A stretch of DNA of 64,000 nucleotides. It comes from Novosphingobium sp. GTDB taxonomy: Bacteria; Pseudomonadota; Alphaproteobacteria; Sphingomonadales; Sphingomonadaceae. Location: the NCBI GenBank assembly GCA_016719755.1, contig JADJYM010000011.1, positions 1 to 64,000 of the forward strand. Direction: 5' to 3'. Position 1 is the stretch's first letter. Each line of letters starts with the position of its first letter. The notes beneath the pieces are model-generated. The model was not told the DNA's origin. It made no database searches and worked only from the letters and a program-made list of their open reading frames with translations. The translations under genes were made by a program, and so were the position numbers. Positions 1-64,000 of the stretch are shown one piece after another.

Positions 1-29
1 GGACGGCGGGCCGCTTTACCGGGAAAGCG

Positions 30-38
30 TGCGCTGAA
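30..38. repeat. 9-bp target site duplication of IS256 copy 1 (partner 1455-1463)
   Basis: TGCGCTGAA lies directly outside both ends of the IS. It confirms that this is a simple insertion whose two flanks were adjacent before insertion. Confidence 0.85.
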
Positions 39-1454
39 GGTCGCGTCCGTCAAGGTGGTGTAATTTCGGCTGTGGCCGTGGGCCATCGTCAGGCGGCTTT
101 GGCGGTGATGTGTAGGGGCTGATTTTCCTCCTCGATCATGGGTTGGTTGAGTTCGGCCATGCCTTCGATCTGCATGTATCGGTGCTGGAGCTGCCACTGT
201 CGTTCTGCTCCATCAGCACAGCCCCGACGAGGCGGATGATGCTGTCTTCGTTCGGGAAGATTCCCGACGACGTCGGCGCGGCGCTTGACCTCCTTGTTGA
301 GCCGCTCGAGCGGATTGGTTGAGTGTAACTTCGTGCGGTGCTGGGTGGGAAAGCCGGTGTAGGCGAGCACGTCGGTTTCGGCCTCGTCCATGCAGGCGCC
401 GAGCTTGGGCCAACGGGTGCGCAACTGGTCGGCGACCTGTCGCCAGACCTGCGTTGCGCTTTTCTGATCGGGCTGCAGGAAGACCTGGCGGATCGCGGCG
501 GCGACGACAGTGTTCTGGCCCCTGGGCCATAGGACAGGGCATTGCGCATGAAGTGCACCCGGCAGCGCTGCCAGGTGGCGCCCATGACGCGGGTGATCGC
601 GCCCTTGAGGCCCTCGTGAGCATCGAGATGACCAGCTTCACGCCGGTAAGACCGCGCCGAACAAGGTCCTTCAGGAAGTCGGACCAGAAGACCTCCGCTT
701 CCGAGGGGCCGATATGCAGGCCGACGATCTCGCGCCGGCCCTCGGTGTTGACGGCCATGGCGATTATTGCGGCAACGCTGATGATCCGCCCGCCTTCGCG
801 TACCTTGAGATAGGTGGCATCGAGCCAGAGATACGGCCATTCGCCGGTGAGCGGGCGTTTCAGAAAGGCATGGACGCGCTCGTCAATGTCCTTGCAAAGC
901 TGAGACGGTGGACTTGGAGATGCCGGTCATGCCCATGGCCTGGACGAGTTCATCGACCTGCCGGGTGCTGACCCCGCCGATCCACGCTTCCTGGATCACC
1001 GCAACCAGCGCTTTCTCGACCATCTTGCGGGGCTCAAGGAAGCCCGGAAAGTAGGACCCAGCACGCAGCTTGGGGATTTTCAGGTTCAGCGTGCCTACCC
1101 GGGTATCCAGCGAACGGTCGCGATAGCCGTTGCGCCAGGTCGCGCGCTCGCTGCTGCGTTCGTGGCGACCCCGCGCCGATCAGGCCATCAACGTCGGCCT
1201 CCATGATCAGCTGCAGCACGTTCTCGGCGATGGTGCGCAAAAAACCGGTTGGCCGCCCTTCGCAGCAAGCTCTTCGATCAGTAATCTGTCCTCGGTCATC
1301 GGGAACTCCTCTTCGTCACGGTTGAAGTGTGCAACTCCACCATAACGATGAACCCGGTGGCCACCAGCGACGCCGCATTCCGGGGTGGGGCATGCCCCAC
1401 CCGGAATACACCATCGCCTACACCGGAAATTACACCACGAGCGCGGACGCTAAC
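39..1454 (-). mobile_element. IS256-family insertion sequence, copy 1
   Basis: Limits are set by three signs. The sequence shared with the second copy (15628-17051) starts at 39 and ends at 1454. The ends are inverted repeats: the left reads GCGTCCG near the tip and then GTGGTGTAATTTC, and the right reads the same on the other strand. A 9-bp direct repeat, TGCGCTGAA, flanks it at 30-38 and 1455-1463. IS256-family elements are known to make 8-9 bp duplications. This copy is 8 bases shorter than copy 2 because of scattered single-base indels. Confidence 0.9.
89..1299 (-). pseudogene. IS256-family transposase, frameshifted
   Basis: Mutator-type DDE transposase. The consensus of the two copies is 404 residues, starting MTEDRLLIEEL and ending HITAKAA. 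The catalytic acids are visible in LWLDATYLKV, the second Asp in [11 protein letters not shown] (as read in copy 2), and the Glu in [11 protein letters not shown]. Compared with copy 2 this gene has many single-base insertions or losses (for example near 198, 262, 525, 627, 903 and 1172), so no single frame covers it. It retains the four-T run near 458 and the four-G run near 1026 that keep the frame open in the consensus. Confidence 0.85.
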
Positions 1455-1463
1455 TGCGCTGAA

Positions 1464-1656
1464 TCTGGGGCAGAGGCAGATGTTTGCGGTCGGTAGTCTG
1501 CACATTGCGGGGAATGGCGTTCCTTTTGTGAGCCATTTGCGGGATGCCCGCGCCGCGCGAATCGTCCCGGATGGGCGGGCATTGGCGGTGAGCCTCGATC
1601 CAAACCGAAGGGAAGGGGTGTCCCACATCTATTTGCTCAATCCAGTTGATCTATGA
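1464..1656 (+). pseudogene. 3' end of an unrecognised ORF interrupted by IS256 copy 1
   Basis: If the IS (39-1454) and one copy of its 9-bp target duplication are removed, bases 1-38 join in frame to 1464 and give one open frame that runs to a TGA at 1654-1656. The fragment is about 75 residues long and ends in YLLNPVDL. I do not recognise the family. An equally open frame exists on the minus strand, so the coding strand is not certain. The 5' part lies outside the window. Confidence 0.3.
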
Positions 1657-1768
1657 ATAGGACGAAAGTGATAGGCCGATTTAGAGAGCTTAAAATCGCA
1701 TTTTCTAACATGTTATCTTGTAACTTGCGTTGATGGCGCGGATGTGGTCTGCAATAAAGCGGTTTATA

Positions 1769-1845
1769 TCAAATAACATAAAAGTCATGTGGTCCTAAGA
1801 GGTGTTCAAGAAGGGTCTGAGAGGTCGATGTTTTCAAATAACATA
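1769..1845. promoter_or_regulatory. AT-rich upstream region with a repeated 12-mer
   Basis: The spacer 1657-1906 is much richer in A+T than its surroundings and has no convincing gene. TCAAATAACATA occurs twice, at 1769-1780 and 1834-1845. A small inverted repeat (GTTA...TAAC) lies near 1713-1727. These are candidate promoter or operator elements for the methyltransferase gene that begins at 1907. The role is inferred from position. Confidence 0.35.
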
Positions 1846-1906
1846 GGGCATAGACGCCAAAGTAAAGAATTTAGTATTATAAATGATCTCGGTCTTGGAG
1901 GTCAGC

Positions 1907-3241
1907 ATGTCCCATCAAACCCAAGTGCGCTTGCGCGAGACGATCGAATTGCGCTCCCCGGAAAGCTTGCGGCCCGTGCAGCGCAACGCCCGCACCCATT
2001 CGCGCAAGCAGCTGCGCCAGATCGCCAGCTCCATCCAGCGCTTTGGCTTTACCAACCCGATCCTTGTGGACGGGGAAGGGCGGATCCTTGCCGGGCATGG
2101 GCGCGTTGAAGCTGCCAAGATTCTCGGTATGGGCCAGGTCCCGGTGTTGTGCATCGGCGATCTCAGTCCGGCCGAGCGCAAGGCTTACGCGCTCGCGGAC
2201 AACAAGATCGCGCTCAACGCAGGCTGGGATCAGGGGCTGTTGGCACTCGAGTTGCAAGAACTGATCGACCTCGGCTTCGAGGTCGAACTCACCGGGTTTT
2301 GTCAGACCGAGATCGACTTGACCCTCGATCTGGCGCGCGAGAGCGATGTCGAGGAGGAAGGGAAGGCTGACGCGATCCCGCCGATACAGGGTCCTGCCGT
2401 TTCATGTCCCGGCGACCTTTGGCTGCTTGGCCGTCATCGCTTGCTATGTGGCGACGCGCGCGAGGCAGCGCATTACGACCGGCTGATGGGAAAGGAGACG
2501 GCGGATCTGGTGTTCACCGATCCGCCCTACAATGTCCCGATCGACGGTCATGTCTGCGGGTCAGGGCGGGTGCGCCACCGGGAGTTCGCGATGGGCGCAG
2601 GCGAGATGACTTCTGCCGAGTTCGTTGACTTTCTTTCGGTAACGCTTGGCCACATGATCCGGCATGCCCGCTCGGGCGCGATCCTCTATGTCTGCATGGA
2701 CTGGCGCCATATCCGCGACCTTTGCGAGGCTGGTGAGGCCTGCGGGCTTGAGCTCAAGAACCTGGTGGTCTGGAACAAGACAAATGGCGGGATGGGTACA
2801 TTCTACCGCTCCAAGCACGAGCTGATCTTCGTGTTCAAGTTTGGGGACGAACCCCACACCAACAACTTTGGGCTGGGGGAGAGCGGCCGATATCGCACCA
2901 ATGTCTGGGACTATCCGGGGATCAGCAGCATTTCTGCGGCTCGTCAGGCTGAGCTGGAGATGCATCCGACCGTCAAGCCGGTCGCGTTGGTTGCCGATGC
3001 GTTGCGTGATTGTTCCCGCCGCGCGGACCTGGTCCTTGACCCCTTCGCCGGCTCTGGAACCACGCTGATCGCGGCGCAGCAGACCGGGCGCCGGGCGCGG
3101 CTGATCGAGTTTGATCCACTCTACTGCGACACGATCTTGCGCCGCTTCACGCAGGTCACAGGTCTCGAGCCTCGCCTCGAAGGAGAGAGCATGACATTTG
3201 ACGAGGTGGCGGCGGTCCGTCTTGACGGAGTGCATGCGTGA
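1907..3241 (+). CDS. ParB-like domain / site-specific DNA methyltransferase
   Basis: A 444-residue fusion. Residues about 15-110 form a ParB/Srx-like domain with the signature GRILAGHGRVEAAK. The rest is a beta-class DNA amino-methyltransferase: motif IV DPPYNVP comes first, and the AdoMet-binding motif DPFAGSGTT follows near the C terminus, as expected for N6-adenine or N4-cytosine enzymes. No restriction gene lies beside it, so it acts as an orphan, phage-type enzyme. I chose ATG 1907 over the in-frame ATG at 1883 because GGAGG lies at 1898-1902 with good spacing. The stop overlaps the GTG start of the next gene by 4 bp. Confidence 0.85.
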   Translation: MSHQTQVRLRETIELRSPESLRPVQRNARTHSRKQLRQIASSIQRFGFTNPILVDGEGRILAGHGRVEAAKILGMGQVPVLCIGDLSPAERKAYALADNKIALNAGWDQGLLALELQELIDLGFEVELTGFCQTEIDLTLDLARESDVEEEGKADAIPPIQGPAVSCPGDLWLLGRHRLLCGDAREAAHYDRLMGKETADLVFTDPPYNVPIDGHVCGSGRVRHREFAMGAGEMTSAEFVDFLSVTLGHMIRHARSGAILYVCMDWRHIRDLCEAGEACGLELKNLVVWNKTNGGMGTFYRSKHELIFVFKFGDEPHTNNFGLGESGRYRTNVWDYPGISSISAARQAELEMHPTVKPVALVADALRDCSRRADLVLDPFAGSGTTLIAAQQTGRRARLIEFDPLYCDTILRRFTQVTGLEPRLEGESMTFDEVAAVRLDGVHA

Positions 3242-4122
3242 GCGACGGCACCAACGATGACAAGGTCGGCTACGGCCGGCCACCTCGCTCCGGGCAATTC
3301 AAGTCAGGTCAGTCTGGCAATCCGCTCGGACGCCCTCGCAAAGCCAAGAAGGCTAACCGCTCGCTACCGGCGATCGAACCAACCCGGAAACTCTTCCGAG
3401 AGGTGGCCTCTCGTCCGGTAATGGTCCGCGAGGGCGAGCGTAGTTTCGAGATTCCGATCACCGAGGCCGTGATCATGGCTCTGGCGAAGCAAGCGATGCA
3501 GGGCGGTGTGTTGGCGCAGCGCACCTACCTGCAATACCAACTAGCGGACGACGCGATCGTCGCGGCCGCGAAACGTGAGACCTTCGAGTACTGGCGGGAC
3601 TATGTACGGCGCAAGGAGGTCGAGATCGCCAAGGCGAACGCTGCCGGGCGCCAGCCGCCAGAACCCTTGCCGCATCCCGATGATATCAGGTTCGACTTCG
3701 CGACGCTCGGTGTACGGTTCGTGGGGCCGCAAAACGAGCAGGGGGTGGAGAAGTGCCGGAAGGAGTGGAGGGAGGTACTGTTCCTGATCGAGGTCATGAT
3801 CCACCAGGGCATCCACGATCCCCAAGCGATCTTCAATCCAGGACCCGAAGTCGACATCTACGCCTTGTTATTCCTGATACTCATAGCTGGCATACCGCGG
3901 CGCTTTCGCGTGCGGTCCGAGACGCATCTGGCTGCGATGGACGCACGTTTTTGCATGACCCCTGCTCGCCAGCGCGCCGCTCTACGCGAACTTGGCGAAG
4001 CGGTCGGATTTCCGATCGACCCGGACCAACGCCTTCCGAAGCTCGATCTTCGGCTCGCCAATCTAAGGATCAATGAAGGTGCGCTCGAACAGTATGTCTG
4101 GCCGAAGGTCACGTCTGCTTGA
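3238..4122 (+). CDS. DUF5681 domain-containing protein
   Basis: 294 residues with a GTG start inside the stop of the methyltransferase, so the two are translationally coupled. The N terminus has the DUF5681 hallmark VGYGRPPRSGQFKSGQSGNP followed by a basic stretch (GRPRKAKKANR). In phages and mobile elements this family commonly sits just before the terminase large subunit, and that is the arrangement at 36400-38209 here. A small-terminase or DNA-packaging adaptor role is only inferred. No terminase follows this copy. Confidence 0.8.
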   Translation: MSDGTNDDKVGYGRPPRSGQFKSGQSGNPLGRPRKAKKANRSLPAIEPTRKLFREVASRPVMVREGERSFEIPITEAVIMALAKQAMQGGVLAQRTYLQYQLADDAIVAAAKRETFEYWRDYVRRKEVEIAKANAAGRQPPEPLPHPDDIRFDFATLGVRFVGPQNEQGVEKCRKEWREVLFLIEVMIHQGIHDPQAIFNPGPEVDIYALLFLILIAGIPRRFRVRSETHLAAMDARFCMTPARQRAALRELGEAVGFPIDPDQRLPKLDLRLANLRINEGALEQYVWPKVTSA

Positions 4123-4322
4123 GGGGTTCGCGCGGGATTTTCTGGTGAGGGTCAATGCAAGAAGCCTCTCGACTTCGCCCGCATTGTGGACACCACAGGA
4201 GCAGGTCGTAGCGTTGAAGCATGGGTCAAGTTTTGGTCAATCGGCGCCTGCCTAACGGGCGTCTCCCCGAGTTGAACGCGCTCATTCTTGTTCCGGGGAT
4301 GGGGTTGGTCCCAAATCCCGCT
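4123..4322. other. Gap without a confident gene
   Basis: About 200 bases between the DUF5681 gene and the first IS fragment. A short plus-strand frame around 4158-4275 (KKPLDFARIVDTTGAG) could be a fragment of a lost gene, but nothing supports a start or a family. Confidence 0.3.
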
Positions 4323-4405
4323 TCGCCTTCGCCGTCGTTGGCTATCCGAAGTCGATCCGGGTCGACCAGGGCTTCGAGTTCATCAGCCGGGACCTCGACC
4401 TATGG
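4323..4405 (+). pseudogene. Internal fragment of an IS3-family OrfB
   Basis: The plus strand encodes YPKSIRVDQGFEFISRDLDL, the stretch around the second catalytic Asp of IS3/IS407-group transposases. It stops abruptly at 4405, where the inverted repeat of another IS3-family element begins. The rest of this transposase is not found on the far side of that element, so the right flank has been rearranged. Confidence 0.6.
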
Positions 4406-4423
4406 TGACCTGCCACGGGACTT

Positions 4424-4783
4424 TCATCCAGCTCTGATTAGAGCCGCGGCGGCTTTGGTTATGCCTTTCGGCGCCTTGTTTGCAATGGGGTCAGGCATGC
4501 CTGACCCCATTGCAAAAATCGTTTCCGCGTAGCTGGCCGGGGTGTGGTATCCGATCGAGGAGTGAGGGCGGCAGGTGTTGTAATCCTCCGCCCACTCCCG
4601 GATCACGGCACGGGTATGGTCGAGACCGTGGAACAGGGTCTCGTTCAACAGCTCGTCCCGCATCCGCCCGTTGAAGGATTCCACGTAGCCGTTCTGCATC
4701 GGCTTGCCGGGCGCGATGTAATGCCACTCGATCTCGTGATCCTTGCACCATGCAAGGATCGCATTCGCCGTGAACTCGGTGCC
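4424..4783 (-). pseudogene. IS3-family OrfB, C-terminal part
   Basis: Encodes the end of the integrase core and the rve_3 region: GTEFTANAILAWCKDHEIEW, ESFNGRMRDELLN with the catalytic Glu, and CRPHSSIGY. It is the missing 3' half of orfB at 6443-6991. The codon for the Gly of the SDNG motif lies at the junction with the IS110-type element. A 38-bp palindrome is embedded near its end. Confidence 0.8.
4479..4516. repeat. 38-bp perfect palindrome inside the transposase C terminus
   Basis: Each arm is 19 bases (TTTGCAATGGGGTCAGGCA) with no loop and the centre between 4497 and 4498. On the minus strand it is read in frame as FAMGSGMPDPIAN, between the usual YAET end of the core and a tail resembling that of related transposases. 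It could be a terminator, a short palindromic insertion element or a cruciform-forming site. Confidence 0.9.
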
Positions 4784-4936
4784 GTAGCACATCGGGAACC
4801 GGTCCCTCGAAGGGCTGCATTGCCTTGATGAAGACAAGGGCGCGTAGCGCCCGCCGGCTTCATCAAGGCGGCCATGACCGGCCAGCAGGTCTCTAAAGTG
4901 AAGTTGTCGACTCAACACTTTGGAGACTGACCGACC

Positions 4937-6229
4937 ATGACCAAGCGTAGTTCTACTCCCGCCGATGCCGTGCTGGTAGCCATCGATATGTCCAAGCACC
5001 GCCAGGAATTGCTGATCGAACGCCCGGAAGGCGGGCGTCGACGGCGCATGACGGTGATGGCGACCAAGGCGGACTACGATCGCCTCGCCACGGACCTCAG
5101 CGATGTCGGGCGTCCGATCGTCGTCGGATTCGAAGCCACCGGTAACTACCACCGTACACTGGCACACCGACTGCTTGCGGCGGGTTTCGAGCTGCGGCTG
5201 ATCTCGTCCGTCGCCCTGGCCCGCACCCGCGAGGCGCTGCACAATGGCTGGGACAAGAACGATTCCAAGGATGCGCAGGTGATCCTGCACATGCTGCGGA
5301 TCGGCGCCACCCAGCGCTACGTCGATCCTCTCGCCGCAGGCATCAACGATTTGCAGGAGATGTCGAAGACGCACGAGGCGATCTCCAAGGCCAAGACCCA
5401 GACCTGGCACCGGATCCTGACCCACTACCTGCCGCTTTATTTTCCGGAGATCGAGCGCTTCGCTGGCAACAGCCGCTCAGACTGGTTCCTTGCCTTGATC
5501 GAACGGTTCCCGACCCCGGCCAGCATGACCGCGCTCGGCCAGGAGGCCTTCACGCGCGAGGCCTGGTCACTCGTTGGCCGCAAGGTGTCCAAGGCCCGAC
5601 TGATCAACGACATTTACGAGACCGCCTGTGCATCCGTCGCGCTTCCGGTCGACGAAGATTCCATTGCCATCACGATGTTCCGCATGGTCATTGCGCAGGC
5701 GCGCAGCCTTATCCGACAGCGCGACGAGATCGAGCGAACCGCGCATGCCGTGCTGGCTGAGAACCGGGATTACCAGCTCCTGCGCAAGATCCCAGGGATC
5801 GGGCCGATCAACGCGTTGACCATCCTCGCCGAGGCCGGCGACCTTCGGCGGTTCGCCCACCACCGCCAGTTCCTCAAGTTCTGCGGGCTGGATCTCGCGA
5901 CCTGCCAGTCGGGCACCTTCCGCGGGCGAACCAAGCTCTCGAAGTACGGCAATGCCCGGCTACGCCGCACCTTCTGGATGGCCACCCAGGTCGCCATACG
6001 TCAGCGCGACAACAGCTTCCGCGACAAGCTTGGTCGCTATGTGGCCGGCCACGGCAACGACCCTGATCGCCGCCGCAAGGCGATGACCGCACTCACCGCC
6101 AAGATGGCGCGCGTTGCTCACGCCGTCATCAAGACGGGAACCGAGTACCGTCCGTTCGTCGAACGGGCGGACACCAGATGGAAGGACCCCTCTCTGTCGT
6201 GCCGTGAGGGCGCTACGGCGACCCTGTAG
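4937..6229 (+). CDS. IS110-family transposase (RNA-guided recombinase class)
   Basis: 430 residues. The N-terminal RuvC-like DEDD domain is visible: AIDMSKH (Asp), VGFEATGNYH (Glu) and KNDSKDA (Asp pair). The C-terminal Transposase_20 domain has the helix-hairpin-helix-like PGIGPINALTIL and then a serine-containing segment, CQSGTFRGRTKLSKYGNARL. The family cuts and joins DNA through a serine in that domain, guided by an element-encoded RNA (established for IS110/IS1111 relatives). The gene is uninterrupted. The last 20-odd residues overlap a strong hairpin and may lie beyond the conserved fold. Confidence 0.9.
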   Translation: MTKRSSTPADAVLVAIDMSKHRQELLIERPEGGRRRRMTVMATKADYDRLATDLSDVGRPIVVGFEATGNYHRTLAHRLLAAGFELRLISSVALARTREALHNGWDKNDSKDAQVILHMLRIGATQRYVDPLAAGINDLQEMSKTHEAISKAKTQTWHRILTHYLPLYFPEIERFAGNSRSDWFLALIERFPTPASMTALGQEAFTREAWSLVGRKVSKARLINDIYETACASVALPVDEDSIAITMFRMVIAQARSLIRQRDEIERTAHAVLAENRDYQLLRKIPGIGPINALTILAEAGDLRRFAHHRQFLKFCGLDLATCQSGTFRGRTKLSKYGNARLRRTFWMATQVAIRQRDNSFRDKLGRYVAGHGNDPDRRRKAMTALTAKMARVAHAVIKTGTEYRPFVERADTRWKDPSLSCREGATATL

Positions 6230-6442
6230 ATAATGTTCGGGCCTTCCATCTGGCATCCGCATCTCATTTTAAGGACGGTGAGGACCACGACCCGCGTGGC
6301 CGCTGGATCCTGTGTTTGCTATGGCCGAGAGCGCATTCCTTGACGATGGAAGCCATCTGGATCAGAACGAGATCAGCGCGGATCGCAATCGGCGCAACGA
6401 GACCTGCTGGCCGTTTTCCGCCGCTGCTTCCCGACCTAGGAC
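6230..6442 (+). ncRNA. Candidate bridge/seek RNA region of the IS110-type element
   Basis: This is the non-coding end of the element, downstream of the transposase, where IS1111-group elements are known to encode their guide RNA. CCAGATGGAAGG at 6174-6185 pairs perfectly with CCTTCCATCTGG at 6242-6253. The pairing extends through flanking GGA/TCC and CCC/GGG, giving about 18 pairs that bracket the stop codon. A smaller hairpin, GATGGAAGCCATC, follows near 6344. I could not assign guide loops by eye, so the RNA call is an inference from family and position. Confidence 0.4.
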
Positions 6443-6991
6443 GTTGTCACTGACGATCAGTCCCGGCTTGCCGCGCCTTGCGATGATGTCGGTCAGTTCG
6501 CGCGCTACTCGGCGGCCCGAGATCGACGTGTCGGGGATCGCGGCGAGGCACTCCCTGGTCACGTCATCCACGATGTTGAGCACGCGGAACCGCCGACCAC
6601 AGGCGAACTGGTCGTGGACGAAGTCCAGGCTCCAGCGGGCATTAGGCCGCGCTTCCACAAGGATTGGAGCCCGTGTGCCAACCGCCCTGCGCCGTGCCCG
6701 ACGCTTGCGAACGCCAAGACCTTCCTCTCGATAGAGCCGGTAGACACGGTTAATGCCCGAAGGCTCTCCTTCCCGCCGCAGCAGGATGTGCAGCCGGCGG
6801 TAGCCGAACCGGCGCCGCTCATTGGCAAGCTCACGCAAGCGGGCGCGCAACTCCGTCTCCGGCGGGCGCCGGGACTGGTAGCGAACGCTCTTGCGATCAG
6901 CATCTATCACACGACACGCCCGCCGCTCGCTCATCCCGTGATGATCCTGGAGATGTGCAACCGCTTCCCGATGTGCGACGGGCGTCACCAT
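6443..6991 (-). pseudogene. IS3-family OrfB, N-terminal part
   Basis: Begins in the -1 frame relative to orfA at an ATG in the A7 run (MVTPVAHREAVAHLQ). It contains the HTH_21-like region (SERRACRVIDADRKSVRY), the first catalytic Asp in ARWSLDFVHDQF and the second in GLIVSDN. It is cut right after SDN by the IS110-type element; the reading frame then runs on into element sequence and stops near 6362. The rest is at 4424-4783. Confidence 0.85.
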
Positions 6992-7251
6992 TTTTTTGTG
7001 AGAAGATCCTTCAGCGCCGCGTTGTCCAGCATGGCATCCGCCAGAAGGCGCTTCAGCTTCGCATTCTCGTCCTCCAGCGAACGCAGCCGCTTCGCCTCGG
7101 ACACATCCATGCCGCCATACTTGGCCTTCCAGTTGTAGATCGTCGCCTCGGATATGCCGTGCCGCCGAGCAAGGTCGCCGGTCTTCGCGCCAGCCTCGGC
7201 TTCCTTCAACACCCCGATGATCTGCTCTTCCGTAAACCTCTTGCGCTTCAT
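6985..7251 (-). CDS. IS3-family OrfA
   Basis: 88 residues starting MKRKRFTEEQIIGVLKEAEA with a helix-turn-helix (GDLARRHGISEATIYNWK) and a leucine-rich coiled coil (LEDENAKLKRLLADAMLD). This is the standard DNA-binding OrfA of the IS407-type IS3 group. It ends LLTKKW, with its stop just after the A7 slippery run used to make the OrfAB fusion. Confidence 0.9.
   Translation of the reverse strand: MKRKRFTEEQIIGVLKEAEAGAKTGDLARRHGISEATIYNWKAKYGGMDVSEAKRLRSLEDENAKLKRLLADAMLDNAALKDLLTKKW
6991..6997 (-). promoter_or_regulatory. A7 slippery site for programmed -1 frameshifting
   Basis: Seven A residues on the coding strand lie two codons before the orfA stop. A -1 slip continues as AAA AAA ATG GTG into orfB, the usual way IS3-family elements make the full transposase. 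Confidence 0.7.
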
Positions 7252-7398
7252 CTCGTCCGTCCTCGTGATGGCCGGACTCTAATCGCAACTGGAGGAAATT
7301 ACCCGTGGCAGGTCACCAAACCCCAAATTCCATTCGACTTCGGCTGCACGGCAAGCATTGCTGTGTTCACTGAATCGCGGCCCTGAAGAGGCGCCGCA

Positions 7399-7454
7399 GC
7401 CCTGACCGGCGCGCCCGGCAGGGCCGTTGGTGGTGGGAGCAGCAAGGGTGCTGC
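7399..7454 (+). promoter_or_regulatory. Conserved two-hairpin leader of the module, copy 1
   Basis: Hairpin 1 is at 7399-7424 (GCCCTG...CAGGGC enclosing CCGG/CCGG) and hairpin 2 is GCAGCAAGGGTGCTGC at 7439-7454, 20 bases before the DUF3489 start. The same pair is present in copies 2 and 3 with compensating or neutral changes. Role unknown; attenuation, translational control or a recombinase site are possible. Confidence 0.4.
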
Positions 7455-7474
7455 CCCGGACAGGAGAACCACCC

Positions 7475-7771
7475 ATGACCGAACCGACCACCACCAAGCG
7501 TCCCCGTCGCATGGCCCGCGAGGCCAAGTCCGAAGTGCCGAGCGCGCCGTCAGCTGCCAAGCCCCAGTCCAAGGGTGCGCTGGTCGAGGATCTGCTGCAG
7601 CAGAGCGGCGGCGCGGCGATTGAAGACCTCTGCCTGGCCACCGGCTGGCTTCCGCACACGTGCCGGGCGTTCCTGACCGGCCTGCGCAAGAAGGGCAGGC
7701 CGCTCGAACGGAGCAAGCGGGAAGATGGCGTGACCATCTACCGCATCGCGGCAACGCAGGCGGCGGCCTGA
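7475..7771 (+). CDS. DUF3489 domain-containing protein
   Basis: 98 residues. After a basic, low-complexity N terminus (TTKRPRRMAREAK) comes a winged-helix-like DUF3489 domain: LVEDLLQQSGGAAIEDLCLA, then GWLPHTCRAFLTGLRKKG. The start is ATG 7475 with AGGAG 10 bases upstream. The stop overlaps the next ATG (TGATG). The fold suggests DNA binding. In all three copies this gene leads the recombinase operon, so an accessory or regulatory role in recombination is a fair inference. Confidence 0.8.
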   Translation: MTEPTTTKRPRRMAREAKSEVPSAPSAAKPQSKGALVEDLLQQSGGAAIEDLCLATGWLPHTCRAFLTGLRKKGRPLERSKREDGVTIYRIAATQAAA

Positions 7772-8208
7772 TGGGTAGGCAGCGGTACATGAGCCTCGCC
7801 CGGCTGGCTGACCTTTCGGGCGATGCGCTCAAGGCCGAGTGGGCGCGTCGCTACGGCGCGCCTGCACCGGCCTTGTCGCCCGACCTGCTGCGGCTCGGGA
7901 TCGGTTACAAGCTGCAGCAGGCGAAGCTCGGAGGGATCAGCCGGGGAACAAGGACCTTGCTGCGCCAGGCCGCAGCGCGGGGAGGGGAGGGGGAGAAGGC
8001 CAAGCCCCTCCCTCGCAAGCTCACCCCCGGCACCCGGCTGGTGCGCGACTGGCACGGGATCGGTCACACCGTGACCGTGCTTGAGAGTGGCTTCGAATAT
8101 GATGGTCGGCACTGGAAGTCGCTCACCGCCATCGCCAAGGCGATCACCGGCAACCAGTGGAACGGCCCGCTGTTCTTCGGCCTGGCCGAGCGGAAGAAGA
8201 AGCCGTGA
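7771..8208 (+). CDS. DUF2924 domain-containing protein
   Basis: 145 residues. Recognisable DUF2924 features are [23 protein letters not shown], the central [20 protein letters not shown] and the C-terminal [13 protein letters not shown]. The middle part resembles short DNA-binding segments found with phage serine recombinases. It overlaps DUF3489 by 1 base and the recombinase by 4 bases (GTGA), so all three are made from one message. Confidence 0.85.
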
Positions 8209-9843
8209 AGGTGCTGCGCTGCGCGGTCTACACCCGCAAGTCGACCGAGGATGGGCTCGAACAGGAGTTTAACAGCCTCGATGCGCAGCGCGAGGCCTGT
8301 GAGGCCTACATCCTCAGCCAGCGTCATGAAGGCTGGACCCTGGTGCCGGGCAGATACGATGACGGCGGGTTCTCGGGCGGGAACATGGAGCGGCCGGGGA
8401 ATCAAGGCGCTGCTTGCGGAGGTCGACGCCGGCAATGTCGACGTCATCGTTGTCTACAAGGTCGACCGGCTCACCCGCAGCCTTGCTGACTTCGCCAAGA
8501 TCGTCGAGCGGCTCGATGCGAAGCAGGCCAGCTTCGTCTCGGTGACGCAGGCGTTCAACACCACCACCTCGATGGGTCGCCTGACGCTAAACGTCCTCCT
8601 CAGCTTCGCCCAGTTCGAACGCGAGGTCACCGGTGAGCGGATCCGCGACAAGATCGCGGCGTCAAAGAAGAAGGGGCTGTGGATGGGCGGTCCGGTGCCG
8701 CTCGGCTACCAGGTCTTCGAAAGAAAGCTGATCCCGGTGCCCGAGGAAGCCGAGCGGGTGCGCACGATCATGCGGCGCTACCTCGAGGTGCGCAGCGTTC
8801 CCGCGCTGATCGAGATCCTGCGCGCCGAAGGCGTGGTCACCAAGCTCCAGCAGCGCACCAGCGGTCCCCACCGCGGCGGCGTCCCGTTTGCGCGCGGCAG
8901 CCTGTTCCACCTGCTCAAGAACCCGATCTACCGCGGCAAGATCGTCCACAAGGGCAAGGTCTACGACGGCGAGCATCAGCCGATTGTTGATGAGGATTTG
9001 TGGGAGCAGGTGCAGCTGCACCTCGCCGAGAAGGCACCGCCGCGCAGGCGGGCGACCAATGATCCGCAACACGCCATGCTGCGCAACCTGATCATTGACC
9101 CGCAGGGTCGGCCGATGGTCCCGACCTATGGATCGAGCAAGATCAAGCGCTATGCCTATTACGAGACCCGCAAGGACCTTGCCCGGCCCGGGGATCCACC
9201 TGGCCTCCGGTTCCAGCGCCACCATCTCGAGCAGCACCTGATCAGCCACCTCGAGGAACTGCTGAACGATGAGCATGGCCTGCGCCGCCTGTCCGCTATC
9301 GACGAGGCCGCCACGCTTCGAACGTTGTTCGCCAAGGCCCACCTGCTCTCGGTCCAGCTGCGCGAGATCGGCAAGGTGGAAGCTGCCGTGCGATCACTCG
9401 TTGCCGCGATCAGGATACGGCCGGACGGCATGGAGGTGACGCTGGATCCCGGCGCCTTGAACATCGAATCGCAGAAGAAATGGACCTGGACGCTGCCCAC
9501 GCCCACGCGCAGGCCGTTCCGGGAGGCCCGGCTGCGGATCGACGCTGATGCCGGCGATGGATGCGTCCCCGCTGACCTGGTGGCCCTCGTCGCCGATGCG
9601 ATGGTCGCCCAGCGCCTCGTGCTGGCCTCACCCGAACTGAGCCTCGCGCAGCTCGCCAAGCGGGAAGGGCGATGCCGGACCCAGCTCGCAAGGCTGCTGC
9701 GGCTCTCATGGATGAGCCCCCGGATCATCGATGCCATCGCTGATGGAACCCAGCCCAAAGGGCTGACTCGTCGCGCCCTCCTGATCTGCGACATGCCGAT
9801 CGATTGGTCCGAGCAGGAACGGCAGTTCGGGTTCGCGGCCTGA
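8205..9843 (+). pseudogene. Large serine recombinase, frameshifted copy
   Basis: Same protein as 60781-62418 except that GGCCGGGGAATC near 8394-8402 has four G where copy 3 has three. This shifts the frame about 65 codons in, after the catalytic Ser of YTRKSTEDG. Downstream the frame (resolvase core, [14 protein letters not shown], recombinase domain, zinc-ribbon-like region) is open to the stop. One base restores the gene, so an assembly error is possible. Confidence 0.85.
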
Positions 9844-10085
9844 GCGCAAATCAATCCAACAAATCGAGGTGAAGCCGGGTTCTTCGGGGCAGAGAATCCG
9901 GCATATTTTTGGCCTCAGTAGCAGGCCTGCCGAGAGTCTCTGGCTTCACTCTGATTTTGATGTGCCGCCAAACCCCGCGGAACTGCGCCATTCAGCAGGC
10001 GCAGGGTGCCCGCAGGCGAAAATCTGTTACCTCGAAAGACTGATTGGTGCGCGACGCAGTCCGAAGGGGTGTGCGCTCTGCTTCC

Positions 10086-10218
10086 GAAATTCCCTAAACT
10101 GGCTCGATTTTGGGAATTTCTCGAAAAATCGCATGTCATAGCCGATGCCAGCGCGCGTCTTCTCGCGGAAATCCGCGCGCTTAGGCCCTAATTTCCCTGC
10201 CGATCGCGTAGGGAAATT
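10086..10218. repeat. Cluster of inverted GGGAAATT-type repeats
   Basis: GAAATTCCC at 10086-10094 pairs with GGGAATTTC at 10112-10120. AATTTCCCT at 10190-10198 pairs with AGGGAAATT at 10210-10218. Both pairs are perfect 9-mers of the same core, and a further half site, TTAGGGAAT, lies near 10230. The stretch 10052-10490 has no other supported gene. They may be binding sites of one protein or hairpins. Confidence 0.6.
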
Positions 10219-10490
10219 GCACAGGCCATTTAGGGAATGCGAGGCCGAGACGTAGGGTCGCCCATATCCATTCCAAGGAATCCGAAGAATCCTCCTCGCA
10301 AGCTGAGGGGGAGGGGGGATTGTGCCCGAATTTTTTCAGTGTTCTCCTCGGCCTCCAGCCCCGATCCGATTCAACTGGGAGGAGACCGGTTCATGATCCA
10401 CGCGGAAGGAGCATTGCGTCGCACGGGAGTGGGGCACCCCCGATTGATGATCGCGAACAGGTCCCTGGATACTTCGCGGGTCATTTGCCC

Positions 10491-10787
10491 ATGGGCTTGT
10501 CTGTTTCGAAAATCGCCAAGCCCGGGCTGAAGATATACGGCTACGCGCTCGGCCCAGATGGGAGAACGAAGCAGTTGACGGTTCTTCGCGAGCTGAAAGC
10601 TTCCACTCTGGAACGCCGCTACAGGGAACTGCGCAAGCAACTGGACGACGCCAATGCATGGCGGCGTTCAGAGCCGGTTCTTACCAATGCCCAGTTTATC
10701 GGTGCTGCTTCGCTGAAAGACCCGATCGGCTTTGGCGAGAAGCCGAAGCTCAAGCGGGGGCGCCCACGGAAAAAACACATACCCTGA
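10491..10787 (+). CDS. Small hypothetical protein with an AT-hook-like tail
   Basis: 98 residues from ATG 10491 (MGLSVSKIAKPGLKIYGYAL). The C terminus KLKRGRPRKKHIP matches the AT-hook core (RGRP in a basic context), so minor-groove DNA binding is plausible. The frame is open upstream to about 10320, so a longer form is possible. No family recognised. It lies just ahead of the second ParB-methyltransferase gene. Confidence 0.45.
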   Translation: MGLSVSKIAKPGLKIYGYALGPDGRTKQLTVLRELKASTLERRYRELRKQLDDANAWRRSEPVLTNAQFIGAASLKDPIGFGEKPKLKRGRPRKKHIP

Positions 10788-10827
10788 TCATTTTCCCTCT
10801 ATTCCCGCCGATTTTTTCGGGTCCAAT

Positions 10828-10863
10828 GGATTTGCCGTCCTTAACAGAAAGGAAGGCAAATCC
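10828..10863 (+). promoter_or_regulatory. Inverted repeat enclosing the ribosome binding site of the next gene
   Basis: GGATTTGCC at 10828-10836 and GGCAAATCC at 10855-10863 are perfect inverted 9-mers. The right arm touches the ATG at 10864, and the loop and arm contain the AGGAAGG ribosome binding site. This is either a translational on/off hairpin or an operator. Confidence 0.5.
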
Positions 10864-12227
10864 ATGAAACTTAATCAGAATCATGCCGAATCCGCCGCCG
10901 TCGGACACAACCGGAGCAGGATCGAACTGGTCCCTGTTGCTGTGCTGAAGGTGCGCGAGGGCGATCGCCGCAGGTACTCGCCCCGCGACATCGAGCTGGC
11001 CCAAGCCGCGCTCCGCCAACTGCCGGTTGGCGTGCCACTGCCGGTAGTGGTCAACGCGGAAGGCGAGATCCTGGTCGGCGGCCTGTTTGTCGCGGCGGCC
11101 CGGAAGCTCGAGATCAAGAATCTCGCTGTTATCCACCACGAGGGGCTGAGCGAGATCGAGGAGAAGCAATACTCGGTCGCGATCAACCAACTGCTATCGA
11201 AGGGAGAGTGGGATCCGGTCGCCCTTGAGGCCTGGGTGCGCGAGTTTGAGGCTGGACTCGAGGACTTCAGTCACTTGGCGCTCGGCTTGACAACGGCGAG
11301 CTCGACAACATCCTTGGTATGGCCGGAGCACTCGCCGGAGGCGGGGGAGATGAAGCTCCCCCGCTGGAGACGAACGCCGTAAGCCGCGTGGGCATGACGT
11401 GGCTGGCAGGACGGCACAGGGTGATGTGCGGTAGCGCGACAAGCCCTGGCGACATGAGCCGCCTCATGGCAGGGCACTTGGCGGCAATGGCGATCACCGA
11501 TCCTCCCTACGGCTGCAAGGTTGACGGATTTGTCTCCAAGAAGGGCAAGCACCGCGATTTCGTCGAAGGGGCGGGTGAGATGCGGCCCGACGAGCTTGGC
11601 GACTTCTTCCTCGGGTTCACGAAGAATCTTGCTGCGAACCTGCAGAAGGGCGCGCTGGTCTACGTTTTCATCGACTGGCGCAGCCTTGATCTCCTGCAGC
11701 GCGCCTGTGAACAGGTATTCGGATCGCTCATCCAGCTTTGCTGCTGGGTGAAGAACCGGGCGGGTATGGGTAGCCTCTACAGGTCGCAGCACGAGCTGGT
11801 GCTGGTCTTCAAGAACCCGGGAGCGAAGCACAGGAACAACGTGAAGCTCGGCATTAATGGTCGGAACCGGTCCAATGTGTGGGACTACCCCAGCGCCGCT
11901 TCGAGCCGGAGCGGCCGCGAGGGGGATATCCTCAAGCACCATCCCACGCCCAAGCCGGTGGAAATGATTGCCGATGCCATGCTCGACTGTACTGAGCATG
12001 GCGACCGGATCATTGACTGTTTCCTGGGATCAGGGACGGCCCTGATCGCGGCCGAACGCACGGGACGGATCTGCCACGGCATGGAGCTTGACCCGCTCTA
12101 CGTCGATGTTGCCATCCGCCGTTGGCAGGCCTGGACCGGTCTCGAGGCAACCGATGCTGAAACGGGCATGACGTTTAATGAACTCGCCGCGCTCGCCCAA
12201 CTTGCGGAGGAATCGCGCGATGACTGA
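10864..12227 (+). pseudogene. ParB-like / DNA methyltransferase, frameshifted
   Basis: Homologous in layout to 1907-3241 but clearly diverged. The first frame (to 11382) holds the ParB-like part (AEGEILVGGLFVAAARKLEI). The second (to 12227) holds motif IV DPPYGCKVDG and the motif I equivalent DCFLGSGTALIAA. The switch is near 11285: restoring one T in CTCGGCTTGACAAC gives a continuous protein of about 454 residues. In motif I the usual F-A-G-S-G is F-L-G-S-G. The stop overlaps the DUF5681 start by 8 bases. Confidence 0.8.
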
Positions 12228-12801
12228 TCGGCGGAAATCGATGGGCGGCGACTACGAGGTCGGCTACGCCAAGCCACCGCGGCACAGCCAGTTCATGCCC
12301 GGCCAGTCAGGGAACAAGGGGCGCCGGAAGAAGCGCCCCGAAACCCAGGCCGAGATCATTGCCCGCGTCCGGGACGAACCTGTAACCGTCAATGGGCGAA
12401 CCATGACCAAGTTCGAACTTGCTGTGCACGCAACGATGAACCAGACGATCAAGGGCGGCAAGCCGCGCGACTTGAAACTGCTGTTCGATTTGCTCGACCA
12501 GCATGGTGCAATGCCAGAGGTGGACCGGGCCGCGGAGGCTCGGGAAGGTGCTGACCTGGCAATCCGGAAGATCTTCACGGCCTTTGATCGCCTGGACGGC
12601 CGCGATCCAGCCGACGGCGACGCGGTGAAGCGGCTGGAAGCGGAAGAACTGCAGCTCGTTCTGGACTGCCCCCACTGTAGCGAGATCTTGCGCGGCCGCT
12701 GGAAAGATCCAGCCTATGTCGCACTGGCTAAGCGCTACGGGCTGACTGGCCTGCACCACCTGGTTCGTGAAACGAAAAAGGAGCCTCCAGGTAAGGACTG
12801 A
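12220..12801 (+). CDS. DUF5681 domain-containing protein
   Basis: 193 residues. The N-terminal hallmark is VGYAKPPRHSQFMPGQSGNK followed by basic KGRRKKRPE. The middle (RTMTKFELAVHATMNQTIKG) matches the family pattern seen in the other copies. It differs from the other two copies in its C-terminal half, which has a CPHC pair (LDCPHCSEIL). It overlaps the methyltransferase and is followed by a strong hairpin. No terminase follows. Confidence 0.8.
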   Translation: MTDRRKSMGGDYEVGYAKPPRHSQFMPGQSGNKGRRKKRPETQAEIIARVRDEPVTVNGRTMTKFELAVHATMNQTIKGGKPRDLKLLFDLLDQHGAMPEVDRAAEAREGADLAIRKIFTAFDRLDGRDPADGDAVKRLEAEELQLVLDCPHCSEILRGRWKDPAYVALAKRYGLTGLHHLVRETKKEPPGKD

Positions 12802-12805
12802 TGCC

Positions 12806-12842
12806 AACGGCGGCGCTTCGGGGGCGGTACCCGAAGCGCCGT
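12806..12842. terminator. Bidirectional hairpin between converging genes
   Basis: AACGGC, a 3-base bulge, and GCTTCGGG pair with CCCGAAGCGCCGTT, forming a 14-bp stem exactly between two converging stop codons. There is no U run, so Rho-independent function is uncertain. Confidence 0.5.
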
Positions 12843-13565
12843 TCAATCATGGTATGTCCAGTACTTGATATTGGCGATGTCCTCGAAAATTGCCGCGATG
12901 CCCTGTTCGATCGGGTCAACGGCCTTCAGCTTTCCTTCGGCCCAGTCCAGCCACTCGGAAACCGGTTTTCCTTCGACCAACATGCCACTTGGCTGATCGA
13001 CCTCCTTCAAAGCTTGGAGGAAGCGCCTGGCGGTCCCCACCTCGTCCCATGCCTTCGCAATCTCGGCAAAGCGCCGCCACCGGTTCCTGTCCAGTTTTAG
13101 GCGTTGCCGTTGTTGCTCTTCGCGCCTTGCCTGTTCCTCCCGTTGACGCCGATCTTCTGCCATGATCGGCCCCGCGACCAAGAAGGTCGCAACGATCTCG
13201 GCTAGCCGGTCCTCGATCGGCGCATCATCGCGCTCCAGCCATTCTCGCCGCAAGGATCCCGGGAGATAACGCTTCATGGTGAACAGGAAGCAGCCTGTTG
13301 GCTGCAGTTCCTGCCGCATGCCGCTCTTGTTGCCGCCCCATTTCAATTCCTCGGCAGTCAGCGGACGGCGAACCTGCTTGTACTTTTCCCTTAGCTCGAA
13401 CTCGAGCCTTTCACCCGAGACCTCGGCGTAGAGTTCCCGGCGATCATTTTCGCCAACCCGGGCACCCTGCCTTTCCAGTTCCTTGAACAGCGCATCAAGC
13501 AGGCGGTGCCGCCGCCTTTCCATGGGGGTGAAATCCCTCGGGCGGTAATGGCTGCCCCACCGGTC
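12843..13565 (-). pseudogene. Hypothetical protein, N-terminally truncated
   Basis: The open frame enters from the IS110-tail remnant at about 13568 and runs to a TGA at 12843, about 240 residues. An internal ATG at 13523 would give 226 residues, but the upstream stretch RWGSHYRPRDFTPMERRRHR reads like protein interior, so I infer that the real N terminus was cut off. Residues about 120-160 are very rich in R, E and Q (RRQREEQARREEQQRQRLK), probably a coiled coil. No family recognised. Confidence 0.45.
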
Positions 13566-13568
13566 GCG

Positions 13569-13622
13569 CTTGTCTTCATCAAGGCATCGCGGCCCTCAAA
13601 GGAGCCGCTTCCCAATGTGCTA
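13569..13622 (+). mobile_element. Remnant of an IS110-type element end
   Basis: CTTGTCTTCATCAAGGCA and the following bases up to TTCCC.ATGTGCTA match, in the same position relative to IS3 orfB, the left end of the element at 4784 (read on its minus strand). Only about 55 bases survive. The junction with the transposase fragment is at the same codon as in the intact element. Confidence 0.65.
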
Positions 13623-13996
13623 TGGTCCGGAGTTCATCGCCAATGCCGTGCAAGAGTGGCTGGCGAGGATCGGTGTGAAGACGCTCTACATCACACCCGG
13701 TAGCCCATGGGAGAACGGCTACTGCGAGTCCTTCAACGGCTCGATGCGTGACGAGCTCTTGAACGGGGAGATTTTCTACACCCTGGCCGAGGCCCGGATC
13801 CTGATCGAAGCTTGGCGGCAGCACTACAACACCGTCAGGCCGCACAGCTCGCTAGGATATCGGCCGCCGGCTCCCGAGACGGCGATGCCGCCATGGCTGC
13901 CCTCCGGTTCCGCTTCGCTCCACCTGCGGTCAGCCATGGCGGCGGAGGCAATCTTGCACTAACAATCAATGCGGACCACTGAGTGGGGGCCGGTCA
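13623..13996 (+). pseudogene. IS3-family OrfB 3' fragment with its inverted repeat
   Basis: Encodes the C-terminal part GPEFIANAVQEWLARIGVKT ... ESFNGSMRDELLN ... VRPHSSLGYRPP and stops at 13962. The element end follows, ACCACTGAGTGGGGGCCGGTCA, finishing at 13996. It is a different IS3 member from the one at 4406. The 5' part was removed by the IS110-type insertion and later loss. Confidence 0.75.
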
Positions 13997-14408
13997 GTTT
14001 TTTGGGACCAGGCGGTGACCGATCGCGCAGTGTTCCTGGCTGCGGATCGCTGGACAGGACTGCTGTTCGAACAGCAATGGGTGCTCCTCATGATGGGGAG
14101 CAGTGTTCTGGCTGGTGCTCCCACCACCCAGAACCCGGAGCGTCCGGGAGCATGGCTAGGCGCAGGAAATCAGCATCGTGGAAGACCCTACACATCGCGA
14201 TTGGCTGGCACAAGTCCAGTGGAATCAGGAATTAATTGAGTAAGTGGACTTCGGGTTCGACTATGCCCCGCTCCTCCGCAAGGCCATCGGCGCCTCGGCC
14301 CAGCCCGGCTACCGAGATCAGCAGTGGCTGCTCGACGCGTCGCGCAATTTCGCCCACGCGGGCTGAAGGACGAGCGGCGAACGCCGCCGCCCATTAAACG
14401 GCTCTGCA
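13997..14408 (+). other. Region of broken, unrecognised reading frames
   Basis: Plus-strand frames at 14015-14239 and then, shifted, 14244-14361 (VDFGFDYAPLLRKAIGAS) may be the end of one gene cut by the IS3 remnant and damaged by indels. No start, family or motif can be supported. Confidence 0.25.
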
Positions 14409-14879
14409 TCAGCGGATTTCGAAGACGTGGTACATCGGCCCCGTGGCGGTGCGCTTGCCATTGGCCACGGCAACGATGCGGTTCAACCACAGGTAGTCCG
14501 GATGCTGCGTTGAAAATCGCGGCGTGGTGCGGATGTAGATGTCGCCATATTCGACGACTTCCTTGCGGCGCAGCTTTTCGGCGGCAGCCTCTGAAGTGGC
14601 GGCGGCATAGCCCTGATAGATCATCGCGATCATCGCGCCGTCGTGAGTGCGAAGCGAGGTTCGCACGTCGATGAGCATGGTGCCATCCGAACGCCAGATC
14701 ACCCAGTCGGCCCCGCCGCCCAGAACTTCGCCGCGCATGCGTTTGCCTTCAAAGGTGCCGCCGCGCACCGGATAGATGCCGAGGTTGCCCTCGCCCCCGA
14801 TCTGCTGGGCCTGATCGTATGCCACGTCTAGCCGCATCACAAACAGCGGGGCATGGACCAGGGTTTCGATCGTGCTCAT
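14409..14879 (-). CDS. DUF3237 domain-containing protein
   Basis: 156 residues; matches the DUF3237 (UPF0311-like) pattern: GGTFEGKRMRGEVLGGGADW, then IDVRTSLRTHDGAMIAMIYQ, and a C-terminal YLWLNRIVAVANGKR. These small beta-rich proteins are frequent in catabolic clusters with monooxygenases and NTF2-like proteins. The reaction is not established. It is divergent from the NTF2-like gene at 15095, so they share a control region (14880-15094). Confidence 0.8.
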   Translation of the reverse strand: MSTIETLVHAPLFVMRLDVAYDQAQQIGGEGNLGIYPVRGGTFEGKRMRGEVLGGGADWVIWRSDGTMLIDVRTSLRTHDGAMIAMIYQGYAAATSEAAAEKLRRKEVVEYGDIYIRTTPRFSTQHPDYLWLNRIVAVANGKRTATGPMYHVFEIR

Positions 14880-15094
14880 GGTTCTGACATCCCCTATTCT
14901 GTTGTGCCGTTTAGGTAACCAGCTCGACTCGCCGATGCACCGCGCGCCGGGCGACGACCTGCAGAATCACATCCGTAAATTTTCCCCGCACCGGATGAAA
15001 GCCAAGGTGGAGATGCGGACTTGGTGATAGGCCGGTGCCTGATAAGCAATAATGCGATAGCGCGCGGCGCGGCGCCATGAAAGCGGAGTGGGAG

Positions 15095-15568
15095 ATGACA
15101 GAGATCGAGCGGCTGCTGATCGAGGGCGCGTGGCTGCGCCTGATGAACGACTACAACATCCATCTCCACAATGCCGATGACGACAAGTTCGTCTCCACCT
15201 TCTCGCCCGATGCGGTCTGGCGGCGTTCCCTCCCGGAGCCAGTGCTGGAGTGGACTGGCCACGATGCGCTGCGGGCTTCGCTCGATACCTTGATCCGGCA
15301 GTCCCCCCGCCTGCGCCGCCATCTGCTAACCAAGGCCTGCGTAAACGTCATCTCCGCCTACGAAGCCGAGGGTTTCTGCATCAACCTGTGCGTCTTTGGC
15401 CCGAAGGCGGACCTGCCGGTGCCGATGGGCGGCATCGAAAGGATCGCCGAATACCGGGATCGCTACCGTTGGTTCGCGGACGGGTGGAAGATCGTCGGGC
15501 CGGAACTGACGCGGCTGATCGACCTTAAGACGGTGCCGATCGAGAACCGCGGCGCCAACGCCGACTGA
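15095..15568 (+). CDS. NTF2/SnoaL-like protein
   Basis: 157 residues. The cone-shaped NTF2 fold is indicated by IERLLIEGAWLRLMNDYNIH, a central SPDAVWRRSLPEP, and the terminal IAEYRDRYRWFADGWKI. Members act as small cyclases, isomerases, hydratases or hydroxysteroid-pathway enzymes. Start chosen at ATG 15095 with GGAGTGGGAG just upstream; the frame also has ATG 15077. It ends 12 bases before the MFS start, so they form an operon. Confidence 0.75.
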   Translation: MTEIERLLIEGAWLRLMNDYNIHLHNADDDKFVSTFSPDAVWRRSLPEPVLEWTGHDALRASLDTLIRQSPRLRRHLLTKACVNVISAYEAEGFCINLCVFGPKADLPVPMGGIERIAEYRDRYRWFADGWKIVGPELTRLIDLKTVPIENRGANAD

Positions 15569-15619
15569 AGGGCTGAAACTATGGCCATCGAGATGCCCGG
15601 CTCGTTCGAAGCTTCCCCT

Positions 15620-15627
15620 GCTCGTCC
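15620..15627. repeat. 8-bp target site duplication of IS256 copy 2 (partner 17052-17059)
   Basis: GCTCGTCC flanks both ends. Removing one copy plus the IS restores the MFS frame exactly, which supports these limits. Confidence 0.9.
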
Positions 15628-17051
15628 GGTCGCGTCCGTCAAGGTGGTGTAATTTCGGCTGTGGCCGTGGGCCATCGTCAGGCGGCTTTGGCGGTGATGT
15701 GTAGGGGCTGATTTTCCTCCTCGATCATGGGTTGGTTGAGTTCGGCCATGCCTTCGATCTGCATGTATCGGTGCTGGAGCTGCCACTCGTCGTTCTGCTC
15801 CATCAGCACAGCCCCGACGAGGCGGATGATGCTGTCTTCGTTCGGGAAGATTCCGACGACGTCGGCGCGGCGCTTGACCTCCTTGTTGAGCCGCTCGAGC
15901 GGATTGGTTGAGTGTAACTTCGTGCGGTGCTGGGTGGGAAAGCCGGTGTAGGCGAGCACGTCGGTTTCGGCCTCGTCCATGCAGGCGCCGAGCTTGGGCC
16001 AACGGGTGCGCAACTGGTCGGCGACCTGTCGCCAGACCTGCGTTGCGCTTTTTCTGATCGGGCTGCAGGAAGACCTGGCGGATCGCGGCGGCGACGACGG
16101 TGTTCTGGCCCTTGGGCACATAGGACAGGGCATTGCGCATGAAGTGCACCCGGCAGCGCTGCCAGGTGGCGCCCATGACGCGGGTGATCGCGCCCTTGAG
16201 GCCCTCGTGAGCATCGGAGATGACCAGCTTCACGCCGGTAAGACCGCGCCGAACAAGGTCCTTCAGGAAGTCGGACCAGAAGACCTCCGCTTCCGAGGGG
16301 CCGATATGCAGGCCGACGATCTCGCGCCGGCCCTCGGTGTTGACGGCCATGGCGATTATTGCGGCAACGCTGATGATCCGCCCGCCTTCGCGTACCTTGA
16401 GATAGGTGGCATCGAGCCAGAGATACGGCCATTCGCCGGTGAGCGGGCGTTTCAGAAAGGCATGGACGCGCTCGTCAATGTCCTTGCAAAGCTTGGAGAC
16501 GGTGGACTTGGAGATGCCGGTCATGCCCATGGCCTGGACGAGTTCATCGACCCGCCGGGTGCTGACCCCGCCGATCCACGCTTCCTGGATCACCGCAACC
16601 AGCGCTTTCTCGACCATCTTGCGGGGGCTCAAGGAAGCCCGGAAAGTAGGACCCAGCACGCAGCTTGGGGATTTTCAGGTTCAGCGTGCCTACCCGGGTA
16701 TCCAGCGAACGGTCGCGATAGCCGTTGCGCCAGGTCGCGCGCTCGCTGCTGCGTTCGTGGCGACCCGCGCCGATCAGGCCATCAACGTCGGCCTCCATGA
16801 TCAGCTGCAGCACGTTCTCGGCGATGGTGCGCAAAAAATCCGGTTGGCCGCCCTTCGCAGCAAGCTCTTCGATCAGTAATCTGTCCTCGGTCATCGGGAA
16901 CTCCTCTTCGTCACGGTTGAAGTGTGCAAACTCCACCATAACGATGAACCCGGTGGCCACCAGCGACGCCGCATTCCGGGGTGGGGCATGCCCCACCCCG
17001 GAATACACCATCGCCTACACCGGAAATTACACCACGAGCGCGGACGCTAAC
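15628..17051 (-). mobile_element. IS256-family insertion sequence, copy 2
   Basis: 1424 bases with the same inverted ends as copy 1. GCTCGTCC is duplicated at 15620-15627 and 17052-17059. It is inserted 47 bases into the MFS gene. Confidence 0.92.
15678..16894 (-). pseudogene. IS256-family transposase, two single-base frameshifts
   Basis: Nearly complete: MTEDRLLIEELAAKGGQPDF at the N terminus, [21 protein letters not shown] and [11 protein letters not shown] carrying the DDE triad, and the end HITAKAA. Two insertions break it relative to copy 1: a fifth G near 16623 and a fifth T near 16050. Removing them gives 404 residues, the normal size. Confidence 0.88.
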
Positions 17052-18340
17052 GCTCGTCCCGTGCCGCCGCGCCATCTACTGGCGATCTTCCTAGCCCTCT
17101 CTACCCTCAATTACCTCGACCGGCAGATCGTCAACATTCTGGCCGAGCCGATCAAGCAAGACCTGCGCCTGGCCGACTGGCAGCTTGGGGCGCTGACCGG
17201 ACTTAGCTTCGCGGTCTTCTACTCGCTGCTTGGCCTGCCGATCGCCCGACTAGCCGACCGGGCCAACCGCCCGGTCATAATTGGCCTGTCGCTGATGGTG
17301 TGGAGCACGTTCACCGCACTGTGCGGCCTGGCTGGCTCCTATGTTCAGTTGTTGCTGGCCCGGATCGGCGTGGGTTGTGGCGAGGCTGGGGGAACGCCGC
17401 CGATGCATTCGCTGATCTCCGATTTCACTACGCCGCAGAACCGTTCGTCGGCCCTGGCCTTCGTTTCGCTGGGCAACCCGCTCGGCACCCTGATCGCGCT
17501 TGCCAGCGGCGCTTGGCTAGCGCAGGCGTTCGGCTGGCGGGCGGCCTTCATGGTCGCTGCCGCGCCGGGCATCCTGCTAGCGTTCGTGATCCTGCTGACG
17601 GTGAAGGAACCGCGCCGCCACGGCGATGCGGTGCCCGTGTCGGCGATATCGCTGGGCGACGCCTGGCGGGAACTGCGCGGCAAGCGGACCTTCTGGTGGA
17701 TCTGCGCGGCGGCGACGGCGACTTCGGTGGCGAACTATGGCCAGGCGGCGTTCTGGGGATCGTTTTTCCTGCGCAACCACGCCGCAGAAATAGCCGGGCG
17801 CTTTCCCGGCGTGGGGCCGTTGGCGGTTGTCGGCATGATGCTGGGGCTGGTTCAGGGACTGGCCGGAATGCTGGGCGTCTGGGCCGGCGGCTTCCTGACC
17901 GACCGCCTTTCGCGAAGCGATCTCAGGGCCTATTGCTCCGTGCCCGCGATCGCCCTGGCGCTGGCATCCCCGACCTTCGTTGCCGTACTGTTCGCACCGG
18001 GCTTCATCACTGCGGGGCTGCTGCTGATCATCCCGGTGTTCCTGGGCGGATTCATGTTTGGCCCGTCCTTTGCGGCGATCCAGTCGCTGGTCCGGCCGGG
18101 CACCCGGGCGACCGCCTCGGCGATCGAGATCTTCATCCTGACGATCGTCGGGCTGGGGCTTGGCCCGCTGGCGATTGGGGCCTGCTCCGATTACTTCGCC
18201 CGCACCATGGGCAATGCCGAAGGCCTGCGCTGGGCGCTGCTGCTGACCGCGCCGGCCAACCTCGTCGCGGCGGCCTGCTTCTGGCGCGGGCGGCGGACGA
18301 TCATCGCCGAACTGCATCCCCATTGATGGGAACGAATACC

Positions 18341-19465
18341 ATGGCGATCGATACCCTATGCAAACCGATCCGCATGGGCAAACTGCACCTGCCCAATCGC
18401 CTGGTGATGGCCCGATGAAGCGCTGCTTCAGCCCCGGTGGAGCGCCGGGAGAGGACGTCGCGCAGTATTACCGGCGGCGGGCGGCGGGAGGCACGGGGCT
18501 GATCATCACCGAGGGCACTGCGATCGACAATCCCGCAGCGGTGTCCCACGACGCGATCCCGCGCTTCCACGGCGAGGCGGCGCTCGCCGGGTGGCGCCGG
18601 GTGCGCGAGGAGGTCCACGCTGCCGGCGAGCGGATCTTCCCGCAGCTGTGCACGTCGGCGCGGCGCGGCGTCCGGAACTGAGCGGCCAGCCGCCGGTTCC
18701 GGCCGTCTCCCCCTCCGGCCTGTTCGCGCCCGGCGATAAGCATGGCGAGGTCCTGACCACGGCGCGTATCGCCAGCATCGTCGAGGCATTCGGGCAGGCG
18801 GCGGCCGATGCGCTGCGGCTGGGCTTCGACGGGATCGAACTGCACTTCGCGCACGGCTATCTGGCCGACCAGTTCCTGTGGGCGCCGACCAACCTCCGGA
18901 CCGACGCATACGGCCAGCGCCGCACCCTGTTCGCCGAGCAGGTGATTGCCAAATGCCGCGCGCGAACCGTGCCGAACTTTCCGATCGCGATGCGGTTCTC
19001 GCAATGGAAGCAGCAGGATTACGACGCCCGGCAGTTTGATACGCCCGGCGAGCTGGAAGAGTTCGTGAGGGCGATGGTGGGTGCCGGGGTGGACATCTTC
19101 CACTGCTCCAGCCGCCGATTCTGGCAGAGCGAGTTCGCCGGTTCGCCGATGAACCTGGCTGGTTGGACCCGGCGCCTGTCGGGCAAGCCGGTGATCACCG
19201 TCGGGTCGGTCGGGCTTGACGAGGAGTTCCTGGCCACCCGGACCGGCGGGGTAGGGGCCGGATCGGATGCGAGCCGGCTCGACCTGCTGGAACAGATGCT
19301 GTCCAGCGGCGAAATCGACCTGGTGGCGGTCGGCCGCGCCCTGATCGTCAATCCCGCGTGGGGCAACTTGATGCGCGCAGGGCGCATGGCCGACCTCGCG
19401 CCCTATGCCAAAGACGCGGAGAAGGTGCTGTACTGGCGCCTGACTTGGATCAGCGCTTGGGGAAG
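18341..19465 (+). pseudogene. Old-yellow-enzyme type NADH:flavin oxidoreductase, frameshifted
   Basis: TIM-barrel flavin ene-reductase: KPIRMGKLHLPNRLVMA at the start, then AQYYRRRAAGGTGLIITEGT, FGQAAADALRLGFDGIELHF followed by HGYLADQFLWAPTNLRTDAY, and the FMN-phosphate region VGAGSDASRLDLLEQMLSSG with VAVGRALIVNPAW. Single bases appear lost near 18415 (GCCCGATGAAG) and 18654 (TGTGCACG); adding one base at each gives one frame. The C-terminal end near 19440-19466 is uncertain. Expected role: reduction of an activated C=C bond in the pathway. Confidence 0.75.
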
Positions 19466-19466
19466 C

Positions 19467-19988
19467 TCAGACCGGGTCATCCGGCCAGCGCGAACCGATC
19501 GGCTGGCGGGTTCCGAAGCGTTCGGTCTCGCCTCCTTCGCGAACCGGCATTTCGTCGACGAAATCGAACACCACCAGCCGGTTCAGCACCCGCCATTCGT
19601 CGCCGCGTTCCTCGAACCAGTCAAGGTAGCGCCCGCGCAGGTCCCATTGCCTGATCCTGCCCTGGGCATCGGGCTGGCGTTGGATCGCGGTGAACGAGGA
19701 TTCGACCGCCGCGCCGTCCGCGCGCAGGTCGATCAGGATATTGTGGACATGGTGGATGCCGCGCTCGATCAGCGGCAGAGTCTTCATCGCCCAGTCGATG
19801 AAGCCCTCGGCGCTGCCGCTGTAGGGGCCGTGGGTGTCGGTCCCGTCCGGCCAGTAGGCGGAACGCAGCATGGCCTCATCGGCGCGGTCGATGCCCCGGC
19901 AATAGCGATAGAGGCAGTCGCGGATCGCCTCGCGCGCCATTAACTGGCCGATGGCATCGAGCCTGGTGGGTTCGTGGGTGTCATTCAT
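19467..19988 (-). CDS. NTF2/SnoaL-like protein
   Basis: 173 residues. The typical N-terminal helix is AREAIRDCLYRYCRGIDRAD, followed by MLRSAYWPDGTDTHGPYSG, SAEGFIDWAMK and a C-terminal WRVLNRLVVFDFVDEMPV. This pattern is seen in SnoaL_4 members annotated as dehydratases or isomerases in steroid and aromatic degradation. It is the second gene of a minus-strand pair: its start overlaps the SMP-30 stop by 8 bases. Confidence 0.75.
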   Translation of the reverse strand: MNDTHEPTRLDAIGQLMAREAIRDCLYRYCRGIDRADEAMLRSAYWPDGTDTHGPYSGSAEGFIDWAMKTLPLIERGIHHVHNILIDLRADGAAVESSFTAIQRQPDAQGRIRQWDLRGRYLDWFEERGDEWRVLNRLVVFDFVDEMPVREGGETERFGTRQPIGSRWPDDPV

Positions 19989-20862
19989 GGTTGTTTATTC
20001 CAAAGCGGGGTTCGGGCAGTCCGGTTGCGCGCAGTCCCCTGATCACCATGATCCGGCCACCGTCAGGATGGTCGACCCTGATGCGATGCCCGGAATCGGA
20101 AATGCTGGTGGCGAACAGGATGTCGCGCGCCTTCCCGCCAAAGGCCGGGCATGAGGGGTAGGGAACCGGCAAAGCAATGCGGTGGAGCAATTCGCCCCCG
20201 GGGGAAAAGCACGCCAGGGCCTGGGCCATGACCAGCGTGGTCCAGACATTGCCCGCGGTGTCGTTCGTCGCCCCGTCCGGGGCGCTGCCCAGAGTATTGC
20301 AGTCGACAAGGTCCGCGCGCGCGCCAAGATCGCCGGTGGCCGGGTCATAGGGATAGCGCCGCAGGACACCTTCAAGGCTGTCCGCAAGGTACATCGCCGC
20401 GCCATCGGGAGCGAAGCAGATCGCGTTAGCGATCTTGACACCCTGCTCGATCGCCCGGATCCGGCCCGCCGAATGGATTTGCCAGACCGTGCCCCCTTCC
20501 GGGCAGTCCGACGCGAAATCGCCGCAGACGAACCGGCCGGCCGGATCGACTTTGCCATCGTTCAGACGCCTGCCGGTTCGATCACCGGGCACGCGGGCAA
20601 GGCACTCCATCCGCCCGTTGGTGGCGTTCAGCAGATAAAATCCGTCGGCAAGGGCAACGATCAGGCCTCCGTCGGCAAGGCCAATACTGCCGACCGGCTG
20701 GTCGGCGGTGAATTCGGCCAGCAACTTTCCATCAAGGTCTGCGGCCCGGATGCGCTGGGCGATGGCATCGACCCACCACAGGCAGGCGCGAGCGTCATCC
20801 CACAGGGGGCTCTCCCCCAGCCGGGCGCGATGTTCGCCAAGGAACGAGATTTCTACCTGCAT
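19981..20862 (-). CDS. SMP-30/gluconolactonase-family protein
   Basis: 293 residues from MQVEISFLGEHRARLGESPL. Six-bladed beta-propeller features: GESPLWDDARACLWWVDAIA, RLNDGKVDPAGRFVCGDFAS (Asn and Asp metal ligands), ICFAPDGAAMYLADSLEG and the NTAGN-like APDGATNDTAGNVW. Family members hydrolyse lactones with a divalent metal. In a cluster with two Baeyer-Villiger type enzymes, ring opening of the lactone product is the natural role, but this is inferred. Confidence 0.8.
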   Translation of the reverse strand: MQVEISFLGEHRARLGESPLWDDARACLWWVDAIAQRIRAADLDGKLLAEFTADQPVGSIGLADGGLIVALADGFYLLNATNGRMECLARVPGDRTGRRLNDGKVDPAGRFVCGDFASDCPEGGTVWQIHSAGRIRAIEQGVKIANAICFAPDGAAMYLADSLEGVLRRYPYDPATGDLGARADLVDCNTLGSAPDGATNDTAGNVWTTLVMAQALACFSPGGELLHRIALPVPYPSCPAFGGKARDILFATSISDSGHRIRVDHPDGGRIMVIRGLRATGLPEPRFGINNHE

Positions 20863-21130
20863 GGCCGTGCCTGCTCTCCCGATGTGCCCGGGCTCGGGCC
20901 GGGGCAGTGTGGCCTCCATCGCTGCCGCAACTTGGCCGCGCGTGCACGGGCGCCCGATCTGGCTGGGCAAGGAATCAGGAATGTGATGATCGTCAGCACG
21001 CCCTGGATTGCGCTTCGCCGCCTCCCCGCCGTCGTTGCATGACCGCGCTACAGAACACGCACGGGCGGCATTGGGCCACCCGCGGCGGCGGCTGGCTGCG
21101 CTGCGCGCACGGGAAACGGACGGAATATCG
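20863..21130. other. Divergent spacer between SMP-30 and acyl-CoA synthetase genes
   Basis: About 270 bases between divergent starts, presumably holding both promoters. The sequence is GC-rich and I see no clear boxes. Open frames cross it on both strands but have no supported starts. Confidence 0.3.
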
Positions 21131-22772
21131 ATGACATTGACTGGACTGATGCAGGATCGCGCCCTGACCATGGGCAGCCTGGTGGATCACGTGGCGCGCA
21201 ACCATCGCGGGCGAGAGGTGGCCGGACGGGATGCCGCCGGCAAGCTGGTCCGTTCCAGCTGGGGCGAGGTCGCAGCCCGCGCGCGTAGGGTCGCCGCCGC
21301 GCTTTCCGGCCTGGGCCTTGAGCCGGGAGACCGGGTGGCCACGCTTGCCTGGAACCGCATCCCTCATCTGGAGCTCTACTTCGGGGTGACGGCGGCAGGC
21401 CTGGTCCTTCACACGGTGAATCCGCGCCTCTATCCCGAACAGTTGGTCTACATCCTCAACCACGGCGGGGCGAAGGTTCTCTGCGTGGACCCCGACCTGC
21501 TTGGCATCGTCGAAGGGATTGCCGACCAGCTCGACTGGATCGAAACCATCGTTGTGCTGTGCGCGCGCGCGGAGCTGCCGGAAAGTGGTCTGCCCGACCT
21601 CGTTCACTACGAGCAGTGGCTGACGGCCGCTCTGCCGCTGGCAGCCTGGCCCGATCTGGACGAGAGGTCTGCGGCGATCCTGTGCTATACCTCGGGAACG
21701 ACCGGCAACCCCAAGGGCGTGCTCTACAGCCACCGTTCGACCCTGTTGCACGCGATGTCGGCGTGCAGCGCGGATTCAATGGCGATGGCAGCGCGGGACA
21801 ATGCTCTGCTGGTGACGCCGCTGTTCCACGTCAATGCCTGGGGAGTGCCATTCGCGGCGGCAATGGCTGGGGCCAAATTGGTCCTGCCTGGATCGCAGCT
21901 CGATCCGGCTTCGATCCTTAGCCTGCTCGACAGTGAGCGGATCACCTTCTCGCTGGGGGTGCCGACCGTGTGGTTGGGCTTTGCCGCCCATCACGATGCT
22001 CTGCCCGCGGCGGAGCGGCCCAGGGCTTGCGCTGCAACGGGTTTTCATGGGCGGTGCGGCCACACCGCGATCGCTGATCGATTGGTTTGACGCGGCCCTT
22101 GGCGTGGACGTGTTGCAGGCTTGGGGCATGACCGAGACGAGCCCGGTGGCGACCGTCTGCCGTCCGCTGGCGCACCAGTTCGATCTCCCGCGCGAGGATA
22201 TGCTCGATCTCAAGGCGATCCAGGGGCGGCCGATGTTCGGCGCGGAAATCCGGGTGCGCGAACTGGAGGGGGGTGGGGAGGCCGAAAGGGGCGTTCCGGG
22301 TCATTTGCAGGTGCGCGGGTTGTGGGTGCTGAGCGCCTATTTCGGCCAGGAACCTGGTAGCGCGCTGGACGGCGACGGCTGGTTCGACACCGGCGACATC
22401 GCGCGGATCACCCCGGACGGGTTCCTGCAGATCACCGACCGGGCCAAGGACGTGATCAAGTCCGGCGGCGAATGGATTTCGTCGATCGATCTGGAAGACG
22501 CCGCCCAGGCGCATGATGCCGTCGCGGAAGTGGCCGTGATCGGTGTTCCGCATCCCAGATGGCAGGAGCGTCCGCTGATGCTGGTGCGGCTTCACCCAGG
22601 CACGGCCTGCGAAGGCGCGGAGATCCTGGAGCATCTTGTGGCGCGCGTGGCGCGCTGGTGGCTGCCGGACGAGGTGCTGTTCGTGGAAGACCTGCCACAC
22701 ACGGGCACCGGCAAGCTGCTGAAGACGTCGCTACGTGCGGAGTACGAGCACTTCTACGCCGACCGGGCCTGA
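21131..22772 (+). pseudogene. Acyl-CoA synthetase (AMP-forming), frameshifted
   Basis: ANL-superfamily ligase of about 546 residues. The P-loop is CYTSGTTGNPKGVLYSHRS, A5 is QAWGMTETSPV, the adenine/ribose motif is [11 protein letters not shown], and A8 covers [20 protein letters not shown]. The catalytic lysine region is GTGKLLKTSLR at the C terminus. One indel near 22018 (CGGCCCAGGGCTTGC) moves the frame between LPAAERP and ALQRVFMGGAA. It activates a carboxylic acid to its CoA thioester; the substrate is unknown. Confidence 0.85.
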
Positions 22773-22790
22773 CCGCGCGGCACGCGGCGG

Positions 22791-23590
22791 CTATTCCCAG
22801 ATCGCCGCTTCGGGCGGCGGCAGGGATGTTTCGGGCTGGAACTTCCTGCCGCGAAATCCTGGATGAGTTCCTGCATGGTTTCGATGATGCTGAGCTGGTT
22901 TGCGGCGAGTCGATCGGCCATGCCGCCGACGCCGATCGCGATCGGCGTGCCGAACAGGTCCCCGTCGAGCGCCATTGAGATCGAGGATACCTGCGGCGTC
23001 GGGCGCTTGGGAGCATAGGCGTATCCCACATGCCGCACCCAGTTGACCTCGCGCATCAAGTCGGTAAGCGAGATAGGGTTGCCTTCGTCCAGCCTGTAGT
23101 AACGGGTATATCGCCAGATTTTCTCGATTTCGCGGTCCTTCATGCGCGCCATAAGGGGCAGGCCAGCGCTGGAATCGATCATCAGCCGCATGGCGCCCGT
23201 GTTTGGCGGCGACTTGTACTCGTGGGTGGGGGCCAGCATGAGGATGTACTGGATGTAGAGGTCGTTCTGGGAAACCAGCCCGACGGTCTCGTCGGTCCGG
23301 CGCTGCAACTCCTCCGCCAGCTGGCGGTATCCGCCCGAGGCCTGGATATAGCCCGGTAGCCAGTTGCCCAGCATGCTGATCCGAGTCGTCGGCAAATAGG
23401 TACGCTTGGCGCGATTATAGTTGAGATAGCCCATCATCACCATGCTTTTCAGCAGGTTGGTGGTGCTGGACTGCGGGTATCCAAGCGCAGTGTAGATTTC
23501 AAGCAGGTGCAAGGGCGTGCGCCGTTTCGCGAACAGTTCGAGCACTTCGAAAGTGCGCATCGCCGATTTCACGCCACGTCGTTGCTGCAT
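22791..23590 (-). CDS. IclR-family transcriptional regulator
   Basis: Starts MQQRRGVKSAMRTFEVLELF with an N-terminal winged helix (LLEIYTALGYPQSSTTNLLK) and the IclR effector domain (TVGLVSQNDLYIQYILML ... SSAGLPLMA ... PISLTDLMREVNWVRHVGYA). As given, the frame runs to 22754 with an unlikely tail. A one-base shift near 22850 gives the more natural end ...PPEAAIWE and a TAG at 22791. A palindrome 20 bases before its start may be its own operator. It probably controls the flanking catabolic genes. Confidence 0.8.
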
Positions 23591-23610
23591 GCCTGTTCTA
23601 GCGGCCCTTC

Positions 23611-23637
23611 CGGTTCACACTGAACCGTTACCCGGTT
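23611..23637. promoter_or_regulatory. Candidate IclR operator
   Basis: CGGTTCA-CAC-TGAACCG (23611-23627) is a perfect palindrome overlapping a second imperfect one, AACCGTTACCCGGTT (23623-23637). It lies between the IclR gene and the divergent SDR gene. IclR proteins bind palindromes of about this size. The remaining spacer to 23916 has no gene. Confidence 0.5.
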
Positions 23638-23916
23638 TTTCGTGTCTACCCAAGGGGGGCCTCCCCTCCGTTCTCCGTGTTCCACTTTACCTGCCGGTGG
23701 GCCGGACTACTCGGAGGGATCAATGGTATGGTGGAAGAATCACATATATGATTTCGAGTGCGGCTGACTTGCGACCCCGAACTGGTCCGCAGGCGTGCGC
23801 GCCTGCAATCACCCATTGGATAATCGCGGAGCGGACGTTCTCCGCCGTGGAATGTGGCGGAGGTCGTTCTAAGCCCGGCGGCAACGACTGGTCATATGGC
23901 GATGTAAGGAGGGGAA

Positions 23917-24672
23917 ATGGCAAGGGAACTCGAAGGCAAGGTTGCGGTCGTCACCGGGGCCTCGCGCGGGCTGGGGCGAGCCATTGCCGAGCTGTTCGCC
24001 GCCGAGGGCGCACAGTTGGCGCTGATCGATCTGAAGCAACATTGGGTCCAGGCCGTGGCCGACGACATTGCCGCGAAGGGTGTGAATGCCATCGCGCTTG
24101 CCGCCGATGTTTCGAACCAGGCTGCCCTGCGCGCGGCGATGGATAAGACGGGCCGCGAGTTCGGCCGGATCGACATATTGGTCAACAACGCCATGTGGAA
24201 CCGCTACGATCCGATCGACGAGATTACGCCGGAAACGTTCCAGCGCATGGCCGGGGTTGGCATGGGCGGGATCGTCTGGGGCATCCAGTCCGCCATTCAG
24301 CACATGAAGGATGGGGGCTCGATCATCAATATCGGGTCGATGGCCGGTCGGTTAGGCAGCCCTTCGGCGCTGCTCTATTCCGGGGTCAAGGCCGGCGTGG
24401 ACGGCATGACCCGCGCGGCCTCGATCGAGCTTGGCGCGCTCGGGATTAGGGTCAACGCCATCGCCCCCTCGACCGTCGCGACCGAGGGTGTGAAGGCGAT
24501 CCTCACGCCCGAAATGTTCGCGGACCGCGTGGCGAAGAGTCCGCTTGGTCGGCTCGGCGAGGAACGCGACATCGCCCAGGCGGCGCTGTGGCTGGCGGGG
24601 GAACGGGCAACCTTCGTGACCGGCCAGTCGCTGGCGGTCGATGGCGGGATCGGTCACGCGTTCTACCGCTGA
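23917..24672 (+). CDS. SDR-family NAD(P)-dependent oxidoreductase
   Basis: 251 residues, the classical short-chain dehydrogenase size. Cofactor motif TGASRGLG at residues 13-20, NNAM near 88, catalytic Ser in INIGSMAGR, the YxxxK pair in YSGVKAG, and the C-terminal GQSLAVDGG. The acidic residue LIDLKQ after beta-2 suggests NAD rather than NADP. GGAGG precedes the start. It likely oxidises an alcohol in the pathway. Confidence 0.9.
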   Translation: MARELEGKVAVVTGASRGLGRAIAELFAAEGAQLALIDLKQHWVQAVADDIAAKGVNAIALAADVSNQAALRAAMDKTGREFGRIDILVNNAMWNRYDPIDEITPETFQRMAGVGMGGIVWGIQSAIQHMKDGGSIINIGSMAGRLGSPSALLYSGVKAGVDGMTRAASIELGALGIRVNAIAPSTVATEGVKAILTPEMFADRVAKSPLGRLGEERDIAQAALWLAGERATFVTGQSLAVDGGIGHAFYR

Positions 24673-24710
24673 GCACGCCGCCTGCCCCGGCAATGTCCTC
24701 ACAAATGTGA

Positions 24711-26456
<1,746 letters not shown>

Positions 26457-26637
26457 ACGAGATGCCGCTTTGGCGCACTGGCCCCAAAGGGGTGGTGGGC
26501 GCGGCCGCCGAGTTTATCGCACATGAGATAAGGGGCGGCTAGGCGGGGGGCGACTTTTCTAACCCGCGCGCTGGTTGCCATAGGGCCACCCATCGGCGCG
26601 TGGACGCCGGACGAATTTCAGACGGGAGAAGGGCATC

Positions 26638-28980
26638 ATGAACGGCAATTTCCGAAGCCTGCTGTTGAGCACGGCCATCACACTGGTCAGCGTCAGCGCC
26701 GCACAGGCGCAAACCGCTCCTGCTGACGAGGCTGCCGACGCGGGCGGGATCAACGATATCATCGTGACCGCGCAGAAGCGCGAACAGAACATCAACAAGG
26801 TCGGCATGGCGATCACCGCGCAGAGCGGTGACGAGCTGCTGTCAAGGGTATCTTCAGCGTTGCCGACCTTGCCAAGGTCGTGCCGGGCTTCACCTTCGAG
26901 GGCGCATCGGGCAATGCCCCGATCTATTCGATCCGCGGCGTGGGCTTCCATGACCTCAGCCTTGCCTCGGGGCAGGCGGTCGCGGTCTATGCCGACGAAA
27001 CCCCAATCCCGTTTGGCTATGAAACGATCGGAGTCGATTTCGACGTGGAGCGGGTCGAGGTTCTCAAGGGGCCGCAGGGCACCCTGTTCGGCCAGAACTC
27101 CACCGGCGGCGCGATCAACTACGTGATGGCGAAGCCGACCGCCAACCTGGAGTACGGCCTCAACCTCACCTATGGCCGCTTCAACACGACCGACATCAGC
27201 GGCTTCGTCAGCGGTCCGCTCAGCGATACGCTGCGTGCGCGCGTTGCGGTTCGATCGATCCAGGGCGATGGCTGGCAGAAGCGCTATGGTCCGGTGCCCA
27301 ACCAGCTGCAGGGTCCGGCCGACGATACCATTGGCCGGCAGAACCAGCTGGGCGGGCGCATCCTCCTCGAATGGCGGCCCACCAGCGATTTCAAGGTGCT
27401 GCTTAACGTCAACACCCGTCGCGACCGCTCGGATACCCAGGTTCCGCAGTTCAACGGCCTGCGTCCATCCTCTTCGCAGCCGGTCGTGCCGGAAATCCTC
27501 GCCTTCCGCTGCCGCCCGAAGACAACCGGGCCGCTGCCTGGGATCCGCATCGACTATGCTCAGAACAACCGCTGGGCCGAAGCGTCTGCGCGGATCGAAT
27601 ATGACGCGGGCGCCGCGACCATCACCTCGCTGACCGCATACCAGCGCTACAAGCGTTATGCCCCGGCGCGCGAGCACGATGGCACTCCCTATCCAGCGCT
27701 GCGCTATGGCTATCGTGGCGATGTCGAGACGTTCTACCAGGAGCTGCGTGCCGGAGGCACCTTCGGCGGCGAGGGTAGCTGGCTGGTCGGCGCGAACTAC
27801 GAGCACGACAAGACCAAGGAACTGTTCCACACCTACAATCCCCTGGCCACCTCCCGGCTGCTGTTCGGCCTTCCGAACCTATCGTCGGGTTCGAAGTCGG
27901 ACAACCAGATTAAGACCTACGGGATCTTTGGTAATGTAGAATATCCGCTTTCGGAAAGCCTCAGCATCCAGGTCGGCGCACGCTATACTAAGGCCGATCG
28001 CAACACTCAGGGCTGCTCGCTGGATGACAATGGCGGCTTGGCCGCGATCTTCACGGCGATCCAGACCAATCTGGTCAATGCCGGTGTCAAGAAGACCCCG
28101 ATCGTCACCCCCCAAGTGGGTGGCTGCATCACGCTTGACCCCACGGCGACCCCGGCCCTGTTCAAAGGTGAACTGAACGAGGACAACGTGTCCTGGCGCG
28201 TCGGCCTGAACTCGACTGCCGCGCCCGGCACCCCTGTTCTATGTGAACGCCAGCAAGGGCTACAAGGCGGGCAGCTATCCGCTGGTCTCCGCGACCTCCT
28301 ACGTCCAATATACCCCGGTTCCGCAGGAAGGCCTGCTGGCCTTCGAGGCGGGCGTGAAGTCGCGCGTCTCGCGGAACTTGCAGTTTAACGCCTCGGCGTT
28401 CTACTATGATTACACTAACAAGCAGATCAACGGCATCTACATCGATCCGGTGTTCGGCCGCCTGACCAAGCTGGTCACGATTCCGGATTCGCGAGTCTAT
28501 GGCTTCGAGGCGACCCTGGACTGGCGCCCGATCCCCGGCCTGACGATCAATCCCTCGGTCAGCTACGTCAATTCGCGGATCGAGGGGACGTTCTCGAACT
28601 ACACCCCGACCGGCGTGTTCAAGAGCTTCGTGGGCGAACCGTTCCCATATTCGCCGGAATGGCAGGCCAATTCGAACATCGAATACAAGTGGAACGTCAG
28701 TTCCGACTGGTCAGCCTTCTTGGGAGGCAACGTGTCCTACCACGGCAAGACCAACGGCGCGTTCGGGCAGGTCGCGGCCTATGCGATCAAGGACTACACC
28801 CTGGTCGACATGCGCGCCGGCGTGGAATCGGACTCAGGTCGCTATCGCCTGTTCGCCTGGGGTACCAACCTATTCAACGAATACTACTGGTTGACCGCGG
28901 CGCGCAATTTCGACTCCGATGCCCGCAACATGGGGCAGCCGGCGCGGTACGGTGTGACGTTCAGCTATCGCTTCAACTGA
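26638..28980 (+). pseudogene. TonB-dependent outer-membrane receptor, frameshifted
   Basis: Signal peptide MNGNFRSLLLSTAITLVSVS...AQA, a TonB-box-like DIIVTAQKREQ, a plug with IRGVGFHDLSLASGQAVAVY and ERVEVLKGPQGTLFGQNSTG, and a long barrel ending VTFSYRFN with the terminal aromatic pattern. Frames change near 26850 and 28230; corrected size is about 780 residues. Receptors of this subfamily are abundant in sphingomonads and import hydrophobic or aromatic substrates and siderophores. Here the context points to the substrate of the cluster. Confidence 0.87.
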
Positions 28981-29082
28981 TCCGCCGGGACTGGCTGATG
29001 GCGGGCACTGTCGAGGTGTCCGCCATCGCCCCGGAATGCCTTGGGCATTCGAACAAAACCAAACAGATAGTGGAGAAGGTCT

Positions 29083-29846
29083 ATGTCGCTGGTGAAGCTG
29101 GAAGTTCGTGATTTCGTTGCCGTGGTCACCATGGACAATCCGCCGGTCAATTCGCAGCCGATGGAATTCATGCAGGAACTGACTGAGGTGTTCGACAGCC
29201 TCAATGACCGGGAAGATGTTCGGGTCGCAATCCTGACGGGGGCGGGCAAGATGTTCTCGGCTGGCGCCGACCTCAAGCAGCGACCTGACTTTTCCATCCC
29301 CGGCACGCGTGCCCGCCGCAACCGGATCGTCCGCGAAGTCGCCAATTCGATCATGGACAATGCCAAGCCGACCATCGCAGCGGTCAATGGACCGGCGCTC
29401 GGGGCCGGGCTGGGCCTGGCCATCAGCTGCGACATCATCGTCGCCTCGGATCGCGCTTCTTTCGGCCTGCCGGAAGTCGATGTAGGCCTGATGGGCGGCG
29501 GCAAGCACGCGGCGCGGGTGTTCCCGCATTCGCTGGTGCGCCGGATGATGCTCACCGGTTACCGCGTTCCGGCGAAGAGGCCTATCGCCGCGGCCTGATC
29601 GAGGCGGCTCTGCCGCATGACGAGCTGATGCCCTGGGCGATGGACCTGGCAAAGCAGATCGCTTCGAAGAGCCCGCTGGCGACGCGCCTTGCCAAGGATT
29701 CGATGCGCACCATCGAGAACATGACCCTGCGCGACGGCTATATCTACGAGCAGGGCAACACCGCCAAGCTTGCCACATCGCACGACGCCGCAGAGGCTGT
29801 GAAGGCCTTCATGGAGAAGCGCGAACCTGTGTTTCTGGGCCGCTAA
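29083..29846 (+). pseudogene. Enoyl-CoA hydratase/isomerase, frameshifted
   Basis: Crotonase fold: GAGKMFSAGADLKQ (first oxyanion segment), NGPALGAGLGLAISCD (second) and the SFGLPEVDVGLMGGG signature. The frame breaks near 29568 (CGCGTTCCGGCGAAGAGG). The downstream frame gives YRRGLIEAALPHDELM and a normal C terminus ending EPVFLGR, about 254 residues in total. It acts in beta-oxidation of the ring-opened acyl-CoA. Confidence 0.85.
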
Positions 29847-29848
29847 GC

Positions 29849-31442
29849 ATGAGCACGCAGCGGCCGGTCGCCTCGAACTGGAACTTCGGGGACATCCTTG
29901 ACGGCGTGGCCCAGACCATTCCGGGCGACCGTCCCGCCGTGGTCCAGGGCGACCGGGTCCTGACCTGGCGGGACCTGGACGCGCGCTCCAACCGCCTGGC
30001 CCGCGCGCTGTTCGCCGCCGGGCTGGAACCGGGCGACCGGGTCGCGATCCTGGCGCGCAACGCGATCGAATTCATCGAGATCGTCGCTGCGACCTACAAG
30101 GCGCGGATGAGCTGGGTGAACATCAACTATCGCTACACCAGCGGCGAGGTGGAATACGTCCTGGCCGACAGCCAGTCCCGCGCACTGTTCTACCAGGACG
30201 AGTTCGCCGAAATCGTTGCCCCGTCGTAACAGGTCCTGCCGCACCTGGCGCTAGTCGTCCCGATCTGCGCGGAGGGCGTCTACGAAGCGCTGGCCGGGCA
30301 AGGTGACGGCTCCCCACTGGGGATCGAGGCGCTCGCCGAGGACTGCCATGCTCTATACCGGTGGAACCACTGGTCAGCCGAAAGGTGTGGTCTGGCGGAT
30401 GGGCGATGCCCGCGCGGTCCAGTTGGAATCCCCGACCGTCAAGGCGCCGCCTGCGACGATGGAGGAACACCTCGCTGCGGTCGCCGCAAATACAGCGCCC
30501 GGGCGGATCATTCCCGCCTGCCCGCTGATGCATGGGGCCGGCACCAACAGCTCGATCGCCGAGCTGATGAACGGTGGCACGGTTGTCCTGCTGAAAAGCC
30601 GGGGCTTCGATCCGGAAGAGCTGTGGGACGCGGCGTCACATTGGGGCGTGACCCGAATCCTGATTGTCGGCGACGTGTTCGCGCGGCCGATGGCCGAGGC
30701 GTTGGCAGCCCATCCGGGGCGCTGGGATCTCTCGACGCTGCGGCTCATCTCCTCGGCAGGTCTGATGTGGAGCCGCGAGGTCAAGGCCGCGCTGGTCGAG
30801 GCATTGCCGCAGGTCACGCTTATGGACATTTTGGGCGCTTCGGAAGCCAGCAACTTCGCCTATTCCTTCACCACCGCCACCCATGCGACCCCAACCGGCC
30901 TATTCGAGGCCGCGCCGACGACAGTGCTGGTCGCATCGGATTGCTCGCGGATCCTGGACAGTGACGATCCGGGGCCGGGGCTACTGGCCCGCAAGGCGCC
31001 CTTCGCGCTGGGCTATCACGATGACCCTGCGAAGACCGCTGCCACCTACCGCGAGATCGACGGCGTGATGCTGGCGGTGCCCGGGGACATGGCCGAGCGC
31101 ACCGAAGACGGCCGCCTGCGCCTAATCGGGCGCGACAGCATGGTGATCAACACCGGCGGCGAAAAGGTATTCGTCGAGGAAGTGGAAGAGGCGCTGAAAC
31201 GGGCTCCCGGAATTGTCGACGCCATTGTGGTGGGGGCGCCCGATGAAAAGTGGGGCAAGGTCATCGTCGCGCTGGTCGAGACTGGCAGCGGCTTCGACGA
31301 GGGCGCAGTGAGGGCATGCCTGCTGCGCGATCTAGCCCCCTACAAGCTGCCCAAGCGCTTCATCCAGATGGACGAAGTGCCGCGCCACGCCAGCGGCAAG
31401 GGCGATTATCGCCGCGCTGCCTCGATCGCCGTCGAGGCATGA
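29849..31442 (+). pseudogene. Acyl-CoA synthetase (AMP-forming), interrupted
   Basis: N-terminal LTWRDLDARSNRLARALFAA, then a P-loop MLYTGGTTGQPKGVVWRMGD, GREVKA-like SREVKAALVEALPQ, GASEASNFAY, INTGGEKVFVEEVEEALKRA and C-terminal HASGKGDYRRA. A TAA at 30226-30228 stops the first frame, and a one-base shift near 30347 is also needed. Corrected size is about 531 residues. Start ATG follows the hydratase stop by 3 bases, so they form an operon. Confidence 0.82.
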
Positions 31443-31476
31443 TGCAACGGGCCTGGCCCATCCGGAACAGACGATC

Positions 31477-32651
31477 ATGAATCTGCAATTTGACAAGTCC
31501 GATCTGGCTTTCCGCAACGAGGTTCGCGAGTTCTTCGCGGGAAGCATTCCGGAAGAGTGGAAGACCCGCGTTCGCGCCGGGCTGCGGCTCGATCCGGTAG
31601 ACCTGATCGCCTATCAGAAGCGGCTCGCTGCGCGGGGTTGGGGCGCGCCGACCTGGCCGAAGGAGTTCGGCGGCACCGGCTGGAACCCCACCCGGCTGTT
31701 CATCTTCTGGTCCGAAGCCGCGCGCGCCGACGCGCCGATGCAATACCACCAAGGGCTCGAACTGATCGGACCGATCATCTACACCTACGGCTCGGCGGAG
31801 CAGAAGGAACGTTACCTGCCGCGCATCATCCAGTCCGAGGATTGGTGGTGCCAGGGGCTATTCGGAACCGGGCGCCGGATCGGACCTTGCCGCGCTGCGC
31901 CCGGGCGGAACGGGTGGGCGACCACTACGTCCTCAATGGCCAGAAGACCTGGACCAGCTATGCCCATGTCGCGCAGCAGATGTTCGTGCTGGCGCGCACA
32001 TCCCGCCGAAACGCGCCGTCAGGACGGGATTTCGCTGCTGCTGGTGCCGATGGACGCCGAGGGCTGCGGGTGCGCCCGATCGCGACGATGGACGAAAAGC
32101 ACCATACCAACGAGGTGTTCCTCGACGATGTCCGGATTCCGCTGGGCAACCTTGTCGGCGAGGAAGGGCGCGGCTGGACCTATGGCAAGGTCCTGCTCGA
32201 CCGAGAACGGATGGTCGCTGCCTGCAACGCGATCTTCCTTACCCAGATGGCGCGCGGCATCCGCCGCGCGGCCGAACGCAAGCTGGGCGGCATTGCGCTG
32301 ATCGACCGGCCGATTGTGGCCGCGAAGATCGCGCAATTCGAGATCGAGGTTCAGGCGTTGCAGGCCATGGTGCTGCGGCTGATGGACGAAGCCGCACGCG
32401 GGGCGGATTCCGGTCCGCGCGGATCGATGGTAAAACTGCGCTGGTCGCAGTTGCTGCAATCCGGGATGTCACTCTGGCTGGGGGCGATCGGGCCTGAAGC
32501 CGCGCATTTCGAGGGGCTGGACGGCGCGCCCGGTCATTTCGACATGCCCTATGCCCTGCAGGGCGCGCTCTATTCGCGGGTCACCACGATCTACGGCGGC
32601 TCCAGCGAGATCCAGCACAACATCATCGCGCGCCGCGCGCTTGGGCTCTGA
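31477..32651 (+). pseudogene. Acyl-CoA dehydrogenase 1, frameshifted
   Basis: The N-terminal domain starts MNLQFDKSDLAFRNEVREFF. ARGWGAPTWPKEFGGTGWNP and YHQGLELIGPIIYTYGSAEQ follow, then the FAD segment (a degraded FSEPGAGSDLA near 31860-31885), HYVLNGQKTWTSYAHVA and the C-terminal YGGSSEIQHNIIARRALGL. Indels near 31870-31905 and 31990-32040 split it. The pair with the next gene resembles the heteromeric dehydrogenases used for sterol and other bulky acyl-CoA substrates. Confidence 0.83.
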
Positions 32652-32664
32652 GGGGGCTTACACC

Positions 32665-33804
32665 ATGGACTTCGTTTACAGCGACGAGCAGCAGATGCTC
32701 CGCGATGCCGCGATCCGTTATGGCGGCCAAGCGTGGTCGGTCACGGACCGGATTGCGAACCTTGGCAGGAACGAACAATGGTCGCGCCAGCGCTGGGCCG
32801 AGATTGCCGAAATGGGCTGGCTGATGCTTGCAGTGCCCGAGGACCGTGGCGGGCTGGGCGGCAACCCGGCCGATGTCATGGCCCTGGCCGAGGGACTTGG
32901 GCGCAATCTGGTCGCCAGCCCGTTCGTCACCAACGGCGCTCTGGTTCCCGCCTTGCTGACGCATGCCGGCGAAGCGGGCGACGAAGTGCTGGTCGCGATC
33001 ATGGCCGGAACCGCTCGGGCGGCTGCGGGCCTGATCGAACCCGATGCCGGATACAACACGGCCAGCGTCGCGACCGAGGCAAGGCTTGCGGACGGCGCTT
33101 ACCGGCTGAACGGGGCCAAGGCCCATGTCGAGGATGGCGGCGATGCCGACTGGTTCGTGGTGTCCGCCCGGACGGGCGGCGGCGCGGCTGACCGCGACGG
33201 CATTTCGCTGTTCCTGGTCGCGCGCGATGCGCCGGGACTGGTCGTCGAACGGTTCCGCTCGGTCGACCAGCACCGCCATGCGCGGCTGCGGCTGGACGGC
33301 GTTCCGGCGATCCCCGTCGCTCCGCTCGATGAGGCGTTGCCGATCATCGAGGCGGCGGTCGACCGGGCGATCTGCGCGCACCTTGCCGAGGCGGTCGGAT
33401 CGATGGAGGCTGCGAGCGAGGCCACGCTGGAATACCTGCGCACGCGCCACCAGTTCGGTGTGCCGATCGGCTCGTTCCAGGTGCTGCAGCACCGCGCGGT
33501 AGACATGGCGGTGTTCTGCGAGGAGGCGCGCTCGATCACCTGCTGGGCGACGCTTTCGCTCGATCACCCCCGGCTGGAGAGGCGCCGCGCGGTATCCGCC
33601 GCCAAGGTCCGGGTCGGCCAGGCGGGGCTGCATGTCACCCGCGATGCGGTGCAACTGCACGGCGGCATCGGGGTCTGCGAGGAACTGCTGGTGAGCCACC
33701 ATCTACGCCGCCAGATGATGCTCGAATTCACGCACGGCACCAGCGATATGCACATCGGCCTGTTCGAAGCAGCCAACCGCGCGCTGCTCGCCCAGCCTGC
33801 CTAG
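32665..33804 (+). CDS. Acyl-CoA dehydrogenase 2
   Basis: 379 residues, uninterrupted. MDFVYSDEQQMLRDAAIRYG, PEDRGGLGGNPADVMALAEG, a weak FAD segment LIEPDAGYNTAS, YRLNGAKAHVEDGGDADWFV, RHQFGVPIGSFQVLQHRAVD and C-terminal QLHGGIGVCEELLVSHHLRR. The usual catalytic glutamate position is not obvious, which fits a partner subunit of a heteromer with the preceding gene (14-base gap). Confidence 0.88.
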   Translation: MDFVYSDEQQMLRDAAIRYGGQAWSVTDRIANLGRNEQWSRQRWAEIAEMGWLMLAVPEDRGGLGGNPADVMALAEGLGRNLVASPFVTNGALVPALLTHAGEAGDEVLVAIMAGTARAAAGLIEPDAGYNTASVATEARLADGAYRLNGAKAHVEDGGDADWFVVSARTGGGAADRDGISLFLVARDAPGLVVERFRSVDQHRHARLRLDGVPAIPVAPLDEALPIIEAAVDRAICAHLAEAVGSMEAASEATLEYLRTRHQFGVPIGSFQVLQHRAVDMAVFCEEARSITCWATLSLDHPRLERRRAVSAAKVRVGQAGLHVTRDAVQLHGGIGVCEELLVSHHLRRQMMLEFTHGTSDMHIGLFEAANRALLAQPA

Positions 33805-33824
33805 TCCACAGGAACGCAAGAATC

Positions 33825-35444
33825 ATGAACTCGGTAATCGCGGCCGACGCCGGCCCATTTCGCCGGATTGCCTCGTCATCGGCGCGGGTTTTGGCGGGAT
33901 GTATGCTGTCCATCGCCTGCGTGGCATGGGCCTGTCGCTCCATGCCATCGAACAGGGCGGGGACGTAGGCGGAACCTGGTACTGGAACCGCTATCCCGGC
34001 GCGCGCTGCGATGTGATGAGCATCGACTATTCCTACTCCTTTTCCAACGAGATCATGCAGGAATGGACCTGGAGCGAGGTCTTCGCGACCCAGCCCGAAA
34101 TCCTTGCCTATGCCAACTGGGTGGCCGACCGGCTCGACCTGCGGCGCAGCTACAGCTTCGATACCTGCGCGACGGTGATCGCCTATGATGACGAGCGGGA
34201 AATTTGGTCCGTCGGCACCGATACCGGGACCGTCTACGAGGTGAAATACCTGGTGATGGCGACGGGTCCGCTGTCCATGCCCAAGGCGCTCGACACTCCA
34301 GGAAGCGAGCGGTTCGGCGGGCTGCTGCTGCAGGCCCAGACCTGGCCGCACGAGCCGGTCGACTTTGCCGGCAAGCGCGTGGGCTTGATCGGGACCGGGT
34401 CCAGCGGAATCCAGATCGCCCCCGTCGTCGCCGCGCAGTGCGGGCATCTGACGGTTTTCCAGCGCACCCCCAGCTTTACCCTGCCTGCCCGCAACCAACC
34501 ACTCGATCCGGAATTCATAGCCCAGATCAAGGCCCATTACCCGCACCTGCGGGAGATGGCGAAAAATACCTTCACCGGCGGAATCCGGCCGGTATCGACT
34601 CGGCCATTCTTCAGCATCCCGGCCGAAGAACGCAGGAAACTGATGGACCAGGCATGGGAAGAGGGTGCCCTGCGGTTCCTGGGCCTGTTCTCGGACCTGC
34701 TGTTCGATGCCGAGGCCAACGAGTGCGTGGCCGAATATGTCCGGGGCAAGATCGCTGAAATCGTCGAAGATCCTGCCACCGCCGAACTGCTCACGCCGCG
34801 CGGCTATCCGATCTTTGCCCGCAGGCCCTGCCTCGACACGAACTACTACGAAACCTTCAACCGGCCAAATGTTGCCCTGTCCGACTGCATCGGCGATCCG
34901 ATCGAGGAAATCACCCCGGATGGCATTCGGACCCGCACGCGGCATATCGAGTTGGACATCATCATTGCTGCCAATGGCTACGACGCGCTGACCGGGGCCA
35001 TGCTGGCGATCAACGTGACCGGTCGCAATGGCGCGCGGCTGAGCGAGCACTGGCGCAATGGCCCTAGGTCGCACCTTGGGCTGATGATGCCCGGTTTCCC
35101 GAATCTCTTCATGGTTGCCGGGGCGAACGGCCCGTCCGCCCTGGCCAATTTTATCCTGCTCAACGAACAGAACGTCGACTGGATCGTCCGCTGTATCGAG
35201 CATCTGCGCGGCCGCGGGCTGTCAGCGATGGAGCCGACCCCCGAAAGCGAGGATCGCTGGATGGCGCAGGTCCAGGCGCTGGCGGAACCGTCGCTCTATC
35301 CGCGCGCGAACACCTGGTACACCGGCTCCAATATCGAGGGGAAGCCCCGCGGCATTCCCCTTCTATCTCGGCGGGCTCCCCCGCTACCGGGAGGTATGCG
35401 ATCGCGCGATCGAGGATTTCCGAGACTTCGAGTTCGCGAACTGA
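33825..35444 (+). pseudogene. Class B flavoprotein monooxygenase (Baeyer-Villiger type) 2, frameshifted
   Basis: Close relative of the enzyme at 24801: [50 protein letters not shown]. The signature appears as FGGLLLQAQTWP, with Gln where His is expected. Indels near 33858 (start) and 35357 (end) break the frame; the corrected C terminus is ...GLPRYREVCDRAIEDFRDFE and the stop lies at 35444. The two enzymes may act on successive intermediates or one may be a duplicate. Confidence 0.82.
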
Positions 35445-35509
35445 ACCCGATCGCCGCGGCCTGTCGTTTCAAGCACGGAGCCTGCCTGGTTTGATCTCAG
35501 AACTGCGGA

Positions 35510-35659
35510 TCATGCCAATACCGTGCTGGCATCTTCCATGATCATGCCGATCCTGGTTAAGAGATGTGTGATGAGTTCGCGGGTTTCGTCATCCATGGCC
35601 CGATCACGCCGTGACTGCGCCACGAAGTCCACCCGCAGCTTTGTCGCAAGTGCCCACAT
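35510..35659 (-). CDS. Small hypothetical ORF
   Basis: 49 residues (MWALATKLRVDFVAQSRRDR ... MIMEDASTVLA), rich in charged and helical residues. Its start lies at the border of recombinase-module copy 2. No family recognised; coding status is uncertain. Confidence 0.3.
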   Translation of the reverse strand: MWALATKLRVDFVAQSRRDRAMDDETRELITHLLTRIGMIMEDASTVLA

Positions 35660-35729
35660 TCCATTCGACTTCGCGTCCATTCCGAGCATTGGTGTGTTCA
35701 CTGAATCGCGGCCCTGATGAGGCGCCGCA

Positions 35730-35785
35730 GCCCTAACCGGCGTGACCGGCAGGGCCTTGGGTGGTGGGAGCAGCAAGGGTGCTGC
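35730..35785 (+). promoter_or_regulatory. Conserved two-hairpin leader, copy 2
   Basis: GCCCTAACCGG...CCGGCAGGGC and GCAGCAAGGGTGCTGC, in the same order and spacing as at 7399-7454 and 59978-60033. Confidence 0.4.
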
Positions 35786-35806
35786 CCTGGACAGGAGATC
35801 CACCCC

Positions 35807-36103
35807 ATGACCGAACCCACCACCACCAGGCGTCCCCGCCGCATGGCCCGCGAGCCGAAGCCCGAAGCTGTGAGCGCGCCGCCAGCTGCCAAGCCCCAGT
35901 CCAAAGCCGCGCTGGTCGAGGATCTGCTCCAGCGGAGCGGCGGCGCATCGCTTGATAATCTTTGTCAGGCCACCGGCTGGCTTCCGCACACGTGCCGGGC
36001 CTTCCTCACCGGCCTGCGCAAGAAGGGCAGGGCGCTCGAGCGCAGCAAGCGCGAGGATGGCGTGAATATCTACCGCATGGTCCAACTGCAGGTCGCAGCC
36101 TGA
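35807..36103 (+). CDS. DUF3489 domain-containing protein
   Basis: 98 residues, intact. LVEDLLQRSGGASLDNLCQA and GWLPHTCRAFLTGLRKKG match the other two copies, while the N-terminal linker (REPKPEAVSAPPAAKPQSKA) is the most diverged part. AGGAG precedes ATG 35807. Its operon partners are lost, so it would be made alone. Confidence 0.78.
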   Translation: MTEPTTTRRPRRMAREPKPEAVSAPPAAKPQSKAALVEDLLQRSGGASLDNLCQATGWLPHTCRAFLTGLRKKGRALERSKREDGVNIYRMVQLQVAA

Positions 36104-36296
36104 TGGGAAGGCAGCGCTACCTTAACCTCGCCAGGCTGGCCGAGCTGCCGGGCGAGGACCTCAAGGCCGAGTGGGCGCGCCGCTATGGTGCGCCTGCACC
36201 TAGCCTCTCGCCAGACCTGCTACCGCGGCAAGATCGTCCACAAGGGCAAGGTCTACCAGGGTGAGCACGAGGCCATCGTCGATGAGCAGCTGTGGG
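36103..36296 (+). pseudogene. DUF2924-recombinase deletion remnant
   Basis: Reads MGRQRYLNLARLAELPGEDL as far as SPDLL, then jumps at about 36221 to recombinase sequence in another frame (YRGKIVHKGKVYQGEHEAIV), which ends at LWD. It stops at 36264 in the DUF2924 frame. The join has only about two shared bases, so it looks like illegitimate recombination. Confidence 0.75.
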
Positions 36297-36407
36297 ATCC
36301 TGCGCCGCTTCCTCGCTGCCGGGCAGATGCCGGTGCTGCAGGGCAGCGGCGAGAGCCTTGCCGCCGTTGAACGGCGGCGCAGCGTGGAGGAGGCCGGCGA
36401 TGTCTGA
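36297..36407 (+). pseudogene. C-terminal tail of a ParB/DNA methyltransferase
   Basis: The frame ILRRFLAAGQMPVLQGSGES ... ends at a TGA overlapping the DUF5681 start by 8 bases. It matches the tail of the enzyme at 1907 (ILRRFTQVTGLEPRLEGES) in both sequence and position before DUF5681. The catalytic part was removed when the recombinase module joined here. Confidence 0.65.
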
Positions 36408-36792
36408 GCACGGCGACCACGACGATCCGCCGGTCGGCTACCGCAATCCGCCGCGCCATACCCGGTTCCAGCCCGGCCGCTCGGGTAATCCGCGCGGTCG
36501 TCCGCGGGCCAGGCGCGATGGTGCGAGCCTGCTCGGCGAGGTCCTCGGCGAGAAGGTCCGGGTCACGATGGGCGGGCGCAGCCGCAAGGTAACGGTCGAG
36601 GTGGCGATCCTGCTGCGGATGCGCGAGCAGGCGCTCAAGGGCGATCTCAGGGCTGCGCGCGAGCTGCTGGCGATGCGCCGGGCCAGCCTGGCCGAGACGG
36701 ACGGCGGGGCGGCCGTGCCGGCACTGGCGAGCGAGGACCTTGCGATCCTGCGCGAGGCCGGGATCGTGATCGGCGGGGAGGGCGAGCCATGA
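36400..36792 (+). CDS. DUF5681 domain-containing protein
   Basis: 130 residues starting MSEHGDHDDPPVGYRNPPRH, then TRFQPGRSGNPRGRPRARRD, the family hallmark. The conserved core GRSRKVTVEVAILLRMREQA follows. It is the shortest of the three DUF5681 proteins in the window and overlaps the terminase start by 4 bases (ATGA). The coupling with terminase supports a packaging-related or small-subunit role. Confidence 0.8.
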   Translation: MSEHGDHDDPPVGYRNPPRHTRFQPGRSGNPRGRPRARRDGASLLGEVLGEKVRVTMGGRSRKVTVEVAILLRMREQALKGDLRAARELLAMRRASLAETDGGAAVPALASEDLAILREAGIVIGGEGEP

Positions 36793-38209
36793 GCGCGGAC
36801 CCCGTACGGCTCTACGAGGCGCTGCTCCGACAGGACTTCCCCAGCTTCCTGCGCAAGTGCTTTGCCAGCGTGAACCCGGGCGAGGTGTTCCTGCCCAACT
36901 GGCACCTCGAGGCGATTGCCTGGCATCTCGAGCAGGTGCGCCGCGGCGCGATCCGCCGCCTGCGGATCGAGGTGCCGCCGCGCTCGCTGAAGTCGGTTGC
37001 GGCCTCGGTGGCGTTCCCCGCGTTCCTGCTCGGCCATGATCCGACCCGCAAGATCATCACCGCGAGCTACTCGGCCGACCTTGCCGCCAAGCACGCCGCC
37101 GATTGCCGCGCGGTGATGCGCAGCGCCTGGTATCGGCGGCTGTTCCCGCGCACCCGGATCAGCCCGGCCAAGGACCAGGAATCGAACTACCAGACCGCCG
37201 AACGCGGCTACCGCTATGCCACTTCGATCGGCGGCACGCTGACCGGGCGGGGCGGTGACATCCTGATCATCGACGATCCGCTCAAGCCCGAGGACGCGAT
37301 GTCGCAGGCGCGGCGCGAGGCGGTCAACGGCTGGTACAGCCGCACCGCGCTCTCGCGGCTCAACAACAAGGCGGTCAATGCCATCGTCCTCGTCCAGCAG
37401 CGGCTGCACATGGATGACCTCGCCGGTCACGTTGACGGTCTCGAAGACTGGACCGTGCTGCGCCTGCCGGCGATCGCGGAAGAGGACGCGGTGATACCGA
37501 TCGGGCCGGGCGGCTCCATCACCGCCGGGCGGGGGAGGTGCTGCATCCCGCCCGCGAGCCGCAGGCGGTGCTCGATGCGCTGCGCCGGGCACTGGGCAGT
37601 GCGACGTTCTCGGCGCAGTATCAGCAGCGGCCTGTTCCCGCCGACGGGGAGCTGGTACGCTGGAGCTGGTTCAGGCGCTATGCCGAAGCCCCGCCGCGAA
37701 GCTCGATGGTTATCCACCAGTCGTGGGACACGGCCTCCAAGCCCGAGGAGCATCACGACTACTCGGTCTGCACCACCTGGGGCGTGGTGGGCGACGCGCT
37801 CTACCTGCTCGACGTCGACCGGCAGCGGCTCGACTTCCCCTCGCTCAAGCGGCGGGTGATCGAGCTCGCCCGCCACTGGCAGCCGCGCACGCTCCTGATC
37901 GAGGACAAGGGCTCGGGCACCGCGCTGATCCAGCAGCTGCGCGCCGAGGCCAATGGGATCGTCTATCCCACCGCGTTCGTGCCGCGCGAGGACAAGCTCA
38001 CCCGGCTCCACGCCCAGTCAGCGCGGATCGAGGCCGGCCACGTCCATCTCCCCGAGCGCGCGCCATGGCTCGACGACCTGCGCACCGAACTTGCCGCATT
38101 CCCCCAGGGTCGCCACGACGACCAGGTCGATGCCATCTCCCAGTTCCTCGCCTGGCACTTCGAACGCATAGCAAGGACCATCAGGACCGTGAGACTCGGA
38201 GGGGTGTGA
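36789..38209 (+). pseudogene. Phage terminase large subunit, frameshifted
   Basis: The ATPase part has RIEVPPRSLKS (Walker A-like) and GGDILIIDDPLKPEDAM (Walker B with adjacent acid). The nuclease part has QSWDTASKPEEHHDYSVCTT, TLLIEDKGSGTALIQQL and GRHDDQVDAISQFLAWH. The frame changes near 37510-37535 (reading GPGRFHHRRAGEVLHPA after correction), giving about 473 residues. It cuts and packages phage or GTA-like DNA. No portal or capsid genes follow, so this is a remnant. Confidence 0.85.
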
Positions 38210-38339
38210 AACGATGTGGGTTGCTGGAATGATCCAGTCTCGGTCGCACTGGTCGAATGCTACGACGAGGCCAGGTCGCCTAAAGGGGGCGTGCGACTGA
38301 TCGTTTCTATGGCACTTCATTGCTAAACGCCTGGTCAAG

Positions 38340-38357
38340 CCAGATGGCGCCATTTGG
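38340..38357. promoter_or_regulatory. 18-bp near-perfect palindrome upstream of the XRE gene
   Basis: CCAGATGGCGCCATTTGG has a single mismatched pair. It lies in a 290-base gene-free stretch (38210-38500) ending at the start of a helix-turn-helix regulator, so it may be its operator. Confidence 0.4.
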
Positions 38358-38500
38358 CGAACAGGGAAATAACTATAGAGATATGTCGACGGTTTGGCTA
38401 ATCTGCCGTTGCTGTGTGAGCCTCGTCCCATGAGGCCTCATCACGATCTCGGCAGAAAGTAAGTTGTTGATCCCCGGACGTCTGATTTCAGGAAGTAGGC

Positions 38501-38841
38501 ATGCTCCAATCCAAGGAAGGCGTCCGGAATCAAGAAAATAACGGTGGTCCAAATCACATTGCGGCCTGGCGAAAGGCCCGGGGTTCTCGCAGAAGGAAAT
38601 CGCCGAGATGCTGGGTGTCACGGTGACCCATGTCTGGCTGCTTGAGCACGGCGAACGAAAATTGACCGCTAAATGGTTGCGACGCTTGGGGCAGGTACTC
38701 GGTGTTCCTGCCGGCACGGTCCTGGATTATGGCCCAGATGATCCTGAACCCGGGCTGCTCGGTTACTGGAGGGCGGCGAGCGAATCACAGCGAGCTAACA
38801 TACTCGCTCATATCCAGAATTTGCTGAGCAAGCCCGATTGA
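38501..38841 (+). pseudogene. XRE-family helix-turn-helix regulator, frameshifted
   Basis: Restoring one G in GCCCGGGGTTCTC near 38580 gives a protein of about 113 residues: WRKARGFSQKEIAEMLGVTV followed by THVWLLEHGERKLTAKWLRR, a standard XRE HTH_3, and a C-terminal helix (ESQRANILAHIQNLL). As given, only the part from 38608 is in one frame. It was probably the repressor of the adjoining phage-like remnant. Confidence 0.7.
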
Positions 38842-39263
38842 TGGCTGGAGCGACGTCAGTCGCGGTGCGCTCTAGGCGGCTGCTCGATTCCTTTCATAAA
38901 AGACCTAAAAACAAATGGATATAACTCATTTCTAAATCAGTTTGTCATGATGTGCACTTTCGATTTTGGACCTGCTTCAGCTCGGCTCACGACTTAAGAA
39001 TGTCAAAAAGAAATATAAAACAATATATTATAGATTATACGCCATCTTAAGTGTTAACCTTTGTTGGGCGGAGATCCCGAAGCTACTTCATGGCGAAGTC
39101 AGGGCCGAGCGTACTGTTGGTTCTGGTTGCCAAAAATCGGTCAGCGGGCGGGGAGAGGGCTCCAGCCAGCATCAGGGATGCGTCGGTGATGGTTGACGCA
39201 AAATTACGTGAAATCCTTTACGTATAATCCATCGTTAACCATTAACCGTTAGCCATCAGTCCC
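38842..39263. promoter_or_regulatory. AT-rich promoter region of the surface-protein locus
   Basis: No credible gene. A perfect TATAAT lies at 39223-39228, overlapping the palindromic TACGTGAAATCCTTTACGTA (39205-39224). TTAA-N3-TTAACC occurs at 39047-39059 and 39235-39247. TTAACC-type half sites resemble the alphaproteobacterial CtrA box, although the spacing differs from the classical TTAA-N7-TTAA. Confidence 0.4.
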
Positions 39264-40253
39264 ATGAAGATGGCTCATGGACATATATCTAAGGAAATGC
39301 AGATGGCCGCCGCCTGTGGTGTAGCATTCTGTCTGGCAGTGCCGACAGGGGCTAACGCGGCTGGAGCGAAAGCCGGCGTGGTGATCGAGAACACCGCTGT
39401 CGCCAGCTATACTGCCGGGGCGACTACCTCCACCATCCAATCGAACACGGTCAAGGTGCGTGTCGATGAGTTGCTGGACGTCACGCTTGCCGGTCTCACG
39501 AGCTCTGCATCTACCGGTTCAGGCAGCGAGGCTGTGCTCGCCTATTCGTTGGTCAACACCGGCAACGGACCCGAGGCCTTCCTCCTTTCCGCAGACCCTG
39601 CAGTAGTCGGGAACGATTTCGATACGCAAATCAAGGCGATCGCAATCGATAGCAACGACAATGGCACATATGATCCCCGGAGTGGATCAATTGCTGGCAT
39701 CCGGAGCCTCCACGCCGTCCGTCGAACCGACGGGACTTTGAAGGTGTTCGTGCTCGTCGCCATTCCATCGGACGCAAAAGACACCAAGACCAGCCAGGTT
39801 ACTCTCCGCGCTGAAGCTGTGACTGGAAGCGGAGCGCCGGGCACTTCCTTTCCCGGAGGGGAAGGCGGCGGCGATGCGGTGGTTGGTCAGTCCGGCGCCA
39901 ATGCGGCTGCTCTGGATTCCGCTGACGGTCCGGGCGGCGAGCGTTGCATTGACCAAGTCGGCATCGGTGATCAATCGCTTCAGGAATGGCCAGCCGATCC
40001 CGGGAGCCATAATCACCTACAGGATCGATGCGGCGGTCAGCGGATCCGCGCACAGTCAGGACCTTTCCGTGAGCGACAACATCCCGACCGGTACCACCTA
40101 TCAAGCTGGCTCCTTGCGCTCGATGGCAATGCGCTCAGCGACGCCTCGGACGCGGACGCGGGCGGTGCATCGGCAAACGGGATCGCCGTCCAGCTTGGAA
40201 CGATCACCGGCGGGGTTTCCCGCAGCGTCACCTTCAAAGTGAAAATCAACTGA
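39264..40253 (+). pseudogene. Exported DUF11-like repeat protein, frameshifted
   Basis: N-terminal signal sequence (MQMAAACGVAFCLAVPTGAN...A), then a domain opening GVVIENTAVASYTAGATTST, a calcium-loop-like IDSNDNGTYDP, and a DUF11-type C-terminal domain (NGQPIPGAIITYRIDAAVSG, SVSDNIPTGTTYQAGSL) ending VTFKVKIN. Two indels, near 39925 and 40125, cancel each other. It is the first of five consecutive genes with related beta-sandwich repeats. Function unknown. Confidence 0.65.
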
Positions 40254-40264
40254 GGAGTACGACC

Positions 40265-40744
40265 ATGAGTATCCGTTTTCGCTGCGCACGGCGCTGCTGG
40301 TCGGAGCCGTCACCATGGCGGCAAACCTGCAGGCGCAAAGCGCCGCGCCGCTCCAACTGCATAGCGATGTCAAAGTCGACAAGATCGTGACGGCGGACGG
40401 CCAGACAAGGCACGTGCTCAGCGACCCAGACGTTGTCGTTCCGGGGGATCGGCTGCTGTTCCGTACGCAATACCGAAACACCGGGGGGCAGGAGGTAACC
40501 GATTTTGTGGTCACCAATCCCTTGCCCAACAGGTCGCGCTCGATCCGGGTGCGAAGGCTCCTGCCAGGTTTCCATCGATGGCGGCGTGTCTTGGGGCGGC
40601 CTCGAGGCGCTCAGGGTTGCCGACGCGGCGACTGGCACACAGCGCCCTGCGCAGGTTGGCGATGTGACCCATGTTCGCTGGGTGCTGAGGTCAGTGAAGC
40701 CCGGCGAGACCGGCGAAGTTACTTTCAACGCAATCGTCCGCTGA
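40265..40744 (+). pseudogene. Small exported DUF11-like protein, frameshifted
   Basis: Begins MSIRF, then a signal segment (LRTALLVGAVTMAANLQA) after a shift near 40288. The mature part has VDKIVTADGQTRHVLSDPDV, FRTQYRNTGGQEVTDFVVTN and, after a second shift near 40530-40555, CQVSIDGGVSWGGLEALRVA with the end ETGEVTFNAIVR. The DUF11 pattern (tNtG ... v.Np.P) suggests a secreted structural domain. About 159 residues when corrected. Confidence 0.65.
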
Positions 40745-40812
40745 AGCGGGGGAAACCGCTGCGCCTGCAAGCGGTGAAACATGCGGGCATTCAGACGAAA
40801 GGGAATTGAGAC

Positions 40813-41866
40813 TTGAAACGCTCCACAAGATGGCTTGTGGCTGTAAGCGCGATCGCCATGTCCGCCCTGGGAACCCAGTCTGCGCATGCGGCAGGAACCA
40901 GCGCGGGCACCACGATCACGAATACGGTCACGGTCGACTACAAGGTTGGTACAATTTCGCGGACCGCGAAGACGGCAACCAACAGCTTCAAGGTTGACCG
41001 GAAGGTCAACGTGCTGGTCGAAACCCAGGATTCGGCAACGGTGCAGGTCACGCCAGGTCAGGCCCAGGTCGCGACCAAGTTCAAAGGTGACCAACCTTTC
41101 GAACACCACGCTGGACTTTGCGCTGACGGCTGCCCAGCTGTCGGGGACCACTGCCAAGCATGGCGGCACCGACAACTTCGACGTGACCATTTCCGGCATC
41201 TGTCGACACCAACAACAGCGGTGTCTTCGATTCCGGCGACCAGGCGGTTACCTATCTCGATGAGCTGGCGGCCGATGGGCAGAAGATCGTGTTCATCGTC
41301 GCCAACGTGCCGCTCAGCCTGAACACCGGGGATGTCGCGGGCGTGACGCTCAAGGCGACCGGCTTCGAAGGTGGCGGCTCGGGCAGCCAGGGGTTCCGCC
41401 CTTGGCGAGACTACCAATGCAGACCCGATGGCGGTCGAAACGGTCTTCGGCGATGCTGCTGGCGTCAGCGACAGCGCGCGGGATGCGGCTCACTCCGATG
41501 GCGACGACTATACGGTCCTTGCGGCCGCCTTGTCCCGTGGCCAAGACGAGCCGCGTGGTCAGCGATCCGGTCAATGGTACCACCAGCCCCAAGGCAATCC
41601 CGGGCGCGGTGATCGAGTACTGCATCGCAGTTTCGAACGCGACTGGCAGCGCTACGGCCAATACCGTGACGGTGACCGACCCCGTGCCGGGTAACATGAC
41701 CTATGATTCCACGTTCGGAATCAAGATCAATGGCTCGGTCGCTTCAGGAGTGTGCTCAGGGGGCAGCGCGGGGGGCAACTTCGCTTCCAATACCGTTTCG
41801 GGCTCGCTGTCCAACCTCGCTGCTGGCGATACCAGGACGCTCTACTTCAGAGCGACTATTGACTGA
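40813..41866 (+). pseudogene. Exported DUF11-like repeat protein, frameshifted
   Basis: TTG start with a clear signal peptide (MKRSTRWLVAVSAIAMSALG...AHA) and a mature start GTSAGTTITNTVTVDYKVGT resembling the gene at 39264. The C-terminal domain has AIPGAVIEYCIAVSNATGSA, NTVTVTDPVPGNMTYDSTFG and the end LYFRATID. Several indels (near 41090, 41200, 41395, 41530) break it. The C-terminal domain is nearly the same as that of the protein at 46965, showing shared ancestry. Confidence 0.65.
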
Positions 41867-41872
41867 CCAGGG

Positions 41873-41906
41873 ACCGGAGGGCCGGATCCCTGATCCGCCC
41901 TCCGGT
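41873..41906 (+). terminator. Hairpin between two surface-protein genes
   Basis: ACCGGAGGG-C-CGGAT pairs with ATCCG-CCCTCCGGT around a 5-base loop. There is no U run. It may limit read-through or protect the upstream message. Confidence 0.4.
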
Positions 41907-41929
41907 GTCCTATCCGGAAATTCCTCCAG

Positions 41930-44900
41930 ATGGATCTTCTCCGCCCCTTTCGCGCGGCATTAGCTGTGCTGTGCCTGACGCAGGCCGCCATTGGCGGTTC
42001 GCCGGCGCGTGCGGATACGATCAGCAATGTCGCGCAGGCGCATTGGTCGAAGGAGGGGTCTTCTTACCGGACCAATTCCACAAGGTAGATCTGAATGTCG
42101 TAAGCCAGGTCGCCTCGATAGAGACCTTCGCGGCCTCGCCAAGCGGTGTGGCAACCTTGCAGTACGCGGGTGTGCTGTGCGGCGAAAGTAGCGGCGCCCA
42201 GAAATCCCTCGAAGTAGCCGAACCGCGGACAGCGCGGGTTGACCGGGCAGACACGTTGCAAGTTGGAGACATCCTCTATTTCAGGATTGCTGCCGGTCTC
42301 GCGAATTCCGACCCGCAACGGCTTGACCGCTTGCCCGTAGTGATCGCGAGCGCACAAGGCGATCGAGAGGAAATCACCGTGGTCGAGACTGCCGCCAACT
42401 CTGGCGAGTTCGCCGGGGCAATACAGACGTCATCGCAGCCATGGCAGCCAGTTCGCAATGACTGCCGGTTGAGCGTCATCAAAGGCGACAAGGTGTCGGT
42501 CGAAGTGACCAACAACAGTCAGACCGTGCCTTTGGTCAGCGTCACGATCGATATGCTGGCTGATCCTTACGGCATGGTTTTTGACAGCGCAGATGGCCGC
42601 CCTGTGTCCGGAGCCAGGGTAACTCTCATCGATGAACGAACTGGCGCACCTGCAGAGGTGTTCGCCGACGATGGTGTCACGCCTTGGCCTGCGAGCGTGA
42701 TCGCCGGGCAGTCGGTGACCGACGGTGCCGGAAGAAGCTACGCGATGACCCCAGGAGAGTTCCGGTTTCCGCTCGCGCGCCTCGGGACATATCTCATCAC
42801 TGTCGATCCGCCTGCGCCCTATGCCGCACCGTCCAGCGCTGACCGTAGCCGACTTGCGTCACTGCGCCGCCCAGATGGCAAGGCCTTCACGATAACGCCG
42901 GGTTCGTTTGGGCAGCCGTTCAGCTTGAAAGATAAGGGCGCGATCCGCGTGGATCTGCCCGTAGACCGACCGCTTGCGCCCGTTTCGATCAGCAAGCAGG
43001 CATCACGTGCCAAGGCAAGCCCCGGGGATGCTGTTCTTTACTCCGTGACCCTGCGCAACCAGGATTCCGGTGCTATCCGGAGAGGTGTCTTGTTGACGGA
43101 CAAGCCGTCGCAGTGGCTTCGCCTGGATCCGCGGAGCGTCCGGATCGATGGCGCGCCCGTAGCCGAACAGGTGCGCCTTGGCTCTGATGGCCAGTCGTTC
43201 GAGATCGCCATCGGAGATATCGCTCCGGGGATGTCTCGTCAGGTCGCCTACGTCATGACGCTACGGGCAGGCGCGCCTCCGGGGCCTGCGGAAAACCGTG
43301 CGATCGCGCGTGATGCACTGGGGGCGCAAGCCGTGGCTGGCGCGATCGTCGAAATCGAGCGGGACTCCCTGGCGAGCAGAATGACGCTGATTGGGCGCGT
43401 GACCGCTGGAAATTGTGGAGACAATGGCCAGGCCAAGGGCCTCCCGGGTGTCCGTCTGGTGATGGAGGATGGCAGCTTTGCCATTACCGACGCCGAGGGC
43501 CGATATCACTTTGAGGGGGTGGTGCCAGGGACGCACGTGGTCCAGGCTCAGCTCACCACACTTCCAGAGGGCGCCAGGTTCATTGCCTGTGGCTTGTCCA
43601 CCGCTCATGCCGGCAACCCTGGGTCGCGGTTTGTCTCAGGGCAGGGCGGCAGCCTCGCCAGAGCCGACTTTCATGTTGCCATGCCGGCCGAGGCAGTAGC
43701 GCCTCCTGCCGCGCCCGGGCGGCCGAAACCGGTTGATGACCGCGTTGCGGCCGGAGCGGACATTGATTGGCTGGCAATCGGAGACGGTCCCACGGACTTT
43801 CTTTTCCCGACCGTCGACCACAATCCAAGGGTTCCGGCTATCCGTGTCGCAATTCGCCACCGTGTGGACCAGACTGTTGCACTCCGGGTGGGCGGGAAAC
43901 CGGCTGATCCGCTTGCGTTTGAAGGTGTTCTGACCGCTCCAGGTGGCCTCTATGCCGTCAGTCTGTGGCGGGGCGTGATGCTGGCTGGCGACAATACGCT
44001 GCTCGAAGCGGAAGTGCGCAGCGGCAAGGGCAAGCTGGTCGCGGAACTGAAGCGTGAAGTCCACTATTCCGCAACACCCGCAGTCGCGCGATTTGTTCCG
44101 GAGCTCTCGCGCCTGATCGCGGATGGTCACACCAGGCCAGTCATCGCAGTGCGAATTCTCGATCGGCAAAATCGTCCGGTTCACGATGGCGTATCGGGTG
44201 ATTTCGTGCTGGGCCAACCCTACGAAAGCGCTGCTGCGAATGATGCCATGCAGACCCGTGCGCTGACCGGACTTGGCAAGGACAAGCCGCTTTGGATCGT
44301 GTCGGGCGACGAAGGTCTGGCATTCATCGAACTCGCGCCGACGATGGTGAGCGGCAAGCTCCACCTGACTTTCGAGTTCGGCAGCAATGAGCAGCGCCGC
44401 CGCCAGGAAATTGAGACGTGGGTGGTTCCGGGAGATCAGCCCTGGACGCTGGTTGGTCTGGCCGAAGGCTCTGTTGGAGCCCGCGATGTTGCCGCTAACA
44501 TGGAGCGCACGGGCCGGTTTGACAGCGACCTTGGCAGTCACGCGCGCGTCGCCTTTTACGCCAAGGGCAAGGTCCTCGGTCGATACCTGCTGACGATGGC
44601 TTATGACAGCGCCAAGCAGCGCGATGACCAGCGCTTGCTGGGGGCAATCGATCCCAACGCCTATTACACCGTTTTCGCCGATGGTTCGGAGCGCCGGTTC
44701 GATGCCGCCAGCCGCGAAAAGCTCTATCTGCGGATCGAAAGCGCGACTTTCTATGCCCTCTACGGGGACTTCAATACCGGCCTCGATCAGACTGAACTGG
44801 CTCGCTATCAACGTGTTGCAACCGGGATCAAGGCAGAAGCCAACTTTGGCGGCCTGCACGTGCAGGGCTTCGCCGCGAAAATCGCCTCTGCGCATCAGCG

Positions 44901-46968
44901 CGACGAGATTCAGGGACAGGGGATTTCTGGTCCCTATCGTCTCGCGAACCGGGCGATCATTGCCAACAGCGAAACCGTGGTGATCGAAACACGGGACCGC
45001 TTCCGGTCCGAGGTCGTGGTCGATAGCCGTGTCCTGACCCGCTTTGTTGACTATGACATCGATCTGCTCGCAGGCACGATCCGCTTTCGAGAGCCGATCT
45101 TGAGCCGCGATAGCGCGTTCAATCCCCAGATGATCGTGATCGACTATGAGATCGACCAGTTCGCCAGGGGTGGAAAGCTCAATGGCGCGCTGCGCGCCGA
45201 CTGGACGAGCCCAGGCAAATCGATCCGGGTGGGCATGACCGCAATCACCGACACCGGCAACGGGGGCGAGGATCAGGTACGAACCAACCTTGGCGCCGTG
45301 GACCTGCGCTTCAAGCTTGACGAGCAAAGCGAAATCCGTGCCGAGTTTGCAGCAAGCCGCGGCAAGGGCGAAACCTCGATTGGCTGGCTGGTCGCAGCAG
45401 AACGCCATGATGGCCGCCTGGACGTGCTCGCCTATATGCGCTCGGCGGACAAGGATTTCGGTCTGGGTCAGCTCAATGCTGCTGAGCGGGGACGGACCAA
45501 GGTCGGGATCGACGCCCGCTACGCCATCACCGAGCGCCTCTCGGTGGCGCTCAGCGGCTGGCACGATAAAGGCGAGGAAGGCGGCACTAGCCGCAACGCT
45601 CTGGAATTGAGCGCGCAGATGCGTACTCGCAGCACCGATGCCCGGATCGGTCTGCACTACATGGAAGATCACCTCCAAGGCGGCGAAAGCGTGCGATCGG
45701 TCCTGCTGGACGCAGGGGTAACCCAGCGTTTCTTCGACAACCGCCTTGAAGTGAGCGCGGATACGAGCCTCGCGCTCGGCAAGGCCGGGGCGATCGATCT
45801 TCCCCAGCGGCAAAGACTGTCCGCGCGCCTGTCGGCACTCCGCGACGTGAAGCTTTTTGCCAGCTACGAGATGGCCAAGGGCGAAGAGATCAATGCACGC
45901 ACTTTCCGTGCAGGATTCGAGGCCGCGCCTTGGCATGGCGCAAAGGTCACCGGGGGAATCGGCAGCCAGAGTCTTGATGAGCTGGGACGGCGCAGCTTTG
46001 CGCTGTTCGGTCTCGCCCAGACATTCGAGGTTACACCGGAGCTTTCCATCGATGCAACTATCGATGGCAACCGCACGATCGGCGGCATTCAGGCATCGCG
46101 GGTCATCAATTCCGACCATCCTGTTGCCAATGCCGCAATGCCGGGAGACGGCGCCAACCTCACCGAGGATTTTACCGCCGTTATGCTTGGAGCAAGCTGG
46201 CGCAGGGATCGCTGGAGCAGCACCTTGCGCGGCGAGTGGCGCAATGGTGACCTTTCGCACCGGCGCGGCGTAATCGTGGGGGCGATCCGCCAGCTGGGCG
46301 AGGGCAGCATGGTCGGTACCGGCCTGACCTGGACTCGTGCTGTCGCCAAGGACGGCGCCATGTCCCAGGTCATGGACGGGGCAATCGCTGTCGCACACCG
46401 TCCCGACGATGCTCCAGTCAGCTTTCTGGCCAAGCTTGAATACCGCAGCGATCAGGTGAAGCAGGCGATCGCGGGAGAGGCCGGAACCGCTGGAAGGACC
46501 GCTTTGACCGGCAGCGGGGATTTGCGGTCCCGCAGGGCCATCGGCAGTATCTCCGCCAATTGGACGCCGCTCGGGCGCTCAGGGGAAATGGCAGTCGAGC
46601 GAGCCGAGATCGGTGTCTTCGCAGCATTGCGTCAGACCATGGACAGCTTCGAGGGCTATGACCTTGCCGGAACTTCTATGCTTGGCGGCCTTGATGCCAA
46701 GATTGCAGTTGCCGGCAATATCGAGATCGGAGCTGTGGCGACTTTGCGTCATTCCGTAGGGCGAGGCCAAACCTCGTTCTCGTTCGGCCCCCAGGTGGGG
46801 TTCGTTCCAGCCAAGGATATTGTCCTGACCATTGGCTACAATCTCTCAGGCTTCAAGGATCGCGATTTTTCGGCCTCGCGTCAGACTGACAAGGGCGTCT
46901 TCGCAGCGATCCGGCTCAAGCTCGATCACAATACTTTCGGTTTTCTTGGATTGGGGCGCACGCAATGA
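41930..46968 (+). CDS. Very large outer-membrane protein with DUF11 and SdrD-B-like domains
   Basis: About 1680 residues. I place the start at ATG 41930 because it encodes a signal peptide (MDLLRPFRAALAVLCLTQAA...ARA); one A appears lost near 42085, after which the main frame is open to 46968. Domains: an N-terminal domain related to those of the three preceding genes, a DUF11 domain (ASPGDAVLYSVTLRNQDSGA), an SdrD-B/carboxypeptidase-regulatory-like domain (GLPGVRLVMEDGSFAITDAE then GRYHFEGVVPGTHVVQAQL), a linker, and a C-terminal half of alternating strands that looks like a large beta-barrel. It could anchor or export the smaller repeat proteins. The exact family is not recognised. Confidence 0.75.
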
Positions 46969-48974
46969 GCTGGTTGCTGGTCTTGATCCTTCTGGTCTCC
47001 GTTACCGGTGCGAGTGCCGTGGCCCAGATGCATAGGCACGCCATCGCAGCCGTGATCGTTCTGGTTGCTATTGCCTCCGGGAATCCTGCAAACGCGCAAG
47101 TCATCCGGACCTACAACAACAGCACCGATAGCGCGACCAACGCCATCAACGATACCTCGGCGCCCTGTAACAACCGCTTCACGAGAACCTTTTCGGTGAC
47201 CGGAAGCTTCAGCGTTGCAGATGTCAATGTCGGCATCCTTGCCGCGCATACCTACCGCGGCGATCTCGTGATGTACCTCGTGTCGCCAAGCGGGACCCGC
47301 ATTCAGCTGACCGCAGGATCGGGTTCGAATGGTGCCGCAAACTTCAATGCCGTCTTTGACGATGAAGCTTCGAGCTCCATTTCCAACTACACGGCGGGCG
47401 ATACTGCTACGCCGACCACGCTTGTCCCGCCTTACAATGGCAGCTACCGGCCTGCTTCTGCTTTGTCGGGATTCGATGGACAGACTGCGGCGGGCACCTG
47501 GACCCTGGAAATTTGCGATCAGTATGCGCAGGACAGCGGGACATTCTATCAGGCCACCCTGTTCATTGCGGAGAACCCGACAAACTACGCCGATCTGTCG
47601 CTTGCCGGTTCGGTCAGCAGTGCCAGTCCTTCCGTTGGCGCAACGATCAGCTATTCGCTGACTGTCAACAATTCCTCGGCTTCAAACCAGACTGCCCTGG
47701 CAGTCCAGGTCAGCGACGTGCTGCCGGCAGGTGTTTCGTTCGTTGCCGCGTCGGGAACCGGTACATACAACAGTACGACCGGAACATGGAGCGTCGGAAA
47801 CCTTGCGCCGGGGCAATCGGCCAGTATTACGCTAACGGTTGTGGTCACGGCTTCCGCCGGGGCCACTGTGGCGAACTATGCGGAAATTATAGCAAGTTCG
47901 GTGGCCGACGTGGATTCCACTCCGGGCAACAATTCGACGTCGGAAGATGACAATGCCACGCTGAACTTCACCGTTGGCGGCACCCGTGTTGCAGGGACTG
48001 CCCCGGTCCTGTCCTGTCCGGCGGGTACTACGCTGTTTGACTGGGATGCGGTCAGTTGGAGCGCGGGAGCCACCTCCGCCACATATTCGCTGGGATCCCT
48101 CGGAACGGTCGGATTTTCGATCACCAATCCCGGAACCTACTTAAGCAATTCAACCTATGGTGGGCAGTCGCCGACACGGCAGAACGTCGTTAACGGAGGA
48201 TATTCCCCGGCGCAGTACTCGCTCATGCAACTGGTGAACCTGACCTCTCAGAATGACGTGGTGACCACGACCATTTCCTTGCCGGTCGCGGTTTCCGGCG
48301 CCCAGTTTCGGATCTTCGATGTCGACTATGCGAACGGACAGTTCGCCGACAAGGTGACGATCATCGGTAAGCTGAATGGCGCAACAGTGCTTCCAGTCGT
48401 GACCAATGGCGTTACCAATTACGTCATCGGTAACTCCGCTTATGGCGACAGCACATCCGCCGATGGCTCTGCGAATGGCAATATCGTGGTAACCTTCAGC
48501 AGTGCCATCGACACGGTTATCGTCAGTTACGGCAACCATGCGCTTGCCCCAGCCGATCCGGGTCAGCAAGCCATTGCAATTCATGACCTTGCATTCTGCA
48601 ATCCCACGACGGTCCTTTCCGTTTCGAAAATCAGCAGCGTCATCAGCGACCCGGTGAATGGCACCAGCAATCCCAGGGCGATCCCCGGCGCCGTGATCGA
48701 GTACTGCATACTGATCAGCAACAGCGGCAATGGAACTGCCAATACGGTTGTCGCAACCGACCCGTTGCCAGGCAATCTCACCTACCTCGCGAATAGCATG
48801 ATGTCTGGAACGACCTGTTCCGGTGCAACCACTGCTGAAGATGACAACAGTACCGGTGCGGACGAGAGTGATCCGGTCGGCGCTTCAGTCACTAGCAGCT
48901 CGTTTACCGGCCTCGTTTCTACAATCGCTCCAGGGGTCAGTGTTGCATTCAAGCTGCGAGCGACGGTGCAGTAG
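46965..48974 (+). CDS. P-domain and DUF11 surface protein
   Basis: 669 residues, intact, starting in the stop of the previous gene (ATGA). An N-terminal hydrophobic segment and signal (...AIASGNPANAQ) come first. Residues about 45-200 are a proprotein-convertase P-domain (TYRGDLVMYLVSPSGTRIQL ... AAGTWTLEICDQYAQDSGTF). A DUF11 domain follows (SVGATISYSLTVNNSSASNQ, VSDVLPAGVSFVAASGTGTY), then a beta-rich region and a second C-terminal DUF11-like domain. No protease domain is present, so the P-domain acts as a binding module. Confidence 0.8.
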   Translation: MSWLLVLILLVSVTGASAVAQMHRHAIAAVIVLVAIASGNPANAQVIRTYNNSTDSATNAINDTSAPCNNRFTRTFSVTGSFSVADVNVGILAAHTYRGDLVMYLVSPSGTRIQLTAGSGSNGAANFNAVFDDEASSSISNYTAGDTATPTTLVPPYNGSYRPASALSGFDGQTAAGTWTLEICDQYAQDSGTFYQATLFIAENPTNYADLSLAGSVSSASPSVGATISYSLTVNNSSASNQTALAVQVSDVLPAGVSFVAASGTGTYNSTTGTWSVGNLAPGQSASITLTVVVTASAGATVANYAEIIASSVADVDSTPGNNSTSEDDNATLNFTVGGTRVAGTAPVLSCPAGTTLFDWDAVSWSAGATSATYSLGSLGTVGFSITNPGTYLSNSTYGGQSPTRQNVVNGGYSPAQYSLMQLVNLTSQNDVVTTTISLPVAVSGAQFRIFDVDYANGQFADKVTIIGKLNGATVLPVVTNGVTNYVIGNSAYGDSTSADGSANGNIVVTFSSAIDTVIVSYGNHALAPADPGQQAIAIHDLAFCNPTTVLSVSKISSVISDPVNGTSNPRAIPGAVIEYCILISNSGNGTANTVVATDPLPGNLTYLANSMMSGTTCSGATTAEDDNSTGADESDPVGASVTSSSFTGLVSTIAPGVSVAFKLRATVQ

Positions 48975-48990
48975 TAACAATATGTTATTT

Positions 48991-49007
48991 CTGCCAAGGC
49001 TTGGCAG
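48991..49007 (+). terminator. Hairpin after the P-domain gene
   Basis: CTGCCAAGGCTTGGCAG is a perfect 7-bp stem with a 3-base loop, 17 bases after the stop. A second hairpin, CCAAGC...GCTTGG, lies at 49039-49061. The AT-rich bases up to 49146 probably hold the promoter of the Tad genes. Confidence 0.35.
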
Positions 49008-49146
49008 GCAAGAGTCCGGAGCAACCTAGTGGTTATACCCAAGCTTAGCTAATTGGCTTGGAAATATATAACGTAAGATATATTTAAACATTGGCTCCTA
49101 TCCAGGTGGCTCATTGCCGAACGCAACCTGTAACCTGGGGATGACA

Positions 49147-51069
49147 ATGTCTGGCCAGCGCCTATCCTGCCCCAAGAACCTGATCCGCGATGAAAGCGGG
49201 AACATCTTGCCGATGGCGGCTGCGGGTGTGCTGGTCATGGCTGCGCTCGTGGGCGGCGGGGTCGACATGAGCAGGGCCTACAAAGTGCAGAACCGTCTGC
49301 AGAATGCTTGCGATGCGGGAGTGCTCGCGGGCCGCCGGGCGGTAACCACCGCTGGCTTCGACAGCGCCGCAAGTGCGCAGGCAAACACCTATTTCAACGT
49401 CAACTTCAACGAGGCAGAACAGGGGACGCATTCGACCACGTTCCTTGCGTCGGGTGACGACGAGGGCAATGCCATTGGTGGCCACGCCAGCACTCAGATG
49501 CCGCTGCTGATCATGCAGATGTTCGGCAATCACACCATGACCATCAGTGCCAACTGTGCATCGACGATGGGCGTCGGCAACAGCGACATTACCATGGTCC
49601 TGGACGTTACCGGATCAATGGGAACCGCCTTGGGGACGGGAACCCGGATCAGCGCGCTGAAGACTGCGATGAAGAATTTCTATACCACGCTGTCGACCGC
49701 AACCCAGGGCACCAACGCACGGGTGCGCTATTCGTTCGTGCCGTTCAGCACCACCGTCAACGTGGGACGACTGCTTTACGATCTTGATCCGGATTATCTT
49801 GCTGACGAATCGACGATCCAGTCACGGGTTCCGGTCTACCGGACCGTGACCAATACCGTCCAGTCCGGGTGGAACTCGCCCGTGAACACGACTGGAACCT
49901 CGGAAAGTCAGGTCACGTTATCCGGGACGGCAAGATACGACAACAACCGATACAGGTCGCTGTCTTCCTGCAACTCTGCAAAACCAGCTGATACCGACTG
50001 GCAAGACGATGGTCCGCCCAGCACTTCGTCCAGCACGCAGATCAATGGGTCGGGTCAGCAGGTTGTTACGACAACGACCTCGCAGGATAAGATTAAGACC
50101 AGCTATACATGCTCGGGGTCGGGTACAAATTATAGGCTCAATTACTATGAGTCCTACAAGACCGCATACAGCCATTCCTATTCTACAAGCGATCCGGTCT
50201 ACACGACGACGACAAGTCAGGTGTTCGATCGATTTGATTATAAGCCGGTGGTTTATGACACAAGCGTGTTCAAGACTTTCGCGAGCGTAAGCACGCCCAC
50301 TGGTTCAAACGGCAGCGCACAAAGTTCTTCCTGGGATGGTTGCATTCAGGAGCGGCAGACTGTGGCAGCCTCGTCGATCAGTTACAGCAGCCTGCTTGGT
50401 TTGACGCCGAGCGGGGCAATGGACCTCGACATCGATATGGAGCCCGGGTCGGATAACGCAACCAAATGGGCGCCACTGTGGCGGCAAGTTGCCTATGGCC
50501 GCAGGACGGTTGCACCCGCGACAAGCGGATCGCTGGCCACGTCCTATTGCGTGCCGGCGGCTCGGACCCTCACGGAAATGACGCGGACGGAGTTCGACAG
50601 CTATGCAAACGCCCTGACCGCGCAAGGCAACACCTACCTTGATATCGGCATGATCTGGGGTGGGCGCCTGAGTTCCCCAGACGGCATATTTGCCAGTACG
50701 GTGAACGAAGATCCCGCCAACGGTGGCAATGTTGCACGCCACATCATCTACATGACGGACGGCACGCAGGAAGCCAATGCCTCCACGTACATGGCCTATG
50801 GTATCGAAAGTCTCGACCGCCGTATCACCAGCAACGGTACGACCACCCAGGCCGATGCCCGCCATAGCCTACGGTTCCGCGCGGTCTGCGATCAGATCAA
50901 GGCGAAGGGCATCCGCATTTGGGCCATCGGCTTTACCTCCGGTCTGACCGCGGATCTGGCTTACTGCGCTTCACCCAACAGCTCCTATACCGCGAACACT
51001 GCTGCGCAGCTCAACTCCGCCTTCCAGGAAATCGCAAAGCAGGTAGGCGAACTGCGAGTGCTCAGCTGA
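49147..51069 (+). CDS. TadG-like pilus assembly protein with von Willebrand A domain
   Basis: 640 residues from ATG 49147 (MSGQRLSCPKNLIRDESGNI; GGGG at spacing 6), with upstream in-frame TTG 49114 and ATG 49141 less likely. An N-terminal TadE/G-like transmembrane segment, ILPMAAAGVLVMAALVGGGV, is followed by the helix DMSRAYKVQNRLQNACDAGV. A vWA domain begins DITMVLDVTGSMGTALGTGT with the MIDAS DxTxS; a second conserved part is HIIYMTDGTQE. The middle is very rich in Ser, Thr and Tyr. It belongs to the Flp/Tad adhesion pilus family, but no tad ATPase or secretin lies in the window. Confidence 0.82.
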   Translation: MSGQRLSCPKNLIRDESGNILPMAAAGVLVMAALVGGGVDMSRAYKVQNRLQNACDAGVLAGRRAVTTAGFDSAASAQANTYFNVNFNEAEQGTHSTTFLASGDDEGNAIGGHASTQMPLLIMQMFGNHTMTISANCASTMGVGNSDITMVLDVTGSMGTALGTGTRISALKTAMKNFYTTLSTATQGTNARVRYSFVPFSTTVNVGRLLYDLDPDYLADESTIQSRVPVYRTVTNTVQSGWNSPVNTTGTSESQVTLSGTARYDNNRYRSLSSCNSAKPADTDWQDDGPPSTSSSTQINGSGQQVVTTTTSQDKIKTSYTCSGSGTNYRLNYYESYKTAYSHSYSTSDPVYTTTTSQVFDRFDYKPVVYDTSVFKTFASVSTPTGSNGSAQSSSWDGCIQERQTVAASSISYSSLLGLTPSGAMDLDIDMEPGSDNATKWAPLWRQVAYGRRTVAPATSGSLATSYCVPAARTLTEMTRTEFDSYANALTAQGNTYLDIGMIWGGRLSSPDGIFASTVNEDPANGGNVARHIIYMTDGTQEANASTYMAYGIESLDRRITSNGTTTQADARHSLRFRAVCDQIKAKGIRIWAIGFTSGLTADLAYCASPNSSYTANTAAQLNSAFQEIAKQVGELRVLS

Positions 51070-51692
51070 TGGTCCAGCGACTTGCCACAAGATCGCGAAG
51101 CACCGTCGCGCCCATGGTGCGCGTGCTTGCTGTTGACCGCAGCGGGGTGACCGCCACCGAGTTCGCGATCATCGCACCCGTGTTCCTGTCCCTGCTGGTC
51201 GGGACGTTCGATCTTGGCCAGATGGCTTACGGTATTTCGGTGCTCAACGGCGCGGTGCAGAAGGCTGCGCGCGATTCCGCGCTGGAGACAGCGAACACCG
51301 ACCAGGCCGATGCCATGGTCGAACAGATCATATCGCCCGTCTTTCCCGGTGCACGAGTCTCGTCCACGCGGACCAGTTATTATGACTTCGTGGACATCGG
51401 CCGACCGGAGCGCTGGAATGATGCCAACGACAATGGCGATTGCGACCTCGGCGAATCCTACGTCGACGAGAATGATAATGGTCAATGGGACCGTGATGTC
51501 GGTGTCTCGGGTAATGGTGGGGCAAACGACGTTGTCGTTTACCGGGTATCGGTCAGCTACACGCCGATCTTCAAGGTGCCGTTCATGCCGGAGCAGTGGA
51601 ACGAACGAACCCTGACCTCGACCGCTATCAAGAAGAACCAGCCCTTCGCGACTCAGCAGGAGTATGGCAGTGCAGCGGGGGTCTGTTCATGA
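51069..51692 (+). CDS. TadE-family pseudopilin
   Basis: 207 residues. The start ATG overlaps the TadG stop (TGATG). TadE signature: DRSGVTATEFAIIAPVFLSL then LVGTFDLGQMAYGISVLNGA, a single transmembrane helix after the prepilin-like Glu. The acidic loop NDANDNGDCDLGESYVDEND NG looks like a calcium-binding EF-hand-type repeat and is unusual for TadE. It is coupled to the next gene. Confidence 0.85.
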   Translation: MVQRLATRSRSTVAPMVRVLAVDRSGVTATEFAIIAPVFLSLLVGTFDLGQMAYGISVLNGAVQKAARDSALETANTDQADAMVEQIISPVFPGARVSSTRTSYYDFVDIGRPERWNDANDNGDCDLGESYVDENDNGQWDRDVGVSGNGGANDVVVYRVSVSYTPIFKVPFMPEQWNERTLTSTAIKKNQPFATQQEYGSAAGVCS

Positions 51693-52399
51693 AGACGACC
51701 GGTTCATCCTTGCCAAGCGTACGGCAGCGCCGCGCCGGACGCTTCAGCCGATTGGTTGCCTCCCTGATCCAGTCGAGTTCCGGTGTCGCGGCGATTGAGT
51801 TTGCGATGATCCTGCCGCTGTTCACGGGGCTGGGCATGTACGGCATCGAAATCGCCTATATGTCGTCGGTCAATATGCGCATCAGTCAGATTGCGCTTGA
51901 AATTGCCGACAATGCCTCGCGAATGGAGCAGACCAATAACAGCACCATCGCACCCACGGTGACCGAAGCCGACATCGATTCAGTCATGATCGGGGCAACA
52001 ACCGAAGGCGAGAATTTCGATTTCGCAACCAACGGTCGGGTGATCCTGAGCAGCCTGGAAAGAGATCCGGTCACCGGCAAGCAATTCATTCACTGGCAGC
52101 GCTGCGCTGGCGAGCTGAACGTTCAATCCGATTACGGGAACGACAGCACCAGAAACGGCTTGAATGGTGGCACCATCACCGCACTGGGCCGCGGGCCTAC
52201 CAAGGTGACGGCACCGCCAGGCATAGCCGTGATGTTTGTCGAGGTCTTCTACGATTACGAAGGCATCTTCGGCACGCTGTTCGTCGAAAATCAGCGCTTC
52301 AAGCAGGAGGCGGCCTACCTCGTCCGCGACGTCCGTGATCTGCGGGCTGCATCGTTACCAGGCGTCACCGGTGTTGGCGGAAACTCTCAGTGCGAGTAG
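51689..52399 (+). CDS. TadE-family pseudopilin
   Basis: 236 residues, starting in the previous stop (ATGA). After a basic N terminus comes SSSGVAAIEFAMILPLFTGL with the pilin-like Glu and one membrane helix, then a long extracytoplasmic part (NMRISQIALEIADNASRMEQ). Two different TadE-like proteins plus TadG is the usual minor-pilin set. Confidence 0.85.
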   Translation: MKTTGSSLPSVRQRRAGRFSRLVASLIQSSSGVAAIEFAMILPLFTGLGMYGIEIAYMSSVNMRISQIALEIADNASRMEQTNNSTIAPTVTEADIDSVMIGATTEGENFDFATNGRVILSSLERDPVTGKQFIHWQRCAGELNVQSDYGNDSTRNGLNGGTITALGRGPTKVTAPPGIAVMFVEVFYDYEGIFGTLFVENQRFKQEAAYLVRDVRDLRAASLPGVTGVGGNSQCE

Positions 52400-52404
52400 A
52401 TGCC

Positions 52405-52653
52405 ATGACCGGATCGCAAGGCGCAAGTCGCAATTCTGAACGTGAGTTCCAGCGCCGCCGCAAGGCCTTTGCCGCAGGCCTGGTCGTCTTGCTTGCGTTG
52501 TTGTTGGGTCTGTTTTGGCTGGCTACCAAGGAACAGCGCGCCTGCCGCGCAACTATGGAACAGCGCTATGCTGCCGGTGCCTATGAGAAGGTAAGGGAAC
52601 GGGCTGGAGATGCTGCCGCAGTCTATTGCAGCCGCATGCATGATGTTCCCTGA
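52405..52653 (+). CDS. Small single-span membrane protein
   Basis: 82 residues from ATG 52405 (MTGSQGASRNSEREFQRRRK). The helix AFAAGLVVLLALLLGLFWLA spans about residues 21-40, with a short outside tail containing two cysteines. GTG 52390, overlapping the TadE stop, is an alternative start. It probably belongs to the Tad operon; no family recognised. Confidence 0.6.
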   Translation: MTGSQGASRNSEREFQRRRKAFAAGLVVLLALLLGLFWLATKEQRACRATMEQRYAAGAYEKVRERAGDAAAVYCSRMHDVP

Positions 52654-52668
52654 TCGCTGAAGACCACG

Positions 52669-53295
52669 TTATCCGTCACGTCCGGAGAGCAGGACGGCCA
52701 ATTCAGTGCGTGTCGAAATATTAAGCTTCTTGAATATTTTATGCAGGTGCACTTTGACCGTCCCTTCCGTGATGCCCATGGACTGTCCGATGTCGCGGTT
52801 ACGCATTCCCGTTGCGACCGCTCTGGCGATCCGCAATTCCTGGTCGGATAGTGCATCAAGCCCGGAATCGCTTGGGCTCCCATTGAGCAAGATGGCAAAG
52901 GCCTTTTCCATCAGGTCCTTGGAAATGAATTTCTCGCCAGTCGTAACTGTCTCGATTGCATCGCGCAGGACGGATTCGGGTTCGTACTTGAACACGATGC
53001 CGTCGACCCTGGCCTTCATCAGGGCAATCAGGTCGTCGTTGGTCAGCTCGGCTGTAAGCGCGATGACCGGTATCCGGGAATTCGCCTCGCGTAGCCTTGC
53101 GAGTACTTCGGCGCCGCCCATGGTTTTCATTCGCACGTCCAGCAGCAGCAAGTCAGGCTGCTCGTCCCGCACCGCAACAAGCGCCAGCTCGCCCGAGGCA
53201 ACGCTCGCGACAACTTCATGGCCCATCGCAAGCAGCGCCGAGTTCAGGCCGCTTCTGAAAAAGGCGTGATCGTCTGCGATTGCTATTCTGGTCAT
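52669..53295 (-). CDS. NarL/LuxR-type response regulator
   Basis: 208 residues. Receiver domain: acidic pair in IAIADDHAFF, phospho-acceptor Asp in LLLLDVRMKTMGG, Thr in ALTAEL and Lys in VFKYEP. C-terminal LuxR HTH: LSDQELRIARAVATGMRNRD, IGQSMGITEGTVKVHLHKIF. It overlaps the start of the kinase gene transcribed ahead of it by 4 bases. It converges on the Tad operon, making control of that locus plausible. Confidence 0.9.
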   Translation of the reverse strand: MTRIAIADDHAFFRSGLNSALLAMGHEVVASVASGELALVAVRDEQPDLLLLDVRMKTMGGAEVLARLREANSRIPVIALTAELTNDDLIALMKARVDGIVFKYEPESVLRDAIETVTTGEKFISKDLMEKAFAILLNGSPSDSGLDALSDQELRIARAVATGMRNRDIGQSMGITEGTVKVHLHKIFKKLNISTRTELAVLLSGRDG

Positions 53296-54977
53296 CTGTC
53301 AGTTCCACTAGGCACTGCGACGGCAACTATGGTCTCGTCGTGTTCTCGGCTATGCATGACTGTCCCTCCCAATGCAGACGCCCGTTCCATCAACGAATGT
53401 GGGGGGGCGAGAACCGCTTTGGCAAATCCTCGGCCATTGTCCCTGATCCGAAGTTCGAACCCTCCCTGGCCAGTATGGTCGAGTGCAACAGACACCCTGC
53501 TTGCGCCGCCATGCCTGACCGCGTTCGAAACTGCTTCACGAACCATCTGGGTCAGTTCCAGCACAAGTCCTGATGCGAGCAGGAAATCGGCCGATCCCGT
53601 TTCGACCTCGATCTCGACCTGCCATTGGCGGACTAGGGCAGCCGCGACGCTGCGCAACTGGGCGATCGCCAGCGTTTGGCCGGAAAACTTCCCACCCGAT
53701 CGAAGGACTTCGACGATCTGGCGAACCTGCTGCTGCTCCGACGCAAGGTCTTTGTCGATCTCGTCCAGCGCCGCGGCAAGTTTCTGCAAATCCGGCAATG
53801 CGCGAAGTGAGCCGATCCGGTAGCGGGCGCCGGCAAGAGACTGAGCTATGCTGTCGTGCAGATCGCGCGCGATGGACTCGCGGATGCGGCCTGTTTCAAT
53901 TTCCAACGTTGCCGACTTCAGCGCCGCACGGTCCTGCACCCTGACGATTTCGGCTCCCAGCGCCGAGCCGACGCGCAACCTGTCCCAGCCCCGCAACTTA
54001 TGGCCTGTTAGAACTACCTTGCCATGGCCCGAAACGCCCGCAATCCTTATCAGGATGCCGCTTGAATACCCGGAGCCTTGCAGGGCGCTGGTATCTATTC
54101 CCTCCAGGCCCTGGTAGCGGATCGAGTCATCGTGATGCAGCACAAGCGCCCGCTGCGTTGGCAAATCGACCAGCGCTGCCGCGTAATCCACCTGGTCCCT
54201 GGGCGCCGCGCAGATGCGCGTGGTCGCTGATTGGGCATCGCCTGCACCGCCTAACGAGATCACTGCTGCTGCGCAGCCGTGATCTCCCGCCAGAGTCCAG
54301 CACAGCGTGCCCCCGACTGATCCCATGCAACTTGTGGCATAGTGAAGTGCCATGACTCGCAGCTTTTCGGGCTGGAGGACGTCGGCAGGAGCATGCCAGG
54401 CAGCCACATGGATCCTGCGCATGCTTTGCAGGGCCCACAACACGACCGTCAGAACCAGGAACAGGATCACGTAGCGTCGAGCGAGGACGCCCACTGGGAG
54501 AGCCGCTGTGTGTGTGGCGGCAGCAAGCAGCGCGAACTGGAACAAGGTTGCCATGGCAAACAGTCTGGCCACCAGTCGGGCGACCTTGATGTTCCAGCGG
54601 AAGGCGACCTCAAGCAGGACGATGGTGATCCCGCAAACGATCAAGCCGAGAAATCCGGATTCCGGACGCTCGATGGTCGTCATCAGGACAATTAGCGAGG
54701 CGATATCGAAGGTCAAGGCCACCGGAAAGAACCGGAAATCCCGGAACGGGTCGCAGATGGCGAGGATCATGGCGACCACTGCCGGTATAAGGTAGACGGT
54801 GGCGAAGACGTCGTCGAATTCTAGACGCCAACCAAACCCTGGATCTTCGTGGTCACCCAGCGTTCCAATCAATAGCAGTGCTGCAAAGATCAGCCTGATG
54901 CCAGCGAGGGTCGTTACCGGAAGCTGACCGTCCGGGCCAAAAAACGCCGGGCGCAGGAAGGGCTTGTTCCGGTTCAT
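53292..54977 (-). CDS. Membrane histidine kinase, NarX/DegS type
   Basis: 561 residues from ATG 54977 (MNRNKPFLRPAFFGPDGQLP; the in-frame ATG 54998 lacks a good ribosome site). The N-terminal third has about five or six hydrophobic helices. A HisKA_3 dimerisation domain carries the phosphorylated His in ESIARDLHDSIAQSLAGARY, followed by an HATPase domain (REAVSNAVRHGGAS N box; DNGRGF G box). It forms a two-component pair with the regulator at 52669. Confidence 0.88.
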   Translation of the reverse strand: MNRNKPFLRPAFFGPDGQLPVTTLAGIRLIFAALLLIGTLGDHEDPGFGWRLEFDDVFATVYLIPAVVAMILAICDPFRDFRFFPVALTFDIASLIVLMTTIERPESGFLGLIVCGITIVLLEVAFRWNIKVARLVARLFAMATLFQFALLAAATHTAALPVGVLARRYVILFLVLTVVLWALQSMRRIHVAAWHAPADVLQPEKLRVMALHYATSCMGSVGGTLCWTLAGDHGCAAAVISLGGAGDAQSATTRICAAPRDQVDYAAALVDLPTQRALVLHHDDSIRYQGLEGIDTSALQGSGYSSGILIRIAGVSGHGKVVLTGHKLRGWDRLRVGSALGAEIVRVQDRAALKSATLEIETGRIRESIARDLHDSIAQSLAGARYRIGSLRALPDLQKLAAALDEIDKDLASEQQQVRQIVEVLRSGGKFSGQTLAIAQLRSVAAALVRQWQVEIEVETGSADFLLASGLVLELTQMVREAVSNAVRHGGASRVSVALDHTGQGGFELRIRDNGRGFAKAVLAPPHSLMERASALGGTVMHSREHDETIVAVAVPSGTDR

Positions 54978-55114
54978 CGGGGCCTCAATCCGACGCATTC
55001 AGCCCCGGGTCAACCCACTCGAAACAGGCCGGTTTCCAACTTATGTCGCACGTTAGACATTCGTATATAACTTAAAGGTTATTTTGCTGCGACGCCTCGA
55101 TTCGGAAGTGGGCA

Positions 55115-55696
55115 ATGAAGATCTATCACCTCGCCTTGATCCTGATTGTGCTTGCAGCGCTTCTTGGACTCATTGCCAGAGAACTGGGCAAGGCCCTGGG
55201 CTCGGGCAGATCCCATACCGATGGACGGCAATCTGGCTCGTTGACCTGGCTGTCAGGGAAACTGGCGAATGAGGAACCTTCCCTGACCGAGCAACCCGCT
55301 GCCATTGTGCAGCGCACCCGCCAGAGAACCTTAAAGAGCCACAGTGCCGGAGGGGGGGACCCCAACCTGGCGCAGCAGCTTCTCGAGAGAGACATTTACG
55401 GCCAGCTGGAAATCAGTCTCGAGCGTGCGTTCGAATCCTACATCAGCGGCCGGACCACCCTTGGCCGGTACCGGAAGACTATCATGGCCGAACGCATGGC
55501 TATGATCAGGCATCTGGATGAAATCAACGCGGGCCGGTCGACGGAGGATGAGGATCGATCCCAAGCAGAGTCTGCCGAGGCGGCCCTGGCAACGATCGAT
55601 TGGTGTTTGCGCTGGGCAGATGACATAGAGCGCCAGAAGCGAACCGATTGCGACAGCGCAAGATCTGCCGCCGCAAAATTGCAGGGTGCGGCCTGA
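55115..55696 (+). CDS. Hypothetical membrane-anchored protein
   Basis: 193 residues. An N-terminal helix (YHLALILIVLAALLGLIARE) anchors it. The rest is soluble, helical and acidic (RAFESYISGRTTLGRYRKTI ... EINAGRSTEDEDRSQAESAE), ending with paired helices. It is divergent from the kinase gene with a promoter-like AT-rich spacer (55020-55110). No family recognised. Confidence 0.55.
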   Translation: MKIYHLALILIVLAALLGLIARELGKALGSGRSHTDGRQSGSLTWLSGKLANEEPSLTEQPAAIVQRTRQRTLKSHSAGGGDPNLAQQLLERDIYGQLEISLERAFESYISGRTTLGRYRKTIMAERMAMIRHLDEINAGRSTEDEDRSQAESAEAALATIDWCLRWADDIERQKRTDCDSARSAAAKLQGAA

Positions 55697-55858
55697 TCAT
55701 CATCGCGCAGCGCCGCGAAATAGGCCTTGGGGCAAAAGGTTCCGGATTTGTCGGCTACAGACCCCGCCTGTAAAATCATTCTGTTGTGATCGGGCGCTAG
55801 CTATGGTTGCTGCCGTTACAAATCACCGATGGAATTTCGGGTTTGGGTGGTCGCTGCG

Positions 55859-56149
55859 ATGCAGGAATTTGAAGAGAAACCGGCAAAGACGATCGCCCTC
55901 GATGCCGGGGTCTGCTGCCAGTGTCGCTATTGGGAGCAAGGCCAGGCGAAGTCCGAGATGGGGCTATGCCATCGCCGTGCACCGTTGCCATCCGGATGGC
56001 CTGCTACAGGTGGACAGGAATGGTGTGGTGACTTCAAGGCATCGGGTGCCACCGCCGCCAAGCGCATCTTCGCATTGTCCAACCTGACATTGGCAGTCTT
56101 GTTTCTGCTGTTCCTGATTTCCACGAGCGTGAGCCAGCTCGTCGGCTGA
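55859..56149 (+). CDS. Small cysteine-rich protein with C-terminal membrane anchor
   Basis: 96 residues from ATG 55859 (ATG 55829 also in frame). The soluble part has a ligand-like set, CCQCRYW ... GLCHRRAP ... WPATGGQEWCGDFK, in which four Cys and one His could hold a metal or cluster. A hydrophobic tail, LTLAVLFLLFLISTSVSQLV, follows. Related small proteins are scattered in alphaproteobacteria; function unknown. Confidence 0.55.
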   Translation: MQEFEEKPAKTIALDAGVCCQCRYWEQGQAKSEMGLCHRRAPLPSGWPATGGQEWCGDFKASGATAAKRIFALSNLTLAVLFLLFLISTSVSQLVG

Positions 56150-56255
56150 TCCAATTCGCGTTTGCGTATAGGGGACTTTACGAATAGCATTTCGCGCCAT
56201 CAATTAGACAGTCCTTGTATATGCACTTCTACTTTCGCCGCAGGAGGCCCGCGCC

Positions 56256-56450
56256 ATGCTTGGGACTGGTGACCGAGATGAGGTGTCAAAGGTGACCGTG
56301 AACTCTGCGAACGAAGCCCGAAACCTGCTTGAGCAAGCCATAGCCGCACTGCTCATCGATGGCCACAATGTCGCTGCTGCGTATGCGCAGATGGCACTCG
56401 ACGTCTACATTGAAGCTATATCCGATTCCGACCTAACTTTCGATGTATGA
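56256..56450 (+). CDS. Small helical hypothetical protein
   Basis: 64 residues (ANEARNLLEQAIAALLIDGH, then NVAAAYAQMALDVYIEAISD), a TPR-like helical pair. AGGAGG lies 8 bases before the ATG. No known function; it sits alone between the cysteine-rich protein and the LuxR-type gene. Confidence 0.5.
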   Translation: MLGTGDRDEVSKVTVNSANEARNLLEQAIAALLIDGHNVAAAYAQMALDVYIEAISDSDLTFDV

Positions 56451-56516
56451 GGTCATTCACATTCTAGCGGATCAGAGGTATCGCTCGCTTCGGTTCGGAG
56501 CAAACAGGGCGCAAAG

Positions 56517-57095
56517 ATGCAGGCGCTGCATGACTACGAGGGTGCGGATCGCACCAAGTTGCTGACGCCCAGGCAGGCTCAAGTTCTTGAGCTTGTAGCA
56601 AAACGGCGATCCTTGAAGCAGATCGCTGCGGAGCTTGGCATCTCCGAATCAGCCGTCAACCAGCACATCAAAGCTCTGAAGGGCATTCTGGCGGTTAACA
56701 GCCTTCCGGAATTGGCCGAAGCGCATCGACATTTCTCCCAGGGTGGAAACACCCAAGGGTGCAGAAAAACTGCATGCACAAAATCCGGAGTGCCGCAGGC
56801 ATCCGAAATCGGACAGTCACCGGATCCGGATGGCCTCGAGCAAGTCGTAAGCTTCCACGATGCAATTGCCTACCGTGTAGGCGTGCCGTGGGAGGTCGGC
56901 GATGAGCTCGGGGTGGTCCCGAAGGTGCTCAACAGTACAAATGCAAAGCTCGCTCGCACGGCATATATCTTGGGTATAGCCGTAGGTATGTTCATTTTGA
57001 TCCTGACAGGACTTGGGGTCGCACAAGGCATATCAGCGATGCTTCATCACGAGGCCGGACCTTCGACCCGAACTGCTGAAGCGCCCACCGAATGA
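56517..57095 (+). CDS. Membrane-anchored LuxR-type HTH protein
   Basis: 192 residues. The N-terminal LuxR HTH has LTPRQAQVLELVAKRRSLKQ and IAAELGISESAVNQHIKALK. There is no receiver or autoinducer domain. A linker follows, and one membrane helix near the C terminus (TAYILGIAVGMFILILTGLG, about residues 152-171). A DNA-binding domain tethered to the membrane would resemble CadC/ToxR-type one-component regulators but with a LuxR HTH. Confidence 0.75.
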   Translation: MQALHDYEGADRTKLLTPRQAQVLELVAKRRSLKQIAAELGISESAVNQHIKALKGILAVNSLPELAEAHRHFSQGGNTQGCRKTACTKSGVPQASEIGQSPDPDGLEQVVSFHDAIAYRVGVPWEVGDELGVVPKVLNSTNAKLARTAYILGIAVGMFILILTGLGVAQGISAMLHHEAGPSTRTAEAPTE

Positions 57096-57118
57096 GCATG
57101 GTGGGCAGGAGAGACATC

Positions 57119-57442
57119 ATGTCGCTTGACCGTTCTGCCGCTACTGCCCGTATTGCCCGCCAATTGAAGCATGCCGAGAAGCAGGCCGACCAGGCCTTGT
57201 TGGCACTGTCCGAACTGCTGTCGACCATGCTCCAGGCGCGCGCCTCGACTGATGTTGTACCCCATACAGGCCAGGCCGCCATCATGCGTCTGATCGAAGC
57301 CCAACGCTCATTTGTCGGCGGCAGCAATGATCTCTTCCGGGTTCACGACGTGATGTCGTCGATTGGCCGCGAAATGGGCGTACTTGATGAGCCGAACTCG
57401 ACGCCCGAGTTTGGTTCAGACAGTACAAAGATCGCCGCGTGA
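57119..57442 (+). CDS. Hypothetical protein downstream of the membrane LuxR
   Basis: 107 residues from ATG 57119, chosen for AGGAGAG 8 bases upstream; ATG 57092 overlaps the previous stop and is also in frame. Helical (ARIARQLKHAEKQADQALLA, LSELLSTMLQARASTDVVPH). No motif recognised. Its tight spacing suggests co-transcription with the LuxR-type gene. Confidence 0.55.
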   Translation: MSLDRSAATARIARQLKHAEKQADQALLALSELLSTMLQARASTDVVPHTGQAAIMRLIEAQRSFVGGSNDLFRVHDVMSSIGREMGVLDEPNSTPEFGSDSTKIAA

Positions 57443-57481
57443 ACTTGACATAGGCATGCGATCTGGCGGACCGAGCAACAT

Positions 57482-57949
57482 ATGCTGTGGACGGTCTGGC
57501 AACTGAAGTCGCAAGCGCAATGGGTAGCGCTTTCTGCATTCATCGCGCTTGCGCTTTGGCGTGGAGCCGGCCCAGAACGCCGGATCGCATGCGTCTTCAT
57601 CTTCATGTTCGTCGCCGACCGGATATACCACGCATTGTTTGGAAACGGTCGACTTCTACTGAGCGCCGATCTGGGCCATGTCCTGATTGATGCGGCTGCA
57701 CTCGCCGGATTTGTCTGGATAGCTCTGCGGGCAAACAGGGTTTACCCCTTATGGCTGGCCAGCTTTCAACTGATGACACTCGTTTCACACGTCGTGCGCG
57801 CCCTCAGTCCGTCGGTTGCGACGGGGGCTTACGCCATTCTGATCTTTGCACCATCTTACCTCGAAGTCATAGTGTTCGGTCTAGGGTTGTTTCTTCACCT
57901 CCGAAGACAAGCGAAGTTCGGCCCATATCGGTCCTGGCGGAGCTCCTAA
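57482..57949 (+). CDS. Small polytopic membrane protein
   Basis: 155 residues with four or five hydrophobic helices (WVALSAFIALALWRG, IACVFIFMFVADRIYHALFG, HVLIDAAALAGFVWIALRA, the YPLWLASFQLMTLV region and YAILIFAPSYLEVIVFGLGL). Basic C terminus. No family recognised. The downstream RadC-like frame overlaps its end. Confidence 0.65.
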   Translation: MLWTVWQLKSQAQWVALSAFIALALWRGAGPERRIACVFIFMFVADRIYHALFGNGRLLLSADLGHVLIDAAALAGFVWIALRANRVYPLWLASFQLMTLVSHVVRALSPSVATGAYAILIFAPSYLEVIVFGLGLFLHLRRQAKFGPYRSWRSS

Positions 57950-58518
57950 GTCCGTTCGCTGGAGCCGAAGCGGATTGCCTTGCGCCGATTCTCTTACGCC
58001 AGTTCGGAACGATCGATCGCATGCTCGCAGCTAGCGACCGCCAGATTCTCGAAGCCTGTGGTCATCTCAATGAAGTGGGCTCGATGATCGTCGGCGCTCG
58101 TGCCCTCGTTCTCGCCTCACTGCAGGAAGCGGTTACCAGGACGAAAGTTGATCCGGATGATGCTAACTTCACCAATTACCTGTCCTTGAAGCTGGGTGGC
58201 CGGCCGCACGAAGAGCTTCACGCGATATTCGTGGATCATGCAGGTGGTTTCATAGCCGAGGAACTGATCTCAATCGGCGGGACCGGGAGGGTGGACGCCA
58301 AGGTGTCTGTGATCATCCGTAGGTCAATCGAACTTGCCGCATCGGGGTTCTACTTGGTGCACAACCATCCTTCCAAGTGCCCCAATCCAAGCCCTGACGA
58401 TGTCAGGGCTACCAGGCAAATATCCTCGGTCGCACGGGCATTGGAAATTGACCTCATCGATCATTTCGTGATCGCGGGCCGTAGGGTGGTCAGCATGCGT
58501 GGACTTGATTTGCTATGA
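57751..58518 (+). CDS. RadC-like JAB-domain protein
   Basis: The C-terminal MPN/JAB domain shows the expected metal site: EELHAIFVDHAG, then LVHNHPSKCPNPSPDD. The N-terminal part from LAELLSPFAGAEADCLAPIL to RQILEACGHLNEVGSMIVGA looks like the helical RadC N-domain. The start is unclear: ATG 57751 is the only ATG but overlaps the upstream gene by 200 bases, and homologous sequence seems to begin near 57925. The function of RadC-like proteins is unsettled; they are common on mobile islands. Confidence 0.7.
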   Translation: MAGQLSTDDTRFTRRARPQSVGCDGGLRHSDLCTILPRSHSVRSRVVSSPPKTSEVRPISVLAELLSPFAGAEADCLAPILLRQFGTIDRMLAASDRQILEACGHLNEVGSMIVGARALVLASLQEAVTRTKVDPDDANFTNYLSLKLGGRPHEELHAIFVDHAGGFIAEELISIGGTGRVDAKVSVIIRRSIELAASGFYLVHNHPSKCPNPSPDDVRATRQISSVARALEIDLIDHFVIAGRRVVSMRGLDLL

Positions 58519-59042
58519 GCGGCAACGACGAGAGCAGGGGCGTCCGTAGCCGCCTACGGGAACTTGGCAGCTATCTGCTTGAACTTTCCGAAGAAGACAC
58601 ATCGTTCTCAGCAGGAGCAACTGATGGGTGGATATTCTCATCTGTCGAGAGAAAAGATGTCGATGATTTGCCTCGACTTTTATGGCTAGCTTTGCATGAA
58701 TACGAAGAAAGAACGCGGCGGAGAAGTTTTCTCAGTGCCGAAATATTTGGGGAGCCTGCTTGGGACATACTACTTGATTTATTTGTTGCCAAGGTGAGAG
58801 GTCTAAGAATATCTGTCACGTCGGCCTGCATAGCCTCACAAGTTCCGCCAACTACTGCCTTGCGTTGGCTGACCGTTCTGGAAGATCATGGCCTGATCGC
58901 CAGGGAACCTGATCTGCTCGACGGTCGAAGGGCTTGGGTTCAGCTTACTGAATGTGGATTCAAGGCGATGTCTGGGCTTCTCAGGGACAGAAGGAAGCGG
59001 GTTTCTCAGTTCGATTTTCAAGCGACGATAAGGGATTCGTAA
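58515..59042 (+). CDS. MarR-like winged-helix regulator
   Basis: 175 residues, starting in the RadC stop (ATGA). The C-terminal half is a winged helix: AWDILLDLFVAKVRGLRISV, TSACIASQVPPTTALRWLTV, LEDHGLIAREPDLLDGRRAW. The N-terminal half is helical and acidic without a known domain. Codon use is noticeably more AT-rich than in the neighbours, which suggests later acquisition. Confidence 0.7.
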   Translation: MSGNDESRGVRSRLRELGSYLLELSEEDTSFSAGATDGWIFSSVERKDVDDLPRLLWLALHEYEERTRRRSFLSAEIFGEPAWDILLDLFVAKVRGLRISVTSACIASQVPPTTALRWLTVLEDHGLIAREPDLLDGRRAWVQLTECGFKAMSGLLRDRRKRVSQFDFQATIRDS

Positions 59043-59086
59043 AAGTTTATATATTAAAATATATTTGATAATTTGAAGCGTCCCGG

Positions 59087-59124
59087 TGACCTGCCCCCAC
59101 CCAGTGGTCAGCGTTGATTGTTAG
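59087..59124. mobile_element. Solitary IS3-family element end
   Basis: TGACCTGCCCCCACCCAGTGGTC... to GTTAG matches, in opposite orientation, the IS3 end at 13959-13996 with about five differences over 37 bases. No transposase is attached, so it is a scar. The spacer around it (59043-59204) has no gene. Confidence 0.6.
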
Positions 59125-59204
59125 GGTCCAAACCCAATCGGCCTCTTGAAAATCGGCGTGCACATTGATTCAGGGAGTCTCCGCTGAGGCAGGTGGCTTT
59201 GGGA

Positions 59205-59741
59205 ATGTCGCGTTCGTTGTGCTGGCTATCGGATGAAGCTTGGGCTGCCATCGAGCCGCACTTGCCGAAAAAACAGCCCGGAGCGCGACGGTTCGATGAT
59301 CGTGGAGTGATCTCGGATATCATTCACACGCTCAAATGCGGCGGTCGGTGGGCAGATTGCCCTGCTGAATACGGCCCATCGACGACTGTCTACAATCGCT
59401 GGAACCGGTGGAGCCGGCGGGGCATCTGGACCCGCATCCTGGCGGCGCTGACCGAGGAAGGTTAGATCCCGGTAACCGGCCAGATCGACAGCAGCTACAT
59501 CAAGGCCACCGCTCTGCCGGTGGCACAAAAGGGGGCGCGGGCCAATGCCATTGGCATCTCACGTGGCGGCAGGACAACGAAGATCCGCGCGCTCGTCGAT
59601 GTCCTCGGGCGACCACTCCGCCTCGTTCTGACGCCTGGCAACACGTCGGATGTGAAAGGGGCCGACCTGCTGATTAACGAGACTGTCGGCATGAAGCGGG
59701 TGATCGCCGACCGCGGCTATGATGCCAACCGCATATGGCCC
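59205..59741 (+). pseudogene. IS5-family (IS427-like) transposase, truncated
   Basis: The first frame (59205-59465) is a DUF4096-type OrfA: LSDEAWAAIEPHLPKKQPGA and GRWADCPAEYGPSTTVYNRW. The second contains the DDE part: QIDSSYIKA with the first Asp, then KTIRALVD-like TTKIRALVDVLGRPLRLVLT and IADRGYDAN with the second Asp. It breaks off right after GYDANRI, so the catalytic Glu region is missing. Confidence 0.75.
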
Positions 59742-59894
59742 CCGATTCCGGACAGTCCCAAACGTCCAACAGAGCGGACATTAGACTGGCGAATTCAGGC
59801 GAGCGCGCCTAAAAATGCCGACCAGGCGTCCATGGTCTTCTGCGACCCGGATCATGGGCGCCTGACCTGTTAAGCGCGAAGCGCGCTTCGATCC
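59742..59894. other. Junction sequence between IS5 remnant and recombinase module
   Basis: About 150 bases continuing the open frame with PPIPDSPKRPTERTLDWRIQ, not recognisable as transposase. Probably other mobile-element debris. Confidence 0.3.
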
Positions 59895-59977
59895 CCAAAC
59901 CCCAAATTCCATTCGACTTCGGCTGCACGGCAAGCATTGCTGTGTTCACTGAATCGCGGCCCTGATGAGGCGCCGCA

Positions 59978-60033
59978 GCCCTGACCGGCGTGACCGGCAG
60001 GGCCGTGGGTGGTGGGAGCAGCAAGGGTGCTGC
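59978..60033 (+). promoter_or_regulatory. Conserved two-hairpin leader, copy 3
   Basis: GCCCTGACCGG...CCGGCAGGGC (59978-60003) and GCAGCAAGGGTGCTGC (60018-60033), 20 bases before the DUF3489 start. Confidence 0.4.
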
Positions 60034-60053
60034 CCCGGACAGGAGAACCACCC

Positions 60054-60350
60054 ATGACCGAAGAGACCACCACCAAGCGTCCCCGCCGCATGGCCCGCGA
60101 GGCCAAGCCCAAGGCGCCGAGCGCGCCGCCAGCTGCCAAGCCCCAGTCCAAGGGTGCGCTGGTCGAGGATCTGCTGCAGCAGAGCGGCGGCGCATCGCTC
60201 GATGATCTTTGTCAGGCCACCGGCTGGCTTCCGCACACGTGTCGGGCGTTCCTCACCGGCCTGCGCAAGAAGGGCAGGACGGTCGAGCGCAGCAAGCGGG
60301 AAGATGGCGTGACTATCTATCGAATCGCGGCAACGCAGGCGGCGGCCTGA
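60054..60350 (+). CDS. DUF3489 domain-containing protein
   Basis: 98 residues: basic N-terminal tail (TTKRPRRMAREAKPKAPSAP), then LVEDLLQQSGGASLDDLCQA and GWLPHTCRAFLTGLRKKGRT with a wing-like REDGVTIYRI. First gene of the intact recombinase operon. The tail and winged-helix-like core suggest a DNA-binding accessory factor. Confidence 0.82.
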   Translation: MTEETTTKRPRRMAREAKPKAPSAPPAAKPQSKGALVEDLLQQSGGASLDDLCQATGWLPHTCRAFLTGLRKKGRTVERSKREDGVTIYRIAATQAAA

Positions 60351-60784
60351 TGGGCAGGCAGCGCTACCTGAGCCTCGCCCGGCTGACCGACCTTTCGGGC
60401 GAGGAGCTCAAGGCCGAGTGGGCGCGCCGCTACGGCGCGCCCGCACCGGCCTTGTCGCCCGACCTGCTGCGGCTCGGGATCGGTTACAAGCTGCAGGAGG
60501 CGAAGCTCGGAGGGATCAGCCGGGGAACAAGGACCTTGCTGCGCCAGGCCGCAGCGCGGGGAGGGAGGGGGAGAAGGCCAGCCCTCCCTCGCAAGCTCAC
60601 CCCCGGCACCCGGCTGGTGCGCGACTGGCACGGGATCGGTCACACCGTGACCGTGCTTGAGAGTGGCTTCGAATATGATGGTCGGCACTGGAAGTCGCTC
60701 ACCGCCATCGCCAAGGCCATCACCGGCAACCAGTGGAACGGCCCGCTGTTCTTCGGCCTGGCCGAGCGGAAGAAGAAGCCGTGA
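60350..60784 (+). CDS. DUF2924 domain-containing protein
   Basis: 144 residues, one fewer than copy 1 because a codon is absent in the GGEGEKA linker. Conserved [40 protein letters not shown] and [17 protein letters not shown]. Coupled by overlap to both neighbours. Confidence 0.86.
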   Translation: MGRQRYLSLARLTDLSGEELKAEWARRYGAPAPALSPDLLRLGIGYKLQEAKLGGISRGTRTLLRQAAARGGRGRRPALPRKLTPGTRLVRDWHGIGHTVTVLESGFEYDGRHWKSLTAIAKAITGNQWNGPLFFGLAERKKKP

Positions 60785-62418
60785 AGGTGCTGCGCTGCGC
60801 GGTCTACACCCGCAAGTCGACCGAGGATGGGCTCGAACAGGAGTTTAACAGCCTCGATGCGCAGCGCGAGGCCTGTGAGGCCTACATCCTCAGCCAGCGT
60901 CATGAAGGCTGGACCCTGGTGCCGGGCAGATACGATGACGGCGGGTTCTCGGGCGGGAACATGGAGCGGCCGGGAATCAAGGCGCTGCTTGCGGAGGTCG
61001 ACGCCGGCAATGTCGACGTCATCGTTGTCTACAAGGTCGACCGGCTCACCCGCAGCCTTGCTGACTTCGCCAAGATTGTTGAACGCCTCGATGCGAAGGA
61101 AGCCAGCTTCGTCTCGGTGACGCAGGCGTTCAACACCACGACCAGCATGGGTCGCCTGACACTCAACGTGCTCCTGTCCTTTGCCCAGTTCGAACGCGAG
61201 GTCACCGGCGAGCGGATCCGCGACAAGATCGCGGCGTCAAAGAAGAAGGGGCTGTGGATGGGCGGGCCGGTACCGCTCGGTTACCAGGTCATTGAACGCA
61301 AGCTGGTCCCGGTGCCCGAGGAAGCCGAACGAGTGCGCACGATCATGCAGCGCTACCTCGAAGTTAAAAACGTTCCGTGGCTGATCGATATCTTGCGGAC
61401 GGAAGGGATCGTCACCAAGGTCCAGCACCGAACAAGCGGCCCGCATCGCGGCGGGATTCCGTTCGCACGCGGCAGCCTGTTCCACCTGCTCAAGAACCCC
61501 ATCTATCGCGGCAAGATCGTCCACAAGGGCAAGGTCTACGATGGCGAGCACGAAGCGATCGTCGCGGGGCAGCTCTGGGATGCCGTACAGGCCCAGCTCA
61601 AGGAGAAGGCCCCGCCGCGCAGGCGGGCGACCAATGAGCCGCAGCAAGCCTTGCTGCGCGGGCTCATTACCGACCCGCATGGCCGGCCGATGGTCCCGAC
61701 CTATGGCTCGAGCAAAATCAAGCGCTATGCCTATTACGAGACCCGCAAAGACCTTGCCCGGCCCGGCGATCCACCAGGCCTCAGGTTCCAGCGCGGCCAT
61801 CTCGAGCAGCACCTGATCGGCCACCTCGAGGAACTGCTGAACGATGAACATGGCCTGCGCCGCCTGTACGGCAGCGACGAGGCCGCCACGCTTCGAACGC
61901 TGTTCGCCAAGGCACACCTGCACTCAGTCCAGCTGCGCGAGATCGGCAAGGGGGAAGCCGCCGTGCGGTCGCTCGTTGCCGCGATCAGGATCAGGCCTGA
62001 CTGCATGGAGGTCACGCTGGATCCCGGTGCCTTGGACATCGAATCGCAGAACAAATGGACCTGGACGCTGCCCACGCCCACCCGCAGGCCGTTCCGGGAG
62101 GCCCGGCTGCGGATCGACGCTGATGCCGGCGATGGATGCGTGCCCACTGACCTGTTGGCCCTCGTCGCCGATGCGATGGCCGCTCAGCGCCTCGTGCTCG
62201 CCTCACCCGAACTCAGCCTGACCCAGCTCGCCAAGCGGGAAGGGCGGTGCCGGACCCAGCTGGCCAGGCTGCTGCGGCTCTCGTGGTTGAGCCCCCGGAT
62301 CATCGAGGCGATCGCCGAAGGATCGCAGCCCAAAGGGGCTGACCGGCGCGCCCTCCTGATCTGGGACATGCCGATCGACTGGTCCGAGCAGGAACGGCAG
62401 TTCGGGTTCGCCGCCTGA
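60781..62418 (+). CDS. Large serine recombinase
   Basis: 545 residues with a GTG start inside the DUF2924 stop. The N-terminal resolvase domain has the nucleophile in [60 protein letters not shown] and FAQFEREVTGERIRDKIAAS. The recombinase domain (residues about 190-310) includes GSLFHLLKNPIYRGKIVHKG. A zinc-ribbon-like region, usual in this class, follows but with few cysteines here. It catalyses site-specific integration or inversion. Placement beside the tRNA suggests it moves this module or a larger island. Confidence 0.9.
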   Translation: MKVLRCAVYTRKSTEDGLEQEFNSLDAQREACEAYILSQRHEGWTLVPGRYDDGGFSGGNMERPGIKALLAEVDAGNVDVIVVYKVDRLTRSLADFAKIVERLDAKEASFVSVTQAFNTTTSMGRLTLNVLLSFAQFEREVTGERIRDKIAASKKKGLWMGGPVPLGYQVIERKLVPVPEEAERVRTIMQRYLEVKNVPWLIDILRTEGIVTKVQHRTSGPHRGGIPFARGSLFHLLKNPIYRGKIVHKGKVYDGEHEAIVAGQLWDAVQAQLKEKAPPRRRATNEPQQALLRGLITDPHGRPMVPTYGSSKIKRYAYYETRKDLARPGDPPGLRFQRGHLEQHLIGHLEELLNDEHGLRRLYGSDEAATLRTLFAKAHLHSVQLREIGKGEAAVRSLVAAIRIRPDCMEVTLDPGALDIESQNKWTWTLPTPTRRPFREARLRIDADAGDGCVPTDLLALVADAMAAQRLVLASPELSLTQLAKREGRCRTQLARLLRLSWLSPRIIEAIAEGSQPKGADRRALLIWDMPIDWSEQERQFGFAA

Positions 62419-62615
62419 GCGCCAATCAATCCAACAAATCGAGGTGAAGCCGGGTTCTCGCGGGCAGAGAATCCGGCATATTTTTGGCCTCAGCGCCGCC
62501 AGCGCAGAGTCTCTGGCTTCACCTTGAGTTTGATGTGCCGCCAGAACCCGCGGAACTGCGCCATTCCTGGCTGCAGGTGCCCTGAGGCGAAAATCTGTTA
62601 CCTCGAAAGACTGAT

Positions 62616-62702
62616 TGGTGCGGTCGAGAAGACTCGAACTTCCACGGGCTTTCGCCCACAACGACCTCAACGTTGCGCGTCTACCAGTTCCGCCACGACC
62701 GC
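62616..62702 (-). tRNA. tRNA-Leu (anticodon GAG)
   Basis: Read on the minus strand: the acceptor stem GCGGTCG/CGACCGC, a leucine-type D arm, the anticodon arm CAACG-TTGAGGT-CGTTG with anticodon GAG, a class II variable arm (GGGCGAAAGCCC), the T arm GGAAG-TTCGAGT-CTTCT, discriminator A and an encoded CCA. The length, 87 bases with CCA, is normal for a class II tRNA. Confidence 0.96.
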
Positions 62703-62710
62703 TAAATCAA

Positions 62711-62742
62711 CGGGGCGGCATCGGCAAACGCCGGACGCCCCG
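62711..62742. terminator. GC-rich nested hairpin near the tRNA 5' side
   Basis: CGGGGCG (62711-62717) pairs with CGCCCCG (62736-62742) and encloses CGGC/GCCG. It lies between the tRNA and the small secreted protein gene. The stretch 62703-62887 has no gene and should contain the tRNA promoter. Confidence 0.3.
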
Positions 62743-62887
62743 GGGGGGTAGGAGCGGGCCATTAGCAAAGGGCCGGGGGGGCTGCAAGGCCTCTCTGGGG
62801 TAATCTTGCGACTTATATCTGTCCCGGCTGTGGACGGCCGGATTTCCGCGATTGCGGGTTTGGTGAACAGGGCGTTCACCTTGGGCC

Positions 62888-63105
62888 ATGAGCCTGCTTG
62901 CCCCTCTGTTGCTGATCTCTGCGGCTGCGCTGCCTGCAGCAGCGCCGTCCCAACCGCCGGCCGCCGCGCGGCGGGTTGCGGTGGTGGTGCGGGTCCAGGC
63001 GGAAGTGCTTCGCGCCGAGCGTGCGGCGCCGGAGGCAGGGGCAGGCCGCCCTGAGCGGCAGGTTATGCGCCGCCGCGGCGGCAGATGCTGGTCGAGTTCG
63101 ATTGA
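62888..63105 (+). pseudogene. Small exported protein, frameshifted at the end
   Basis: Signal peptide MSLLAPLLLISAAALPAAAP, then RRVAVVVRVQAEVLRAERAA. As given the frame runs past 63200, but a shift near 63050 gives the end RRQMLVEFD and a stop at 63103-63105, about 72 residues. Proteins of this small size and pattern occur in sphingomonads; function unknown. Confidence 0.45.
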
Positions 63106-63123
63106 GCGGAGACCGGCTCCGGC

Positions 63124-64000
63124 TCAGCCGGGCTTCCAGCCGAACTTGGCGCGCACCGCTGCCTTGGGCACGGGCACAAGCGCCTCATTGATCTGCACGC
63201 TTTCGCCGGGGGCGAGGACGCGCTTGGGCGCGCGGATTTCGGCCAGATAGACCTGCCGGTTGCGGCTGTCGAACAGGACCACCAGGATCGGCGGCACGCT
63301 GCGCGATGTCGAGGCGGTATTCGTCACCGTGCCGCTGACGCCGAAAAACCACGAATGATCGGGCAGTTGCCGCCGGTCCTGCTGCTTGGCCGGGAAGTCC
63401 AGCTTCAGGCCGGGCTGCGCTTCGGCAAACAGGGGGCGGGCAAAGGGCATCCAGCTGGGCAGGCCGTACCACGCGGTGGCCCCGACTGCGCCCAGCGCCG
63501 CGAGCGCAAACAGGATTGCGGCAATGGTCCACATCCGGGCCGGATTGCGGCGCGGACGGAACGGAGGTTCATGCGCGAAACTTGAATAGTCGCCGTCATC
63601 TTCCTGGCGCGCACGTTCGAACCCGGGATCGACATAGACCGGCGGCGGAGGCGGCGGCAGCGCATCTTCCGGTTCGGGGTCCGGTCCAGGCGCGGCAGCG
63701 GCAGGCGGGGGAGGGGCGCCCTCTGGATCGGGCTCGGGGTCGCGCTGCTGTGGAGGCTCCACGGCAGGTTCAGGCTCTGTCGGCGCGGCTGGCCTGACCG
63801 GTTCGGGCGGGGGCTGGCTCGCTTGCCGGTGGAGGCGGCGGCGCGGGCGGGGCTGCCCCCGGAGCCGGGCGCGGCGCCAGTTCCGGGCCCTCCTGGTACC
63901 AGCTGTGCCGGCACTTGGCGCAGCGCACGGTCCGCCCTTCCACCCCGATTGCCGTATCGGGAACGACGTAGCGCGTCGCGCAGGCGGGGCAGGCGATGAT
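63124..64000 (-). pseudogene. Zinc-ribbon / DUF3426 membrane protein (continues past the window), frameshifted
   Basis: The N-terminal MJ0042-type zinc ribbon is at the window edge (CPACATRYVVPDTAIGVEGR, then CAKCRHSW). A long Pro/Glu-rich linker, one membrane helix (MWTIAAILFALAALGAVGAT) and a DUF3426-like outer domain (WFFGVSGTVTNTASTSRSVP ... NEALVPVPKAAVRAKFGWKP) follow. A one-base shift near 63825 in the proline-rich linker breaks the frame. The start codon lies beyond 64000. Confidence 0.75.

Follow-up and report, generated by a model that had tools for sequence, protein, structure and literature searches.

The Novosphingobium sp. DNA analysed here (the window, a stretch of 64,000 nucleotides) carries three copies of a 2.7-kb unit in which genes for a DUF3489 protein, a DUF2924 protein and a large serine recombinase follow one another, and this raises the question of whether the unit moves by itself or belongs to something larger. 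Our analysis indicates that it is very probably the right-end integration cassette of larger cargo islands inserted at tRNA genes.

The repeated unit and its limits

Self-BLASTN of the window bore out the three copies, the middle one being deleted as the earlier note had said. Copy 1 (7313-10051) and copy 3 (59892-62622) are 91.7% identical across 2741 bp, and neighbouring genes in the unit do overlap by a few shared bases (TGATG, GTGA). Their features are as follows.

7313-7474, plus strand: copy 1 leader, with a conserved hairpin over the DUF3489 ribosome-binding site
7475-7771, plus strand: copy 1 DUF3489 (Pfam; AF2 model, Foldseek)
7771-8208, plus strand: copy 1 DUF2924 (Pfam)
8205-9843, plus strand: copy 1 large serine recombinase, frameshifted near 8368-8405
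35653-36298, plus strand: copy 2, in pieces 35653-36221 and 36220-36298, with leader, DUF3489 and a DUF2924-recombinase fusion (BLASTN, Pfam)
35807-36103, plus strand: copy 2 DUF3489 (Pfam)
59892-60056, plus strand: copy 3 leader hairpin
60054-60350, plus strand: copy 3 DUF3489
60350-60784, plus strand: copy 3 DUF2924
60781-62418, plus strand: copy 3 large serine recombinase, intact (Pfam)

The only intact recombinase in the window is that of copy 3, which is tRNA-proximal; in copy 1 the gene is split over two different frames (8205-8405 and 8368-9840), and in copy 2 the deletion joins a DUF2924 truncated near its start to a mid-recombinase fragment. Pfam searches identified DUF3489 (PF11994, E 3.4e-17), DUF2924 (PF11149, E 8.8e-41) and, in the recombinase, a Resolvase domain (PF00239, E 6.5e-38) followed by a Recombinase domain (PF07508, E 1.8e-13), the order expected of a serine integrase; in PHROG the protein matches the phrog_95 integrase. 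The zinc ribbon PF13408, found in the related recombinases of phages WO and AcaML1, is not listed by Pfam for the window recombinase at E 1e-3; this domain is not seen in every large serine recombinase, so we do not take its absence as decisive.

The two limits of the unit differ in kind. On the left, copies 1 and 3 (7313, 59892) abut different insertion-sequence remnants, one at 6362-7288 (Pfam rve and HTH_21; read as IS3-type) and one at 59193-59873 (IS5-type, by eye), so their common left limit is not an element end. Their shared right limit is an element end, the att site at a tRNA gene, and involves these features.

62616-62702, minus strand: tRNA-Leu(GAG), the target gene (ARAGORN), whose 3' end is the island boundary
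62419-62622: island 3 right arm, ending in GACTGAT (62609-62615) and the core TGGTGCG (62616-62622)
10038-10061: attP-like tandem junction GACTGATTGGTGCGCGACGCAGTC, comprising island 1 right arm, core TGGTGCG (10045-10051) and island 2 left arm

The right end of copy 3 falls exactly on the tRNA-Leu(GAG) 3' end, whereas that of copy 1 is an attP-like junction (GACTG..TGGTGCGCGACGCAGTC) whose left arm opens the next island. Further attP-like junctions were recovered at loci L026 (two), L038, L041 and L050. The attP of serine integrases is typically short, with arms that form an inverted repeat around a very short core that attB shares, and the sites found here have this form, with GACTG/CAGTC arms and a 7-bp core; six of the 38 Leu right arms have no ACTG near the core. 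In the window, a deletion has removed the left att of island 3, and none was found for island 1.

These limits bear directly on an alternative in which the 2.7-kb unit would itself be an autonomous transposable element of small size, copied into three places. Such an element would account for three copies within 55 kb, two of them of near-equal length, and for the recombinase encoded within the unit. However, insertion sequences set the left limit and the right one falls on an attP-like junction or on the 3' end of a tRNA, so the unit lacks the fixed two-sided ends of a transposon; moreover, among relatives the module keeps a fixed position, 191-683 bp from a tRNA, at 59 of 80 genome loci and terminates 20-40 kb islands in five examples. 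We give this reading next to no credence and reject it on the left limit; the idea that the 2.7-kb unit is what moves is not supported at either end, one being set by insertion sequences and the other an att site at a tRNA.

Elsewhere in the same genome, a fourth copy (contig C5:26766) has 2.6 kb in place of the leader and DUF3489, with IS21-type and helicase-like frames by eye, and contig C1 holds two right-end fragments of the unit. Positions 28.6-42.9 kb of contig C5, which carries a second tRNA-Leu(GAG), are 96.7% identical to 62.6-76.9 kb of contig C11 and therefore represent either a duplication or DNA from a second strain within the assembly. Copies of GACTGATTGGTGCG with one mismatch occur on contigs C4, C6 and C12.

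The structured leader described earlier survives in part: a conserved hairpin spans the ribosome-binding site, whereas the folds of single copies are weak (z -2.55, -0.48, 0.06). The hairpin is common to 30 sequences, namely 27 loci and the three window copies (the motif search matched 34 of 159 stretches, four of which were dropped by eye). Among 500 shuffled controls, none reached the observed percentage paired and six reached the covariation score, while 344 equalled the count of pairs with changes in both partners and 474 that of further pair types; covariation is modest. We rejected a strong RNA on account of the weak single folds and retain the leader only as a conserved hairpin. A divergent small reading frame upstream of DUF3489 is not a constant feature, with minus-strand matches, some of them weak, in 8 of 83 stretches.

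Probable tRNA targets and partner proteins

Related recombinase genes often lie beside tRNA genes as well. Among the 70 genome loci with at least 800 bp of downstream DNA, a tRNA faces the recombinase within 700 bp at 56, and at none is it on the same strand; in control windows from the same loci, a facing tRNA was seen in 2 of 1351. The integrase gene thus adjoins a tRNA 3' end, as in tRNA islands. Of the 14 loci lacking a tRNA within 700 bp, Ns, tandem junctions or tRNA-like remnants account for six, and eight are unexplained. On viral contigs with at least 800 bp downstream, 3 of 33 loci have a facing tRNA and one has a tRNA on the other strand. Across all 80 loci, the 59 facing tRNAs (median distance 212 bp) belong to eight kinds: 37 Leu, 8 Ser, 5 Phe, 3 Arg, 2 Met, 2 Tyr, 1 Thr and 1 Gln. 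The target follows the recombinase tree, requiring 14 changes against at least 30 in 100 shuffles. A class survey whose selection did not use the recombinase found a facing tRNA within 1300 bp at 13 of 26 loci and one more at 1728 bp, with no nearby tRNA at the other 12.

The small genes accompany this recombinase at most genome loci. The earlier note would have given up its proposal had they been absent from most close recombinase relatives, and this is not the case: of the 72 genome loci that have 1 kb or more of upstream DNA, 70 carry DUF2924 and 61 DUF3489. In the class survey, 17 of 26 DUF3489 genes adjoin a DUF2924-recombinase pair, and DUF3489 occurs in the stretches of 12 of 26 such pairs, some of these stretches ending at contig ends. 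DUF2924 is a near-constant partner of the recombinase and DUF3489 is optional, and the proposal of an integration module, formed by a conserved operon that encodes a large serine recombinase together with two small proteins of putative DNA-binding function, is supported. DUF3489 is predicted to be a winged helix (AF2 model, Foldseek), with a weak MecI match (E 0.0045) and MarR/ArsR-like folds (best E 0.011, none at 0.001), and is probably a regulator of the operon. DUF2924 probably works with the integrase, in target choice or directionality. Its model (pLDDT 86, pTM 0.44) matched no PDB fold (best E 0.3), and searching PDB by sequence yielded no match up to E 1. As our own fold search was without a match, the partial match of the RAMA domain to DUF2924 is taken from the excerpt available of PMC11342252. 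On a bolder and highly unlikely view, DUF2924 would be the obligate specificity or directionality partner of a tRNA-dedicated serine-integrase clade, its RAMA-like C-terminal part (a suggested adenine-methylation reader) sensing marks left by the N6/N4 methylase whose gene lies at the other end of the same island, so that the methylation of the island itself would set integration, excision or tandem accretion.

The gene order, the conserved ends, the tRNA boundary and the tandem junctions are seen in the sequences; the integration reaction and the order in which islands arrived are inferred. Using the 7-bp core TGGTGCG, which includes the CCA end, the large serine integrase would join the island attP, with a right arm ending in GACTGttTGGTGCG and a left arm opening with CGACGCAGTCcggAGCGAAC, to a tRNA gene at its 3' end, in the window that of tRNA-Leu(GAG); after integration the integrase gene would face the tRNA. 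A new island would enter between the right arm of an older one and the tRNA, leaving an attP-like junction between islands and the newest integrase beside the tRNA, so that a tandem array would grow at its tRNA end.

Probable islands, their left ends and cargo

Under the island reading, the window appears to hold three tandem islands: before 10045, 10045 to about 36.3 kb, and about 36.3 to 62.6 kb.

1883-4122, plus strand: island 1 left operon, ParB_N and N6_N4_Mtase (1883-3241) and DUF5681 (3238-4122) (Pfam, profile)
10732-12801, plus strand: island 2 left operon, broken ParB-like/N6_N4_Mtase (10732-12227) and DUF5681 (12178-12801)
12843-35494: island 2 cargo, with SDR, TonB receptor, AMP-ligase, acyl-CoA dehydrogenase and two flavin oxidoreductases (Pfam)
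36400-38209, plus strand: island 3 left-operon remnant, DUF5681 (36400-36792) and terminase large subunit (36789-38209) (Pfam, PHROG, profile)
39264-58518: island 3 cargo, with a CarboxypepD_reg large protein, Tad-/TadE-like proteins and a histidine kinase (Pfam)

The ParB_N match of island 1 lies below the Pfam cut-off, the first part of the broken island 2 protein has no Pfam match, and the island 3 terminase is split over two frames. Island 2 also holds insertion-sequence copies (by eye) and a tRNA-Ser(CGA) at 22349; the profile scan of the window cargo covered 10 proteins. We read the ~26-kb blocks between copies as the actual islands, each carrying a copy of the unit at its tRNA-side end, and for this reason whole-island gain and loss at one tRNA fits the data better than recombination between copies moving the blocks, as had been suggested; recombination between direct copies is not needed as the main mover.

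Conserved left ends recur in relatives. A left-arm pattern matched 16 times, spread over 11 of the 19 other genomes examined, with no match in the remaining 8; the reversed control pattern matched 7 times. Of the 16 matches, 15 have a conserved extended left end by eye. ParB-methylase and DUF5681 genes follow in 12 of these 15 and are absent in 3; five of the 12 positives supplied seeds for the left-operon profile, as did the window island 1 protein. Five islands in four genomes share the same plan with variable cargo. Four of them, measuring 20.4, 31.2, 35.9 and 39.7 kb between left arm and tRNA, have the att core at both ends (left arm to tRNA core); the fifth, of 33.8 kb, has a tRNA-like remnant. 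Searches for an empty site were negative: comparison of flanks gave no occupied/empty pair among 53 tRNA-Leu loci, nine of which have a recombinase. Of 33 relatives matching the left flank of one island, the loci of 19 were read, and in none of these does the flank adjoin tRNA-Leu; the flank of a Phe island gave mostly weak matches in a TonB-receptor gene (by eye).

The left operon invites two phage-centred explanations. The units might be integrase ends of decayed prophages, with cargo as passenger DNA after structural-gene loss: the operon is phage-like, with ParB-methylase (phrog_498), DUF5681 and terminase large subunit (phrog_38), and both Wolbachia phage WO and Acidithiobacillus phage AcaML1 carry the same pair of DUF2924 and recombinase. 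Yet a constant plan in which no capsid or tail genes were recognised by eye in any of the five islands looks maintained and not the product of independent decay, and we regard this origin as possible though unlikely. Alternatively, the islands could be phage satellites with their own terminase, packaged in a helper's particles. The left-end DUF5681 and terminase genes would suit such a life, as would the want of recognisable transfer genes (no relaxase, type IV secretion or other transfer genes were noticed by eye in the five islands). However, the terminase large subunit was detected in only 2 of 15 left ends and window island 3 (two-sequence profile), a helper is not known and 20-40 kb is large for a phage satellite, all of which makes this distinctly unlikely.

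Comparison with known integration systems

Islands target tRNA genes more often than any other site, and serine integrases serve as genome-engineering tools. A serine-integrase clade whose att sites can be read at eight kinds of tRNA could allow target switching to be studied, and DUF2924 and DUF3489 would gain a testable function. Integrative islands of this kind also offer an explanation for the build-up of catabolic and surface cargo beside one tRNA in Sphingomonadales.

Several of the closest parallels are phages. In Wolbachia prophage WO, gp30 (DUF2924) directly precedes gp31, a large serine recombinase, as in the window, and the two recombinases are 34% identical over full length. Unlike the islands, WO is a phage with structural genes (annotated P2-like GPW, GPJ); it has no DUF3489 match, and the zinc ribbon is detected in gp31 and not in the window recombinase. 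In AcaML1, DUF2924 (gp4) likewise precedes the recombinase, 50% identical to ours over residues 5-354, although there the recombinase profile spans three overlapping genes. The available excerpt on Paracoccus phage vB_PamS_Pami6, which was not among the nine phage records matched, reports a serine recombinase at tRNA-Met(CAT) (PMC6536676); it resembles our islands as an alphaproteobacterial element with a serine recombinase at a tRNA and differs in being an active phage.

Serine integrases at tRNA genes are called rare in the portion available of PMC3218068, which describes integration at tRNA-Leu (8 elements) and tRNA-Ser by Mycobacterium AICEs and phage phiRSM1; these are actinobacterial conjugative elements or a filamentous phage, and DUF2924 is unmentioned in that portion. 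According to the available part of the Islander study (PMC4383910, 2015 issue), tRNA island targets are served by tyrosine integrases only. The Islander elements are likewise tRNA-bounded integrase islands with an unrelated recombinase, and their attP carries a tRNA gene fragment, whereas the core shared here is 7 bp (PMC4383910).

Copies of the module and their right ends

Self-comparison of the window bore out the three copies described in the earlier note, two of them 91.7% identical and one deleted, and Pfam identified the three proteins of the unit as DUF3489, DUF2924 and a Resolvase+Recombinase protein.

7313–10051: copy 1, with a frameshift in the recombinase
35653–36298: copy 2, with a deletion within DUF2924 and the recombinase
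59892–62622: copy 3, with the sole intact recombinase of the three
9868–9949 (copy 1) and 62443–62522 (copy 3): inverted repeat GGTGAAGCC..GGCTTCAC, at the same place in both
62616–62702, minus strand: tRNA-Leu(GAG), found with ARAGORN

Different insertion-sequence remnants adjoin the left limits at 7313 and 59892, while the right limits lack such remnants; the 2.7-kb unit therefore does not hold as the mobile unit, as had been supposed, and what stands is a conserved module of small genes and recombinase. Copy 3 terminates in ..GACTGAT TGGTGCG at 62622, on the last bases of the tRNA-Leu(GAG) 3′ end, and a related copy on contig C5 of the same genome also terminates on tRNA-Leu(GAG). Five right ends of this genome share GACTGATTGGTGCG exactly, and three further places match it with one mismatch. 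Three of the five, copy 1 among them, run into CGACGCAGT rather than a tRNA; across this junction copy 1 and C1:174658 are alike for ~1.7 kb (86%). The right arm, ~200 bp from recombinase stop to core, carries the inverted repeat GGTGAAGCC..GGCTTCAC, ~80 bp long; the other right ends compared have a repeat like it.

As a separate observation, C5 28600–42852 is 96.7% identical over 14 kb to the window's contig C11 (including window 62610–64000), tRNA-Leu(GAG) included, and has a different recombinase (83%) and different flanking genes. This likeness is probably due to a duplication, or to the assembly containing a second strain.

Gene order and tRNA targets across recombinase relatives

A scan of genome contigs with the copy 3 recombinase gave 458 related stretches, of which the best 80 were taken; viral contigs contributed 76. 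The gene order proposed earlier proved to be conserved: among these best 80, counting loci where 1 kb or more is available upstream, DUF2924 lies immediately upstream of the recombinase in 70 of 72 and DUF3489 upstream in 61 of 72, the viral counts being 70/72 and 25/72. Where at least 800 bp was available downstream, 56 of 70 genome loci from the same best 80 have a tRNA gene facing the recombinase within 700 bp and none (0/70) has one on the other strand, compared with 2 of 1351 control windows of 700 bp taken from other parts of these loci. Facing tRNAs in 59 of the 80 loci (37 Leu, 8 Ser, 5 Phe, 3 Arg, 2 Met, 2 Tyr, 1 Thr, 1 Gln) lie 191–683 bp from the recombinase (median 212). Among the 14 of 70 loci without one, the tRNA is broken by Ns in L032, L041 and L050 have attP-like tandem junctions, and L064, L070 and L073 have a tRNA-like remnant; the remaining eight have no explanation for the absence. 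Viral contigs with at least 800 bp downstream gave a weaker signal (facing tRNA 3/33, other strand 1/33).

A sample independent of the recombinase drew on 115 genomes from the class, that of the window among them. DUF2924 occurs at 40 places in 23 of the 115 genomes, with the recombinase directly downstream in 26 of 30 loci read. DUF3489 occurs at 26 places in 14 genomes, 17 before DUF2924-recombinase (copy 2 fragments counted) and nine elsewhere. Downstream DNA was examined for 33 of the 40 DUF2924 places, of which 29 have a recombinase and 26 at least 800 bp beyond it; 13 of these 26 face a tRNA no more than 1300 bp away (11 Ser, 2 Gln), and one more does so at 1728 bp. Near the query, then, targeting of tRNA genes is the rule; across the class it applies to about half of the loci. 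In the window's own genome, L017 (contig C15) and L018 (C14), diverged or decayed recombinases, one broken, with no DUF2924 match, face tRNA-Val(TAC) at 525–526 bp, which suggests a further target.

A quickly built tree of 79 recombinases (of 192 collected) with known target or special interest left 25 of its 76 inner branches open. The target amino acid changes 14 times on it, whereas 100 shuffles never gave fewer than 30 changes; the target is inherited, yet it switches. In a subgroup formed by viral L146–L183 and L242, and including Acidithiobacillus phage AcaML1, the recombinase profile is divided among two or three consecutive reading frames (parts 1–404, 409–543 and often a second 440–544 piece), apparently a naturally split serine integrase.

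Putative attachment sites, whole islands and a proposed tandem order

Alignment gave att consensus arms flanking the core TGGTGCG: a right arm GACTGTtTGGTGCG from 38 Leu right ends, 32 of which have ACTG close to the core, and a left arm TGGTGCGCGACGCAGTCcGgAGCGAACc from 19 left ends. The joined arms (window 10038–10061) form an inverted repeat GACTG..CAGTC about the core, as is expected of a serine integrase attP. A search for the pattern TGGTGCGNNNNGCAGTC, covering 19 of the genomes from which 20 of the loci come, gave 16 matches in 11 genomes, against seven when the pattern was reversed as a control. On inspection by eye, the extended left end is present in 15 of the 16. In a profile search, 12 of these 15 left ends are followed by a ParB-methylase gene and a DUF5681 gene (the left operon); five of the twelve had supplied part of the seeds for the profiles. 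For the left ends submitted to it, Pfam supported the gene names, with N6_N4_Mtase, ParB_N, DUF5681 and Terminase_6C.

Islands delimited from left end to tRNA
Altererythrobacter xiamenensis: 20.4 kb, left arm to tRNA, in tandem with L050
Uncultured Erythrobacter, L051: 31.2 kb, left arm to tRNA
Novosphingobium sp. NDB2Meth1, L035: 35.9 kb, left arm to tRNA
Sphingorhabdus soli, L097: 39.7 kb, left arm to tRNA-Phe
S. soli, L070: 33.8 kb to tRNA-Leu, right arm stopping at a tRNA-like remnant that lies 1.9 kb short of the tRNA

All five islands have the left operon and all five end in DUF3489-DUF2924-recombinase, while by eye their cargo varies. The integration module is real and conserved, and the mobile units are very probably tRNA-targeted islands of 20–40 kb. 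With left operons at 1883–4122, 10732–12801 and 36400–38209 and right cassettes at 7313, 35653 and 59892, the window reads as three tandem islands. Islands 2 and 3 no longer have a junction between them, since the deletion by which copy 2 became fused to the DUF5681 region removed it. A new island would enter between the older right arm and the tRNA, leaving the newest adjoining the tRNA. From three copies, this order fits the window, whose sole intact recombinase is the tRNA-proximal one; both tandem A. xiamenensis recombinases read open, so intactness is no marker of order there.

Two further features were observed. A mobile-element-like stretch, by eye a mutator-type insertion sequence, occurs at 39–1454 and 15628–17051 (98.9% identical), and its copy at the contig start may conceal island 1's left end. 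A tRNA-Ser(CGA) lies at 22349–22426, within island 2 cargo.

Small proteins, leader and relation to known elements

DUF3489 is predicted to be a winged helix (pLDDT 81) with matches to MarR/ArsR-like folds (best E 0.011); a separate comparison gave a weak match to MecI (E 0.0045). In DUF2924 the N-terminal half is predicted to be helical and the C-terminal half beta-rich, and the protein gave no match against the PDB. RAMA, which PMC11342252 describes as partly matching DUF2924, is a suggested adenine-methylation reader, a preference not confirmable in one protein according to the available text of PMC11037411. The structured leader claimed previously holds as a hairpin over the DUF3489 ribosome-binding site, its motif recurring in 34 of 159 stretches (four dropped by eye); 89.6% of alignment cells are paired, against 32–59% when slid; covariation is modest.

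A DUF2924 query against phage records gave nine matches, representing Wolbachia phage WO, AcaML1 and two fecal contigs; in both WO and AcaML1, DUF2924 likewise precedes the recombinase. DUF2924 is likely a partner of the recombinase, perhaps in target choice or directionality. In the literature searched, one paper mentions DUF3489 and three mention DUF2924. Among tRNA-targeting serine integrases, the accessible portion of PMC3218068 reports as rare cases phiRSM1, which sits at tRNA-Ser, and eight mycobacterial elements that use tRNA-Leu. Paracoccus phage Pami6 combines a serine recombinase with tRNA-Met and, in the portion of PMC6536676 available, is the only serine-recombinase phage with a predicted site. 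For M. abscessus, the accessible text of PMC10654092 credits tyrosine integrases with sixteen tRNA or tmRNA sites and states none for serine integrases, and the word 'tRNA' is absent from the main text of PMC10083194. Searches of openly accessible main texts for serine integrases that target tRNA genes gave no account of the present island family among the matches listed. The family represents a new form among serine-integrase islands.
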